The notes under the pieces: model-generated
Told to the model about the DNA's origin: nothing
The model's database searches: none
What the model saw: the letters and a program-made list of their open reading frames with translations, nothing else
NCBI GenBank assembly: GCA_032622095.1
Contig: CP136061.1
Location: 84,728,324 to 84,792,323 of the forward strand
Direction: 5' to 3'
DNA from: Siphonodentalium dalli
Taxonomy: Eukaryota; Mollusca; Scaphopoda; Gadilida; Siphonodentaliidae
DNA: 64,000 nucleotides
Position numbers and translations under genes: made by a program
Part shown: in pieces, positions 1 to 64,000 of the stretch
How the letters are laid out: the number at the start of each line of letters is the position of its first letter
Position numbering within the stretch: position 1 is the first letter of the stretch

Positions 1-700
1 AGCATACAAATTATTTCGTCCTGTATTGTTGCTGACAACGAACCACAAATTATTCCGTCATTCACATTCGGTTGATTAACCTATTGTCTTAAGCTCACTG
101 GTCATAAGACACTGGCATCATAAATACATGGTATATAATGTTGCCATTAATGTGCATTGCTGCAATTAGTGCATGCATCCATAATCCAAACAGACGAAGG
201 GGGGATTAACTGTGTAAACAATTTAATAATTACCTTTTGTGGTACATGTATCTACATTCAGAGCATGTTATAAATTACTCCTACCAGCCTCAGTGAACAA
301 ATTTCCGACTCATATTTTAACCATGGTCGATTAGTTTTTTTTTTATAAAAGATTGATTATAACAGAAAGAAGCTGAGGGATTACCGTTTTGTGACAACTA
401 AAGAAGATTATAACTTTCGATATATCACTGCTGACCACGCTAAGTTGATAGATTTCTTGATCGGGTTTCCCTTTGTATTGTCTGTACAGGTAAGTCGGCA
501 CACATAACGAATAACCCGCTTGATGATGTTTTATGACTAGATAATTCACATCGCATAACAAATTACCTGCTTGAGAATGAAATAATTACCCGGTATGTAA
601 AGATGGATTGGCGAGAATCTTTGGAAAATTTGGAAGTTAAGTTTGAAGCATTATGAAAACATTTGAAGACCTAAGAACATACATTTGAATACAGAAGAAC
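1..700. other. No recognisable gene
   Basis: AT-rich non-coding sequence. Open frames here are short, lack splice context and have no recognisable protein motif. I see no repeat of note. Confidence 0.5.
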
Positions 701-714
701 ATACTAATTAGGGC

Positions 715-1400
715 TTGGTCATACATCCAGTGTTCGTGCTGTCTGAGGCCAAAGTGGCTAATTGCCAAAAGTGGCCACAAACAATTTCATTTGGTAAAAT
801 TTTTGGCAAACTTTTTTTCACCACAATTGGAGACAGAAATCTAATTTTTTTGGGCGTCTGGAGTTTGGGTGCCCAAACCGGTAAACGGTATGAAAAAAGG
901 CCTGGATATGTCTCTGTACTTCGGATACATCATATGATGACAACCCAAATTTATTTTGTAAGGGGAGCGTTGATTGAATGGTGAGGGTTGTACAAAGGCG
1001 ATTACTAATCATCAAAAACCTTAATCTCTGCACTGGTTATATCATAATGATTATTATTTTGTTGATTAGGTGGTAGGTAAGATGAAATGCATTGTCCTAT
1101 AATACCAGAAAGAACTGTTGTTATATGTCGGTGAAAATAGCGATGACAACTAACACACCCCATTACTTGATTAGTTGGCGAACTAACATCGTGTCGTCCG
1201 AGAGTTCTATATTTAAAAAATATAATTTAGTCTTCAATTGTGAGCCCATAAAAAAAAATTGTGAGCCCAGATAATGAGGATGTAATTTGGCCAAAGTTTT
1301 GTTTAATTTGGCCAAAAAACTTTTGGCCAATTATTTTTTTATTTGGCCACTAAAAATTTCATTTGGCCACTTTTTTGGTCAGAAGATTTTTTGCATACAT
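715..1400. repeat. TTTGGCCA-rich repeat tract
   Basis: Two clusters, about 740-835 and 1285-1380, contain many copies of ATTTGGCCA or its variants (TTTTGGCCAA, AGTGGCCAC). The sequence between them is AT-rich and non-coding. The clusters may be the ends of a degraded repeat element, but I could not define clean termini or a target-site duplication. Confidence 0.35.
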
Positions 1401-2390
1401 CCCCCACACAACAAAGACCCTCTAGCCACATACATGCCTGCCACCTACATGTATACTGTGTCCACAGTGGTCGTAGCATATTCCCCGTACAGAACACAGT
1501 TATAGGGGCAGCGGGTCACTTCGACGGTCCCTTTCTCTCACCAATATTTCCCCATCCGACATGTATTCACTACCCGATCTCCTAGGGATCAGCCTAGAGG
1601 GCGACTTGGGAGACATCTTGGTGTAAAAAATATTTAATTTCGAACAGAACATGTAATACATACAAACAAATTGACATAATTAATAATAATGTTCAAAACG
1701 GGGATTAGATAACAAGCCTAAAAGGCTTTTATCAAGTCTTTTCCTCGGAGTAGGAAGTTTACCCTTGGTATCAGAATAGATACCATATAGGGTAAATTTA
1801 GCAGACGAGAATAACATGTTAGACATCTTCTCCCTAAAATGTGCCACTAATCTTTGTCCAAGGGAGAAGTGACTTCTCTCTCATATAACAATTTGCATAT
1901 TTCAAAATAGCATATATGAAGTGTATTTATTGACTATAATGGCTCACTTTCTCATTATAATGATATTATAAATGTAAATGGGCTCTCGTATTACATACCG
2001 GTAATACCTATTGGAGCACACAAAGGTGATGTTAGAGAGTAAATTGAACTTCAGCCTTTATAACTTCTCCCTCGTAACAGTCCACTAAGGGAGAGAAGTG
2101 ACTTCTCCCAATTTGAATTCTCTAAGCTGGACCATGCAATCTACTAGTTACAAGATATCTATCTTCACCATTGAATTGTTATGTGTCCATATTTGTCAAT
2201 ATTTAATTTAACTGGACCCAATAAAATAAGCTGTGCCTGACTTTTGGATCCAATTCATTTGAGTAATGAATAAATTTATTTAACTCCAATTGCCTTTTCA
2301 ATATATGTAGTCATGTACACGGTTCTTGTTTATCAGTTTGGGAAAGGTGTGCATACATGTTCATGTACAAATAGTTCACCAGGAGAGAAA
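1401..2390. other. Non-coding, with a duplicated GAGAAGTGACTTCTC motif
   Basis: No gene is seen. A short self-complementary motif (GAGAAGTGACTTCTC) occurs with related flanks near 1864 and 2093, with similar TTCTCCCT boxes 30-50 bases upstream. This looks like two copies of a small repeat. Confidence 0.35.
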
Positions 2391-2760
2391 AATATTCAGA
2401 TCTTTCAGTCACATCTTCTGCATATAAGCCCTCTGAGTCATGCAGAACACAGCCCTATGAACAACTATAATAGATACAAACAATACTGATCCTTTATATG
2501 GTTCTCTATTAAATACCCGGTACTGCTTCAAAAATAAAAATGATTAAAAAAATGTAAGACAGGTTGTTCACCAAGATCAGTCACATCTTCTGAATATAAC
2601 AGACTGTAGCTTATCATAGCACACACCACACAGCCCAGTACACAACCATAAATGGACAAACAATAAGACAGCTCTATGGTTCTATATAAAATACTGCTCA
2701 AAAATAAAAATTGAAGAGGGGGGTGTATCATTCACTAAGAGAGAGAGAGAGAGAAGGGAT
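2391..2760. repeat. First units of degenerate roughly 200-bp tandem repeat
   Basis: Units share the phrases GACAAACAATAAGACAGCTC, AAATACTGCT, CAAAAATAAAAA, TCACTAAGAGAGAGAG. The same phrases recur at 4310-5000 and, more diverged, up to 8940. The tract is interrupted here by unrelated sequence starting with a GGATA pentamer repeat. Confidence 0.6.
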
Positions 2761-2960
2761 AGGATAGGATAGGATAGGATAATTTATTTCCAATATACAC
2801 ATAAACAAACACAGGGTTTCTGCCAGGCCGGCTGCGGGTCCGTCACACAGACCCATTCCCCCCCGTTGGTCGTTGCATGAAATCCCGCTCATACACAAAT
2901 AAATGACGTTATTAAAAACTTTTTCAGTCTTGTCTGTGTCAACAGGCTATATATCTACAC
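2755..2960 (-). mobile_element. Possible 3' tail of a retroelement with (GGATA)n repeat
   Basis: GGATA is repeated about five times at 2757-2781. On the minus strand this reads AATAAATTATCCTATCC, i.e. an AATAAA followed by a short tandem repeat. That is how the 3' end of some non-LTR retrotransposons looks. The adjacent sequence (2820-2900) is GC-richer than its surroundings. No reverse-transcriptase frame is visible, so the class is a guess. Confidence 0.3.
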
Positions 2961-2999
2961 TTATTTTCATTAATATTGACAAAATGAAATAGACACAGT

Positions 3000-4250
3000 C
3001 CATCTCCCGAAAAAAACAATAAGAAAGAGCATGTCAATGTCGCGGTAACATCAAAGAATGCCGGACTGTTGAGTGCGGATATTTTTGTGCACGGGATTCC
3101 ATGGATAAAACTATTCACGCTCGAAGACCCCGTGCTATCGTACGATTACGACCCCGTGCTATCGTACGATTACATAATTGGATCAAAGAACACCCAATTG
3201 ATGAGTCGGGGATATGTTTATGCACGGGATTTTCGTGGATGAAACTACTCAATGTTGATCATTTATCTTATTGCTGTATTACCATTTGTTTTCGAGTTTG
3301 ATGTACCGGTAAGTGAAGTTCCTGAAAAATACATGTGATTCTCTACGTGTGTTGATTATTATGTGTATATTGCCATGCATACTTAACAAAATCCCAAAGT
3401 GATTTATTTCACAATAATACGGAACCTGTCCCAAATCAGTCTTTATAGCGGGAATTCATAGTGAGAACACCATTCATTTGAGCCATATTACATGCATGGA
3501 GGATAAACACGAACACATACCCCCCCCAATATGGAGATAAAGTCAAAGTAAGGTCAATAATAGTTGTGTTGTCCCGCCTGGGTACCCAAGCACAATAATC
3601 AAAGACGCCCATGTTCACATTTCCCGCCAAAAACTCAATTATATTTTATAACACGTTGGCTAAAACTATGTTCAAAAGCTGCGGTATTCAGTTGTTGGAC
3701 TAATACAGACTATTGAACAAATGGTGGGGAGTTTTCAATAATTGAAGCTACACGTTCCGGGTGAAAGATTTCGCTACAATTCGTATTTCGCCGCTATAAA
3801 TATCTCCTGCAGACAAACCCTGCAGTATGACATCACCGTGCACAAATAGTTTTACGATTGACAGAATATATAATCCTGTCAGTTTCATTTTCACTGACGC
3901 TACTTGAAATTCTAAGAATTACTTTATTCAATTCTCCTTGCTATGTATTATTGGTCAATGCGTAGATGCTTTTTAGTGTTTAGATTCATTATATATGCCT
4001 GTTGGAATCTTATTATAAGTTATAAATTTGTAAACACTGCACATGTATTAAACTCGTAGCTTGTTCATTTATATAGTCTTCAATCAGATGGCAGTCTTAA
4101 GTACGTAATTATAAAATGACTAACTATTTGGATACCATCAACATAATTAATGCACCCACGGAAATCATCGACTTGCATATATATACGTAGCTTTGGATTG
4201 CTTTGTGGGACACTCAGGTGCAAGGAAATGGCTTCTTTTCAGTGTCAAAT
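3000..4250. other. No recognisable gene
   Basis: AT-rich sequence with short chance open frames. A 20-bp phrase (GACCCCGTGCTATCGTACGA) is directly repeated in tandem at about 3127-3171. Nothing else is supported. Confidence 0.45.
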
Positions 4251-4299
4251 AACAAAATTTTGTGTTATATTGAGAGGGGATGGCTTAGTCCAATATAGA

Positions 4300-5030
4300 C
4301 TGTCTTCCTGTCACCCCCTGAGAGAGAGAGAGAGAGGGGGAGAGGAGAGCAGAGGAGAACAACCATAAAAGGGTTAAGGGACAAACAATAAGACAGCTCT
4401 GGATGGTTTTATATAAAATACTGCTCAAAAATAAAAAATGAAGAGGTGGGGGGGGGGGGGGGGGTGTCATTCACTAAGAGAGAGAGTGAGAGAGAAATCA
4501 ATCACATGCATATAAACCTACATTGTACACGAAGCTTATCCCACAGATCAGTGAACAACCATAAAAAGGACAAACAATAAGACAGCTCTGTATGGTTCTA
4601 TAATAAAATACTGCTGCAAAAATAAAAAATGAAGAGGGGGTGTGTATCGTTCACTAAGAGAGAGAGAGAGAGAGAGAGGAGAGGTGAGGAGAGAAGAGGA
4701 AAGAAAACGTACATGAAGCTTATCATAGCATACTAGTACGTCTCACAGATCAGTGAACAACCATGAAAAGGACAAACAATAAGACAGCTCTGTATGTTCT
4801 ATAATAAAATACTGCTGCAAAAATAAAAAATGAAGAGGGGGTATGTATCGTTCACTAAGAGAGAGAGAGAGAGAGGGTAGCTGAGGAGAGAAGAGGACAG
4901 AAAACGTACATGAAGCTTATCATAGCATACTAGTACGTCCCACAGATCAGTGAACAACCATGAAAAGGACAAACAATAAGACAGCTCCATATAGTTCTAT
5001 ATAAAATACTGCTACAATGATATTAAACGT
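4300..5030. repeat. Tandem repeat units of about 200-240 bp with GA microsatellites
   Basis: Three to four consecutive units each contain an AG microsatellite, a GAAGAGGGGG box, GAACAACCATRAAAAGGACA, and AGACAGCTCTG followed by ATAAAATACTGCT. The units resemble those at 2400-2750. Purine-rich strand asymmetry is marked: long AG runs lie at 4321-4350, 4660-4700 and 4858-4876, with poly-G at about 4448-4464. Confidence 0.7.
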
Positions 5031-5424
5031 ATATAAAAATGTAAACCTCACATGAATAGACCTATACATATATGTTCGGCCTAATTATTTTAGGGTATGG
5101 AAGACATGAGATAATAATTTATTTTATACTATTAAATATAGTGTCAATACCATTATCATTAACATTTTTAAGTTCTGGGAACATCTTGGAAATGTGATTT
5201 GCCTTTTCCACCTTTTGTTATCAACCTTATTTCCATTTTGGGAGGGGGTTCGTCATTCACTAATTATTTTTGGGTATGGAAGACATTCTAGTACTTAGTA
5301 GAAGAAATATATATCAAACGAAATTGTAATTTTATATTTTTAGTTTTGGGAGGGGGTTCATCATTCTTTAACAGAAAGGAAAGTATTCATACATACATGG
5401 CTTGCTGCTTCACCATTAAATATC

Positions 5425-5500
5425 CTGTGCCAGTGCATTCTCTTATATATGTGAGTCTCCCATAGGGAGCGTTGCATATATAAGAGAATGCACTGGCTTA
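5425..5500. repeat. Hairpin of the TTATATATG / CATATATAAG MITE family
   Basis: GTGCATTCTCTTATATATG... is followed within about 20 bases by ...CATATATAAGAGAATGCAC, giving arms of about 25 nt around CCCATAGGGAGC. The same hairpin recurs at 6806, 7368, 7455, 7565, 7665 and 43330-43415. Confidence 0.75.
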
Positions 5501-6749
5501 CAAGATCAAGGTAAATATTATTAGGCTACTAATGAATCCTCTTATATAGCGTATGTGAGGCTCCCTGAGTGAACAAGCATAAATTTAGTAACCGGACTAT
5601 ACATGTACCTTTAATAACCGGACTATGCCTTTAGTAACTGGACTACATGTATGCCTTTAATAAACGGACAATGCACACATACTGCATTATTCTGCACATA
5701 AACTCAACAGTCCTGTAGTGTACCTTATCATAGTGTACCACATACCTGAGTGAACAAACATAATAAAAAGGACAAACAATACAGATTCTCTAGATGCTTT
5801 GATATAAAGCTCGTTGTTTGAGAGTCAATATCTAACCATCAAACCTCCCATGAATCCATCCGATATCAGTTCGGCCTAATTATTTTCAGGTACAGAAAAC
5901 AGTAATACATGGAAACAGTGGGGTGTGTCGAAAAAATATGTTTAGATTCTTATGATACTTTTTTACATTTGGCCATTTTTGGGACCAATCCAGCCCTTTT
6001 TCGACATCCAACCCCACCCCTAGAAACACAAAATCTAAATTTTTCGGAAGAATATTAGAATTTTCACCTCTTACTGTCTGTTTCCTATTAACTACCTATT
6101 ACAGGTTGTGTATCCGTATGTGATTAGCTTAGTTTGACATGGCACTGATTGCTTATGCAACTTGTCCATTTTTCACCAGAGTTATGGCCCTTTATAGAAA
6201 TTACCATAGGAATATTTTGCCACACCCTAGCAATGCTCTTTTTCAGGTATGGGAAGGGGGTGCAACAAAAACTAAATTTTACATCTACTCGATTAAACTT
6301 GCAGATCTTGCAGTCTACAATGTAGCTTATCATAACACAATTACTATCATTTGTTTTTAATGTTTGGGAAGGGGGTGTAAATAAAACTATTCACATCTAC
6401 TGGATTAAACTACAGATGCTAGTCTAGCGTATCATAGCAAAATTACCCTTACATCAGAGTTATGGCTCTTTGTTGGAATTAACACGGGATATTTTGCCAC
6501 ACCCTAGTGATGCCCTTTTTCAGGTTTTGAAAGGGGGTGCAGAAAAAAAGCTAGTCACATCTACTGCATTAAACTGCAGTCTAGCTTATAGCACTATTAC
6601 AATATCTTATTTTTTTTCAGGTTTTGAAAGGGGGTGCAAAATAAAAATATTCACACCCACTGTGTATACCAGTAAACAACAGATCCTACGCCCAGCTGCA
6701 CAGTTCAGTGGACAACAATAAAAGAGTCCAAACAATACTGCTGCTCTAT

Positions 6750-6921
6750 TCATCCTTTCATGACTTGAGATTCCTGAAATTTTTTGAAAATCCTTTTCCA
6801 ATACATGCCTTATATATGCGAGGCTCCCTATGGTAAACTCACATATATAAGAGAAACTCAGAATGCAGTGGCACAGGATCTTTAATGCCGCACCAATGCA
6901 GCTCCAGTCATGAAAGGGTTA
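6750..6921. mobile_element. TTAA-type MITE with internal hairpin
   Basis: The left end reads CCTTTCATGACTTGAG. The right end reads CTCCAGTCATGAAAGGGTTAA, an imperfect terminal inverted repeat finishing at a TTAA. The inside holds the TTATATATGCGAGGCTCCC hairpin. TTAA-flanked short elements are typical of piggyBac-mobilised MITEs. A related right end lies at 43440-43466. Confidence 0.55.
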
Positions 6922-7182
6922 ACATAAAATACTTCTGTAACAATATAAATGAAATGTAAAACTGTCTCTTACATGTCTGAAAGTCATTATAATTTGCAGC
7001 CTAGTTTATCATACATGTATTACCCTTACAATATATTATATTATATATGCAGGGGAGGCACATCTACTGATTAAAACTACAGATTCTACAGCCTACATGT
7101 AGATTATTACAGCATACAGCTGCATACATGTAGTTCAGTGGACAACAATAAAATAGTCCAAACAATACTGCTCTCTGTTATC

Positions 7183-7340
7183 CTTCCATGACTGGAATTA
7201 CCTCCCTTATTAACCCTTCCATGACTGGAGTTACCTCCCTTAAAAACCCTTCCATGACTGGAGTTACCTGCCTTAATAACCCTTCCATGACTGGAGTTAC
7301 CTCCCTTAATAACCCTTCCATGACTGGAGTTACCTGAAAT
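7183..7340. repeat. Five tandem copies of a 36-bp MITE-end unit
   Basis: The unit TTAACCCTTCCATGACTGG plus AGTTACCTCCC is repeated about five times. It corresponds to the terminus of the TTAA-type MITE, so an element end appears to have been tandemly amplified. Confidence 0.75.
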
Positions 7341-7359
7341 TTTCCTAAAACCCTGTGCC

Positions 7360-7720
7360 AGGGCATTCTCTTATATATGTGAGTTTCTCATAGGGAGCCT
7401 CGCATATATAAGAGAATACATTGGCCTAACAATATTTACCTTGATCTTTGTAAGCCAGTGTAATCTCTTATACCGGTATATGTGAGTTTCCCATAGGGAG
7501 CCTCGCATATATAAGAGAATGCATTGGTCTAACAATATTTACCTTGATATTTGTAAGCCAGTGCATTCTCTTATATATTTGAGTTTCCTATAGGGAGCCT
7601 CGCATATATAAGAGAATGCATTGGCCTAACACTATTTACCTTGATCTTTGTAAGCCCGTGCATACTCTTATATATGCGAGGCTCCAAATTGGGGACTCGC
7701 ATATATTAGAGAATCTAGCT
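7360..7720. repeat. Four tandem hairpin units of about 95 bp
   Basis: Each unit carries CATTCTCTTATATATGTGAG, a CCCATAGGGAGCC loop, CGCATATATAAGAGAAT and a linker AACAATATTTACCTTGATCT. Each is an inverted repeat, so the tract could form successive hairpins or cruciforms. Confidence 0.75.
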
Positions 7721-7858
7721 TATCACATCTTATATAATATAGGGGGCGCAGAAAACAAACCATTAACATCTACTGCATTAAATTACAGTCCTGCAGCATA
7801 ACTTATCACAGCACTATTACCCTTACAATATATTATATTATATATAGAGTGGGGGGGA

Positions 7859-8362
7859 AATGAGAATTTGTTCACGCAAATATGAAGCAATGAACACTCA
7901 TGCTGAGTCCGTGCCTCCATAACTCTGACATATATATATACGCCAGTACCAGTAATCGTATGGTCACAGATGCAATTTCGGAGGAAGTGCATTGCCATGT
8001 TTCCAGAATGGCAGATCAAGAATTTCGAAGGCAGTGGGTTCGAACCCATGTTCAGACTGATACGCTTCCTAACTCTCGGTGAAAGGGCTTCCTTTTTAAG
8101 GATGTCCCCATAGCCGAGGTGGTTAGGTCGTGGATACGATCATCACAGTCTGGGCTAGACGAGGTTGGCGCGGGTTCGAACTCCGGCATGGATGAAAATC
8201 GGGACCGGTTTTCAAGCTTGATTTGGTTTGAGGAACATCTCAATGTACCATTCCGATCGACACATGGCCATTTCGATAAGAAATGAGAATTTGTTCACGC
8301 AAATATGAAGCAATGAACACTCATACTGAGTCCGTGCCTCCATAACTCTGACATATATATAG
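7859..8362 (+). mobile_element. tRNA-derived SINE-like unit between 78-bp direct repeats
   Basis: Two nearly identical roughly 78-bp direct repeats (about 7860-7940 and 8283-8362) bracket a GC-richer insert. At 8108-8185 the insert has TAGCCGAGGTGGTTAGG, which fits an A box. About 60 nt later comes GGTTCGAACTCC, which resembles a B box, with the long spacing expected of a Ser/Leu-type tRNA ancestor. A second B-box-like GGTTCGAACCC sits at about 8037. No acceptor stem closes, so this is a SINE or other Pol III-derived repeat and not a tRNA gene. The outer repeats could be short LTR-like ends or a simple duplication. Confidence 0.55.
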
Positions 8363-8940
8363 AGTGGGGGGGGGTGTAAAAAAAACCTATTCACATATAC
8401 TGGGTTAAACTACAATACTGCAGCATGGCCTATCATACATGTAGAACTATTACCCTTACAATATCTTATATTTTATAGGGGGTACAGAAAAACAAACTAT
8501 TAACATCCACTGCAATAAACTAGTCATGCAGCCTGGCCAACATGTAGCACTATTACCCTTACAATATCCTATATTAGTTATGGGTGCTATTCACATCTAC
8601 TGCATTAAACTACATATCTCACATTCTAGCTTAGCATGGCACACTTACCCTTATAATATCTTATTTTTGTTCAGGTTTGGGAAGGGGTGCAGAAGAAAAA
8701 AGCTATTCACATCTACTGCATTAAACTACATATTTCACATTCTAGCTTAGCATGGCACACTTACCCTTACAATATCTTATTTTTTTCAGGTTTGGGAAGG
8801 GGGTGCAGAACAAGAAACTATTGACATCTACTGCATTAAACTACAGATCTTGCAGCCTAGCTTCTTACAGCATACAGCTGTATAGTTCAGTGGACAACCA
8901 TAAAGAATACAAACAATAATAGCTGCTGGCTCTACATGGT

Positions 8941-8952
8941 TTAATATAAGCG
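8941..8952 (+). promoter_or_regulatory. Possible TATA element for the putative first exon
   Basis: TTAATATAAG occurs about 155 bases upstream of the candidate start codon at 9102. Its only support is position, and AT-rich DNA produces such matches often. Confidence 0.15.
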
Positions 8953-9101
8953 ACTTCACTTCCTGGTTGATACCGGAGCCAGGACACCAGTCCAATACAC
9001 AGATCACAAGCAGGAAGATATCTATGTTTTTATTGATGGCATTTCGAGCGTGAATTATACAAATTTCCAGATGAGAGAGTAACTAATTATATGAAGTCAT
9101 A

Positions 9102-9134
9102 ATGAAATCCATTCTGCTAATTGCTATTATATCT
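9102..9134 (+). CDS. Candidate first coding exon, signal-peptide N-terminus
   Basis: An ATG opens an 11-codon frame reading MKSILLIAIIS and stops at a strong donor, ATCT|GTAAGTAT. A basic residue followed by a hydrophobic run is how a secretory signal peptide begins, which suits the extracellular cysteine-rich modules downstream on the same strand. A nearby upstream ATG (about 9091) runs into TAA after three codons, so 9102 is preferred. The exon ends in phase 0. The next plausible exon (10763-10800) extends the hydrophobic stretch in that phase, but its frame then fails. Short first exons are easily mimicked by chance, so confidence is low to moderate. Confidence 0.35.
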
Positions 9135-9950
9135 GTAAGTATAAATTATATTACCCAAGATGTGACCTAAATACCAAATATTTAACCGTTTCTGTACTAA
9201 ATACTAAAGGGTTTGAAAACTTTGCTCACTCAAATCCACACAAATTTTAACAAAATAGCAATTTTAAAATCAAAACAATAATATATGTGTACATATAAAT
9301 GTATATATAGAAGCTCAACTTATAAAGCTCTTATGTGTTACTATACACAAACGAATGATTTATTAATCCACTACCTCCACAGTTTTATCCACTATTCTAT
9401 CATTACAATAGTTTTATAAAAATGTTTTTTACTATTGTTTTATATATCCAATATACTGGGGTTCTCCTCACCTAAAGGAGGGATTTCCACAACAGGCAAG
9501 CAAGATACCAAACTTCATATGGGCCCCTCTAGTATTATTTACACATTTAGACTTTTCACATTCCCTAGTGCTCCATTCACTGCCCTCCCCAAGCGGAGCA
9601 GACAGAGCTATACAGATACACTTTTATTTGTCATAATATGGGCAAATAGTTGTAAGATGGGTTCAGAAACCAATCTATTTGATTTTGTTGGCCTACACAC
9701 TGGTATGGTGTTATATGTATTGTTCGTATCTAATATAATTACATGTAAGCAGACTTGTAACCATAGCATCAACAAATAATTTGGGTTTGGGAATGTCGTT
9801 TATGCTATGGCCATTGTTTCCAATGAGAGATGTTGAGCAATCTGGAACTGCTCACCAAGTTTGTACATGTATTTGATATTTGATCCTTACTGGCACCACC
9901 GTGGCAATATTAATTAAAGTAACCTGACATGATCCATCTTGTCTATGACG
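9135..9950. other. Intron-like, no recognisable gene
   Basis: AT-rich sequence with a 114-codon open frame (9435-9779) that has no recognisable domain, no consistent composition and no splice partner. I regard it as chance. Otherwise nothing was detected. Confidence 0.4.
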
Positions 9951-9959
9951 TACTAGTAT

Positions 9960-10690
9960 CAGGCATTTGCGGCTCGATCTCGAATCGAATCAGGTCAAGG
10001 ACTTCACATCGTATCGAATCGTCACTTATTATAATCCTAACTATAAGTTTTTAGCAAATGGTTATTACAGACACCGGGAGAAGTTTTCCGACAACGAATG
10101 CTATATATACATGTACACGCATGTTTTTTATCCCAGCGGCATGGGATGCTCAATACTCGATAAACTTGACACCCTCTTTAATTGGTTGTTACCACCAGAT
10201 CGTGTTCACACTACACACATATAAATATAAAACTATAATACAATACAGCGTATACTGAAAGAGTGTATTTTCAAAACTTTGATGCCAGCTAGTGGTGTAA
10301 GCTTTGCATTTTATTTTAGATTTCCACTTTTCCGACATTGAACGGGCACTCAAAATAATTTCTAATTTCCACCATCTTAACTTTAAACTACAAAATGTTG
10401 GGAATGGGAAATGGAGCATGCAGTGTGGGTTCTGTGACATTTTCTGCAAGAGTGATGGAAGTGTTAACTCTCGAAGTTTGCCACTTGTTTGGGTATTGAC
10501 CGGAGTCTTACACAGCAATATGCATGTGTTTGCTTAATTTTGTTAAATTTTCATGAATGAAATGAAGAAATAGACGGTGTAACCAATATTCAAAATATAA
10601 ACAAATCTCCCGATGGATTTTGAATCGAATCAATCAGTTGGACGATTTTTAATCTAATCTCAAACATTCATCAGAGTCCAGATCCGTCCC
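9960..10690. mobile_element. Degraded relative of the 884-bp hAT-like element
   Basis: Near 9975-10020 are the phrases TCTCGAATCGAATCAGG and CACATCGTATCGAATCG. Near 10325-10415 is a block (GGGCACTCAAAATAATTTCTAATTTCCACCAT) matching 24310-24360 inside the intact element. Near 10615-10660 are GAATCGAATCAATCAG and GACGATTTT. Order and spacing match the 23788-24671 element. The terminal inverted repeats have decayed beyond recognition. Confidence 0.6.
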
Positions 10691-10762
10691 ATCGCACTGA
10701 CTGCCTATTGAACATTTTACATCGCAATTAATCTGCATTAATGTACATCTTTTTTTTTACAG

Positions 10763-10800
10763 TTTTTCTTGATTCTTACTGGATCAAACTGATGCTGCTG
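10763..10800 (+). CDS. Candidate second exon, end of signal peptide, frame inconsistent
   Basis: A polypyrimidine tract (TTTTTTTTTACAG) precedes a 38-nt stretch that ends at a good donor, CTGCTG|GTGAGT. Entered in phase 0 from the exon at 9102, it begins FFLILTGSN, a natural continuation and cleavage region for a signal peptide, but then meets TGA. Read from the other end, the phase-1 exit needed by the module exons gives D-A-A-G just before the donor. The two halves are therefore one base out of register. Either a small indel (real or from sequencing) has broken the exon, or this is not an exon of the gene. Confidence 0.3.
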
Positions 10801-11265
10801 GTGAGTTTTTCTTAGCTGACATCTTGTTGCATTGATCTAAAAATACGAACCAGGAACGTGCCAACAGAGGGGGGGGGGTCAAATATATTGTCAAATGATA
10901 TAAATTTACCTTCCAGAAAAGGATGGTTACAACAAGTTTTACCAAAGGTAGAGGTACCGGGTATGTTAATTATCTATAAAAAAAAAACTGGGGCCATATT
11001 TGCATTTGGACACTCCACTACTATTATTCATTTGGAGGGTTGGGTCAGGAAAAGAAAACAGTCGACAGACAGAAGAAAAGATATTACAAGTGTAGAAGGA
11101 TCTTCTTCCTTCTTCCTAAGGCTGTTGTAACAATTGAACTTATTGGAACATTTCCCAAGGCTGCACTCAAAATTAACCATGGCAATAAGCATACTAACAA
11201 AGGGAAAGATGTCGATAATGGATCGGACAAAAAGTGTTCTCTACTCGTTGTTTTAAAGTGATGTG
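10801..11265. other. No recognisable gene; weak open frames
   Basis: Overlapping open frames occur in 10858-11261. One has a lysine/arginine-rich segment near 11045-11095, but neither frame matches a family I know. A poly-G run lies at about 10867-10877. Confidence 0.35.
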
Positions 11266-11545
11266 AAATACTCCGGTAGGGTGATCAATTAGAAATGGAG
11301 AATAATCTTGTTAAAAATTTTTAATTTTTACAAATATTATATCCAAATTGACAACACACACCGTCATTCTTATATATGAATTAAATGCAGTGACACTTGA
11401 TGGTGAAATCGTTTTCACTGGTTTGTCGCGGATAGATGCGTCCCGAATCGAGTAGTAAATATTTACAATTGAGCGTAGTTCTGATTATGTTTTCTCTGGA
11501 GTGCTACAGTCAATTTGCTTCAAATTTTCGGCAATGTTACTGGTA
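11266..11545 (+). repeat. Dispersed 280-bp repeat, copy 1
   Basis: This block matches the reverse complement of about 16640-16927. Shared phrases include AGAAATGGAGAATAATCTTG, AAATATTATATCCAAA, GACAACACACACC, CCGTCATTCTTATATA, AATATTTACAATTGA and GGCAATGT, all in the same order. It is an unclassified interspersed element present in opposite orientations. Confidence 0.7.
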
Positions 11546-12049
11546 TGTTACATTCCTCCATAGCCCCTGAATACTAAGTTATCTGTTTCACACATCCGAA
11601 CAAGTACATATGTACATAATATGTCTTTAAACTCTGATTGTGATTATCTCTGAACAATATTAAAATTCATATGATATTCCCACCAAAAAACTGCTGTGCA
11701 GTGTGCTGTGGCAAAGTTTTCATAATTTCAAGGGCTGCCTGCCTATATAAGAAAAGTAAGGGTTAATCTATGTAGTATGACATCCTCTCTTATTGTATTC
11801 TTCGAAATAATTTTAGGTGCAAAAACAAGCCAACTTATATGGATTTTCAACTTAGCTCTTATTATTGAGAAATTCAGTGGTCTCTGTGACAAATACTTGT
11901 CACGAAATTAAATTGGATGGCGAATGTTTAGATTTATCACACCTTTCAAACAAATATGATAATATGCAATATAACTTTTATATGCCTTAATTTAAAATAC
12001 CGCATACGATAACTGATAACTTGCTCGTATTTAAATAATGCAATACTAT

Positions 12050-12125
12050 TTTTTGCTCAGTTTTGAATTTGCGCACTTTAAATTCATGCACCTAGCTGCG
12101 CGAATTCAAAACTGACACAAATATT
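12050..12125. repeat. Small fold-back repeat
   Basis: CAGTTTTGAATTTGCGCA and GCGCGAATTCAAAACTG form an inverted repeat around a short loop. A diverged relative begins at 12393 (TGCTCAGTTTTAAATTTGCACA). Confidence 0.6.
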
Positions 12126-12789
12126 TTCATAACAGTCTTGGATCTGATGAGAGTTTCAGTGCTTAATTATTCCCGAAGGTACATGTGTATCATAAACACC
12201 ATCAAGATAGATTTACATAGTGTAAAACATAACTGCATCATCAATTTACTGTGTACCGGTATGTAAATATTGGCATACAAGCAGGCCTATATTTGTCTAT
12301 TGAGTCTAACATTGAGTAATACTTGTAATACCTCAATATAGCCCTCTTGTCTGCCATGTGGTTTGGTGTAACCTCAGGAGTTGTACTATTTTTTTTGCTC
12401 AGTTTTAAATTTGCACATCAATCGGTGCACGAAAATTAGCACTGTGTGAATTTAAATATGAGTAAGGTATACATGTATATGACTGAACCCACATGTATTG
12501 GATCTTACAAACTCCACATAGTTATCGACCTGGTAATGTGACAAAAGTTAGCGTTACTATGTATAATTTAAGACTTCAAAACATTTTCGATTAGTAGTCT
12601 GTTTTGAAGAGACACCCCTTTCTGGTGTAGCTATTATGAAACAAGCCTCCATGTCCATCTGCCTGACAATAAATCTTCAGTCATCGTCACAAATAATGCA
12701 AAACACAATTTGGTTATATTTCCTTTGTATGTTCCTTATTGTTCCAGGAGACTCAAACGATTCATTTATGTTCTTGTGGTTGATTTCAG

Positions 12790-12909
12790 GGTTTGGTGAT
12801 AATTGTGATTCAGGCAGCAATATATGTGTTACACACTTAACATGTGATTCAACATGTAAATGTCCAGTTGCTAGCACATATTGGAATGGGTCTGATTGTA
12901 GTAACCCAA
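12790..12909 (+). CDS. Module exon 1: six-cysteine EB/EGF-like domain
   Basis: The acceptor is GGTTGATTTCAG|G and the donor is CCCAA|GTGAGT. The 120-nt exon enters and leaves in phase 1, giving 39 whole codons. Cysteines fall at residues 5, 12, 18, 22, 24 and 36, and the C-terminal part reads YWNGSDC. Spacing C-x6-C-x5-C-x3-C-x-C-x11-C resembles small extracellular EB or EGF-like modules, probably closed by three disulfides. NGS is a potential N-glycosylation sequon. The open frame extends into both flanks, but the splice sites and alignment with eight sister exons define the limits. This is the first of the plus-strand series; the likely product is a secreted or membrane-anchored multi-module protein of unknown function. 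Confidence 0.75.
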
Positions 12910-13047
12910 GTGAGTATATACATCACAAACTTATCACTGGGGAACAGACCTTATACCTTGGTTTTATTAGGTGTGGCTCCATAAAAATTAGTTGCAGACC
13001 TGTGCTGTTGTTTTACACCGTGCAAACAGAGCCCAATCTTTAAGGTA

Positions 13048-13098
<51 letters not shown>

Positions 13099-14121
13099 TA
13101 TGACCATGATATCCTCATTCACAGAAACCCTCTTGTTTTGCAGACAAACATTAAGAATGTTTTATAACTCCTGTTAGATTTGACAAGGATAATGAGGATT
13201 CCGTAGTTGGGAATAGAAAATTAAATATCTGAATGGAATTGACTTATTGGTTTTGGTCGATCCTGCGTACATGTAGCAGGGTAGAGACCTCTATGACTTT
13301 GATTGTCGTTTATAATCAAAATGGGTTTCCATGGCTTGGTTCTTAGTGTGTCAGACTAGCTGCGCCAGTGCGTTTGTTTGGACCCGGATCGATCCACCTT
13401 GATCTTCAACATTTAAAAAGTTGAATAAATTACTGTGTATGCCATGCTGAGGTATCAAAAGCAGTCATCATTGTGATTGTACGTATTGGGTTGGGGTGTA
13501 AGTGGCTGTCCCATGTACAACAATGTATGCATGTGATATGTATAAAGTGTATATAATAGATGTGGTGATGGTGTTATTCAAAATTTCAGATCTTTGCGTT
13601 TTATATTTATGTAAATAAAGTTTATTTGTGCATGAAGTGTTAAAATAACAGAACAACAGGTCATGTCAACCAGAAAACCTACTGGTATATGGACTTAAAA
13701 ACTAAGTATATATACAAGAACCATCACTGGTCAATTATTTTGTATTAGGTGTATCATTTCATAAACTTGTAACATGATCATCACAGTTTCATTTCATCAC
13801 AACTACATGTATGTTTTGGTGTCAGGCTTTTCCGGGGAAATTCCCAAACAACCAAATGAATACTTAGGGGGTCAGGATTAAATGTACCATGTGATATTTG
13901 TCAATTTTATCACATATATAGTGCCCATGTAATCACTGTCATTTTGTTGCAGAAGATATATTTTCAGCAAAACTTATCCTTAAAATGATCAGTACATGAT
14001 TCACCCACTGAAGGAAAGGTCACAAAATTGGATACTCAAAGATATTGAGGTTATGGTTTCAAAGGGTTCTGAAAGTGAATTTTTGTAAAGTGAAAGTGAC
14101 CGTTGCTTCCACATTTTTCAG
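12910..14121. other. Intron between module exons 1 and 2
   Basis: Non-coding, with an uninterrupted C homopolymer of about 46 bases at roughly 13049-13094. No repeat element with defined ends was recognised. Confidence 0.6.
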
Positions 14122-14262
14122 GGCAAACTTTTGATGATGGTTGTTCCCAAGGCCCAGAGGACTCGTGTGGCACTGACCTGACCTGTACAACTGTCACTGG
14201 AGGAGATAAATGTAGATGTACAGACAACAATAAGTACTGGAATTCAAACATCTGTGATATCC
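14122..14262 (+). CDS. Module exon 2: six-cysteine EB/EGF-like domain
   Basis: The acceptor is CACATTTTTCAG|G and the donor is GATATCC|GTAAGT. The 141-nt exon is phase 1 at both ends, with 46 whole codons. Cysteines lie at residues 7, 15, 21, 30, 32 and 44, and the tail reads KYWNSNIC. The exon opens with QTFDDGC, the same aromatic-x-acidic/small-C start as the sister exons. The loop between cysteines 3 and 4 is longer (8 residues) than in most. No other frame across this interval keeps the cysteine pattern. It can be joined to exon 1 without disturbing the frame. Confidence 0.75.
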
Positions 14263-14510
14263 GTAAGTAAACCATACAAATGATTTAATACTAGTCACAT
14301 TTAATTCTCCATTCTAAATGATTCCATTAAATAATATCAAAACTTTGTGTCAGTAGATATCCAGATATTTATGCCATTAATTTACTACAAATGTAATAAA
14401 CCTTAAAACAATCTTCTCAAATTTTAATACATGTTACTCTTCCGTGTACATAAAAACTTAAGTCTCTTAATTTTGACACAATACACCGCTTCAAGCCTGG
14501 CATTAATACT

Positions 14511-14730
14511 GATACAGTAATGCCCTAATTAATCGACTCCTTTAACCACAGCAGAATTATGGGTAACTGTTCAGGATTTAGTCGGAAATATGGCTTGTTG
14601 CCATTCATCGGAAAGCTCTCAAGAGCTTTCCGATGAATGGCAACAAGCCATATTTCCGACTAAATACTGAAAAGTTACCCATAATTCTGCTGTGGTTAAA
14701 GGAGTCGATTAATTAGGGCATTGTTGTATC
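14511..14730. mobile_element. Near-perfect 220-bp palindrome (fold-back element)
   Basis: Arms of about 108 nt meet at CGGAAAGCTCT-CA-AGAGCTTTCCG with only a two-base spacer and a handful of mismatches. Outer phrases are GCCCTAATTAATCGACTCC and GGAGTCGATTAATTAGGGC. It lies in the intron between module exons 2 and 3. The near identity of the arms implies recent origin or ongoing gene conversion. It is probably a fold-back MITE, but no target duplication is clear. Confidence 0.85.
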
Positions 14731-15075
14731 TTCAGTTTATTTACATTACTCTAACAAAATAAAAAATGCCTGATAGTTCAGATGTCTATCTTCATGTTTT
14801 AAACGATTGTGGCAGGATAGTGATTCTGAAAAACAGTATTTTCTTTCCATATGCCGATAATGTATACTTAAAATGTCCTTTTTGCTCAAATAATCTAATA
14901 TTTTATTGCTAGTGTTATTTATGTAATGATTTAAAATAATCTGTGTTGTAGACAAAGTCACGTGATTGGCACAATCACATGATTGTCGCATGTAAATAGA
15001 ATCACATGTATATTTTGACTAATTAATTTCAGTGTTGTGCATTGCATTGATACTTTTGCTCTGCATCACTGCACA

Positions 15076-16233
15076 CAGGCCTCAGCTCACAAGGCGACTC
15101 GGGCGAGATTGTCGCCTTACTGTCGCTGACTTCGCCCTATTGTCGCTCAAAGGCGAAATCGAAGTCGCCTTCAATTTTAGGGGGAAATTTTTTATTTTTT
15201 TTCTTAATTTTTTTTCTAGTTTTTTTTCGGACATGTCTGGACATGTCCGTATATAGATGAATTGTGGCGGCCATCCCAAAAAGAAACAGACGATGCAGAG
15301 CCAAAGACCCAAGTGTTTAAAATAAAAAACTAAATATGACCTATTGTTTTGTGTTGTTATTCCGTCGCCTTTGTTCCCTTTGCGGTAATGAATGTTAATC
15401 ACGAATGTTTTGACACGCTGAAAACACGATGAGATGTTCGCATCTGTGTTGTTACTGACCATCGTGAGTGTCACAAATAAATGTTTTAATTAACTTAAAA
15501 GACCGCCGTCCCCGCTTTTCAGATATAAAACAATTACGACATTATCAGAGTATGTACCAGGCGCTTCGGAAGTTCGTTTCGGTAACGCGTCGGACTTTTT
15601 GAAGAGACCGCGTCGGACTTTTTGAAGAGACCGAGCTTCCGTAAATAAAATAATGTCAAGTTTATTGCTTTAATCGGATTATACCAGTGATGTTGGCATT
15701 AATTAAGGGAGGCCATTAATTAATAAAAGCTTTTGCAACTCCTTTGTTAGTTAGTCCTTATTGTTTATTTTAGCGGACACCCACATTACAGCCGTGACCA
15801 AATTAAACTTAAAAAGTTACATGCATCATGAATCACGATTCAGACTGTACAAACGTATCTTCCAAACTGCAGTCTAGGAAATAATACTACTTTCATTTAG
15901 TTAAAAAAGTAACTATTACTGTAACTTGATAATTGTCTTGCTTAAATGATAGCTACACAAAACATTTCCAAAATTTTTAAATGCATAATTAAATAATAAC
16001 AATTAAAAAAATTAAGTAATTTCAGATAAAGTCAAATTTTTTTAGTTTTATTTGTTATTTTATCTTTTGAAATTTTTTTTTGTCAGATGTTATAAAATAA
16101 AGCGATATTTGAAAATTGTCAATTTTTGGTAGTCTCCCCACCCTGAAGTCTCCCTAAATTTCCTGAAGTCTCCCTAAATTTCCTGGAGGGAGACTTCAAG
16201 TCTCCCTGTTCTGGACCCCTAGGCTGAGGCCTG
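15076..16233. mobile_element. Non-autonomous hAT-like DNA transposon, 1158 bp
   Basis: Termini CAGGCCTCAGC and GCTGAGGCCTG form an 11-bp perfect inverted repeat. They are flanked by an exact 8-bp direct repeat ACTGCACA (15068-15075 and 16234-16241). An 8-bp target duplication and a CAG-starting inverted repeat are hallmarks of hAT-superfamily insertions. Inside are a TCGCC-rich block (15095-15165), two copies of GCGTCGGACTTTTTGAAGAG at about 15586-15632, and repeated GAAGTCTCCCTAAATTTCC near the right end. A 130-codon minus-strand frame (15082-15474) lacks recognisable transposase motifs, so the element probably depends on a transposase supplied elsewhere. Confidence 0.85.
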
Positions 16234-16639
16234 ACTGCACACTGGTATATGCTAAATGGTTATTTATCAGTCTTATATTGTGCAGTATTTTACTGGACAT
16301 TTATGCGTCCTTGTCCAGTTGACTAGGATAAATTATGCATGCTAAAAACGATTACGAATTCGATCGCGGTTCTTGAAGTTTCGTGCATAAGTGAAAATTC
16401 CATAAATTCCACAACTTTACTGTGAGTCTCCAATTCTATTCAGTGATGTCACCTACTGCATTCATACTGTTAGTAGATAGGTTCAGACAGCAAACTTCAA
16501 ACTTGAGTTACTGTTGAATCAATCTTGGAATGAAAGCAACTCATGGGAACGTTTGCCAATGAGCTGAAGGCCTGGGTGGCTTTGGAAAATAAACTACTAA
16601 CCACTGTCACTGAGACTCCCTCACGAGCGGGCACATTGC

Positions 16640-16927
16640 CCAAAATCTCAAGCACTTCGACGGTACCACTCAATAGAAAACATCGTCTAAATCAATCTGT
16701 GATCAATTGTAAATATTTACTTCTCGATTCAGGACGCAACTATAGGGCGATAAACTAGCAAAAATGATTTCACCATCCAGATTCATTGCATTTTATTAAT
16801 ATATAAGAATGACGGTGTGTGCTGGTGTGTGTTGTCATTTTGGATATAATATTTATAAAAATAACTACTTTGAGCAAGATTATTCTCCATTTCTTTCCAT
16901 CGAAAGAACTTTTTCACATCACTTTAC
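16640..16927 (-). repeat. Dispersed 280-bp repeat, copy 2 (inverted)
   Basis: This is the reverse complement of 11266-11545, aligned over its length with moderate divergence. It ends about 25 bases before the acceptor of module exon 3, so part of this intron's 3' region is repeat-derived. Confidence 0.7.
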
Positions 16928-16952
16928 AATCTAATGATTTCCCTTTGAACAG

Positions 16953-17083
16953 GACTGTCATTTAATGAGACATGTGGAGCTGATGATATGTGTTCCACTG
17001 AGTTCAGTTGTCAGAATGGAACATGCATGTGTTCCAATGCATCAGATTATTGGGATGGAACAAACTGTACCACTCTTATGTAA
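16953..17083 (+). CDS. Module exon 3: six-cysteine domain lacking a donor, in-frame stop
   Basis: The acceptor is CCTTTGAACAG|G. From there phase 1 gives cysteines at residues 7, 13, 19, 24, 26 and 38, with the tail DYWDGTNC. It is a close paralogue of module exon 5, sharing EFSCQNGTC and the SN-x-SDYW stretch. Where exon 5 has its donor (ATGC|GTATGT), this exon reads ACTC-TTATGT, so the obligatory GT is TT. Translation instead continues two codons (Leu-Met) to TAA at 17081-17083. It may be an alternative last exon producing a shorter protein, or a decaying exon. The later GT at 17080 would leave phase 2 and break the frame. An AATAAA at 17759 could serve as a distant poly(A) signal. It carries several N-glycosylation sequons. 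Confidence 0.65.
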
Positions 17084-18355
17084 TGCATGCTGCTAGAGAA
17101 ACCCTCTTGAATCTAGAATTATCCTGAATCTTACCTCATTAGAGCAAATTGCACTGTAGCTGTGTAGCACTTCATCTCTAATGATCTCTTGTTCCAATAT
17201 TTCCTCTCTTCTGTCAAAGAACTGAATGATTTTGTTTTTATATCTTCTTGGGTTATGTTTTATTATTCATATTATTGTATACTGTGAGCCAATGTGTATA
17301 TCTATACTATACCACTCATGTTTTATTATAATTTTCGAGTATAATTAAATATTGCCATTTGGATAATAAGTACATATATTGGCTGCAAATATATTTTCAA
17401 TGGGTGATGTTTTTCATTATAAATTTTTTTTGTAAAAATGATTGAAGTGATTGATCAGAACAATTCCATGAAATTCAACTATTCAGTACGATCCTATCCT
17501 ATCCATGCACTCATACGCTATATTCTGAGTCATAGAAAATGTTTGTAATTTGCTGTCTTTTTGTGAAAGGAATATATATATAAATAAGTCTAAAAGGTAT
17601 ATCTTCTTAATCCCTACAATGTCACATGTTATTCTAGTTGAATCAGTCATTACAAGAATGAGTACTTTCAAGATGGTCAACCTTTTCAGGGCCGTAATTA
17701 AAACAACAACATAGTTTTTATTAATATCGATTTCAAGACCCCAAATAGCTATTTTGTGAATAAAATACAGATCAAATTGAAGGAGGGATATATTATTTGC
17801 CTACAACGGCATAATTAATTGGTTAATTTCGATCATATTTTGCGGTGAATCTCTTAGCTGATCTGCTATGTTCTGTTTTTAAGGCTGCTAACAAGATATA
17901 GAGTTCTCTTTCTTGGTTTGCTCTTGATACACTCCAAAAAATTTTGCTCTGATTTCTGTTCTAAGAATAGCCCCTAAATCTGTGTCACAAATGTCGCACT
18001 AGTAAGAAATTATAAATAACATTTATATTAATTGATAGAAACTTTTCCGGACAGGTGTCCTTGTTTATAATTTATCATTTTATACTGCGGAAAGTATATA
18101 AAACTTTCTAGGGAAGAGATAGACCATCTTTGTTTTATGGTGTTCACATCAGAATAAGCAATGGGGGAAGCCACATTGTCCTAGGCCCACTAAGAGGGTA
18201 CCTTCCTTTGCACACCAAAAAGCAATACATACTGCTAATGATGCACAGACAATCTGCTATCAGAGTGGTGTAAGAACAGTCAAATAGTCTTTAATGAAAG
18301 ATCTGCCAAAACTCAGTTTTCAAAATTATTAATACCTATAAAAAGAAATTCATAT
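17084..18355. other. Intron or 3' flank, no recognisable gene
   Basis: AT-rich, with no domain-bearing open frame. AATAAA at 17759-17764 is a candidate poly(A) signal if module exon 3 is terminal. This is weak, because such hexamers are frequent in AT-rich DNA. Confidence 0.45.
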
Positions 18356-18357
18356 CT

Positions 18358-19330
18358 AAATCCTGTGTTTATACTAAGTAGCGGAAACCATCGGATAATG
18401 TATAACTCTATAAATGGTTAATGGACTGAGATATTCCTCCTGTGTTTATACTAAGTAGCGGAAACCATCTGATAATGTATAACTCTATAAAGGATTAATG
18501 GACTGAGATATTCCTCCTGTGTTTATACTAAGTAGCGGAAACGATCTGATAATGTATAACTCTATAAAGGATTAATGGACTGAGGTATTCCTCCTGTGTT
18601 TATACTAAGTAGCGGAAACCATCTGATAATGTACAACTCTATAAAGGGTTAATGGACTGAGATATTCCTCCTGTGTTTATACTAAGTAGCGGAAACCATC
18701 TGATAATGTATAACTCTATAAAGGGTTAATGGGCTGAGATATTCCTCCTGTGTTTATACTAAGTAGCGGAAACCATCTGATAATGTATAACTCTATAAAG
18801 TGTTAATCGACTGAGATATTCCTCCTGTGTTTATACTAAGTAGCGGAAACTATCTGATAATGTATAACTATAAATGGTTAATGGACTGAGATATTCCTCC
18901 TGTGTTTATACTTAGTAGCGGAAACTATCTATAATGTATAACTCTATAAAGGGTTATTGGACTGAGATATTCCTCCTGTGTTTATACTAAGTAACGGATA
19001 TCATCTGATAATGTATAGTTCTATAAAGGGTTAATGGACTGAGATATTCCTCCTGTGTTTATACTAAGTAACAGATATCATCTGATAATGTATAACTCTA
19101 TAAAGTGTTAATCGACTGAGATATTCCTCCTGTGTTTATAATAAGTAGCGGAAACCATCTTATAATGTATAACTCTATAAAGGGTTAATGGACTGAGATA
19201 TTCCTCCTGTGTTTAAACTAAGCATCGGAAACAATCTGATGTCTCACTCTATAAAGGGTAAATGGACTGAGATATTTCCCCAGTGTTGATACTAGCTGTG
19301 TATTCCACCAACACCTAGCGGAAACCTTCT
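18358..19330. repeat. 77-bp minisatellite, about 12 copies
   Basis: The unit contains TCCTGTGTTTATACTAAGTA, GCGGAAACCATCTGATAATG, TATAACTCTATAAAGGGTTA and ATGGACTGAGATATTCC. Spacing between successive TGTGTTTATAC phrases is about 77 bp. Copies diverge progressively near the right edge. It lies in the intron just before module exon 4. Confidence 0.9.
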
Positions 19331-19466
19331 GATAATGTATAAATCTATGCATATCTATTATTCATTGCATTCTTTTATCTTTTGTGCTGAATATTCTTTG
19401 ATAGTTTAGATGTAGAGAAATATAGAGGGAATTTTAGTCACTGGAGATTCTATTATTTCCTTCCAG

Positions 19467-19610
19467 TGAAAGCTTTGGGAGATTCCTGTACTACAGCTCC
19501 ATCATCCTCGGAGGATCCTTGTACAGGAGATATGACTTGTCCCAACGTCGCCAACAGCGTATGCTCATGTGCCAGCGATAGATACTGGAGTGGTAGCTCT
19601 TGTCTGCCGA
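19467..19610 (+). CDS. Module exon 4: six-cysteine EB/EGF-like domain
   Basis: The acceptor is TTATTTCCTTCCAG|T and the donor is CTGCCGA|GTAAGT. The 144-nt exon is phase 1 at both ends, with 47 whole codons. Cysteines lie at residues 7, 18, 24, 32, 34 and 45, and the tail reads RYWSGSSCLP. The first inter-cysteine loop is the longest of the series and is Ser/Pro/Glu-rich. It is most like module exon 8, which shares a K-x-x-x-(D/E)-(S/T)-C start, the GDMTC/GAMTC core and the C-terminal CLP. Confidence 0.75.
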
Positions 19611-19899
19611 GTAAGTGTATTGATAATGTAGGGCAGTAATAGCTTGTGTTTCTATTATATTGGTCATGTGGTAAGGAAACTAGTAGTAGTGACATCTTAA
19701 TCAGAATCTGAAACTATTTCAAGGATAACATTGGGCAATCTTGCTACATTGAAACTTAGAAATCAGACTAATATAATTATGTTTTTGATTTAAATTACTA
19801 TGCAGAATTGTTGAGAATAGTGACTTAAGTGAATTTTTTAGATGATTATGCATGTAACTGACATATATAAATTACACCCACATCACCTCAGAACGAGAA

Positions 19900-20250
19900 G
19901 TCAAACAATCTGACGCAGGTGAATCTAACACAGATACAGAGTTTAGGAACATCAAAAAATGCCGACTAACCATTCCTGCCCAGACATGAAAAATCTCCAC
20001 ACGTGAAGGTCAATATCTCCTAAGACTAATTACCGTTATATAAGGCCATGAAAAATGAAGGAGACCACAACATCAGTGACCTCTCATATCATGTCATACA
20101 AGTCTTACATATGACCCAGACATTGAGACCAACACTGGGCATCGGTGAAACATAGAATTTAACTGGATGTTCCTATTAAGGAAAATATATCCAGAGGGTA
20201 TGAACAGGTCAGACACCATATGGTGAATAATATTAATCTCATATCTGACA
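19900..20250 (-). repeat. Dispersed roughly 335-bp element, copy 1
   Basis: Its reverse complement aligns to 48781-49115. Shared phrases include GATTAATATTATTCACCATA, ACCCTCTGGATAT (CCCTCTGGATAT in the other copy), AACATCCAGTT, CATGATATGAG and, further out, AAGGCCATG/AAGGCCAGG and CCTCCACAC. It is an interspersed repeat of unknown class; no protein is recognised. Confidence 0.65.
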
Positions 20251-20723
20251 TATAGATTTCTTTCTTGTTAATGTCTCAATGTGTCTCTTGTTATTGGTCT
20301 GTCAGTCCATTCTCTTTTGATTTCCGGATGATAACTTCAGATAGTCTCAACTGAATGGAATGAAATTTGGTATGTGGGTTTACTAGCACAAAATACAGGG
20401 CGAGTTTAAATTTGGATTGTGATCTTGTTTTACTTACTTCTGATTTGTTGTTTGAGCTTGTAGAGTCGGGGCAGGGATTCACAATAATCAATACATTTTT
20501 GGATTGTAAATTATTTAATCAGTGTTTTCTGAGATTCTGTTTAACTCCAGATTAAGTGAGTACCATGGAGCCTCTTTGGCACAGTGAGTTCGGTGGTTGC
20601 GTGTCTATATATTTGTTTAGCCTGCACCATGTTACGGCTGATTGTTGATTTATTCTCATTATTTCAAATGAATATTGAGAAATACAGAAAGATATTTACA
20701 AAGGATATGAAGATATATAGAGG

Positions 20724-20878
20724 ATATCCACACTTTTTCAGTGTATATGGGTTATATCTCATGAGTGATGACAAAACATTGAATTGCCATGAGTGGCTTT
20801 AGCCGCAAGTGGAAATTCAAATGTTTTGTCATCACGAATGAGATTTAACCCATATCCTCTGAAAAAGTGTGGATATTC
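20724..20878. repeat. Fold-back element, 65-nt arms
   Basis: ATCCACACTTTTTCAG...GATGACAAAACATTGAATT is mirrored by AATTCAAATGTTTTGTCATC...CTGAAAAAGTGTGGAT around a spacer of about 25 nt (20783-20810). It is followed by a related direct repeat unit at 20878-21060. Confidence 0.8.
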
Positions 20879-21075
20879 TGTTTATTATATACTTTAGTTA
20901 CTTGTCTATGGCCCTTAGTGAATGTCAATACATCAGAAATTTCAAGCTGACACATTACGCCCAAAAAAATAGTCCCATATTTAAAACACTCAAAAGTATA
21001 GATTTTGTATTTATTATATACTTTCGTTACTTGCCGATGGCCCCCAATGAATGTCAGTACATGATGGGTGCAGGA
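20878..21075. repeat. Two direct repeats of about 65 bp
   Basis: TTTATTATATACTTTAGTTACTTG... with GGCCC and GAATGTCAATACAT (from 20881) recurs as TTTATTATATACTTTCGTTAC... with GAATGTCAGTACAT (from 21010). They adjoin the fold-back element and probably belong to the same repeat family. Confidence 0.7.
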
Positions 21076-21089
21076 AATCATTCACTATG

Positions 21090-22770
21090 AAGTATAACCT
21101 GACTACACACATGAGGATCCATATGGCGCAATAATACCAGTGAAATATCGATATCTCACTAGTGGGATATCACTTATATCTCACTGCTAAAACCTTATAA
21201 TTCATGGGCAAGTATATAATAAATACACATATTATATACTGTATCTGGTGAAATGGGGATATCTTACACTAAATAAATTCCTCATTTTTGTTTGGTTCCA
21301 TCCGGTGGTACAAAGTTGTATGGGGTATGTTATTTTTCTGTACGAATTTATAAATGGATTGTGGAAATGCATGAGTCATGTTGGACTTTGAAATATGATG
21401 GTTTTATTACATTTATCTTTACTTAATGTTTATAAACATATCTGAATGATATGCTAGTCTGTTGTAGTTATCAATCGCCTGGGTGATTAATCAAACAATT
21501 GGGCATAATGATTCTATTCACCCAGTGAGTGTAATTTCACAGTGGAAAACGAAAGTTCAACAAACCGGCAAGGAGAAATTGAACATAACATTTTAAAAAC
21601 AATAAAAATGCTCAACAGAGTTTCTAATTTTTATGAATCCAAGTTTAAGCAAACAGTAGTGTGTTTCTGATATGAAATGAAAAGTCATGCTTCTCAGAAG
21701 TTGAACTTGATTATTCTTTGACAAGATTATCTAATTCCTCAAATCAAAGATTGGGCGCTGGAAGTTTGATAGATAAGGTACCTTTGATTTTGTTTAGCTT
21801 ATTCAGCTGGCTTATTGATAATAAGTTTCTCTCATTCCAATATTGAAATTTTGGTACTGGTGTGCTGTCAGTTACTTACATGGTCCAAATGTGTCCCAAA
21901 TGAAAATTCTTTGTACCAAATTCTTTTAAATTTGCCAAATGATATCTGAACAAACTGACGGAATTTCTGGAATATTGATTGTCACGTTTTGAAAATGGCT
22001 TTATCAAAGACCTCCATTGATGTTTTGACTTGCTTCTGAAAAATTCTTTTCTTTATATCATTGATATCTAAATCTGCAATGCAACTTTGACATCGAGAAA
22101 ACAACAAATAATTCATGAATGGAACAAAGTGTATTGCTTTATTCGATTCTGTGAAATTTAGATGCTACCTGTAAATGCATTTCAACCACACACACTTGTC
22201 TAAATAGTCAAGTACCATCAAACTGGTTGACATGACAATATAGCACATACATAGCAAATCTCTTAGCAATATTCTTAAACATAATAATAATGCATCACAA
22301 ATCCACTACATGCGCTCCTCTTGGAGTATTTAATAAATTTAGATGTGGTTGTTCCATCAACATGTTAAGTGTACATCATTGGGACTTTTTGTCTCATAAG
22401 GTGAGAAGGCATTTATGATAAAATGAGTCTTAAGATATGGTTTAAATTCAGACATAGTAATTGTAGATTTGAGAGAAATAGGTAGCAGATTAAAGAGATA
22501 CAGATAATGCATGATCGCTGCACATATTAAGGTCACTCATAGCTTGATGTGTGTCAGTCAAAACCTGGTATTGTTATCTGCATGCATATTTTATTTCACT
22601 TTTTGTGTGAATGGTTTTCAGCTAGAGAGCTCTTACAAAAATACATTTTGGTCATTCATATAGAAAGCCTACCCCCATGAAGAAGTTAGCATAATAATTA
22701 GTGCACATTTCTCCATATTTCTCTAAACATTTTCATCAGATGCCAGATTTTTGTCTTATTATGTTTACAC
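21090..22770. other. Intron, no recognisable gene
   Basis: AT-rich sequence between module exons 4 and 5. No open frame with domain features and no element with defined ends was found. Confidence 0.5.
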
Positions 22771-22784
22771 ATCACTCTGAACAG

Positions 22785-22913
22785 GATTAACATTCAATGA
22801 TACATGTGAGGCTGATACAGAAGGCATGTGCGGAACTGAGTTTAGTTGCCAGAATGGAACATGCAGATGTTCCAATGAATCTGATTACTGGAACGGAACT
22901 AATTGTAGAATGC
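22785..22913 (+). CDS. Module exon 5: six-cysteine EB/EGF-like domain
   Basis: The acceptor is CACTCTGAACAG|G and the donor is GAATGC|GTATGT. The 129-nt exon is phase 1 at both ends, with 42 whole codons. Cysteines lie at residues 7, 15, 21, 26, 28 and 40. The tail reads DYWNGTNC. It is strongly similar to module exon 3 both in protein and in its last intronic bases (CTGAACAGGA). It has four potential N-glycosylation sequons (NDT, NGT, NES, NGT), more than most sister exons. Unlike exon 3 it retains an intact donor. Downstream lies a 16-kb gap before the next module. Confidence 0.75.
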
Positions 22914-23171
22914 GTATGTAAATGTTTTCCTGACACAGTCTGTTATTCCTCCTCTCTGCACTCCTCTCCTCTCTGAACACACTAGCCACATGTTAGTGAC
23001 TTTGTCTCTCTATCCTTCTAGTGCGCTCACACGTATATGTGTATATTATATGTCAACTTTTTTACGTCAAAATATAAATTGTATCCCCAGGAGACCGAAC
23101 ATGTTCTCCTACTCTCAGCACTACGTCTTACATGTATATTTGCGTAATTCGGTGTCCTTGCAAACTATTTA

Positions 23172-23258
23172 GCCCTTTCAGTGATCATTTTTCAAATTTG
23201 TTATTATAATAATGTGATACATTGATGGAAAGAGCTCTTAGACTTGGTGCTGAAAGGG
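23172..23258. mobile_element. 87-bp TTAA-type MITE
   Basis: Left end GCCCTTTCAG and right end CTGAAAGGG form a short inverted repeat. TTTA lies on the left and TTAA on the right, so the target duplication is complete only at the right. It sits only 59 bases from another TTAA-bounded element. Confidence 0.55.
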
Positions 23259-23321
23259 TTAAACAAAAAAGCTGGTGGTGTTGTAGCTTTAAGAACATGT
23301 TGGGTGTTACCATGTTTTTAA

Positions 23322-25299
23322 CTCTTTCAACACCGAATATATCAGGGTAAAATGCCCCAGACCCCAGATTTACAAGACTTAATTAGGATTTGTTTTGTCT
23401 TTAGCGCTAAGCCTAAAAACTAATGTTTAGAGGGATCGTGGGTATGGCAAACCATATATTGCAGTGATCAGCAGTGAATTTATATTCACATGAGGGTCAT
23501 TGAAAAACACTAGATTTTGATAAATTTTCTACTGAATGGCACTCATACAATGCTGGCTATTTTTTTTTCTTGTGCACACACTGGTGATCACCCTATGGTC
23601 ACATTTGAAGAAGTGATTTCACCTTGAAAATATCAGGCAAATGTTGGCTTGAGGAGGGGAAAGTTCTGTCAATCACAGTCCAAAATCGATCCAAAAACGA
23701 AAATAGGCAATGCAAAAATAAATCACCCAGTGATCACATTCAGTGACTGATAAATAATTGACTATATTGACCAAAATCACTCTAATCTAGGGTCCGGCGA
23801 ATCAGCGATTTTGTTCGAATCGAATCTCGAATCGAATCAGACACACGGATTTCACATCGAATCGAATCTCGAATCGAATCTTACTCCCCGTGGTAAATCG
23901 ACAAGAACTAGATTTATGTCGGCGATCCCGCTGCAGCGCGAGTGTCTCCCCATACCATCACCTGTGCGTGTTTAGCAGCTTGCCGTGTGGACCTGCGTCA
24001 CAATAAAAAATGTTGAGAACGGCACATGAAAATATGAGATAAATCGTACTCTGTCGTACTTTTTTTTTCACCGGGGCCCAATTCTTTCTTCATCGTAAAG
24101 GTGGCTAGTGACAACTGTTTCTTTTTAGGGGCTCGCCCGCATCGCCGCTACTACTAGACGTGTTGCCGGTTAATTTTCGTGTTGAGTCTTTCTTTTCTTT
24201 TGCCCTTATGGTGGATTTCAGGATGACTGCGGCTAAGGTGTGCCCATAAGTGGGAGGTAGTGCCCGTTTTTGAACTGATAGTACAGTCGTGCACGATTTG
24301 CACCTGAATTTGTCAACGCTGCATTCAAAATAACTTTTAATTTCCGCCATTATAATTTTGGATAAATAAAAAGTAGGGAAGGGCACAAGAGATGGATCGA
24401 TGATATGGATATTTCGCCGCCGCGACGACCCAAGAGCAATAATTTACTGAACGAAACAGGACCGCACCTCGTGCACCGACGGCGTTCTCAACGACATCTG
24501 CGTGCGTTTGTTTTAGAGCTTTTGTAGGACACGCTGTTCAACAAGTTCGTACAGAATGAGGTTAATATGGTGATTCGAACTACATTCGAATCACACGATC
24601 GATTTCGAATCGAATCGAATCAGTAAGACGATTTCGAATCGAATCGAATCTCGAAGCTTCGCCGGACCCTACTCTAATCGATCTAATTATATCTCACAAT
24701 CAAAACAAATGAACTTCACACACTAGAAGTCATTCTATTGACGAACTTAGAACACAAACTTCCTCAAAACAAAATCAATTCGAAACTGAATGCACTCCCT
24801 TTGTGCTATCTATTTATAACTTTGGGAATTCCAGTACAATGAGTCTTTCTGATTCAATATTGCGTTCGTTTTCAGGTGTATTAGGCCTAATTGTCCACGT
24901 AAAAGGTGTATGATACGCACAACTATAACACTTTAGACAACATTCTTGCCATATATATGAGATTTCATTTAAAAATATACTGCCGGACATAATGTCAGGC
25001 TAAAAATGAAAATGGTCGGACATTTGGCGATATGTATCGGGGAAATGTCCGTGTCCGACTGACCGCTTAAATTCACGCATACTTCCAATGGAATTCAGAT
25101 ATAATATTTTAGTTTTCTATGGCAGGGACACATAGCAGGGACACATAGAGGGATCCCCAGAGGGATCTATATGAATTGTGGGAGCTATTACATTATGTAG
25201 CCGTGACACAGTTCGTTTAAAAAACAGATATATAGCGGGCAGCGGTGTGGAACGTAAATGACGTCGTGCCCGCTATAGCGGGCAGCGGGGGTGAAAGAG
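23322..25299. mobile_element. piggyBac-like TTAA element carrying a nested hAT-like insertion
   Basis: The element is bracketed by TTAA at 23318-23321 and 25300-25303. Inward ends are CTCTTTCAACACCG and, on the opposite strand, CTCTTTCACCCCCG, so the termini are inverted repeats with three mismatches. The right end includes repeated CCCGCTATAGCGGGCAGCG, which resembles the left part of the element at 37722-38238. Inside lies the complete 884-bp hAT-like element. Without it the host element is about 1.1 kb. No transposase frame was recognised. Confidence 0.65.
23788..24671. mobile_element. Intact non-autonomous hAT-like element, 884 bp
   Basis: Termini TAGGGTCCGGCGAA and TTCGCCGGACCCTA are a 14-bp perfect inverted repeat. 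They are flanked by an exact 8-bp duplication CTCTAATC (23780-23787 and 24672-24679), the length typical of hAT insertions. Subterminal regions on both sides are packed with the pentamer-like TCGAATCGAATC, on each side close to the ends, perhaps transposase-binding sites. The centre is GC-richer than the genome around it. No transposase open frame is visible. Diverged copies or fragments occur at 9960-10690, 30490-30540 and 42768-43275. Confidence 0.88.
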
Positions 25300-25484
25300 T
25301 TAATTGTGCTCTGGGTCATAACAAACTGGTGTTGAAAATATAATAACAGAACATGTAACAGCATTCATTTAAAAATGTCAAAATCCAGAACATGTTTTCG
25401 TGGAATCAGTCTCCAACAGAATGATTTCAATGTTTTCTCATAAATCCAGTGGAGACCAGTTAGTCCAGGAGATATTGGTCAACC

Positions 25485-25515
25485 TCTGGACCCCCCCCCC
25501 CCCCCCCCCCAGGAC
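25485..25515. repeat. Poly-C tract
   Basis: An uninterrupted run of about 19 C residues follows CTCTGGA. It is a simple homopolymer. Confidence 0.9.
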
Positions 25516-25759
25516 TCAACTTCACCCCACTTATTTTCTTTCTTAATGTCTTCTCTAATTTTTTTCACTTGTTAACAAGAAAAAAAAGTGGCCGCCGAGA
25601 CTCCAGACATGATGGCGTCCATCATGGTGGCCATTTTTTGTATATGCACCAGGTCTCTTTGATCGCCGTTATAGTAAAGATGATATCACATGCAGTCTTG
25701 CTTTCCGCTCAATTCGTTATGCTAATATACAACCCTTACAAATTAGCCAAAAATCCGAC

Positions 25760-26680
25760 ACCAGAATCCAATATGGCGGCCAAGATGGCCACCGAAATGT
25801 GAAAATATGCTATTTTTCTGACATTTCACCACCTTTTGTTTGTCTCTGTGGGAAAATATTGGCATCTTGGCGTGATGTTATACATTTATCGTATAGAAGA
25901 TTCATTGGCGAACACATGGGGACCATAATATACATTCATTGTGGGATATTTTTGTCCGATATAACGTTTTACCAAATACCGGTATAATAGGTCAAAGCCG
26001 AATCGACGTTAATAAAGCGATGTAATGTTTCGAATCAATGAATGTTACTGCTATCATAACAACACCCATACATATATATGTGCAGGAGATACTCGAGCTA
26101 GGATTCCTCTTATACCTGAGTTGAGGAATATTCACCCAAATCCAAGATGGCGTCCAAAATGGCCACCAGAAATAGAAAAATGCCGAAAATCACTGATTTT
26201 AACATCAGTGAGCATTATTGTCATGACAACTCCACACCTGCTTACTATTATGAGTTGGGAACATTTAGGCGAAGAACTTTCCTTGTACCATATCCAAATA
26301 AAAGTCCCCCAAATTCAAACTGGCGCCCACAATGGCGGACAGATTTTGAAAAATCACCGAAATTCCCTCATAGTCACATTATTGAGCATTATTGTCGAGA
26401 CAACTCCACCCATGCTTACAGTTGAATTGGAATACTGAAATGAAGTAATTACCTTACATCTCATGCAAGAAATGGTCTTCCAAATCGAAGATGTCGGCCA
26501 AAATGGCGACCGAAATTTGAAAACACGTCTACATTTCTTTTTACTTTCTTACGATGGGCGTTATTGTTTCGCGATTTCTACCCACCATTACATGTTGATA
26601 TGGAATATTGATATTAAGTATTCATTAGGGTTTGGCAATTGATACTCACAGTCAAGATGGTGGCCAGAAATTGAAAAGAA
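25760..26680. repeat. Diverged tandem repeats with AAGATGGCGGCC-like boxes
   Basis: Five units begin with a box such as CCAATATGGCGGCCAAGATGG (25769), CCAAGATGGCGTCCAAAATGG (26142), a diverged ACTGGCGCCCACAATGGCGG (26322), CGAAGATGTCGGCCAAAATGG (26487) and GTCAAGATGGTGGCCAGAAA (26652). Each is followed by GAAAT(T/G)GAAAA and an AT-rich stretch with GTTATTGT and ACAACTCCAC phrases. Spacing is about 165-175 bp for the last four. The open frames across them follow repeat periodicity, not coding constraint. Confidence 0.65.
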
Positions 26681-27224
26681 GTCGATATTATCACATACTA
26701 ATTTCAACTTTTTGTCTTAATAATGATCTGTATAGACGAAACGGTACAAAATATAAGCCATCTATTAGTTCCAATATAAGTCGTAGCCTTTTGGAAGGAT
26801 GAAAACCCACAATCGCGATGTGACATTTCAAAATCCATTCTTGACTATAAACGGCCCATACTGGTCGTAACCGTATATAGGTGCGCCGAATAGTCAAATT
26901 ATGACTTCCAAGAATCAAAACAACAGTACCTGAGCTTATTCTGATTTGCCACATTCAGCATTATCTGGACCAGTTTCCGTCTCTTCGTCAGATTAATCTA
27001 TCTCGCTCACAACATCACAGTTTTCTACAATTCTTTGTAGAAGGGTCCCACTAATCGGAATGTTTCAAACAATATATATGCCGGTGTCCAGCTCACGTGT
27101 TTGTTTCGAAAGCTTGGAATTCTTATCCTTATTCTTGGCGAGCTTCATACGTGGTATAGCTTATGGTATAATTCAGATGCTACATATGGGGTATGGGCGT
27201 CATATTGTGCGATAAACTAGACAG

Positions 27225-27640
27225 GTATTCGGTCGTATACTAGCTTTCAGAAGGATCTATCTGCGTATTTTCAGCTTTGGTGAGCTAATGGGGATAACAA
27301 CATGTACACCTGGTGATCTTCGCAAACAACCACTTCTCAATATATGGTTCATCAATTCACATACTCATCTAATGCACTGACGTACCCGGACAACTTCTGT
27401 ATATGGCTTTGAATGTTGAAAGCCTGAGATTTAACGGATGCCTTTCTGCTAAGGCGCAGGAGACCATAATACATAATATGCCCACACTTCTTGAACATGA
27501 TCATAAGAACAATCTTGTTGGCGTCAAGCAATCGTCTCACCGAACAGATCCAAGCAGATGATAACAATACACACGGTGCTAGTTTGCGGGAATGTGTCAT
27601 GATAGTGGAAATGAAATTGGACCATGACTGCACTGCCCCT
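27225..27640 (-). repeat. Left arm of a 2.3-kb inverted repeat
   Basis: The reverse complement aligns with 29110-29515. Shared phrases are GGTCGTATAC/GGTCGATGAGTATAC, TTTCAGAAGG/TTACAGAAGG, ATGGGGATAAC, CACCTGGTGA/CACCTGGTTC, ACTTCTCAATA and CATTCCCGC versus the right arm's ATCATGGCGC region. The short conceptual peptides of the two arms also resemble each other (KLAP-x-VL, RQLLD/RRLLD). The arms are diverged, so this is an old structure. Confidence 0.55.
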
Positions 27641-28486
27641 TATTTTGGTATGTTTTAGATTCAGACAGGATCTCATGTGTGGCTTGGCTTTGCTTGTATG
27701 CTAAGATTGTATGTTCCCATCCGTTTGGAAGCCGTTCTTAATCAACTAGACCAGGCGTGTACCATTGGCTACTACTGTATAAGCCCCACTCAGACTGGGG
27801 TGTAGTCTTAAAGGTGATGCCTTTGATAGTTGGCTGATATGTCATATTCTCGCTGGGTGGTGGTCGGTATGTTTCAAGAAAGTACAAATGCCATCAACAC
27901 AAGGGTGAAATGTTCAACGTGAAGAACATCCAGAGGAATGTTACGTTGATGAGCTCTGGCATTCAGTTCAACATACGTTGGGCACACCGAGTGATTTCTT
28001 AGTAACATCACCATTGCGACCATTGTCCTACATGAGACATTAACTACTATATTCTAAAGTTATATATATATAAAGCTATATGATCATAAAGATCGCGTTC
28101 CCCAACGTCCACAGCCATTGCCATCGAGACTATAAATTGTGCTTTAAATACATAGTGAAATAAATGCACCACAGTTCCTGACATTTTCTTGAATAATACA
28201 GCCCACATACTGACACTAACCCTGCGAGAGGATAACAAAAATGCATACCTTCATGCCATAAAGACATTATCCTTTGTCCATCCGACTGTTTTGGGGGAGG
28301 CTAGCATAGTATTATCCAGACAAAATTGTTTGTCTGGTCAAGTTGAATGAGAACGGCTTCGAAACGGATGTGGAAATACAATCTTACCACACCAAAAAAA
28401 AAAGGCACTCATTACATTCTATATCTTAACCATGCACCAGTTATAGGGGTGGTGTATACCTTTGCCCATTTTATTATGCCCCCGAC

Positions 28487-28797
28487 TTGAAGTCAGATTT
28501 AGCTGATATTTGGTATGGTGATAGAGCAGCATGGGGGAACAGCTACATGCATAGCGCGGATTTCGTCCACCCACTTTCACCAGAGTTATGGCCCTTTTTT
28601 TACTTAGAAAATTCAATTTATTCCGTCTGTACAAACATTTTGCATTATTGTTCAGCAACCGCTGGGCAGATTTAGCTGATATTTGGTATGGTGATAGAGC
28701 AGCATGGGGGAACAGCTACATGCATAGCGCGGGTTTCGTCCACCCATTTTCACTAGAGTTATGGCCCTTTTTTTACTTAGAAAATTCAATTTTGTTC
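28487..28797. repeat. Two tandem 178-bp units with GAGTTATGGCCCTT
   Basis: The unit contains AGATTTAGCTGATATTTGG, TATGGTGATAGAGCAGCATG, GGGGAACAGCTACATGCATA and AGAGTTATGGCCCTTTTTTT. A third, diverged partial copy runs to about 28965. A related phrase appears at 6175-6190. The family is one I associate with molluscan repeats (memory-based, not searched). Confidence 0.85.
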
Positions 28798-29109
28798 TAG
28801 TTTTTTGGGTTTCCAAATGATAGCGTGAGCTTTGGTTGTACGATTGCAAATCCCGTATTTTTGTGGATCAGTTATATGAAAATACATGTCAAGTACGAAT
28901 TTGGGTATGATCTGATGATTTTTGCCAGAGTTATGGCCCTTTTTTCAACTTAGAAAATTTGAATTTTTGCTTGTTTTGGGGTTTCCGGATAGCTTGTTTT
29001 TGGGTTTCCGGAATTTCTAGTACGAACTTCTTTTGGAATGGTCATATAGACCTCTTCGGATATCCGCAGTTTCGTCCATGCTTAATCCGAATTGCTACGG
29101 TCGGGGGCA

Positions 29110-29515
29110 AATGCCACGTGACAGAGTACCTCTTGTTCCCACTATCATGGCGCATGTCCACAAACTAGCACCGCGAGTATTGTTCTTGTCTGCTGGGAGA
29201 AATTCGACGAGACAACTGCTGGACGTCACACAGTTTGCTTCGGATCATGGTCAAGAAGTGTGGGTAGTCAGTACATTATGGTCTTCTCCTTAGCAGATAG
29301 ACATCTGTCCAAGGGAATTCGACAGCTAGCAACCTTCGAAACACTGTCTAAGTTGTCCACTGAGTTTGAGTTCGCTGAGTTTGTGAGTTGACGAACCATC
29401 TATTGAGAAGTGACTAGTCACCTGGTTCGCCAGTTGTACATGGCGTTATCCCCATGGGGTATGAGACACATACATAGAGATGACCTTCTGTAAGCTTGTA
29501 TACTCATCGACCATA
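29110..29515 (+). repeat. Right arm of a 2.3-kb inverted repeat
   Basis: Counterpart of 27225-27640 in the opposite orientation. The interval between the arms holds the 178-bp tandem units and sequence I cannot classify. Whether the whole is one transposon with long terminal inverted repeats is open. Confidence 0.55.
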
Positions 29516-29529
29516 TACCTTCCTAGTTC

Positions 29530-30600
29530 AAGATGTACTGTATCCACCCAAGATGTACTGTATCACCAAGTGGAATTTAGCATCATAATTGACCCAGTAA
29601 CTAAGGTCATAATGAGTTTATAACTGCGGCTAAACCAAAACTGTTCTGTAGTTAACGGTGCCATGACTGCTGTGGCACCACGATTAAAGAAACCCTTGTT
29701 ATATTCCTCGACTACCGATACACTGTAGCTACATGTAACTGTTGACTGTTGGCAAATTCCTTTCTATTTATTTTGTCTATGACAAATAAACTTTCGGAAG
29801 TTACCATTTCATACCAGTTGATGATTACATGTATTTTAACGACACAATCCACTGATTGTATTGTGGTTTAAATTCTAAACTGGGAGGGGGCACAGCGCTT
29901 CAATGAATAATTTACTTAGGGCAGTACAGTATATGCAGATATGTTGCATTTTATTTCAGATCAATATTTTCAATTTCTATAACATTTTACGATTTGTTTC
30001 AAAAAACATAATGCATTTACCGGTAAATAGGATAATTGTTGGAATGAACATTGAATGCGAGAATTTTATTGTCACTATCAAGTTCCTAATAGTTAATGAT
30101 AGATGTATTTCCAACTGAAAGTTCATGTCTGTGATTCATCCAAAATATTGCTATCCACCTCCCACCTCTACTGGCAATCTTGAAAATAGTGTGTCTGTGC
30201 AGATAGTGTGTCTGTGTCATTTGTAGATTGAGGTCCCCAGAGGGTGAATTTAGTGACCCAATCCCGCATGATTGGCTATCATACCAATTCACCCTCTGGT
30301 ATCCTCATTCTGCTGATAACTCAACTGCTATGGGAGCTCCCTAGTTGAAATCTGTGATGTTAACTTTAGTCTCCTTGGTTATGCATTTTATCTTCTGCAA
30401 ATTAGGGGATGTAGAAACCTCCCAGTAGGGAAAAGTAATTAAAAAGCAATGTTAATTTGAGACTATAGATACTTCCCAGAAGATGGGTGTTTTTATTTCG
30501 AATCAAGTCTCGAATTGAATCAGCCAAACGATTTTTTGTCAGTAAAAACATTCTACAATACGTTTTACGCCATCATTTTAACGAGAACAGCGCTCCTACA
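29530..30600. other. No recognisable gene; a fragment of the hAT-like family
   Basis: Mostly AT-rich non-coding sequence. A fragment at about 30495-30535 (TTTCGAATCAAGTCTCGAAT, then AACGATTTTTTG) matches the subterminal region of the 884-bp element. A 17-nt inverted pair (CCCAGAGGGTGAATT at 30237 and AATTCACCCTCTGG at 30285) flanks a 35-nt loop. Confidence 0.45.
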
Positions 30601-30604
30601 TTAG

Positions 30605-33600
30605 CCGCTGGTGTGTTCTGTCGACATGTATAGGTCCTGGGGTACATCACTGTGACAACGGCATTCGATATGGCGTCATTTTGGGCTTCACGTCAACTGA
30701 AAAAACTCAGCAAATCATCCTAGGTGCGATTTAAAACCTCCGGATTCATCGACAGACGGACTTTCGGCCTGAATCAGTGTTCTGTGTTTTACACTAAGAA
30801 TTCATCACATCTGATCGAATTGAGTGTGCTCACGTATGGAATGTCGACACTGTTATGACCAGGTGATATTATTGAACAAATATTTAAAGGATATCTCGTT
30901 TTTTTAATTTTAAATTAATTCAAATTTAATTTAAAATTAAACATAAAATCGAAAAGATGGATGTACAAGGAGCATGGTTACCTTCGCTCGTATATACAGG
31001 GTGGGATAACACGATTGCCGTTTATATATGGCCAAGGACGTGAATTTGGAGATATTCAGTCCAATATAGTTTGCAACAGAATCGCGACTATATTCTGAGT
31101 TTTACGTCTTATTTTCGGACAAGTGTCACGTTTGTCCAAAACGAACAAACTGCGGGTTGTCGACATATATATGTCGTGGGGTGTATCACCATTACATAGC
31201 GATTCGAACCGGCGTCATGTGCGCTTTTATTCTACCGATAAACACAGCAAAACTTAGGTGCGGTTTGAAACCCCCGGGTAGACTTGATGTGAATATTCTG
31301 AGTTTTACGTCTTATTTTCGGACAAGTGTCACGTTTGTCCAAAACGAACAAACTGCGGGTTGTCGACATATATATGTCGTGGGGTGTATCACCATTACAT
31401 AGCGATTCGAACCGGCGTCATATGCGCTTTTATTCTACCGATAAACACAGCAAATCTTAGGTGCGGTTTGAAACCCCCGGGTAGTAGACTTGATGTGAAT
31501 GTTCGGTGTTTTACACTAAGAATTCATCAATCTGATCGAATTGAGTGTGCTCACGTATGGAATGTCGACACTGTTATGACCAGGTGATATTATTGAACAA
31601 ATATTTAAAGGATATCTCGTTTTTTTTATTTTAAATTTATTCAAATTTAATTTAAAATTAAACATAAAATCGAAAAGATGGATGTACAAGGAGCATGGTT
31701 ACCTTCGCTCGTATATACAGGGTGGGATAACACGATTGCCGTTTATATATGGCCAAAGACGTGAATTTGGAGATATTCAGCCCAATATAGTTTGCAACAG
31801 AATCGCGACTATATTCTGAGTTTTACGTCTTATTTTCGGACAAGTGTCACGTTTGTCCAAAACGAACAAACTGCAGGTTGTCGACATATATATGTCGTGG
31901 GGTGTATCACCATTACATAGCGATTCGAACCGGCGTCATGTGCGCTTTTATTCTACCGATAAACACAGCAAAACGTAGGTGCGGTTTGAAACCCCCGGGT
32001 AGACTTGATGTGAATGTTCGGTGTTTTACACTAAGAATTCATCAATCTGATCGAATTGAGTGTGCTCACGTATGGAATGTCGACACTGTTATGAACAGGT
32101 GATATTATTGAACAAATATTTAAAGGATATCTCGTTTTTTTTATTTTAAATTTATTCAAATTTAATTTAAAATTAAACATAAAATCGAAAAGATGGATGT
32201 ACAAGGAGCATGGTTACCTTCACTCGTATATACAGGGTGGGATAACACGATTGCCGTTTATATATGGCCAAGGACGTGAATTTGGAGATATTCAGCCCAA
32301 TATTGTTTGCAACAGAATCGCGACTATATTCTGAGTTTTACGTCTTATTTTCGGACAAGTGTCACGTTTGTCCAAAACGAACAAACTGCGGGTTGTCGAC
32401 ATATATATGTCGTGGGGTGTATCACCATTACATAGCGATTCGAACCGGCGTCATGTGCGCTTTTATTCTACCGATAAACACAGCAAAACGTAGGTGCGGT
32501 TTGAAACCCCCGGGTAGACTTGATGTGAATGTTCGGTGTTTTACACTAAGAATTCATCAATCTGATCGAATTGAGTGTGCTCACGTATGGAATGTCGACA
32601 CTGTTATGACCAGGTGATATTATTGAACAAATATTTAAAGGATATCTCGTTTTTTTAATTTTAAATTTATTCAAATTTAATTTAAAATTAAACATAAAAT
32701 AGAAAAGATGGATGTACAAGGAGCATGGTTACCTTCGCTCGTATATACAGGGTGGGATAACATGATTGCCGTTTATATATGGCCAAGGACGTGAATTTGG
32801 AGATATTCAGTCCAATATAGTTTGCAACAGAATCGCGACTATATTCTGAGTTTTACGTCTTATTTTCGGACAAGTGTCACGTTTGTCCAAAACGAACAAA
32901 CTGCGGGTTGTCGACATATATATGTCGTGGGGTGTATCACCATTACATAGCGATTCGAACCGGTGTCATGTGCGCTTTTATTCTACCGATAAACACAGCA
33001 AAACTTAGGTGCGGTTTGAAACCCCCGGGTAGACTTGATGTGAATATTCTGAGTTTTACGTCTTATTTTCGGACAAGTGTCACGTTTGTCCAAAACGAAC
33101 AAACTGCGGGTTGTCGACATATATATGTCGTGGGGTGTATCACCATTACATAGCGATTCGAACCGGCGTCATATGCGCTTTTATTCTACCGATAAACACA
33201 AAGCAAATCTTAGGTGCGGTTTGAAACCCCCGGGTAGTAGACTTGATGTGAATGTTCGGTGTTTTACACTAAGAATTCATCAATCTGATCGAATTGAGTG
33301 TGCTCACGTATGGAATGTCGACACTGTTATGACCAGGTGATATTATTGAACAAATATTTAAAGGATATCTCGTTTTTTTAATTTTAAATTTATTCAAATT
33401 TAATTTAAAATTAAACATAAAATCGAAAAGATGGATGTACAAGGAGCATGGTTACATTCGCTCGTATATACAGGGTGGGATAACACGATTGCCGTTTATA
33501 TATGGCCAAGGACGTGAATTTGGAGATATTCAGTCCAATATAGTTTGCAACAGAATCGCGACTATATTCTGAGTTTTACGTCTTATTTTCGGACAAGTGT

Positions 33601-34235
33601 CACGTTTGTCCAAAACGAACAAACTGCGGGTTGTCGACATATATATGTCGTGGGGTGTATCACCATTACATAGCGATTCGAACCGGCGTCATGTGCGCTT
33701 TTATTCTACCGATAAACACAGCAAAACTTAGGTGCGGTTTGAAACCCCCGGGTAGACTTGATGTGAATGTTCGGTGTTTTACACTAAGAATTCATCAATC
33801 TGATCGAATTGAGTGTGCTCACGTATGGAATGTCGACACTGTTATGACCAGGTGATATTGAACAAATATTTAAAGGATATCTCGTTTTTTTTATTTTAAA
33901 TTTATTCAAATTTAATTTTAAAATTAAACATAAAATCGAAAAGATGGATGTACAAGGAGCATGGTTACCTTCGCTCGTATATACAGGGTGGGATAACACG
34001 ATTGCCGTTTATATATGGCCAAGGACGTGAATTTGGAGATATTCAGCCCAATATTGTTTGCAACAGAATCGCGACTATATTCTGAGTTTTACGTCTTATT
34101 TTCGGACAAGTGTCACGTTTGTCCAAAACGAACAAACTGCGGGTTGTCGACAAATATATGTCGTGGGGTGTATCACCATTACATAGCGATTCGAACCGGC
34201 GTCATGTGCGCTTTTATTCTACCGATAAACATAGC
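30605..34235 (+). repeat. 515-bp satellite with higher-order structure
   Basis: Each full unit of about 515 bp includes CTGCGGGTTGTCGACATATA, CGATTCGAACCGGCGTCATG, GAAACCCCCGGGTAGACTTG, AAGAATTCATCAATCTGATC and a TTTAAATT-rich spacer. Successive CGACATATATATGTCG palindromes occur at about 31159, 31361, 31882, 32398, 32911, 33114, 33637 and 34150 (the last altered). Spacing is 203, 521, 517, 513, 203, 523, 514, so a block of one truncated plus three longer units (about 1.75 kb) is itself repeated. The first unit (30605-30860) is clearly diverged and the last is cut short. Repeated open frames of 74-117 codons just follow the repeat. Confidence 0.92.
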
Positions 34236-34236
34236 C

Positions 34237-35445
34237 TTCTTATGACACGAGTTACGCCCAGGATCTGTGGTGGGAATCTGTGGTGTATTTTACTCGATTT
34301 ACCTAACAAAGCAGTACATGATGCTATATACGTCGGAAAGAGTGACATCTTATGGTCAGAATGGTGTATAATAATCTAACTTTAATGTTAAATTACACAT
34401 AGAATATTCCGGTTGATTGCCACAAACATCGTTGTTTTTTCTGTTTGTTTACTTAACTGAAAGCCGAACTCAGGTTCCGAAGAACTTCGGCATTGTCCGG
34501 TGTTTGTTCTGAGTATTCTAGTTTCCGTTTCTATATATAGCGCGGGGTTTTCCGAACAAAATGGTGAAAACCGATCGCCGCAAAGTCCAGTTTCCAATGT
34601 GCTTTGAGAACAATTCCCGCACTAAAAACTTAATGACATAATGGAGGATCAGAAAGGTAGTTTTGTTGACAATTTTCGCAAGCAACTTGTCAAAATTGGA
34701 GCAAATTAGAACTCTTGTGTCTGACTTGCCATGCGTGTGATTTTCATCCATGTGCATTTTGACTTTTGTGTTGATAAAATAATCGGAGAACCGAATCACA
34801 CTGTTTCGAAATATAGTTCTTCCGTTTTAGTGGGACTTTTCAAACTTAAGGTTAAAAATTTATACAAATTTTGTTTGATTTTTTGTCTGATTAACAAGAG
34901 CAGTATATTGCTCTGTTCGCTTAGTATATATCTTAATTTCGCTGAAGTCCACCAAATGTGGGAAATGTAGCACCATATTATTTATTCTAATGCTCGTTGT
35001 GTTTACACTGTTTTAAACTTTGAGAGGGTTGTAATTCCCCGTAATTTATTTAATGTATTACATTTATATCTCCAATGTTTAATTAATCTATTTATTTTTT
35101 ATTTATTGACACACATAATTACGATTACAATGGAGAATTCATCGTAATTTGCGTTGTCAGTCGAAAATCTACGGAATATTTTCAACGGAAAATGCCGAAC
35201 ACAGTTCGCGAGGTCAACTGAGTTCGCATACTTTAAAAAATTTGTAAACATTGCGGTAAATGTCTCTTTTCGCATTAAATTACCACTTTCAATTCACAAC
35301 TGATGTTGGTTTCAGATCAAATAGCATGTCTTCTGCGGAAAATATCCGTTTATTGTCGCAATTGTGATATTTTATTTCATATAATTGTGGTTTTATTTGA
35401 GCGGGTCACTAACGCTTAAGTCGTGTCATAGGAATGCATGTGCCT
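34237..35445. mobile_element. Possible DNA transposon abutting the satellite
   Basis: CTTCTTATGACACGAGTTA near 34230-34250 is matched in inverted orientation by TAAGTCGTGTCATAGGA at 35419-35435. This suggests terminal inverted repeats of about 17 nt with a few mismatches. The interval starts exactly where the last satellite unit is truncated. No clear target duplication and no transposase were recognised. The inside has short inverted GCCGAA/TTCGGC motifs. Confidence 0.35.
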
Positions 35446-35449
35446 GGAA

Positions 35450-37400
35450 CTCGGACTCCATCCCAATATCTTAGCCGGCTTTAGTACGAGAAGACTTGGA
35501 CTAGGTTAGGGAGGAATAAATAATCTCTCTCTCTACTCAGGTGATGTCAACTCCGTAGATATCAAGTTATGTTTTGACAAACACGAGAGCGCGTTTCGAC
35601 AAACATGAAAGCCTGTTTGGACGATCCCTTGTGACATCAACACAGTTGAAAAAACAATGTCATTGTTGTGACTATTGTTATCAAAGTATGAATTATAGAC
35701 ATGTTAATGCTATAAAGAGCGTTTGATTTTTTATTTATAATTTTGCAAAGAAAACAATTTACCTTGATATAAGATTTGTCTTATATGTAGTTAATAGTCA
35801 ATAATATGGTAATAAGTAAATAAATAATATATAACAGTATTTTACGTTATGAAAAGTGTAATGTGATCGTGTTTAAACGGGTACTGTCCGTCAATTTCTA
35901 TAAATCTAATATCGATAATATATAGAAAAATAAGTAATTTGAGTCGCGGATGTACATGTTCAGGTTAACAGGCTCTCTTAAAATCAAAGATAATAACAGG
36001 GTCGAGATCTCTTAAAAATCAATGTTAATATATAAAGAGCGTTTAATTTGATATTTAAAATTTTGCAAAGAACATTTTAGAATATTAATTCTTACATGCC
36101 GTATAATTGATATGGTAACTTAGTCCGCAGGACTGATCGATATCGAGCGACTAAGACTAGGTGAACCACCACATGATCAACTTGAAAGCCGTGAGAGCGC
36201 TCAAAAACAAGCTACACAAGCTGTGTTGACTTCGACAGCGGGAAGGAGAGCATGGTGGATTTCCTGGACATCGTTGGCCATTCCATTAGATTCAAGTGAT
36301 TTGTTATGTACTATTTTTATTATTTATTGTTGTTCCATGTATAATATTCGTTGAAACAAATCTGATTTTACCAAACTAGTACTTAGTTAAAATTAGTTTA
36401 CACTAAACACAAGCTTACAGTTTCGTTGATTCTACCACCTCCCCCACCCCCGCCCGCCACGAATTTTACGAATGTGGGTACTCCAACATCTGGAAGATGT
36501 ACTCCAACAAAACTGGAAGATGATAAAACATTGGTCATAGTCACGCTTTTAACGAAGCAACGAGCGAACGAGTTAAACAGTCCTGCAATGTTTGTCCGAC
36601 TTAAGTTATATACTGATGTCGGAATGGCATATTTCTTAATGTTATTGATATACAATCACCCCGACCCCACTCCCGCGTTTTAGCTCCATCATAATCAACT
36701 ATTCGTTCAACAAACTGAGAGTTTCAGTGGCACCATAGTAGCAAAGCCTATGCTGCAGACTAGAATTATCGATTGACTATCATAATATTTTTAATATTAT
36801 ATCATAACTTCAGTGTTTACTATCCTATTTCTCCGGCTGATGGGTCAAACCGTAAAGAAATTGTAATATAAATCACAATTTGCTATTAATATGAAAGTAT
36901 TGAGTCCAAATTTGTAAGATAAAAGTTTAACTACAGATTACATAGTCTATCACGCAATCTTACATAACGCGATTGACAGCAGCCACGCTGAGAACAATGG
37001 TATATACTGCATCGCGCAACGTAATTACCAGTAATTCTGCTATACTAGCTGCTGTAGGATAATTGGTACCCGGGGGTATGAATGAGTCCAGATTGTAGAG
37101 GCACTGTCCACGTCATGTCCCTCATATAATCACCACCAAACTTAATATTTAAAAATCATTTCAATTATTTAAAAACTAAAAAAAATAAAAACATGGCTGC
37201 TGGCAGCCATCTTGGATTTATCAAAGAAATGTTTTGAAAATTTACAGGCATGATAAGATCACTTCCATAGGGTAGCTATCGAATTTGAACATTCCTTCTT
37301 TTTTATCATTCTATTGACTGCTCAGCATAAAACTATTATCATGCACCTCCCAAAGTTGAGCTACAGTGTCATTGACACTTTCATCAACAAAAGCTTCGGT
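35450..37400. other. No convincing gene; weak open stretch
   Basis: Mostly AT-rich. Near 35712-35760 and 36030-36080 a phrase (TATAAAGAGCGTTT... AATTTTGCAAAGAA) is directly repeated. A GC-richer stretch at about 36125-36350 stays open in one frame for some 70 codons before a stop, but I recognise no domain. Nothing else is supported. Confidence 0.35.
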
Positions 37401-37496
37401 GATATTTTGCACATTTCCTTCCAAGAGTTATTCATCCTTGTTCAAGTAAAAGTTGCAGTATATATAGGGATATTTATGCAACCAGTAAATCAGTTA

Positions 37497-37720
37497 TTTT
37501 AACCATCAATCAATGATTTCAACCATCAGTCAATGAGTTTAACCATCAGTCTATGAGTTTAACCATCAGTCAATGATTTTAACAACCAGTCAATGAGTTT
37601 AACCATTAGTCAATGATTTTAACAATTAGTCAATTATTTCAACCATCAGTCAATGATTTTAACAATCAGTCAATAATTTTAACAATCAGTCAATGAGTTT
37701 AACCATCAGTTAATGATTTT
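37497..37720 (+). repeat. 20-bp tandem array, copy 1 left part
   Basis: The unit is close to TCAATGATTTTAACCATCAG with frequent AGTTT/ATTTC variants. It is interrupted at 37721 by a TTAA-type element and resumes at 38239. Confidence 0.9.
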
Positions 37721-37721
37721 A

Positions 37722-38238
37722 GCTCTTTCAACACCACAGCCCGCTTTAGCGGGCATGATGTAATTTACGTTCACCACCGCTGCCCGCTTTAGCAGGCAGA
37801 GAATAATTTTTCGGGAATAACAGGCAATAATGCCATGTCTACGGGGATATGCTAATGATTGTATTGGTTGGCGACTTAGATTTCATTTGGGTCATATTCT
37901 GTATCAATACTAAATCATTGTTGAACACGCAGACCTGACAAATCCGGCCACAATGAGATGTTCCCGGCCTAAATATAGACGTGTATGACGTCACAATTAC
38001 TATTTGGGGTTTCAATGGGTTTTCCCAAAAAGGTGTGGTGTTTTTAATCAAATGCACATGAAAGGTGACCAGGGCGGGGGGGGGGGGGAAGATAAACTAG
38101 GGGAAGATAAACTAGGTAAAACCAGTTTATCTCCCCCCCCCTCCCCCCAGGGGGGGGGGGAAGATCCGCAGGGGGGGAGATGTCGTAGCACACCGGTGTC
38201 CTGGATAATTTACCTCTGTAAATTCGGTTGCGAAAGAG
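37722..38238. mobile_element. TTAA-type element inserted within the 20-bp array
   Basis: It starts GCTCTTTCAACACC after TTTA and ends GGTTGCGAAAGAG before TTAA (38239-38242). The ends are short imperfect inverted repeats like those at 23322 and 25299. Near the left end AGCCCGCTTTAGCGGGC is an internal palindrome. The right-end sequence reappears in duplication copy 2 at 48636-48681, so insertion preceded the duplication. Confidence 0.65.
38074..38182. repeat. Alternating poly-G / poly-C tracts
   Basis: Runs of 10-15 G at about 38075-38088, 38151-38160 and 38171-38177 alternate with C runs at 38133-38148. GATAAACTAG is repeated and its complement precedes the C run. Hairpin or G-quadruplex formation is plausible, and this type of sequence is also prone to assembly errors. 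Confidence 0.8.
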
Positions 38239-38697
38239 TTAACCGTTGAATAATCAATGGTTGTAACAATCAGTCAATAATTTTATCCTTTGAATAATCA
38301 ATGATTTTAACAATCAGTAAATGATTTTAAACGTTGAATAATCAATGATTTTAACCATCAATCAAATGATTTTAACCGTTGAATAATCAGTGATTTTAAC
38401 CATCAATCAATGATTTTAACCATAAGTCAATGATTTTATCTGTTGAATAATCAATTATTTTAACCATTGAATAATCAATTATTTTAACCATTGAATAATC
38501 ATTGATTTCATCCATCAGTCAAAGATTTTAACCTTCAATCAATGATTTTAACCAACAGTCATTGATTTTATCTATCAATCAGTGATTTTAACCGTTGAAT
38601 AAGCAATGATTTTAACCATCAGTCAATTATTTCAACCATCAGTCAATGATTTTAACCGTTGAATAATCAATGATTTTAACCATCAGTCAATGTAAAT
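38239..38697 (+). repeat. 20-bp tandem array, copy 1 right part
   Basis: It continues TCAATGATTTTAACCATCAG units, many with a TTGAATAATCAATGATTTTA variant (longer unit including GTTGAATAA). It ends at the conserved block before module exon 6. Confidence 0.9.
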
Positions 38698-38882
38698 AGA
38701 ACAAATATAAATGTGTGATATCAGGATTGGCTAATACAAGACAAGCTTATAATAGGCCAAAGAATTTGAAGATATCTCAAAGGTAATGATTAACAACACT
38801 TGTTAGAAAGACATTAGATGTGAACAGCAGCCACACTGGTGACTCTAGTTTATGTATGTCACTAGATTGTTATTTATTACAG

Positions 38883-39017
38883 GGCATCCTTTTGGTCCGG
38901 GCTGTACAACATCAACTGGTGAAGACTCTTGTGTCTCTGGGCTGCAATGTCTGGGTGGATCTTGCAAATGTTCAAATTATCAGAACAACTACTGGACGAA
39001 TGCTGCCTGTGTAACTC
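38883..39017 (+). CDS. Module exon 6: six-cysteine EB/EGF-like domain
   Basis: The acceptor is TTATTTATTACAG|G and the donor is GTAACTC|GTGAGT. The 135-nt exon is phase 1 at both ends, with 44 whole codons. Cysteines lie at residues 7, 16, 22, 27, 29 and 42, and the exon starts HPFGPGC. The aromatic pair before the last cysteine is YWTNAAC, so the usual glycine is Asn. It is nearly identical to module exon 9, including flanking introns, as part of the segmental duplication. Confidence 0.8.
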
Positions 39018-39411
39018 GTGAGTAATCTTGTCCCTTGTATTTATTGATGGTGTGTGGATGCCATGAGGTTAGCTATCTGTAATAAATCAACTTGCACTAC
39101 TCCATTACCCTGCATGACGAGATCAGCTCAAGGTAAGAATGTCATGGATTCTAGTTAGCTTAATGACTCTCGCATTTGACTTACAACAGGTCGATTTCTA
39201 ATGAGTCTGCCTAAAAAAACCTATATTAAATAGTGAATTAATTTACATAAGTGAAACAACTAGATATGATTCTGGTCAATTGCTCACTAGCTGGCGTTCG
39301 TACTTTCTGTGTTGAGTGATTTAGTTGCATTGTGTAATTAACCTTCTATACTGTAGACAAATACAACTGATGCTAACACTTATCCAACCAACCATCATTT
39401 GTTTTGATGAC

Positions 39412-40923
39412 AGAATAATTAACAAGTGCAAATGCACAAAGAAGGGTTACAACTCCAAAGATTGATATATCTTAGGCAAGAGCCTGACGCGTTTCTTCGC
39501 TAGAGTGAGTCATCGGAGGCAATGAATGGCCGTGTGGCTTATATACCCTACCCCAGGAGTGACGTCATCTCCTGCTCCGTGATTGGTCAGATATATCGAT
39601 TGTTTCCAATTGGTTGAAAGGTAGACCGCCGTCAAGTGTAGACCGCCAGGGTTGAACTCGGGGGTCAAAGTAGACCGCAGAGTAGACCGCCAATTGTGTA
39701 GATCGCCAGGTCGACGGCGGCGGTTGGTGGTCTACCCCAATGGTAGACCGCCAGCGATTTTTGTAGACCGCCAGGTCGGCGGTCTACCTCGGTAGGTAGA
39801 CTGCCAATGTTGTTGGTAGACCGCCAGGGTGGCGGTCTACATCAAAAGTAGACCGCCAGCGATTTGTGTAGACAGCCAGGTCTGATGGGTCATTTTAGAT
39901 AATATGGTGACCAGTACGGAGCTTGTGCTGGAGATGCATGTAGTTTGGGTATGTTGAACGAGCAAATAAACCAGTGAAATATGATTAATGAATTTAATCA
40001 CTTTCTGAAAAATCACTATCGAAATGGCGTGAGAGCCGACTGGCTTTGTTGACGACCCAGTCGCTTGCATGTCCGAAGCATTTGTCACATCTTGGGCAAA
40101 AGACGGCCATATTTCTAAGTGAAATTATGTGCTAATTCCCTTCTCAATAATTGTTGCTATATGGGTCCCTTTATGACGTTTGAAGTTGACGTCTAAGGGG
40201 TGGTTTATCGCCTGTGGGACTGTTGGCTTAACATTAATAAGAAAGACAAAATATTTTAACTAATACACAATAAACAATCTATTTCTAGAAATCTTTCTTA
40301 TTCATCCCGAATGGTTGAAGCGTTAATTATTCTGTTACTCACCTCTCCAAAGATTGTGATGGCTAACAACCTTATATCCACAGAATCGAGCGTCAGCATG
40401 CCTAGTGAATCCAGTTCACTATTCAGCTTGACCGATAAAGACTCCGCCACAACAGTTGTGCGTCAGACAGATTCACGAAAAATGAACATTAGTGGGGTGT
40501 TTCCACGACAGAAGATAACGGACCAAAACGTCCCAGAAAATATGATCTCAAAATCAGAGACATCGTTGTCCGCTACTTAAAGTGTCCCACAGGTGCAGAA
40601 AACTTTTTTCTGATCCACCCTTACTGGCCCATAGAACAAATCCCAACTTGAAGGATATTCTGGTCAGAGCAAGGATCCCTAACCAATCACAGGTTTGTGG
40701 GACCTTCATAAAAGGACACCATAGTAGCTGACCACTTCCGTATAACAAAACACCCAGTCAACTTAAAATACCAAGTTATATATGTCCTGAAAACTGACCC
40801 AGAGACATATTCCTCATATATGAAGAGGAAATCAGTGGAGATCAACTGGATGTACCGACTGAGAACGCTTCAACCATTCGGGATGAATAAGAAAGAATTC
40901 TAGAAATAGATTGTTTATTATGT
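39412..40923 (+). mobile_element. Degraded Penelope-like retroelement insertion, 1512 bp
   Basis: The insertion is flanked by a 15-bp direct repeat ATTTGTTTTGATGAC (39397-39411 and 40924-40938). The matching position in duplication copy 2 (about 50087-50100) is unoccupied. At 40642-40725 a plus-strand frame reads PNLKDILVRARIP, then a CGTF motif. The NLKDILVRA phrase is typical of the region after the reverse transcriptase in Penelope-like GIY-YIG elements (recalled, not searched). The frame has stops before and after. Inverted arms of about 55 nt (40262-40317 and 40868-40923) lie within it, the right arm ending at the insertion boundary. The product is non-functional here. Confidence 0.6.
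39621..39877. repeat. Cluster of GTAGACCGCC motifs
   Basis: About 14 copies or near copies of the decamer GTAGACCGCC lie in 257 bp, most on the plus strand (39621, 39638, 39682, 39743, 39763, 39816, 39848) and some inverted as GGCGGTCTAC (39778, 39831) or one-mismatch variants (39670, 39698, 39726, 39796, 39868). Spacing is irregular (about 10-44 bases), unlike a simple tandem repeat. The cluster lies inside the retroelement insertion. Confidence 0.85.
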
Positions 40924-40984
40924 ATTTGTTTTGATGACGTTACCATAAAACATAAAGCTATATTTATAATGGAGACAATATATG

Positions 40985-42310
40985 TTTCATTGTGTAGACC
41001 TCATGAATGGTGCTGAATGGGTGTGATGTTCAGTTCATTATGTAGACCTCATGAATGGTGCTGAATGGGTGTGATGTTCAGTTCATTTTGTAGACCTCAT
41101 GAATGGTGCTGAATGGGTGTGATGTTCAGTTCATTTTGTAGACCTCGTGAATGGTGCTGAATGGGTGTGATGTTCAGTTCATTGTGTAGACCTCGTGAAT
41201 GGTAATGAATGGGTGTGATGTTCAGTTCATTGTGTAGACCTCATGAATGGTGCTGAATGGGTGTGATGTTCAGTTCATTGTGTAGACCTCATGAATGGTG
41301 CTGAATGGGTGTGATGTTCAGTTCATTGTGTAGACCTCATGAATGGTGCTGAATGGGTGTGATGTTCAGTTCATTGTGTAGACCTCATGAATGGTGCTGA
41401 ATGGGTGTGATGTTCAGTTCATTGTGTAGACCTCATGAATGGTGCTGAATGGGTGTGATGTTCAGTTCATTGTGTAGACCTCATGAATGGTGCTGAATGG
41501 GTGTGATGTTCAGTTCATTATGTAGACCTCGTGAATGGTGCTGAATGGGTGTGATGTTCAGTTCATTATGTAGACCTCGTGAATGGTGCTGAATGGGTGT
41601 GATGTTCAGTTCATTATGTAGGCCTCATGAATGGTGCTGAATGGGTGTGATGTTCAGTTCATTTTGTAGACCTCGTGAATGGTGCTGAATGGGTGTGATG
41701 TTCAGTTCATTATGTAGACCTCATGAATGGTGCTGAATGGGTGTGATGTTCAGTTCATTATGTAGACCTCGTGAATGGTGCTGAATGGGTGTGATGTTCA
41801 GTTCATTTTGTAGACCTCGTGAATGGTGCTGAATGGGTGTGATGTTCAGTTCATCGTGTAGACCTCGTGAATGGTGCTGAATGGGTGTGATGTTCAGTTC
41901 ATTATGTAGGCCTGTCGTGAATGGTGCTGAATGGATGTGATGTTCAGTTCATTATGTAGACCTCGTGAATGGTGCTGAATGGGTGTGATGTTCAGTTCAT
42001 TATGTAGACCTCGTGAATGGTGCTGAATGGATGAGATGTTCAGTTCATTATGTAGGCCTGTCGTGAATGGTGCTGAATGGATGTGATGTTCAGTTCATCA
42101 TGTAGACTTGTCATGAATGGTTCTGAATGGATGTGATGTTCAGTTCATGATTGGTATAATTATAATGGAGACAATATATGTTTCATTATGTAGACCTGTC
42201 ATGAATGGTGCTGAATGGACGTGATTTCAGTTCATGATTGCTATAATTATAATGGAGACAATATATGTTTTAATATGTAGACCTGTCATGAATGGTGCTG
42301 AATGGATGTG
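40985..42310 (+). repeat. 48-bp satellite, duplication copy 1
   Basis: Roughly 27 units of TTCATTATGTAGACCTCATG plus AATGGTGCTGAATGGGTGTG plus ATGTTCAG (48 bp). A CTCGTG variant alternates with CTCATG in patches, and the last units shift to the 50-bp CTGTCATG form seen in copy 2. Flank phrase TATAATGGAGACAATATATG is repeated at 40968, 42157 and 42250, marking a duplicated edge. Confidence 0.95.
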
Positions 42311-42526
42311 ATTCATGATTACTGAGATATAATGAAAAGTTATTTTAGCACAATTAAATATCATCTGGTATGCCGAAGATAAAAGATGGTCTTTAAGCTG
42401 TGTCTGTGATATGCATATCATTATCACCATCGATCAACACACACAATAGTTACTTTATGCAGTAGTTCAATTGTCACAAACCTGGAATTGCTCATTGTAG
42501 TCTTTATTATCCATAATGCTTTCCAG

Positions 42527-42661
42527 GAAAAAATGTGAATGCTGGTTGTCAAAGAGCCCCCGAGAACTCATGTATGGTTGGACTTACTTGCGTCACTGGA
42601 AGTAATACCTGTACCTGTAATGACGGTAACCTATACTGGACTGGATCAGCTTGTGAAGATA
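42527..42661 (+). CDS. Module exon 7: six-cysteine EB/EGF-like domain
   Basis: The acceptor is AATGCTTTCCAG|G and the donor is GAAGATA|GTGAGT. The 135-nt exon is phase 1 at both ends, with 44 whole codons. Cysteines lie at residues 7, 15, 21, 28, 30 and 42, with the tail LYWTGSAC. The start KNVNAGC is the most divergent of the series. The VGLTCVTGSNTCTC core resembles module exon 2 more than the others. It is placed directly after the satellite array, within the block that should be duplicated beyond the window's right edge. Confidence 0.75.
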
Positions 42662-42767
42662 GTGAGTTCCTAATTAACAGATACATTGTGACACGATAGA
42701 GGCTACATTTTTTGTTGAAACTTTCATATCAATCACAACTAACATTAGAGATCCTGGGAATCACAAT

Positions 42768-43275
42768 CTTTTCGTCTAATCTAACCTCGAATCAGGGGAA
42801 GGATTTCACATCGAATCGAACCTCAACTCGAACCACCTTAATCAAAAGTTCAGTGACTATAACAATATGATTTTGTCGCCGGCGATTATAGAAGACATAA
42901 CAAGTAATTTAATCTTTTATCGTGGCTTTTCACTGTAATATTTTGGCTGAATGTACTGGAATATTTTACTGTTAAATGGAATCAGAAGGAGGTATTGTCA
43001 GTACATTAAATGAAAAGATTTTCAGGGATTAACGCAGAGAATTGGATGTTTAACTTTAGCACTTGGCATATCATGCATTGGTGCAGAGGGAGACGCCGTA
43101 AAGTATGCCTAGAGGTCAAGGGTTGAGGAGTCTAGAATGGTGTATACCCTCATGTTTGGTACAATATACATACTGGGGAAGGTTTGATAATTGATCAGAT
43201 CTTAGCGATAATTTCAAATCGAATCAAATCTTTTTTTGTAATTACACATTGAATCGAATCTCGAGCGTTTGCAGG
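42768..43275. mobile_element. Degraded copy of the hAT-like family
   Basis: CTCGAATCAGGGGAAGGATT and CACATCGAATCGAACCTC (42786-42830) and, at the other end, AAATCGAATCAAATC and CATTGAATCGAATCTCGAG (43218-43264) have the spacing and orientation of the subterminal repeats of the 884-bp element. Terminal repeats have decayed. Confidence 0.55.
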
Positions 43276-43276
43276 A

Positions 43277-43466
43277 GCCTGAAATATTGCAAAAACCATA
43301 TGCCAATGCATTCTCTTTTATATCAGAGTCTCCCATAGGACCTTGTAAGCCAGTGCATTCTCTTATATATGCAAGGCTCCCTATAGGAGACTATCATATA
43401 TAAGAGGATGCACCGGCACAGGATCTTTAATGCTGCACCAGAGCGGCTCCTGTCATGAAAGGGTTA
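43277..43466. mobile_element. TTAA-type MITE with two hairpins
   Basis: It contains two TTATAT(ATG/CAG) hairpins (43312-43345 and 43355-43415) and ends CTCCTGTCATGAAAGGGTTA, the same end as the MITE at 6750-6921. The left end is not clear. It is the only copy of the 5-8 kb family found in the right half of the window. Confidence 0.55.
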
Positions 43467-43735
43467 GATAACACTCCTGTATGGAGCCTCACATGGACCC
43501 AAGCAGACGACAGTTAACAGTGCATTGGTCTCTCTGTCTGGGGCTCCATAAAGGGTTATATAACACTTCCATATGGAGCCTCACATGGACCCAAGCAGAC
43601 GACAGTTATCAGTGCATTAGTCTCTCTGTCTGGGGCTCCATAAAGGGTTATATAACACTTCCATATGGAGCCTCACATGGACCCAAGCAGACGACAGTTA
43701 TCAGTGCATTAGTCTCTCTGTCTTGGGCTCCGACT
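43464..43735. repeat. Three tandem 91-bp units
   Basis: AGGGTTATATAACACTTCCA, TATGGAGCCTCACATGGACC and CAAGCAGACGACAGTTATCA recur three times at about 91-bp spacing. An open frame across them follows the repeat because one unit is close to, but not a multiple of, three; I see no protein evidence. Confidence 0.9.
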
Positions 43736-44350
43736 TAGAGTGATATCAACACACTGGCATGAATTCACCACCCAACTGGACTATTGAGTCTCCCCAAGAA
43801 CAAGTGGCTTGGTCAGATAAAGTGGTGTGTGAATAGCAGTCATACACTATTCAAATCTCATGCGAAGTTGTGACCCTTGCGCAAGATCACTCGTACTATG
43901 ACACCCTAGTTGTACATAGATGGGTAATAGGCATGTTTGGCAAGCTTAACTTAGTGCGGAGGTATGAGTATGAATGTGTACATGTCTCACCGCTCTAGTG
44001 AAGCACCTGTAAAATGGCGCGGCTCAACAACTGATGTAATGACATAATAATTCAAGCACTTATCAGCTTGTGTGATCATCTATATAAAAACTATCAATTA
44101 TTGTCCCCCCAAATTGTTTTCTGTCAAAATGAAATGCTCTCTAAATTAGGCTGACCTCGATTTAGGTCGACATTCCAAAATTTAAGAATGGAAACAAGTC
44201 AATCCTGAAAATAGACCTACTAGGCATATCTGTTTTTAGATCGCTTTTAATGAGCAAAACTATGATATGACATAAGGAATCCGAATATTTGTTGAACATG
44301 CCACTAAATATCGCTTTTGGTGGGGGTTAAGTTTTTGCCCCATATTTGCG

Positions 44351-44680
44351 CTACTATACCATATTTCTATCAGACTGACTCTGTTCAGTTGAACATTCTA
44401 AGCCGGCCTGGCAAACCTGGGGTCTCTAGTTGTATCTTTATCCAGAGTTAGACGAATGGACCAGTATATATCACCATTACATTTTTAAACATAATTAAGA
44501 TAATAGACATTATTTTGACCTAGACATTTACATGATGAATAGCGAAGACAAAAATCACAGTTACTGTCTGCAGTGGTGTTTGTTTTTATCCTTATTGCTG
44601 TGACTTTTGTCTTCGCTACTCATCATATAAATGTTTATGTCAAAATAACAGAGTCAGTCTGATAGAAATATCCAAAATAC
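44351..44680. repeat. Interrupted palindrome
   Basis: Inner arms GACATTTACATGATGAATAG plus CGAAGACAAAAATCACAG and their inverse (44581-44640) surround a loop of about 45 nt. Outer arms TTTCTATCAGACTGACTCTG (44364) and CAGAGTCAGTCTGATAGAAA (44649) match perfectly, but on the left roughly 120 nt of unrelated sequence separates outer from inner arm. This looks like a fold-back element later interrupted by an insertion. Confidence 0.75.
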
Positions 44681-45162
44681 CAAACTGGTACCTCATGCTT
44701 TCAATTTTCTATTGGAAATTTACAGCTTAAGAATATATCCCCGATATGGTTGTAAATTTTGCCACTGATGCTGAGTGTTGGCTATATATATATAGATCAA
44801 AATCTTAACAATTTTACCAAAAATATATAAATATTTAACTTTTAATCAAAACAGGCTAATTTCAGATTATTGCACACGAAATACTGTTTTGAAAATAAAA
44901 CTACCAGAACAGTTTCAGCCTATTTTCACTCTGAAACTTGCAACTGATTTGCCAATCATGCAAATTGTTGTGATGACGCCCGCCTTGTCAGCACATCCCT
45001 GATCAAGATAGTGATTAAAATCAGCTCTAGATAAAGCGATATAGACAGGTGAAAATCAGCTGAAAGGAAGACCGCCACAGTCTGGAGGCTGAGTGTTAGC
45101 TAGGGATATTGAAGTTTTCACATTTCTTTTTAGCACCTCTCTTTACTTTTATTTATCTCCAG

Positions 45163-45291
45163 AGAAGAGTGTGACAGAGACATGTAGTACATCAGCACCA
45201 GAGAACCCGTGCCAGGGAGCCATGACTTGTGTTGGTGGTCGATGTTTTTGTACGAGTGACAAATACTGGGATGGAACTAACTGCTTGCCTC
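45163..45291 (+). CDS. Module exon 8: six-cysteine EB/EGF-like domain
   Basis: The acceptor is TTTATCTCCAG|A and the donor is TGCCTC|GTGAGT. The 129-nt exon is phase 1 at both ends, with 42 whole codons. Cysteines lie at residues 7, 16, 22, 27, 29 and 40, with the tail KYWDGTNCLP. An overlapping second AG two bases later would shift the frame, so the first AG is preferred. It is most similar to module exon 4 in its start and its CLP end. Confidence 0.75.
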
Positions 45292-47200
45292 GTGAGTTTA
45301 AATCCAGTCAACTCAGATATTTTTTTAATTCTGGACGAAATTCATTTCAGCACTGGGATTGAGTTTGTTCATTGTTAGGACTTGCACCATTTAAACTTTT
45401 GATCATTGTAACTAATTATATACATATATAACTAGCTGATGGACCCGACCTCATCTGGGCTATAGGGATTTCTTTGCCAGAAACATGACAATATGAGCAA
45501 GGACACGGTTGTATGCGAAATTGGACCCGATTTGACCTTGAATTGACCATTTTGAAGGTCAAGGTCAGGTATGGGTGAACCACATTTCCATCTTTATTAG
45601 AACAATCTGTTTTAAATAGGCCGATCAGTCTTCCTGGCACAGTGCTCATTGGTGAAAGGGAAGAAAGTCTAAATTTCTTGAATTTTAAAATTTTATTTGT
45701 TTGAAGATTTGTACATGTTTATACTGAATATTCTCAGTAAATAATTATTTTGTGTCTAGATCTTTCAAAAGAGATCATAATTTTTTTTTTTTTTAAAGTA
45801 TTTATCAATATATATAGGCACTACTTAGTTCCAATATCATATTGGTGATGCCCATACAGGAAGCTATCGAAATACATATATATGATATCATTATTATTAT
45901 TGGACCAAGTGCATGATACAGTATTTCCTGTATATATATTATTTATTATCTTCCGTTAAACTAAGAGCTTCAGAACAAACATTATTATACATAATAATTC
46001 AAATATGTACACAAATGGGGTGAACAATTGAAAAAGTAGACATATTAATACATAGCCACAGACAAGATATACCTGTGACATGAATCAAAGGTATGCATAT
46101 AATATACCAGGGTTTCCGATAGGGATAAAATATTGGGGCCCCTTTTCTTGTGGCTAGGGGAAAAACACAATTGCCATCGCTGCCGATGTTGATGAGGAAT
46201 TAAGATACACCTACACATACAGTATACATGTATAAACTTGCTTCTGGTAAGTTCTACTCTGGTTATATCATAGGTCAAATGGTATGCCCAAAGGACGAGC
46301 CCATTTTTGTACAGACAGATAAATGATGGCAATCAGCGGCGGCTGCCAATGATTTCACATGCTTTGTGAATTCCTCGACCCTTGATCTCCAAGTATGGAA
46401 TGGAGTTTACCGAGTGGTAAACACTACAAACTACAGGATAGATTTATCTCCCTTACTATGATCACGTCAGGCAGAGTTATCTCCAATCGCTCCTCATGGA
46501 GTTTGAGTCAATTCATCTACGGATGGGGCGCTGCTTGCAGTTTGCATGCAAATGTCAATGGTTGAGGAATCCAGAATGTCTGTGGCATAATTAAACATGA
46601 CTGGTTATAAACTATAGTGGGTGGGGGGGGGGGGGCTATGTGCAAACAAACTTGAGCTGCCCATATTTAACTATAGTTTTAAAATTAGGAATATGGTGCA
46701 TACTGTCGATAATCACACCAATCATGATTAAAGAGAATCTAGTGAAGTCGAAGGAAAAAAATCCTTGTCTTTGACTGAACACAATGTTGACAACATAATC
46801 AGGATTAGATTACACTTCTGTCGTGCTTTGGTACTTTTATTTAACTCTACCGGTAGTTCACATTATATACGAAAGTGATGTATCATGCATGGATGGAGGA
46901 AAACTTGGCTAGGGGATCCCATGCCGGTATAGCGGAAACCCTGAATATACATATGCAGACAGATATATGACAGTCATGCACACAGACGTACAGACATGCA
47001 GATAGTCATGCATGCATACAGACAGACAGTTGTTCATAAACATACATACATATGGACAGACAGGTACACAGGTAGATCAACAGACAGGTAGACAGTCAAG
47101 CAGACATAAACAAGCACGTATATGATATATTAATTCACTGGATAGAGACTTACGTGAGATAACCAGCCTCACATGCAAACTATTTTCTACATAACTCGAC
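45292..47200. other. Intron, no recognisable gene; simple repeats
   Basis: A poly-G run lies at about 46622-46634 and a diffuse ACAG/CATA-rich tract at 46965-47110. A block at 45435-45610 with GGTCAAGGTCAGG and GCTATAGGGATTTC phrases may be an interspersed repeat. No domain-bearing frame was found. Confidence 0.45.
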
Positions 47201-47283
47201 TTTGCACATTTCCTTCCTAGAGTTATTCATCCTTGTTCAAGTAAAAGGTGTGGTATTTATAAAGGGTTATTTATGCAGCCATT

Positions 47284-47820
47284 AATTCAGTCAATGATTT
47301 CAACCATCAGTCAATGATTTCAACCATCAGTCAATGAGTTTAGTCATCAGTCAATGAGTTTAACCATCAGTCAATGAGTTTAACAATTAGTCAATGATGT
47401 TAACAATCAGTCAATGAGTTTAACCATCAGTCAATGAGTTTAACAATCAGTCAATGATTTTAACAATCAGTCAATGAGTTTAACCATCAGATAATGAGTT
47501 TAACCATCAGTCAATGAGTTTAACCATCAGATAATGATTTCAACCATCAGTCAATGAGTTTAACCATCAGTCAATGAGTTTAACCATCAGTCAATGATTT
47601 CCACCATCAGTCAATGAGTTTAACCATCAGTCAACGAGTTTAACCATCATTCAATGAGTTTAACCATCAGTCAACGAGTTTAACCATCATTCAATGAGTT
47701 TAACAATCAGTCAATGAGTTTAACCATCATTCAATGAGTTTAACCATCAGTCAATGAGTTTAACCATCATTCAATGAGTTTAACCATCAGTCAATGAGTT
47801 TAACCATCAGATAATGAGTT
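47284..47820 (+). repeat. 20-bp tandem array, copy 2 left part
   Basis: About 27 units of TCAATGAGTTTAACCATCAG with strong homogeneity of the GAGTTT variant, unlike the more mixed copy 1. Confidence 0.95.
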
Positions 47821-48635
47821 TCCCAAAAAATGTTGAGGAAACAATGCCGACAGGTGTGGTGTTTTTAATCAAATGCACATGTAACGATTGATTTAGTTTG
47901 TTATTGTTCATCACAAACACATGTTGATAACACATGTTTATGAAATAAAGAAGATTGTTGCCCTTTCTAACGACGTCTTCTTTATGGTATCCGACTAGTG
48001 TCTCCTATTTTTGACGCAAGTTACGAAATTCACCGTGGCGCTCAATAGTGCAAATTCAATAATAACAGCTGCGAGTACATGTTGTAAGCATGAGATTGAC
48101 ATGCATAAACATTTTGGGAATGCAGAGATCATTAACAGTTGTTTTTGGAAAGTTACTCATAATTCATTAGCATAATCACAGTTGAATAATCGTGGGCATA
48201 AATGCGGGATAATGGATCTATTTCAGTTAAATAATGCCTTCTCAGCATACTATTGGTCTGTTCTCATCATTATTCTCATTGTACACCTTCTAATTAACTT
48301 CTTATCACCGCATAGGCTAAAATTACGACATGTGATTGATATGATGCTAACTATTTGAATGTGAGTTTGATCAATATACTTATGTGGTGAAATATTGCAA
48401 ATATAACAGTATATATTGATTTAAAATGTAACTGAGGACCTGTTTACACATGGCATGCATTACCATGGTGATTACCATCACAATTATATGACGTCATCCA
48501 TTGGCAGGTAGCACAAATTGGACAGTTGTCACTGGTCACAACAATATATGGGTGTCCATACCTACCACATCTATAAATACTAGTATGAATGTCCCACATG
48601 TGAGACAAAGAATTTCCATGTAAACTGCTGTAAAC

Positions 48636-48685
48636 CCGGTGTCCTGGATAATTTACCTCTGTAAATTCGGTTGCGAAAGAGTTAA
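48636..48685. mobile_element. Right end of the TTAA-type element, copy 2
   Basis: GGTGTCCTGGATAATTTACC and TCGGTTGCGAAAGAGTTAA match 38190-38242. The rest of the element is missing or replaced, apart from the TTTTTAATCAAATGCACATG segment at 47862. Confidence 0.75.
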
Positions 48686-48780
48686 CTGTTGAATAATCAA
48701 TGGTAATTAACCGTTGAATAATCAGTGGTTGTAACAATCAGTCAATAATTTTATCCATTGAATAATCAATGATTTTAACT

Positions 48781-49115
48781 GATTAATATTATTCACCATA
48801 AGGTGGCTTATATGCTCATGCCCTCTGGATATTTGGTTCTTAGTTGGAAAATCCAGTTTTGTATTGTTTCGCCGACATCGAGTATTGTGCTCGATGTCTG
48901 AGTCAGTGTTTGAGACATGTGACATGATATGAGTGGTAGTTATGTTTACTGACTAGCTTTAGGGGGCATTTGATATATCCCTAATGTGTTGTTGTATTCT
49001 TGTTGTTAGAGTTTGAAAAGATAGGTGATGGTTCCTGGCCTTGTATGAAGGACTTTTGTATAAGTGGATATTGGTTTCCATGTGTGGAGGTTTATCATGT
49101 TTTATTGTGGGATAT
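48781..49115 (+). repeat. Dispersed roughly 335-bp element, copy 2
   Basis: It matches the reverse complement of 19900-20250. It lies in the middle of the 20-bp array and is flanked on both sides by GATTTTAACT. That may be a target duplication or just array sequence. Confidence 0.65.
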
Positions 49116-49117
49116 GA

Positions 49118-49605
49118 TTTTAACTGTTGAATATTCAATGATTTTAACCATAAGTCAATGATTTTAACCATAAGTCAATGATTTTAATTGTTAAATATTC
49201 AATGATTTTAACCATCAATCAAATGATTTTAACCATAAGTCAATGATTTTAACCATAAGTCAATGATTTTAATTGTTGAATATTCAATGATTTTAACCAT
49301 CAATCAAATGATTTTAACCATAAGTCAATGATTTTATCAGTTGAATAATCAATTATTCAAACCGTGGAATAATCAATGATTTTAACCATCAGTCAATGAT
49401 TTTAACCATCAGTCAAAGATTTTAACCTCCAAAAAATGAATTTAACTGTTGAATAGTCAATGATTTTAACCATCCGTCAATGATTTCAAACATCAGTCAA
49501 TGATTTTAACCATCAATCAATTAGTTTAACCATCAGTCAATGATTTCAACCATCAGTCAATGATTTTAACCAAGAGATTCAATGATTTTAACCATCAGTC
49601 AATGT
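49118..49605 (+). repeat. 20-bp tandem array, copy 2 right part
   Basis: TCAATGATTTTAACCATAAG/CAG units mixed with TTGAATATTCAATGATTTTA variants, ending at the conserved pre-exon block. Confidence 0.9.
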
Positions 49606-49820
49606 AAATAGAACAAATATAAATGTATGACATCAGGATTGGCTAATACAAGACAAGCTTATAATAGGCCAAAGAGTTCAAAGATATCTCAAAGGTAAAG
49701 ATTAACAACACTTGTTAGAAAGACAAGTACAGAATTTAATTGTGTTTTCCATGAGATGTGTAGAGCAGCCACACTGGTAATGCTGATATATGAATGTCAC
49801 TAGATTGTTATTTATTACAG

Positions 49821-49955
49821 GGCATCCCTTTGGTCAGGGCTGTACAACATCAACTGGTGAAGACTCTTGTGTCTCTGGGCTACAATGTATGAGTGGATCT
49901 TGCAAATGTTCAAATTATGCGACTGAGTACTGGACGAATGCTGCCTGTGAATCTC
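49821..49955 (+). CDS. Module exon 9: six-cysteine EB/EGF-like domain
   Basis: The acceptor is TTATTTATTACAG|G and the donor is GAATCTC|GTGAGT. The 135-nt exon is phase 1 at both ends, with 44 whole codons. Cysteines lie at residues 7, 16, 22, 27, 29 and 42, starting HPFGQGC and ending EYWTNAAC. It differs from module exon 6 at only a few residues, clustered in the loop before YW and after cysteine 3. It is the last module in the window. The downstream satellite must be spliced out as intron if the transcript continues. Confidence 0.8.
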
Positions 49956-50139
49956 GTGAGTAATCTTGTCCCTTGTACTTATTGATGGTGTACTTTTGTA
50001 ATTTCTGTGTGAGTGATTTAGTTCCATTAACCTTCTATATTGTAGACAAAATCAACCGATGCTAAGACTTATCCAACCAACCATTGTTTGTTTTTATGAC
50101 ATACGTTACCATAAAACATAGAGCTATAATTATAATGGA

Positions 50140-53100
50140 GATTATATATGTTTCATTATGTAGACCTGTCATGAATGGTGCTGAATGGATGTGATGTTCT
50201 GTTCATTATGTAGACCTGTCATGAATGGTGCTGAATGGATGTGATGTTCAGTTCATTATGTAGACCTGTCATGAATGGTGCTGAATGGATGTGATGTTCT
50301 GTTCATTATGTAGACCTGTCATGAATGGTGCTGAATGGATGTGATGTTCAGTTCATTATGTAGACCTCTCATGGATGGTGCTGAATGGATGTGATGTGAT
50401 GTTCATTATGTAGACCTATCATGAATGGTGCTGAATGGATGTGATGTTCAGTTCATTATGTAGACCTGTCATGAATGGTGCTGAATGGGTGTGATGTTCA
50501 GTTCATTATGTAGATGAATGGATGTGATGTTCATTTCATTATGTAGACCTGTCATGAATGGCGCTGAATGGATGTGATGTTCAGTTCATTATGTAGACAT
50601 GTCATGGATGGTGCTGAATGGATGTGATGTTCAGTTCATTATGTAAGTCTGCCATGAATGGTGCTGAATGGATGTGATATTCAGTTCATTATGTAGACCT
50701 GTCATGAATGGTGCTGAATGGATGTGATGTTCAGTTCATTATGTAGACCTGTCATGAATGGTCCTGAATGGATGTGATGTTCAATTCATTATGTAGACCT
50801 GTCATGAATGGTGCTGAATGGATGTGATGTTCAATTCATTATGTAGATGAATGGATGTGATGTTCAGATCATTATGTAGACCTCATGAATGGTGCTGAAT
50901 GGATGTGATGTTCAGTTCATTATGTAGATGAATGGATGTGATGTTCAGTTCATTATGTAGACCTGTCATTAATGGTGCTGAATGGATGTGATGGTTCAGA
51001 TCATTATGTATACCTGTCATGAATGGGGTGCTGAATGGATGTTCAGTTCAGTTCATTATGTATACCTGTCATTAATGGTGCTGAATGGATGTGATGTTCA
51101 GTTCATTATGTATACCTGTCATTAATGGTGCTCAATGAATGTGATGTTCAGTTCATTATGTAGATGAATGGATGTGATGTTCAGTTCATTATGTAGACCT
51201 ATCATGAATGGTGCTGAATGGATGTGATGTTCAGATCATTGTGTAGACATGTCATGAATGGTGCTGAATGGATGTGATGTTCAGTTCATTATGTATACCT
51301 GTCATGAATGTTGCTGAACAGATGTGATGTTCAGTTCATTATGTATACCTGTCATGAATGGTGCTGAATGGATGTGATGTTCAGTTCATTATGTAAGTCT
51401 GCCATGAATGGTGCTGAATGGATGTGATATTCAGTTCATTATGTAGACCTGTCATGAATGGTGCTGAATGGATGTGATGTTCAGTTCATTATGTAGACCT
51501 GTCATGAATGGTGCTGAATGGATGTGATGTTCAATTCATTATATAGACCTGTCATGAATGGTGCTGAATGGATGTGATGTTCAATTCATTATGTAGATGA
51601 ATGGATGTGATGTTCAGTTCATTACGTAGACCTGTCATGAATGGTGCTGAATGGATGTGATGTTCAGTTCATTATGTAGATGAATGGATGTGATGTTCAG
51701 TTCATTATGTAGATGAATGGATGTGATGTTCAGTTCATTATGTAGACCTGTCATTAATGGTGCTGAATGGATGTGATGTTCAGTTCATTATGTAGATGAA
51801 TGGATGTGATGTTCAGTTCATTATGTATACCTGTCATTAATGGTGCTGAATGGATGTGATGTTCAGTTCATTATGTATACCTGTCATTAATGGTGCTGAA
51901 TGAATGTGATGTTCAGTTCATTATGTAGATGAATGGATGTGATGTTCAGTTCATTATGTAGACCTATCATGAATGGTGCTGAGTGATGTTCAGATCATTG
52001 TGTAGACATGTCATGAATGGTGCTGAGTGATGTTCAGATCATTGTGTAGACATGCCATGAATGGTGCTGAATGTATGTGATGTTCAGTTCATTATGTATA
52101 CATGTCATTAATGGTGCTGAATGGATGTGATGTTCAGTTCATTATGTATACCTGTCACGAATGGTGCTGAATGGTTGTGATGTTCAGTTCATTATGTATA
52201 CCTATCATGAATGGTGCTGAATGGTTGTGATGTTCAGTTCATTATGTATACCTGTCATTAATGGTGCTGAATGGATGTGATGTTCAGTTCATTATGTATA
52301 CCTGTCATGAATGGTGCTGAATGGATGTTCAGTTCAGTTCATTATGTAGACCTGTCATGAATGGTATACCTGTCATGAATGGTGCTGAACGGATGTGATG
52401 TTCAGTTCATTATGTAAACCTGCCATGAATGGTGCTGAATGGATGTTCAGTTCATTATGTAGACCTGTCATGAATGGTGCTTAATGGATGTGATGTCCAG
52501 TTCATTATGTATACCTGTCATGAATGGTGCTTAATGGATGTGATGTTCAGTTCATTATGTAGACCTGTCATGAATGGTGCTGAATGAATGTGATGTTCAG
52601 TTCATTATGTAGACCTGTCATGAATGGTGCTGAATGGATGTGATGTCCAGTTCATTATGTATACCTGTCATGAATGGTGCTTAATGGATGTGATGTTCAG
52701 TTCATTATGTAGACCTGTCATGAATGGTGCTGAATGGATGTGATGTTCAGTTCATTATGTATACCTGCCATGAATGGTGCTGAATGGATGTTCAGTTCAT
52801 TATGTATACCTGTCATGAATGGTGCTTAATGGATGTGATGTTCAGTTCATTATGTAGACCTGTCATGAATGGTGCTGAATGGATGTGATGTTCAGTTCAT
52901 TATGTATACCTGCCATGAATGGTGCTGAATGGATGTGATGTTCAGTTCATTATGTAGACCTGTCATGAATGGTGCTGAATGGATGTTCAGTTCATTATGT
53001 ATACCTGTCATGAATGGTGCTGAATGGATGTGATGTTCAGTTCATTATGTAGACCTGTCATGAATGGTGCTGAATGGATGTGATGTTCAGTTCATTATGT

Positions 53101-56100
53101 ATACCTGTCATGAATGGTGCTGAATGGATGTGATGTTCAGTTCATTATGTATACATGTCATGAATGGTGCTGAGTGGATGTGATGTTCAGTTTATTATAT
53201 AGACCTGTCATGAATGGTGCTGAATGGATGTGATGGTCAGTTCATTATGTAGACCTGTCATGAATGGTGCTGAATGGATGTGATGTTCAGTTCATTATGT
53301 AGACCTGTCATGAATGGTGCTGAATGGATGTGATGTTCAGTTCATTATGTAGACATGTCATGAATGGTGCTGAATGGATGTGATGTTCAGTTCATTATGT
53401 ATACCTGTCATGAATGGTGCTGAATGGATGTGATGTTCAGTTCATTATGTATACCTGTCATGAATGGTGCTGAATGGATGTGATGTTCAGTTCATTATGT
53501 ATACATGTCATGAATGGTGCTGAGTGGATGTGATGTTCAGTTCATTATGTAGACCTGTCATGAATGGTGCTGAATGGATGTGATGTTCAGTTCATTATGT
53601 AGACATGTCATGAATGGTGCTGAATGGATGTGATGTTCAGTTCATTATGTAGACCGGTCATTAATGGTGCTGAATGGATGTTCAGTTCATTATGTATACC
53701 TGTCATGAATGGTGCTGAATGGATGTGATGTTCAGTTCATTATGTAGACCTGTCATGAATGGTGCTGAATGGATGTGATGTTCAGTTCATTATGTAGACA
53801 TGTCATGAATGGTGCTGAATGGATGTGATGTTCAGTTCATTATGTAGACCGGTCATTAATGGTGCTGAATGGATGTTCAGTTCATTGTGTAGACCTGTCA
53901 TGAATGGTGCTGAATGGATGTGATGTTCAGTTCATTATGTATACCTGTCATGAATGGTGCTGAATGGATGTGATGTTCAGTTCATTATGTAAACCTGCCA
54001 TGAATGGTGCTGAATGGATGTTCAGTTCATTATGTAGACCTGTCAAGAATGGTGCTGAATGGATGTGATGTTCAGTTCATTATATATACCTGTCATGAAT
54101 GGTGCTAAATGGATGTGATGTTCAGTTCATTATGTATACCTGTCATGAAAGGTGCTGAATGGATGTGATGTTCAGTTCATTATGTATACCTGTCATGAAT
54201 GGTGCTGAATGGATGTGATGTTCAGTTCATTATGTATACCTGTCATGAATGGTGCTGAATGGATGTGATGTTCAGTTCATTATGTATACCTGTCATGAAT
54301 GGTGCTAAATGGATGTGATGTTCAGTTCATTATGTATACATGTCATGAATGGTGCTGAGTGGATGTGATGTTCAGTTCATTATGTAGACCTGTCATGAAT
54401 GGTGCTGAATGGATGTGATGTTCAGTTCATTATGTAGACCGGTCATTAATGGTGCTGAATGGATGTTCAGTTCATTATGTATACCTGTCATGAATGGTGC
54501 TGAATGGATGTGATGTTCAGTTCATTATGTAGACCGGTCATTAATGGTGCTGAATGGATGTTCAGTTCATTATGTATACCTGTCATGAATGGTGCTGAAT
54601 GGATGTGATGTTCAGTTCATTATGTAGACCGGTCATTAATGGTGCTGAATGGATGTTCAGTTCATTATGTAGACATGTCATGAATGGTGCTGAATGGATG
54701 TGATGTTCAGTTCATTATGTATACCTGTCATGAATGGTGCTGAATGGATGTTCAGTTCATTATGTATACCTGTCATGAATGGTGCTGAATGGATGTTCAG
54801 TTCATTATGTATACCTGTCATGAATGGTGCTGAATGGATGTTCAGTTCATTATGTATACCTGTCATGAATGGTGCTGAATGGATGTGATGTTCAGTTCAT
54901 TATGTATACCTGTCATGAATGGTGCTGAATGGATGTTCAGTTCATTATGTATACCTGTCATGAATGGTGCTGAATGGATGTTCAGTTCATTATGTATACC
55001 TGTCATGAATGGTGCTGAATGGATGTTCAGTTCATTATGTATACCTGTCATGAATGGTGCTGAATGGATGTTCAGTTCATTATGTATACCTGTCATGAAT
55101 GGTGCTGAATGGATGTTCAGTTCATTATGTATACCTGTCATGAATGGTGCTGAATGGATGTGATGTTCAGTTCATTATGTATACCTGTCATGCATGGTGC
55201 TGAATGGATGTTCAGTTCATTATGTATACCTGTCATGAATGGTGCTGAATGGATGTTCAGTTCATTATGTATACCTGTCATGAATGGTGCTGAATGGATG
55301 TTCAGTTCATTATGTATACCTGTCATGAATGGTGCTGAATGGATGTGATGTTCAGTTCATTATGTAGACCGGTCATTAATGGTGCTGAATGGATGTTCAG
55401 TTCATTATGTATACCTGTCATGAATGGTGCTGAATGGATGTGATGTTCAGTTCATTATGTAGACCGGTCATTAATGGTGCTGAATGGATGTTCAGTTCGT
55501 TATGTAGACCTGTCATGAATGGTGCTGAATGGATGTGATGTTCAGTTCATTATGTATACCTGTCATGAATGGTGCTGAATGGATGTGATGTTCAGTTCAT
55601 TATGTATACCTGTCATGAATGGTGCTGAATGGATGTGATGTTCAGTTCATTATGTATACCTGTCATGAATGGTGCTGAATGGATGTGATGTTCAGTTCAT
55701 TATGTAGACCTGTCATGAATGGTGCTGAATGGATGTGATGTTCAGTTCATTATGTAGACCTGTCATGAATGGTGCTGAATGGATGTGATGTTCAGTTCAT
55801 TATGTAGACCGGTCATTAATGGTGCTGAATGGATGTTCAGTTCGTTATGTAGACCTGTCATGAATGGTGCTGAATGGATGTGATGTTCAGTTCATTATGT
55901 ATACCTGTCATGAATGGTGCTGAATGGATGTGATGTTCAGTTCATTATGTATACCTGTCATGAATGGTGCTGAATGGATGTGATGTTCAGTTCATTATGT
56001 ATACCTGTCATGAATGGTGCTGAATGGATGTGATGTTCAGTTCATTATGTAGACCTGTCATGAATGGTGCTGAATGGATGTGATGTTCAGTTCATTATGT

Positions 56101-59100
56101 AGACCTGTCATGAATGGTGCTGAATGGATGTGATGTTCAGTTCATTATGTATACCTGTCATGAATGGTGCTGAATGGATGTGATGTTCAGTTCATTATGT
56201 AGACCTGTCATGAATGGTGCTGAATGGATGTGATGTTCAGTTCATTATGTAGACCTGTCATGAATGGTGCTGAATGGATGTGATGTTCAGTTCATTATGT
56301 AGACCTGTCATGAATGGTGCTGAATGGATGTGATGTTCAGTTCATTATGTAGACCTGTCATGAAAGGTGCTGAATGGATGTGATGTTCAGTTCATTATGT
56401 AGACCTATCATGAATGGTGCTGAATGGATGTGATGTTCAGTTCATTATGTAGACCTTTCATTAATGGTGCTGAATGGATGTGATGTTCAGTTCATTATAT
56501 AGACATGTCATGAATGGTGCTGAATGGATGTGATATTCAGTTCATTATGTATACTTGTCATGAATGGTGCTGAATGGATGTGATATTCAGTTCATTGTGT
56601 AGACCTGTCATGAATGGTGCTGAATGGATGTGATGTTCAGTTCATTATGTAGACCTGTCGTGAATGGTGCTGAATGGATGTGATGTTCAGTTCATTATGT
56701 AAACCTGCCATGAATGGTGCTGAATGGATGTGATGTTCAGTTCATTATGTATACCTGTCATGAATGGTGCTAAATGGATGTGATGTTCAGTTCATTATGT
56801 ATACCTGTCATGAAAGGTGCTGAATGGATGTGATGTTCAGTTCATTATGTATACCTGTCATGAATGGTGCTGAATGGATGTGATGTTCAGTTCATTATGT
56901 ATACCTGTCATGAATGGTGCTGAATGGATGTGATGTTCAGTTCATTATGTATACCTGTCATTAATGGTGCTGAATGGATGTGATGTTCAGTTCATTATGT
57001 AGACCTGTCATTAATGGTGCTGAATGGATGTGATGTTCAGTTCATTATGTAGACCTGTCATTAATGGTGCTGAATGGATGTGATGTTCAGTTCATTATGT
57101 ATACCTGTCATGAATGGTGCTGAATGGATGTGATGTTCAGTTCATTATGTAGACCTGTCATGAATGGTGCTGAATGGATGTGATGTTCAGTTCATTATGT
57201 ATACCTGTCATGAATGGTGCTGAATGGATGTGATGTTCAGTTCATTATGTAGACCTGTCATTAATGGTGCTGAATGGATGTGATGTTCAGTTCATTATGT
57301 ATACCTGTCATGAATGGTGCTGAATGGATGTGATGTTCAGTTCATTATGTAGACCTGTCATTAATGGTGCTGAATGGATGTGATGTTCAGTTCATTATGT
57401 ATACCTGTCATGAATGGTGCTGAATGGATGTGATGTTCAGTTCATTATGTAGACCTGTCATGAATGGTGCTGAATGGATGTGAAGTTCAGTTCATTATGT
57501 AGACCTGTCATGAATGGTGCTGAATGGATGTGAAGTTCAGTTAATTATGTAGACCTGTCATGAATGGTGCTGAATGGATGTGGTGTTCAGTTCATTAAGT
57601 AGACCTGCCATGAATGGTGCTGAATGGATGTGAAGTTCAGTCCATTAAGTAGACCTGTCATGAATGGTGCTGAATGGATGTGAAGTTCAGTTAATTATGT
57701 AGACATGTCATGAATGGTGCTGAATGGATGTGGTGTTCAGTTCATTATGTAGATCTCTCATGAATGGTGCTGAATGGATGTGATGTTCAGTTCATTATGT
57801 AGACCTGCCATGAATGGTGCTGAATGGATGTGGTGTTCAGTTCATTATGTAGACCTGTCATGAATGGTGCTGAATGGATGTGAAGTTCAGTTAATTATGT
57901 AGACCTGTCATGAATGGTGCTGAATGGATGTGGTGTTCAGTTCATTAAGTAGACCTGTCATGAATGGTGCTGAATGGATGTGAAGTTCAGTTCATTATGT
58001 TGACATGTCATGAATGGTGCTGAATGGATGTGAAGTTCAGTTCATTATGTAGACCTGTCATGAATGGTGCTGAATGGATGTGATGTTCAGTTCATTATGA
58101 AGACATGTCATGAATGGATGTGGTGTTCAGTTCATTATGTAGACCTGTCATGAATGGTGCTGAATGGATGTGAAGTTCAGTTCATTATGTAGACCTGTCA
58201 CGAATGGTGCTGAATGGATGTGATGTTCAGTTCATTATGTAGACCTGTCATGAATGGTGCTGAATGGATGTGATGTTCAGTTCATTATGTATACCTGTCA
58301 TGAATGGTGCTGAATGGATGTGATGTTCAGTTCATTATGTATACCTGTCATGAATGGTGCTGAATGGATGTGATGTTCAGTTCATTATGTATACCTGTCA
58401 TGAATGGTGCTGAATGGATGTGATGTTCAGTTCATTATGAAGACATGTCATGAATGGATGTGGTGTTCAGTTCATTGTGTAGACCTGTCATGAATGGTGC
58501 TGAATGGATGTGAAGTTCAGTTCATTATGTAGACCTGTCACGAATGGTGCTGAATGGATGTGATGTTCAGTTCATTATGTAGACCTGTCATGAATGGTGC
58601 TGAATGGATGTGATGTTCAGTTCATTATGTATACCTGTCATGAATGGTGCTGAATGGATGTGATGTTCAGTTCATTATGTAGACCTGTCATGAATGGTGC
58701 TGAATGGATGTGATGTTCAGTTCATTATGAAGACATGTCATGAATGGATGTGGTGTTCAGTTCATTGTGTAGACCTGTCATGAATGGTGCTGAATGGATG
58801 TGAAGTTCAGTTCATTATGTAGACCTGTCACGAATGGTGCTGAATGGATGTGATGTTCAGTTCATTATGTAGACCTGTCATGAATGGTGCTGAATGGATG
58901 TGATGTTCAGTTCATTATGTATACCTGTCATGAATGGTGCTGAATGGATGTGATGTTCAGTTCATTATGTATACCTGTCATGAATGGTGCTGAATGGATG
59001 TGATGTTCAGTTCATTATGTAGACCTGTCATGAATGGTGCTGAATGGATGTGATATTCAGTTCATTAAGTAGACCTGCCATGAATGTCCCTGAATGGATG

Positions 59101-62100
59101 TGATGTTCAGTTCATTATGTATACCTGTCATGAATGGTGCTGAATGGATGTGAAGTTCAGTTCATTATGTAGACCTGCCATGAATGGTGCTGAATGGATG
59201 TGGTGTTCAGTTCATTAAGTAGACCTGCCATGAATGGTGCTGAATGGATGTGATGTTCAGTTCATTATGTAGACCTGTCATGAATGGTGCTGAATGGATG
59301 TGATGTTCAGTTCATTACGTAGACCTGCCATGAATGGTGCTGAATGGATGTGGTGTTCAGTTCATTAAGTAGACCTGCCACGAATGGTGCTGAATGGATG
59401 TGATGTTCAGTTCATTATGTAGACCTGTCATGAATGGTGCTGAATGGATGTGATGTTCAGTTCATTATGTAGACCTGTCATGAATGGTGCTGAATGGATG
59501 TGATGTTCAGTTCATTATGTATACCTGTCATGAATGTCCCTGAATGGATGTGATGTTCAGTTCATTATGTAGACCTGTCATGAATGGTGCTGAATGGATG
59601 TGATATTCAGTTCATTATGTAGACCTGTCATGAATGGTGCTGAATGGATGTGATGTTCAGTTCATTATGTAGACCTGTCATGAATGGTTCTGAATGGATG
59701 TGATGTTCAGTTCATTATGTATACCTGTCATGAATGTCCCTGAATGGATGTGATGTTCAGTTCATTATGTATACCTGTCATGAATGTCCCTGAATGGATG
59801 TGATGTTCAGTTCATTATGTAGACCTGTCATGAATGGTGCTGAATGGATGTGATATTCAGTTCATTATGTAGACCTGTAATGAATGGTGCTGAATGGATG
59901 TGAAGTTCAGTTCATTATGTAGACTTTTCATGAATGGTGCTGAATGGATGTGATATTCAGTTCATTATGTAGACCTGTCATGAATGGTGCTGAATGGATG
60001 TGATATTCAGTTCATTATGTAGACCTGTCATGAATGGTGCTGAATGGATGTGATATTCAGTTCATTATGTAGACCTGTCATGGATGGTGCTGAATGGATG
60101 TGATGTCCAGTTCATTATGTAGACCTTTCATGAATGGTGCTGAATGGATGTGATGTTCAGTTCATTATGTGGACCTGTCATGAATGTCCCTGAATGGATG
60201 TGATGTTCAGTTCATTATGTAGACCTCATGAATGGTGCTGAATGGATGTGATGTTCAGTTCATTATGTAGACCTGTCATGAATGTCCCTGAATGGATGTG
60301 ATGTTCAGTTCATTATGTAGACCTGTCATGAATGGTGCTGGATGGATGTGATGTTCAGTACATTATGTAGACCTGTCATGAATGGTGCTGAATGGATGTG
60401 ATGTTCAGTTCATTATGTATACCTGTCATGAATGGTGCTGAATGGATGTGATATTTAGTTCATTATGTAGACCTCATGAATGGTGCTGAATGGATGTGAT
60501 ATTCAGTTCATTATGTAGACCTGTCATGAATGGTGCTGACTGGATGTGATATTCAGTTCATTATGTAGACCTGTCATTAATGGTGCTGAATGGATGTTCA
60601 GTTCAGTTCATTATGTAGACCTGTCATGAATGTCCCTGAATGGATGTGTTATTCAGTTCATTATGTAGACCTCATGAATGGTGCTGAATGGATGTGATAT
60701 TCAGTTCATTATGTAGACCTGTCATGAAGTCCCTGAATGGATGTGATGTTCTGTTTATTATGTAGACCTGTCATGAATGGTGCTGAATGGATGTGATGTT
60801 CAGTTCATTATGTAGACCTGCCATGAATGGTGCTGAATGGATGTGATGTTCAGTTCATTATGTAGACCTTTCATGAATGGTGCTGAATGGATGTGATGTT
60901 CAGTTCATTGTGTAGACCTGTCATGAATGGTGCTGAATGGATGTGATGTTCAGTTTATTATGTAGACCTTTCATGAATGGTGCTGAATGGATGTGATGTT
61001 CAGTTCATTATGTAGACCTGTCATGAATGGTGCTGAATGGATGTGATGTTCAGTTCATTGTGTAGACCTGTCATGAATGGTGCTGAATGGATGTGATGTT
61101 CAGTTCATTATGTAGACTTGTCATGAATGGTGCTGAATGGATGTGATGTTCAGTTCATTATGTAGACCTGTCATGAATGATGCTTAATGGATGTGATGTT
61201 CAGTTCATTATGTAGACTTGTCATGAATGGTGCTGAATGGATGTGATGTTCAGTTCATTATGTAGACCTTTCATGAATGGTGCTGAATGGATGTGAAGTT
61301 CAGTTTATTATGTAGACCTGTCATGAATGGTGCTGAATGGTTGTGATGTTCAGTTCATTATGTAGACCTGTCATGAATGGTGCTGAATGGATGTGATGTT
61401 CAGTTCATTATGTAGACCTTTCATGAATGGTGCTGAATGGATGTGATGTTCAGTTCATTATATAGACATGTCATGAATGGTGCTGAATGGATGTGATATT
61501 CAGTTCATTATGTAGACCTGTCATGAATGGTGCTGAATGGATGTGGTGTTCAGTTCATTGTGTAGACCTGTCATGAATGGTGCTGAATGGATGTGATGTT
61601 CAGTTCATTATGTAGACCTGTCATGAATGGTGCTGAATGGATGTGATGTTCGGTTCATTATGTAGACCTGCCATGAATGGTGCTGAATGGATGTGATGTT
61701 CAGTTCATTATGTAGACCTGTCATGAATGATGCTGAATGGATGTGATGTTCAGTTCATTATGTAGACATGTCATGAATGGTGCTGAATGGGTGTGATGTT
61801 CAGTTCATTATGTAGACCTGTCATGAATGGTGCTGAATGGATGTGATGTTCAGTTCATTATGTAGACCTGCCATGAATGGTGCTGAATGGATGTGATGTT
61901 CAGTTCATTATGTAGACCTGTCATGAATGATGCTGAATGGATGTGATGTTCAGTTCATTATGTAGACATGTCATGAATGGTGCTGAATGGGTGTGATGTT
62001 CAGTTCATTATGTAGACCTGTCATGAATGGTGCTGAATGGATGTGGTGTTCAGTTCATTGTGTAGACCTGTCATGAATGGTGCTGAATGGATGTGATGTT

Positions 62101-64000
62101 CAGTTCATTATGTAGACCTGTCATGAATGGTGCTGAATGGATGTGATGTTCAGTTCATTATGTAGACCTGCCATGAATGGTGCTGAATGGATGTGATGTT
62201 CAGTTCATTATGTAGACCTGTCATGAATGATGCTGAATGGATGTGATGTTCAGTTCATTATGTAGACATGTCATGAATGGTGCTGAATGGGTGTGATGTT
62301 CAGTTCATTATGTAGACCTGTCATGAATGGTGCTGAATGGATGTGATGTTCAGTTCATTATGTAGACCTGCCATGAATGGTGCTGAATGGATGTGATGTT
62401 CAGTTCATTATGTAGACCTGTCATGAATGATGCTGAATGGATGTGATGTTCAGTTCATTATGTAGACATGTCATGAATGGTGCTGAATGGGTGTGATGTT
62501 CAGTTCATTATGTAGACCTGTCATGAATGGTGCTGAATGGATGTGATGTTCAGTTCATTATGTAGACCTGTCATGAATGATGCTTAATGGATGTGATGTA
62601 CAGTTCATTATGTAGACCTGCCATGAATAGTGCTGAATGGATGTGATGTTCAGTTCATTATGTAGACCTGCCATGAATGGTGCTGAATGGATGTGATGTT
62701 CAGTTCATTATGTAACCTGTCACGAATGGTGCTGAATGGATGTGATGTTCAGTTAATTATGTAGACCTGTCATGAATGGTGCTGAATGGATGTGATGTTC
62801 AGTTAATTATGTAGACCTGTCATGAATGGTGCTGAATGGATGTGATGTTCAGTTAATTATGTAGACCTGTCATGAATGGTGCTGAATGGATGTGATATTC
62901 AGTTCATTACGTAGACCTGTCATGAATGGTGCTGAATGGATGTGAGGTTCAGTTCATTATGTAGACATGTCATGAATGTTGATGAATGGATGTGATGTTC
63001 AGTTCATTATGTAGACCTGTCACGAATGGTGCTGAATGGATGTGATGTTCAGTGCATTATGTAGACCTTTCATGAATGGTGCTGAATGGATGTGATGTTC
63101 AGTTCATTAAGTAGACCTGCCATGAATGGTGCTGAATGGATGTGGTGTTCAGTTCATTATGTAGACCTGTCATGAATGGTGCTGAATGGATGTGATATTC
63201 AGTTCATTATGTAGACCTGTCATGAATGGTGCTGAATGGATGTGGTGTTCAGTTCATTATGTAGACCTGTCATGAATGGTGCTTAATGGATGTGATGTTC
63301 AGTTTATTATATAGACCTTTCATGAATGGTGCTGAATGGATGTGATGTTCAGTTCATTAAGTAGACCTGCCATGAATGGTGCTGAATGGATGTGGTGTTC
63401 AGTTCATTAAGTAGACCTGCCATGAATGGTGCTGAATGGATGTGGTGTTCAGTTCATTATGTAGACCTGTCATGAATGGTGCTGAATGGATGTTATATTC
63501 AGTTCATTATGTAGACCTGTCATGAATGGTGCTGAATGGATGTGGTGTTCAGTTCATTATGTAGACCTGTCATGAATGGTGCTGAATGGATGTGATATTC
63601 AGTTCATTATGTAGACCTGTCATGAATGGTGCTGAATGGATGTGATGTTCAGTTCATTATGTAGATGAATGGATGTGATGTTCAGTTCATTATGTAGATG
63701 AATGGATGTGATGTTCAGTTCATTATGTAGACCTGTCATTAATGGTGCTGAATGGATGTGATGTTCAGATCATTATGTATACCTGTCATGAATGGTGCTG
63801 AATGGTTGTGATGTTCAGTTCATTATGTAGATGAATGGATGTGATGTTCAGTTCATTATGTATACCTGTCATTAATGGTGCTGAATGGATGTGATGTTCA
63901 GTTCATTATGTAGATGAATGGATGTGATGTTCAGTTCATTATGTATACCTGTCATTAATGGTGCTGAATGGATGTGATGTTCAGTTCATTATGTATACCT
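50140..64000 (+). repeat. 50-bp satellite, at least 13.8 kb
   Basis: The unit is TTCATTATGTAGACCTGTCA plus TGAATGGTGCTGAATGGATG plus TGATGTTCAG (50 bp), in roughly 280 head-to-tail copies with no end in the window. Common length variants are 45 bp (lacking TGATG), 33 bp (lacking the CCTGTCATGAATGGTGC segment) and about 34 bp (AGACATGTCATGAATGGATG form). Within the unit GAATGG occurs twice, suggesting growth from a shorter motif. Long open frames at 54678-55348 on both strands are by-products of the 45-bp variant. Confidence 0.97.

Follow-up and report, generated by a model that had tools for sequence, protein, structure and literature searches.

The nine six-cysteine module exons in the window (the whole 64,000-nt stretch analysed) are best read as only the 5' part of a larger gene. 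With a probability of about 0.7, this gene belongs to an expanded family encoding extracellular proteins, built of tandem EB-like modules and fibronectin-III (FN3) domains and grown by duplication of exons and exon blocks. The product would be extracellular, either secreted or membrane-anchored. Exon anatomy, phase and paralogy were read directly from the genome, as was the presence of FN3 exons in five clusters. The sequence-only reading had proposed a module-cassette gene with an extracellular product, and this proposal gained support from the downstream FN3 exons, which share the exon phase, and from the joined modules, which pass the EB profile (see below).

Nine exons, each encoding one six-cysteine module

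Nine plus-strand exons of 120–144 nt, one six-Cys module per exon, were confirmed in the window. Cys1–6 and a YW pair close to the last cysteine are invariant in 9/9 modules, and the cysteine spacings are as first described. A loose six-Cys pattern matched nine times on the plus strand and not at all on the minus strand. Positions 1–50000 of the real window held all nine matches, 8 of them with both splice sites, while 60 dinucleotide shuffles of the same interval gave 2 matches in total and none with both splice sites. This control excludes a chance origin of the nine exons, which are as follows:

12790..12909, plus strand: exon 1, module type m1 (GFGDNC...); borders 14/10, as in its m1 counterpart at C1:557627
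14122..14262, plus strand: exon 2, module type m2 (GQTF...); pattern match and splice borders
16953..17075 (end nominal), plus strand: exon 3, module type m3 (GLSF...); acceptor intact, expected donor TT
19467..19610, plus strand: exon 4, module type m4 (VKALG...); pattern match and splice borders
22785..22913, plus strand: exon 5, module type m5 (GLTF...); pattern match and splice borders
38883..39017, plus strand: exon 6, module type m6 (GHPFG...); opens the first copy of a three-exon block, m6-m7-m8
42527..42661, plus strand: exon 7, module type m7 (GKNV...); first m6-m7-m8 block
45163..45291, plus strand: exon 8, module type m8 (EKSV...); first m6-m7-m8 block
49821..49955, plus strand: exon 9, module type m6 again; opens the second copy of the block

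Exon borders were then counted in 42 modules from the window gene and paralogous loci; a frame-broken copy on contig C3 (L042) failed the pattern and lies outside the 42. In 39 of these modules the acceptor precedes the Cys1 codon by exactly 20 nt and the donor follows the Cys6 codon by exactly 7 nt, in phase 1-1. Three modules deviate: exon 1 and the m1 module at C1:557627 both have 14/10 borders with phase 1-1 retained, and for exon 3 of the window no phase-1 donor was found in range. Every readable border is in phase 1, in line with the earlier description. The one-exon-per-module, phase 1-1 organization is that of class 1-1 shuffled extracellular modules, and the FN3 exons are phase 1-1 as well.

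We infer that these exons are spliced together into one gene. A splice-site matrix was built from the eight intact exons, so that its reapplication to them is a fit and no independent test. Between window coordinates -99980 and 50000 the candidates above the chosen score (8; 12 with a looser score) were those eight exons, and between 102000 and 163000 they were four module exons and one FN3 exon (5; 9 looser). These two intervals made up the scan, in which the matrix missed two of the six downstream modules.

The gene continues beyond the window

The end of the feature had been placed at 49955, which is wrong: six further modules and two FN3 exons follow downstream on the plus strand. Both FN3 exons score above the fn3 PF00041 cut-off of 25 bits (FN3-1, 36.4 bits; FN3-2, 32.3 bits, with 32.1 bits for its paralogue); the window gene yielded no second half of FN3-2. 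The second m6 exon is followed by a ~53-kb intron that is filled by a 50-nt satellite; a short array of this satellite occupies the equivalent intron of the first block. The satellite has 355 matches in the genome, and those listed all lie at C1:84.778–84.830 Mb. Features bearing on this part of the gene, in window coordinates, are:

40986..42148, plus strand: same satellite, short array of ~24 copies with a 48-nt unit, in the m6-m7 intron of the first block
50152..64000 and on to ~102000 (~52 kb), plus strand: 50-nt satellite
103272, plus strand, beyond the window: m7 exon of the second block
106588, plus strand, beyond the window: m8 exon of the second block

The 5' end of the gene was not found, and the sequence read yielded neither a transmembrane nor a terminal exon. 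Among 6 of 8 candidates between window coordinates -19999 and 13500, none was a convincing signal-peptide exon (ATG, hydrophobic core and phase-1 donor). An ATG at 12696, in frame with exon 1 and upstream of it, was rejected as the start, as no counterpart was seen at C1:557627, where the acceptor is kept. When the upstream region was compared in translation with C1:540–580 kb, shared repeats dominated and no new exon appeared among the matches listed.

Paralogous clusters and the phosphatase alternative

A search of the genome (2.23 Gb in 9 contigs) showed that related modules form further clusters elsewhere, with related FN3 exons at four of these. FN3-1 has eight matches genome-wide: itself, four at module clusters (same strand, 53–56% identity) and three weaker ones elsewhere on C1. 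FN3-2 is present in the window gene and at three of the four FN3-1-bearing clusters. FN3 and modules can occur apart, as the FN3 pair recurs weakly at C1 97.8, 98.4 and 256.1 Mb, where no module is listed. In the 81-Mb cluster a module sits 3' of the FN3 exon. In the module tree most types group across clusters. One related locus holds 69 such modules, identical in border spacing, in a single exon of 8.9 kb; it seems to have lost its introns, after which the modules multiplied inside one exon.

We considered whether the gene encodes a receptor-type protein tyrosine phosphatase, with EB-like modules and FN3 domains outside the cell, a transmembrane helix, and intracellular phosphatase domains. 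At the second paralogue (C1:85.13–85.22 Mb), canonical phosphatase exons on the same strand, with the motif GVGRTGTF, lie 76 and 88 kb past FN3-1 and score 62.2 and 36.9 bits in Pfam; FN3-1 also matches the Dep-1 FN3 profile, at a sub-threshold 22.5 bits (cut-off 26). However, among the matches listed such exons lie past only 1/5 FN3-bearing clusters and past the window gene there are none, and the phosphatase neighbour at 85.29 Mb could be a gene in its own right. A phosphatase-like match at C1:85.017 Mb was rejected as the window gene's own tail, since it resembles a dispersed fragment present in many places, including the C3 arrays. A phosphatase tail is therefore possible but rather unlikely. 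A tyrosine-kinase tail was rejected, with no kinase match near any module cluster among the best 145 of 743 candidates.

Symmetrical exons and the loss of one donor

Eight intact donors had been counted in the window, correctly: the expected donor site of exon 3 reads TT, where a near-identical copy at C1:85.136 Mb (L037) has an intact GT. Because of this TT, exon 3 is probably skipped in splicing. Loss of one donor amid an intact phase-1 array fits the idea that these exons can be skipped without damage to the frame. The donor loss and the frame-broken copy in the C3 cluster together indicate that part of the family is decaying.

The same features could be read as a Dscam-like cassette, in which symmetrical module exons are alternatively included to give many isoforms. 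Exons with readable borders are all 1-1 and interchangeable in frame, and the array is intact but for one exon that has no donor. Symmetry permits alternative use but does not demonstrate it, and the module types differ from one another while their order is largely kept in two clusters, as in a constitutive tandem protein. We regard alternative inclusion on this scale as improbable. Duplication of symmetrical 1-1 exons, also named in the sequence-only reading, is supported.

Constraint on Cys and YW codons

Selection was tested on eight paralogous exon pairs with 5000 simulations. None of the 41 non-synonymous codon changes falls on a Cys or YW codon (8.9 expected), and none of the 5000 simulations was free of both a Cys/YW change and a stop. 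The Cys and YW codons are under constraint. The remaining codons change at a neutral-like rate (P = 0.36). There is no overall deficit of non-synonymous change (41 against 44.0 expected; 21% of simulations were equally low), and the eight pairs give no sign of positive selection, loops included. Neutrality between exon paralogues, named beforehand as an observation against the module gene, was hence absent at Cys and YW and present elsewhere. Neutral-like change outside these codons is also compatible with relaxed selection. That, together with the unreduced total of non-synonymous change, the loss of 1/9 donors, copy L042 on C3 and the 52-kb satellite inside one intron, is what a decaying array of pseudo-exons held open by recent duplication would show, but such an array is very unlikely given the spared Cys/YW codons, the simulations and the exact borders kept in 39/42 modules.

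Proposed organization and significance

We propose that small disulphide-bonded EB-like modules, each encoded by its own exon, line up in the N-terminal part of the protein and are followed by FN3 domains. Because every exon begins and ends in phase 1, exons and exon blocks could be duplicated or lost with the reading frame undisturbed, and the family would have grown in this manner, paralogous clusters sharing module types and each amplifying different ones. The modules may form a disulphide-bonded rod or stalk whose variable loops would serve in adhesion or in contacting a ligand, and the FN3 domains would be a spacer near the membrane.

A bolder and doubtful reading is a lineage-specific receptor family, possibly phosphatase-tailed, in which each paralogue amplifies a different EB-like type, only the disulphide scaffold is selected, the loops drift, and at one locus 69 modules have been fused in an intron-free exon. 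If true, this would represent ongoing germline receptor diversification. Otherwise the window holds part of an ordinary modular gene for an extracellular protein, constructed along well-known lines. It offers a clear example in nature of class 1-1 exon duplication that is still under way, and the locus allows a test of whether a disulphide module outside the cell can evolve while only its scaffold is constrained. A literature search, with most subscription journals outside its scope, found no paper on an architecture of EB-like modules and FN3.

Comparison with known systems

FN3-containing receptor phosphatases of the PTPRJ/Dep-1 type resemble this family in having FN3 domains, here placed after the modules, and in the phosphatase domain downstream of one paralogue. 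They carry the phosphatase domain in their own gene; here, among the matches listed, such a domain lies adjacent at 1/5 FN3-bearing clusters and may or may not belong to the same gene. EB-like modules are not known as a part of PTPRJ.

EGF-like domains (EGF_2, EGF_integrin, EGF) share the six cysteines, the size and the one phase 1-1 exon per module, which is their textbook pattern. Of the EB/EGF resemblance suggested at the outset, that to EB is supported. Single exons reached no Pfam cut-off (0/9), for EB or EGF: EGF_2 scored 15.9 bits (cut-off 22.1) and EGF_integrin 18.2 bits (cut-off 27) in one exon each, and EGF_Teneurin at most 11.5 bits (cut-off 24.3) in two. None of the 150 matches listed in an EGF genome scan (best 150 of 3146 candidates) lies at this locus. 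With these cut-offs missed, an EGF-like identity was rejected.

A predicted module structure (pLDDT 83, pTM 0.55; two of five models below 65) gave no significant fold match (best E 2.8), and no EGF structure was among its nine matches. Cystine-knot peptides appeared at non-significant levels, as fold matches 2ll1 (E 2.8) and 1ixt (E 10) and, in a profile search, as a match to PcFK1 that fell short of significance (E 0.04). They are free peptides, in contrast to modules within a large protein.

With EB (PF01683) the modules share the cysteine order. Sub-threshold scores of 13.9–16.9 bits were obtained in 5/9 single exons, and the nine modules joined, with three of the eight junction residues inexact, gave 32.9 bits in 5 stretches (cut-off 24.3), which places them in EB by whole-protein score. 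The first 258 residues of the giant 69-module exon score 41.6 bits. An EB genome scan gave 8 matches, on C5 and C6 and none at these loci, among the best 150 of 289 candidates; because it proceeds exon by exon, the miss here mostly reflects the same shortfall as seen with single exons. In the joined protein the best-scoring EB stretch (residues 73–116) begins, by manual count, at Cys5 of module 2 and ends slightly beyond the same cysteine of module 3. The exon borders of the window modules are therefore out of register with the Pfam borders, and in this they differ from EB as defined by the profile.

Nine one-module exons and their borders

The six-cysteine pattern was found in nine modules on the plus strand of the window (C1:84728324–84792323) and in none on the minus strand, and the six cysteines and a YW motif are invariant in all nine modules of the alignment. 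Sixty dinucleotide shuffles of window positions 1–50000 gave the pattern 2 times in total, never with both splice sites. The sequence-only reading was thus right in its observation of nine six-cysteine module exons, which exceeds chance, and in counting eight intact donors. Phase 1 at both ends, which it had assigned to every exon, holds for the eight with both splice sites, but not for exon 3 (from 16953), which keeps its acceptor and reads TT instead of GT at the donor position. A near-identical paralogue of exon 3 at C1:85.136 Mb has a GT donor. In 39 of 42 modules (those matching the pattern in fetched stretches, a subset of the 113 genome matches below that leaves out the giant exon and a frame-broken copy on contig C3), the borders are exactly 20 nt from acceptor to Cys1 and 7 nt from Cys6 to donor. 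The exceptions are the exon of the first module type (m1 of m1–m8) and its counterpart at C1:557627 (both 14/10), together with donorless exon 3.

Two other features of the window were recorded: a 109-nt inverted repeat (14511–14730; 96% complementary, 2-nt loop) in the intron 3' of the m2 exon, and repeated units of ~203 nt at 31090–34209, each with the same open-frame fragment, probably a repeat.

Extent of the gene

A module profile run over the window ± 100 kb detected six further modules downstream, and none upstream of the nine in the 100 kb before the window; a 10-bit fragment at window coordinate 123751 was set aside from this count. The eight intact exons served to train a splice-site matrix, which was scanned from -99980 to 50000, where it recovered its own training exons, and from 102000 to 163000, where it found four of the six downstream modules (those at 120716 and 125430 score below threshold) and one fibronectin-III (FN3) exon.

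Features of the gene downstream (window coordinates unless contig given)
50152–64000, on to ~102000: 50-nt satellite of the second m6-m7-m8 block, within one intron
103271, 106587, 108252, 120716, 125430, 134876, plus strand: modules (module profile)
159029–159310, plus strand: FN3-1 exon (splice-site matrix; fn3 36.4 bits)
C1:84898198–84898413, plus strand: FN3-2 exon (fn3 32.3 bits)

Both FN3 exons were read as phase 1-1. The second half of FN3-2, present in three paralogues, was not found in this gene, nor was the gene's 3' end; a signal-exon scan from -19999 to 13500 turned up no convincing first exon. A partial, degraded duplicate of the FN3-1 exon start lies just upstream of the intact exon (158860–158960, stretch L028).

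The m6-m7-m8 block is duplicated, its first copy at 38883/42527/45163 and its second at 49821/103272/106588, followed by another m6 at 108253. Arrays of a 20-nt repeat precede both m6 exons in the window, and a ~50-nt satellite occupies the m6-m7 intron of both blocks, with ~24 copies in the first and ~52 kb in the second. A genome search with this satellite (13 of 14 candidates scored) gave 355 matches, and all among those listed sit in the second-block intron.

A gene family of modules and FN3 exons

The nine modules, joined, had at least 113 matches in the genome (2.23 Gb, 9 contigs), a lower bound since 104 of 172 first-look candidates were scored. Apart from two lone weak matches on C1 and C9, they form clusters.

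Module clusters (joined-module search) and FN3-1 relatives
C1 ~0.55–0.68, 52.87–53.08, 79.5, 81.4–81.5, 82.3 Mb: modules
C1 84.74–84.84, 85.13–85.21, 246.4–246.9 Mb: modules
C3 ~211.1 Mb: modules
C1:0.696, 85.215, 81.487 Mb and C3:211.152 Mb: FN3-1 relatives, same strand as the modules

One copy of the m5 exon, at C3:211094680–211094920 (stretch L042), has a broken frame.

FN3-1 had eight matches, one of them itself; besides the four at clusters there are three weaker relatives at C1:97.8, 98.4 and 256.1 Mb. FN3-2 was found in this gene and in three of the four FN3-1-bearing paralogous clusters. Weak relatives of both FN3 exons lie side by side at C1:97.79, 98.37 and 256.08 Mb (minus strand), and the joined-module search lists no six-cysteine module at these loci; the FN3 pair is thus not confined to places where modules were detected.

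By match position in the joined query, the order in this gene is m1–m5, the repeated m6-m7-m8 block, three diverged modules and two FN3 exons. The C1:0.55 Mb cluster reads m1, fourteen m2 (two partial), two m5, m6, m7, m8, m7, FN3, FN3. In the 81-Mb cluster the FN3 exon has one module before it and one after; the remaining clusters have fewer module types, in an order not kept throughout. In the topology of a 42-module tree, read without regard to support values, most types group across clusters, the m4 exon is placed next to m8, and long branches lead to the three diverged modules.

At C1:53064315–53073314 (minus strand) lies a 3000-codon frame without a stop, in which a single 8.9-kb exon encodes 69 tandem six-cysteine modules (2969 residues; 414 cysteines, six per module). 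The splice borders of this exon, read from the sequence, match the 20- and 7-nt spacing of one-module exons, and nine residues separate each Cys6 from the next Cys1, the remnant expected of precise intron removal. We infer that this giant exon arose through intron loss followed by tandem duplication.

Selection

Eight paralogue pairs, author-chosen and not strictly independent (one planned pair was dropped beforehand for unequal lengths), differ at 61 nucleotides, which amount to 12 synonymous codon changes and 41 non-synonymous ones. Cys and YW are untouched, against 8.9 changes expected there at random, and 0 of 5000 simulations combined an absence of Cys/YW change with an absence of stops. 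The non-synonymous total is not reduced (41 versus 44.0 expected; 21% of simulations as low), and the ratio outside key codons is consistent with neutral change (P = 0.36 for an excess). The scaffold is therefore constrained and the loops not detectably so; neutrality between exon paralogues, which the sequence-only reading had set against its own interpretation, applies to the other codons but not to Cys and YW. The eight pairs gave no sign of positive selection. Pair-level pN/pS is uneven, with few changes behind each value: below 1 for m8 and m5, and ~0.8 to 3 for m6 and m7, on 1 to 3 synonymous differences each.

Nature of the gene and of its modules

We consider it likely, at roughly 70%, that this is a modular gene which has grown through duplication of symmetrical exons and encodes an extracellular protein with EB-like modules and FN3; the FN3 exons add to what had been proposed. 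This bears out part of the interpretation from sequence alone, in which splice diversity and roles in recognition or matrix are putative. Confidence was lowered slightly because the FN3 pair sits at three loci without listed modules. That the gene encodes a receptor phosphatase is unlikely, although kept as a rival on account of canonical phosphatase exons on the same strand, 76 and 88 kb 3' of FN3-1 in the second paralogue (C1:85.13–85.22 Mb); the other four FN3-bearing clusters are followed by none among the matches listed. Nor do the listed matches include a kinase near module clusters.

Elsewhere, 150 of 344 candidates scored in the tyrosine-phosphatase genome scan yielded at least 152 matches, which suggests a large expansion, with clusters at C5:43.8–45.3, C5:80.7–82.9 and C6:199.1–199.3 Mb. 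A tyrosine-phosphatase-like fragment forms arrays at C3:298.705–298.708 and 300.418–300.420 Mb (minus strand; spacing mostly 167 nt), and occurs singly at C1:0.37 and 85.017 Mb, among other sites. Dozens of ~281-aa open frames with near-identical protein kinase profile scores lie at C2:149.83–150.59 Mb (minus strand), many ~2.4–2.9 kb apart, a large tandem array.

For the modules, AlphaFold2 on nine sequences gave pLDDT 83; two of its five models scored under 65. Foldseek against PDB returned no significant match (nine matches, best E 2.8), and a profile search one sub-significant match, to a cystine-knot peptide (E 0.04). A genome EB scan listed eight matches, on C5 and C6, none of those listed at this locus. 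The resemblance to EB/EGF modules noted from sequence alone stays sub-threshold in Pfam for single exons (EB at most 16.9 bits, EGF_2 15.9, EGF_integrin 18.2), but stands for EB with the nine modules joined (32.9 bits in five stretches; PF01683 cut-off 24.3). The giant exon, over its initial 258 residues, also exceeds this cut-off (41.6 bits). By these profile scores, the modules are best filed as EB-like.
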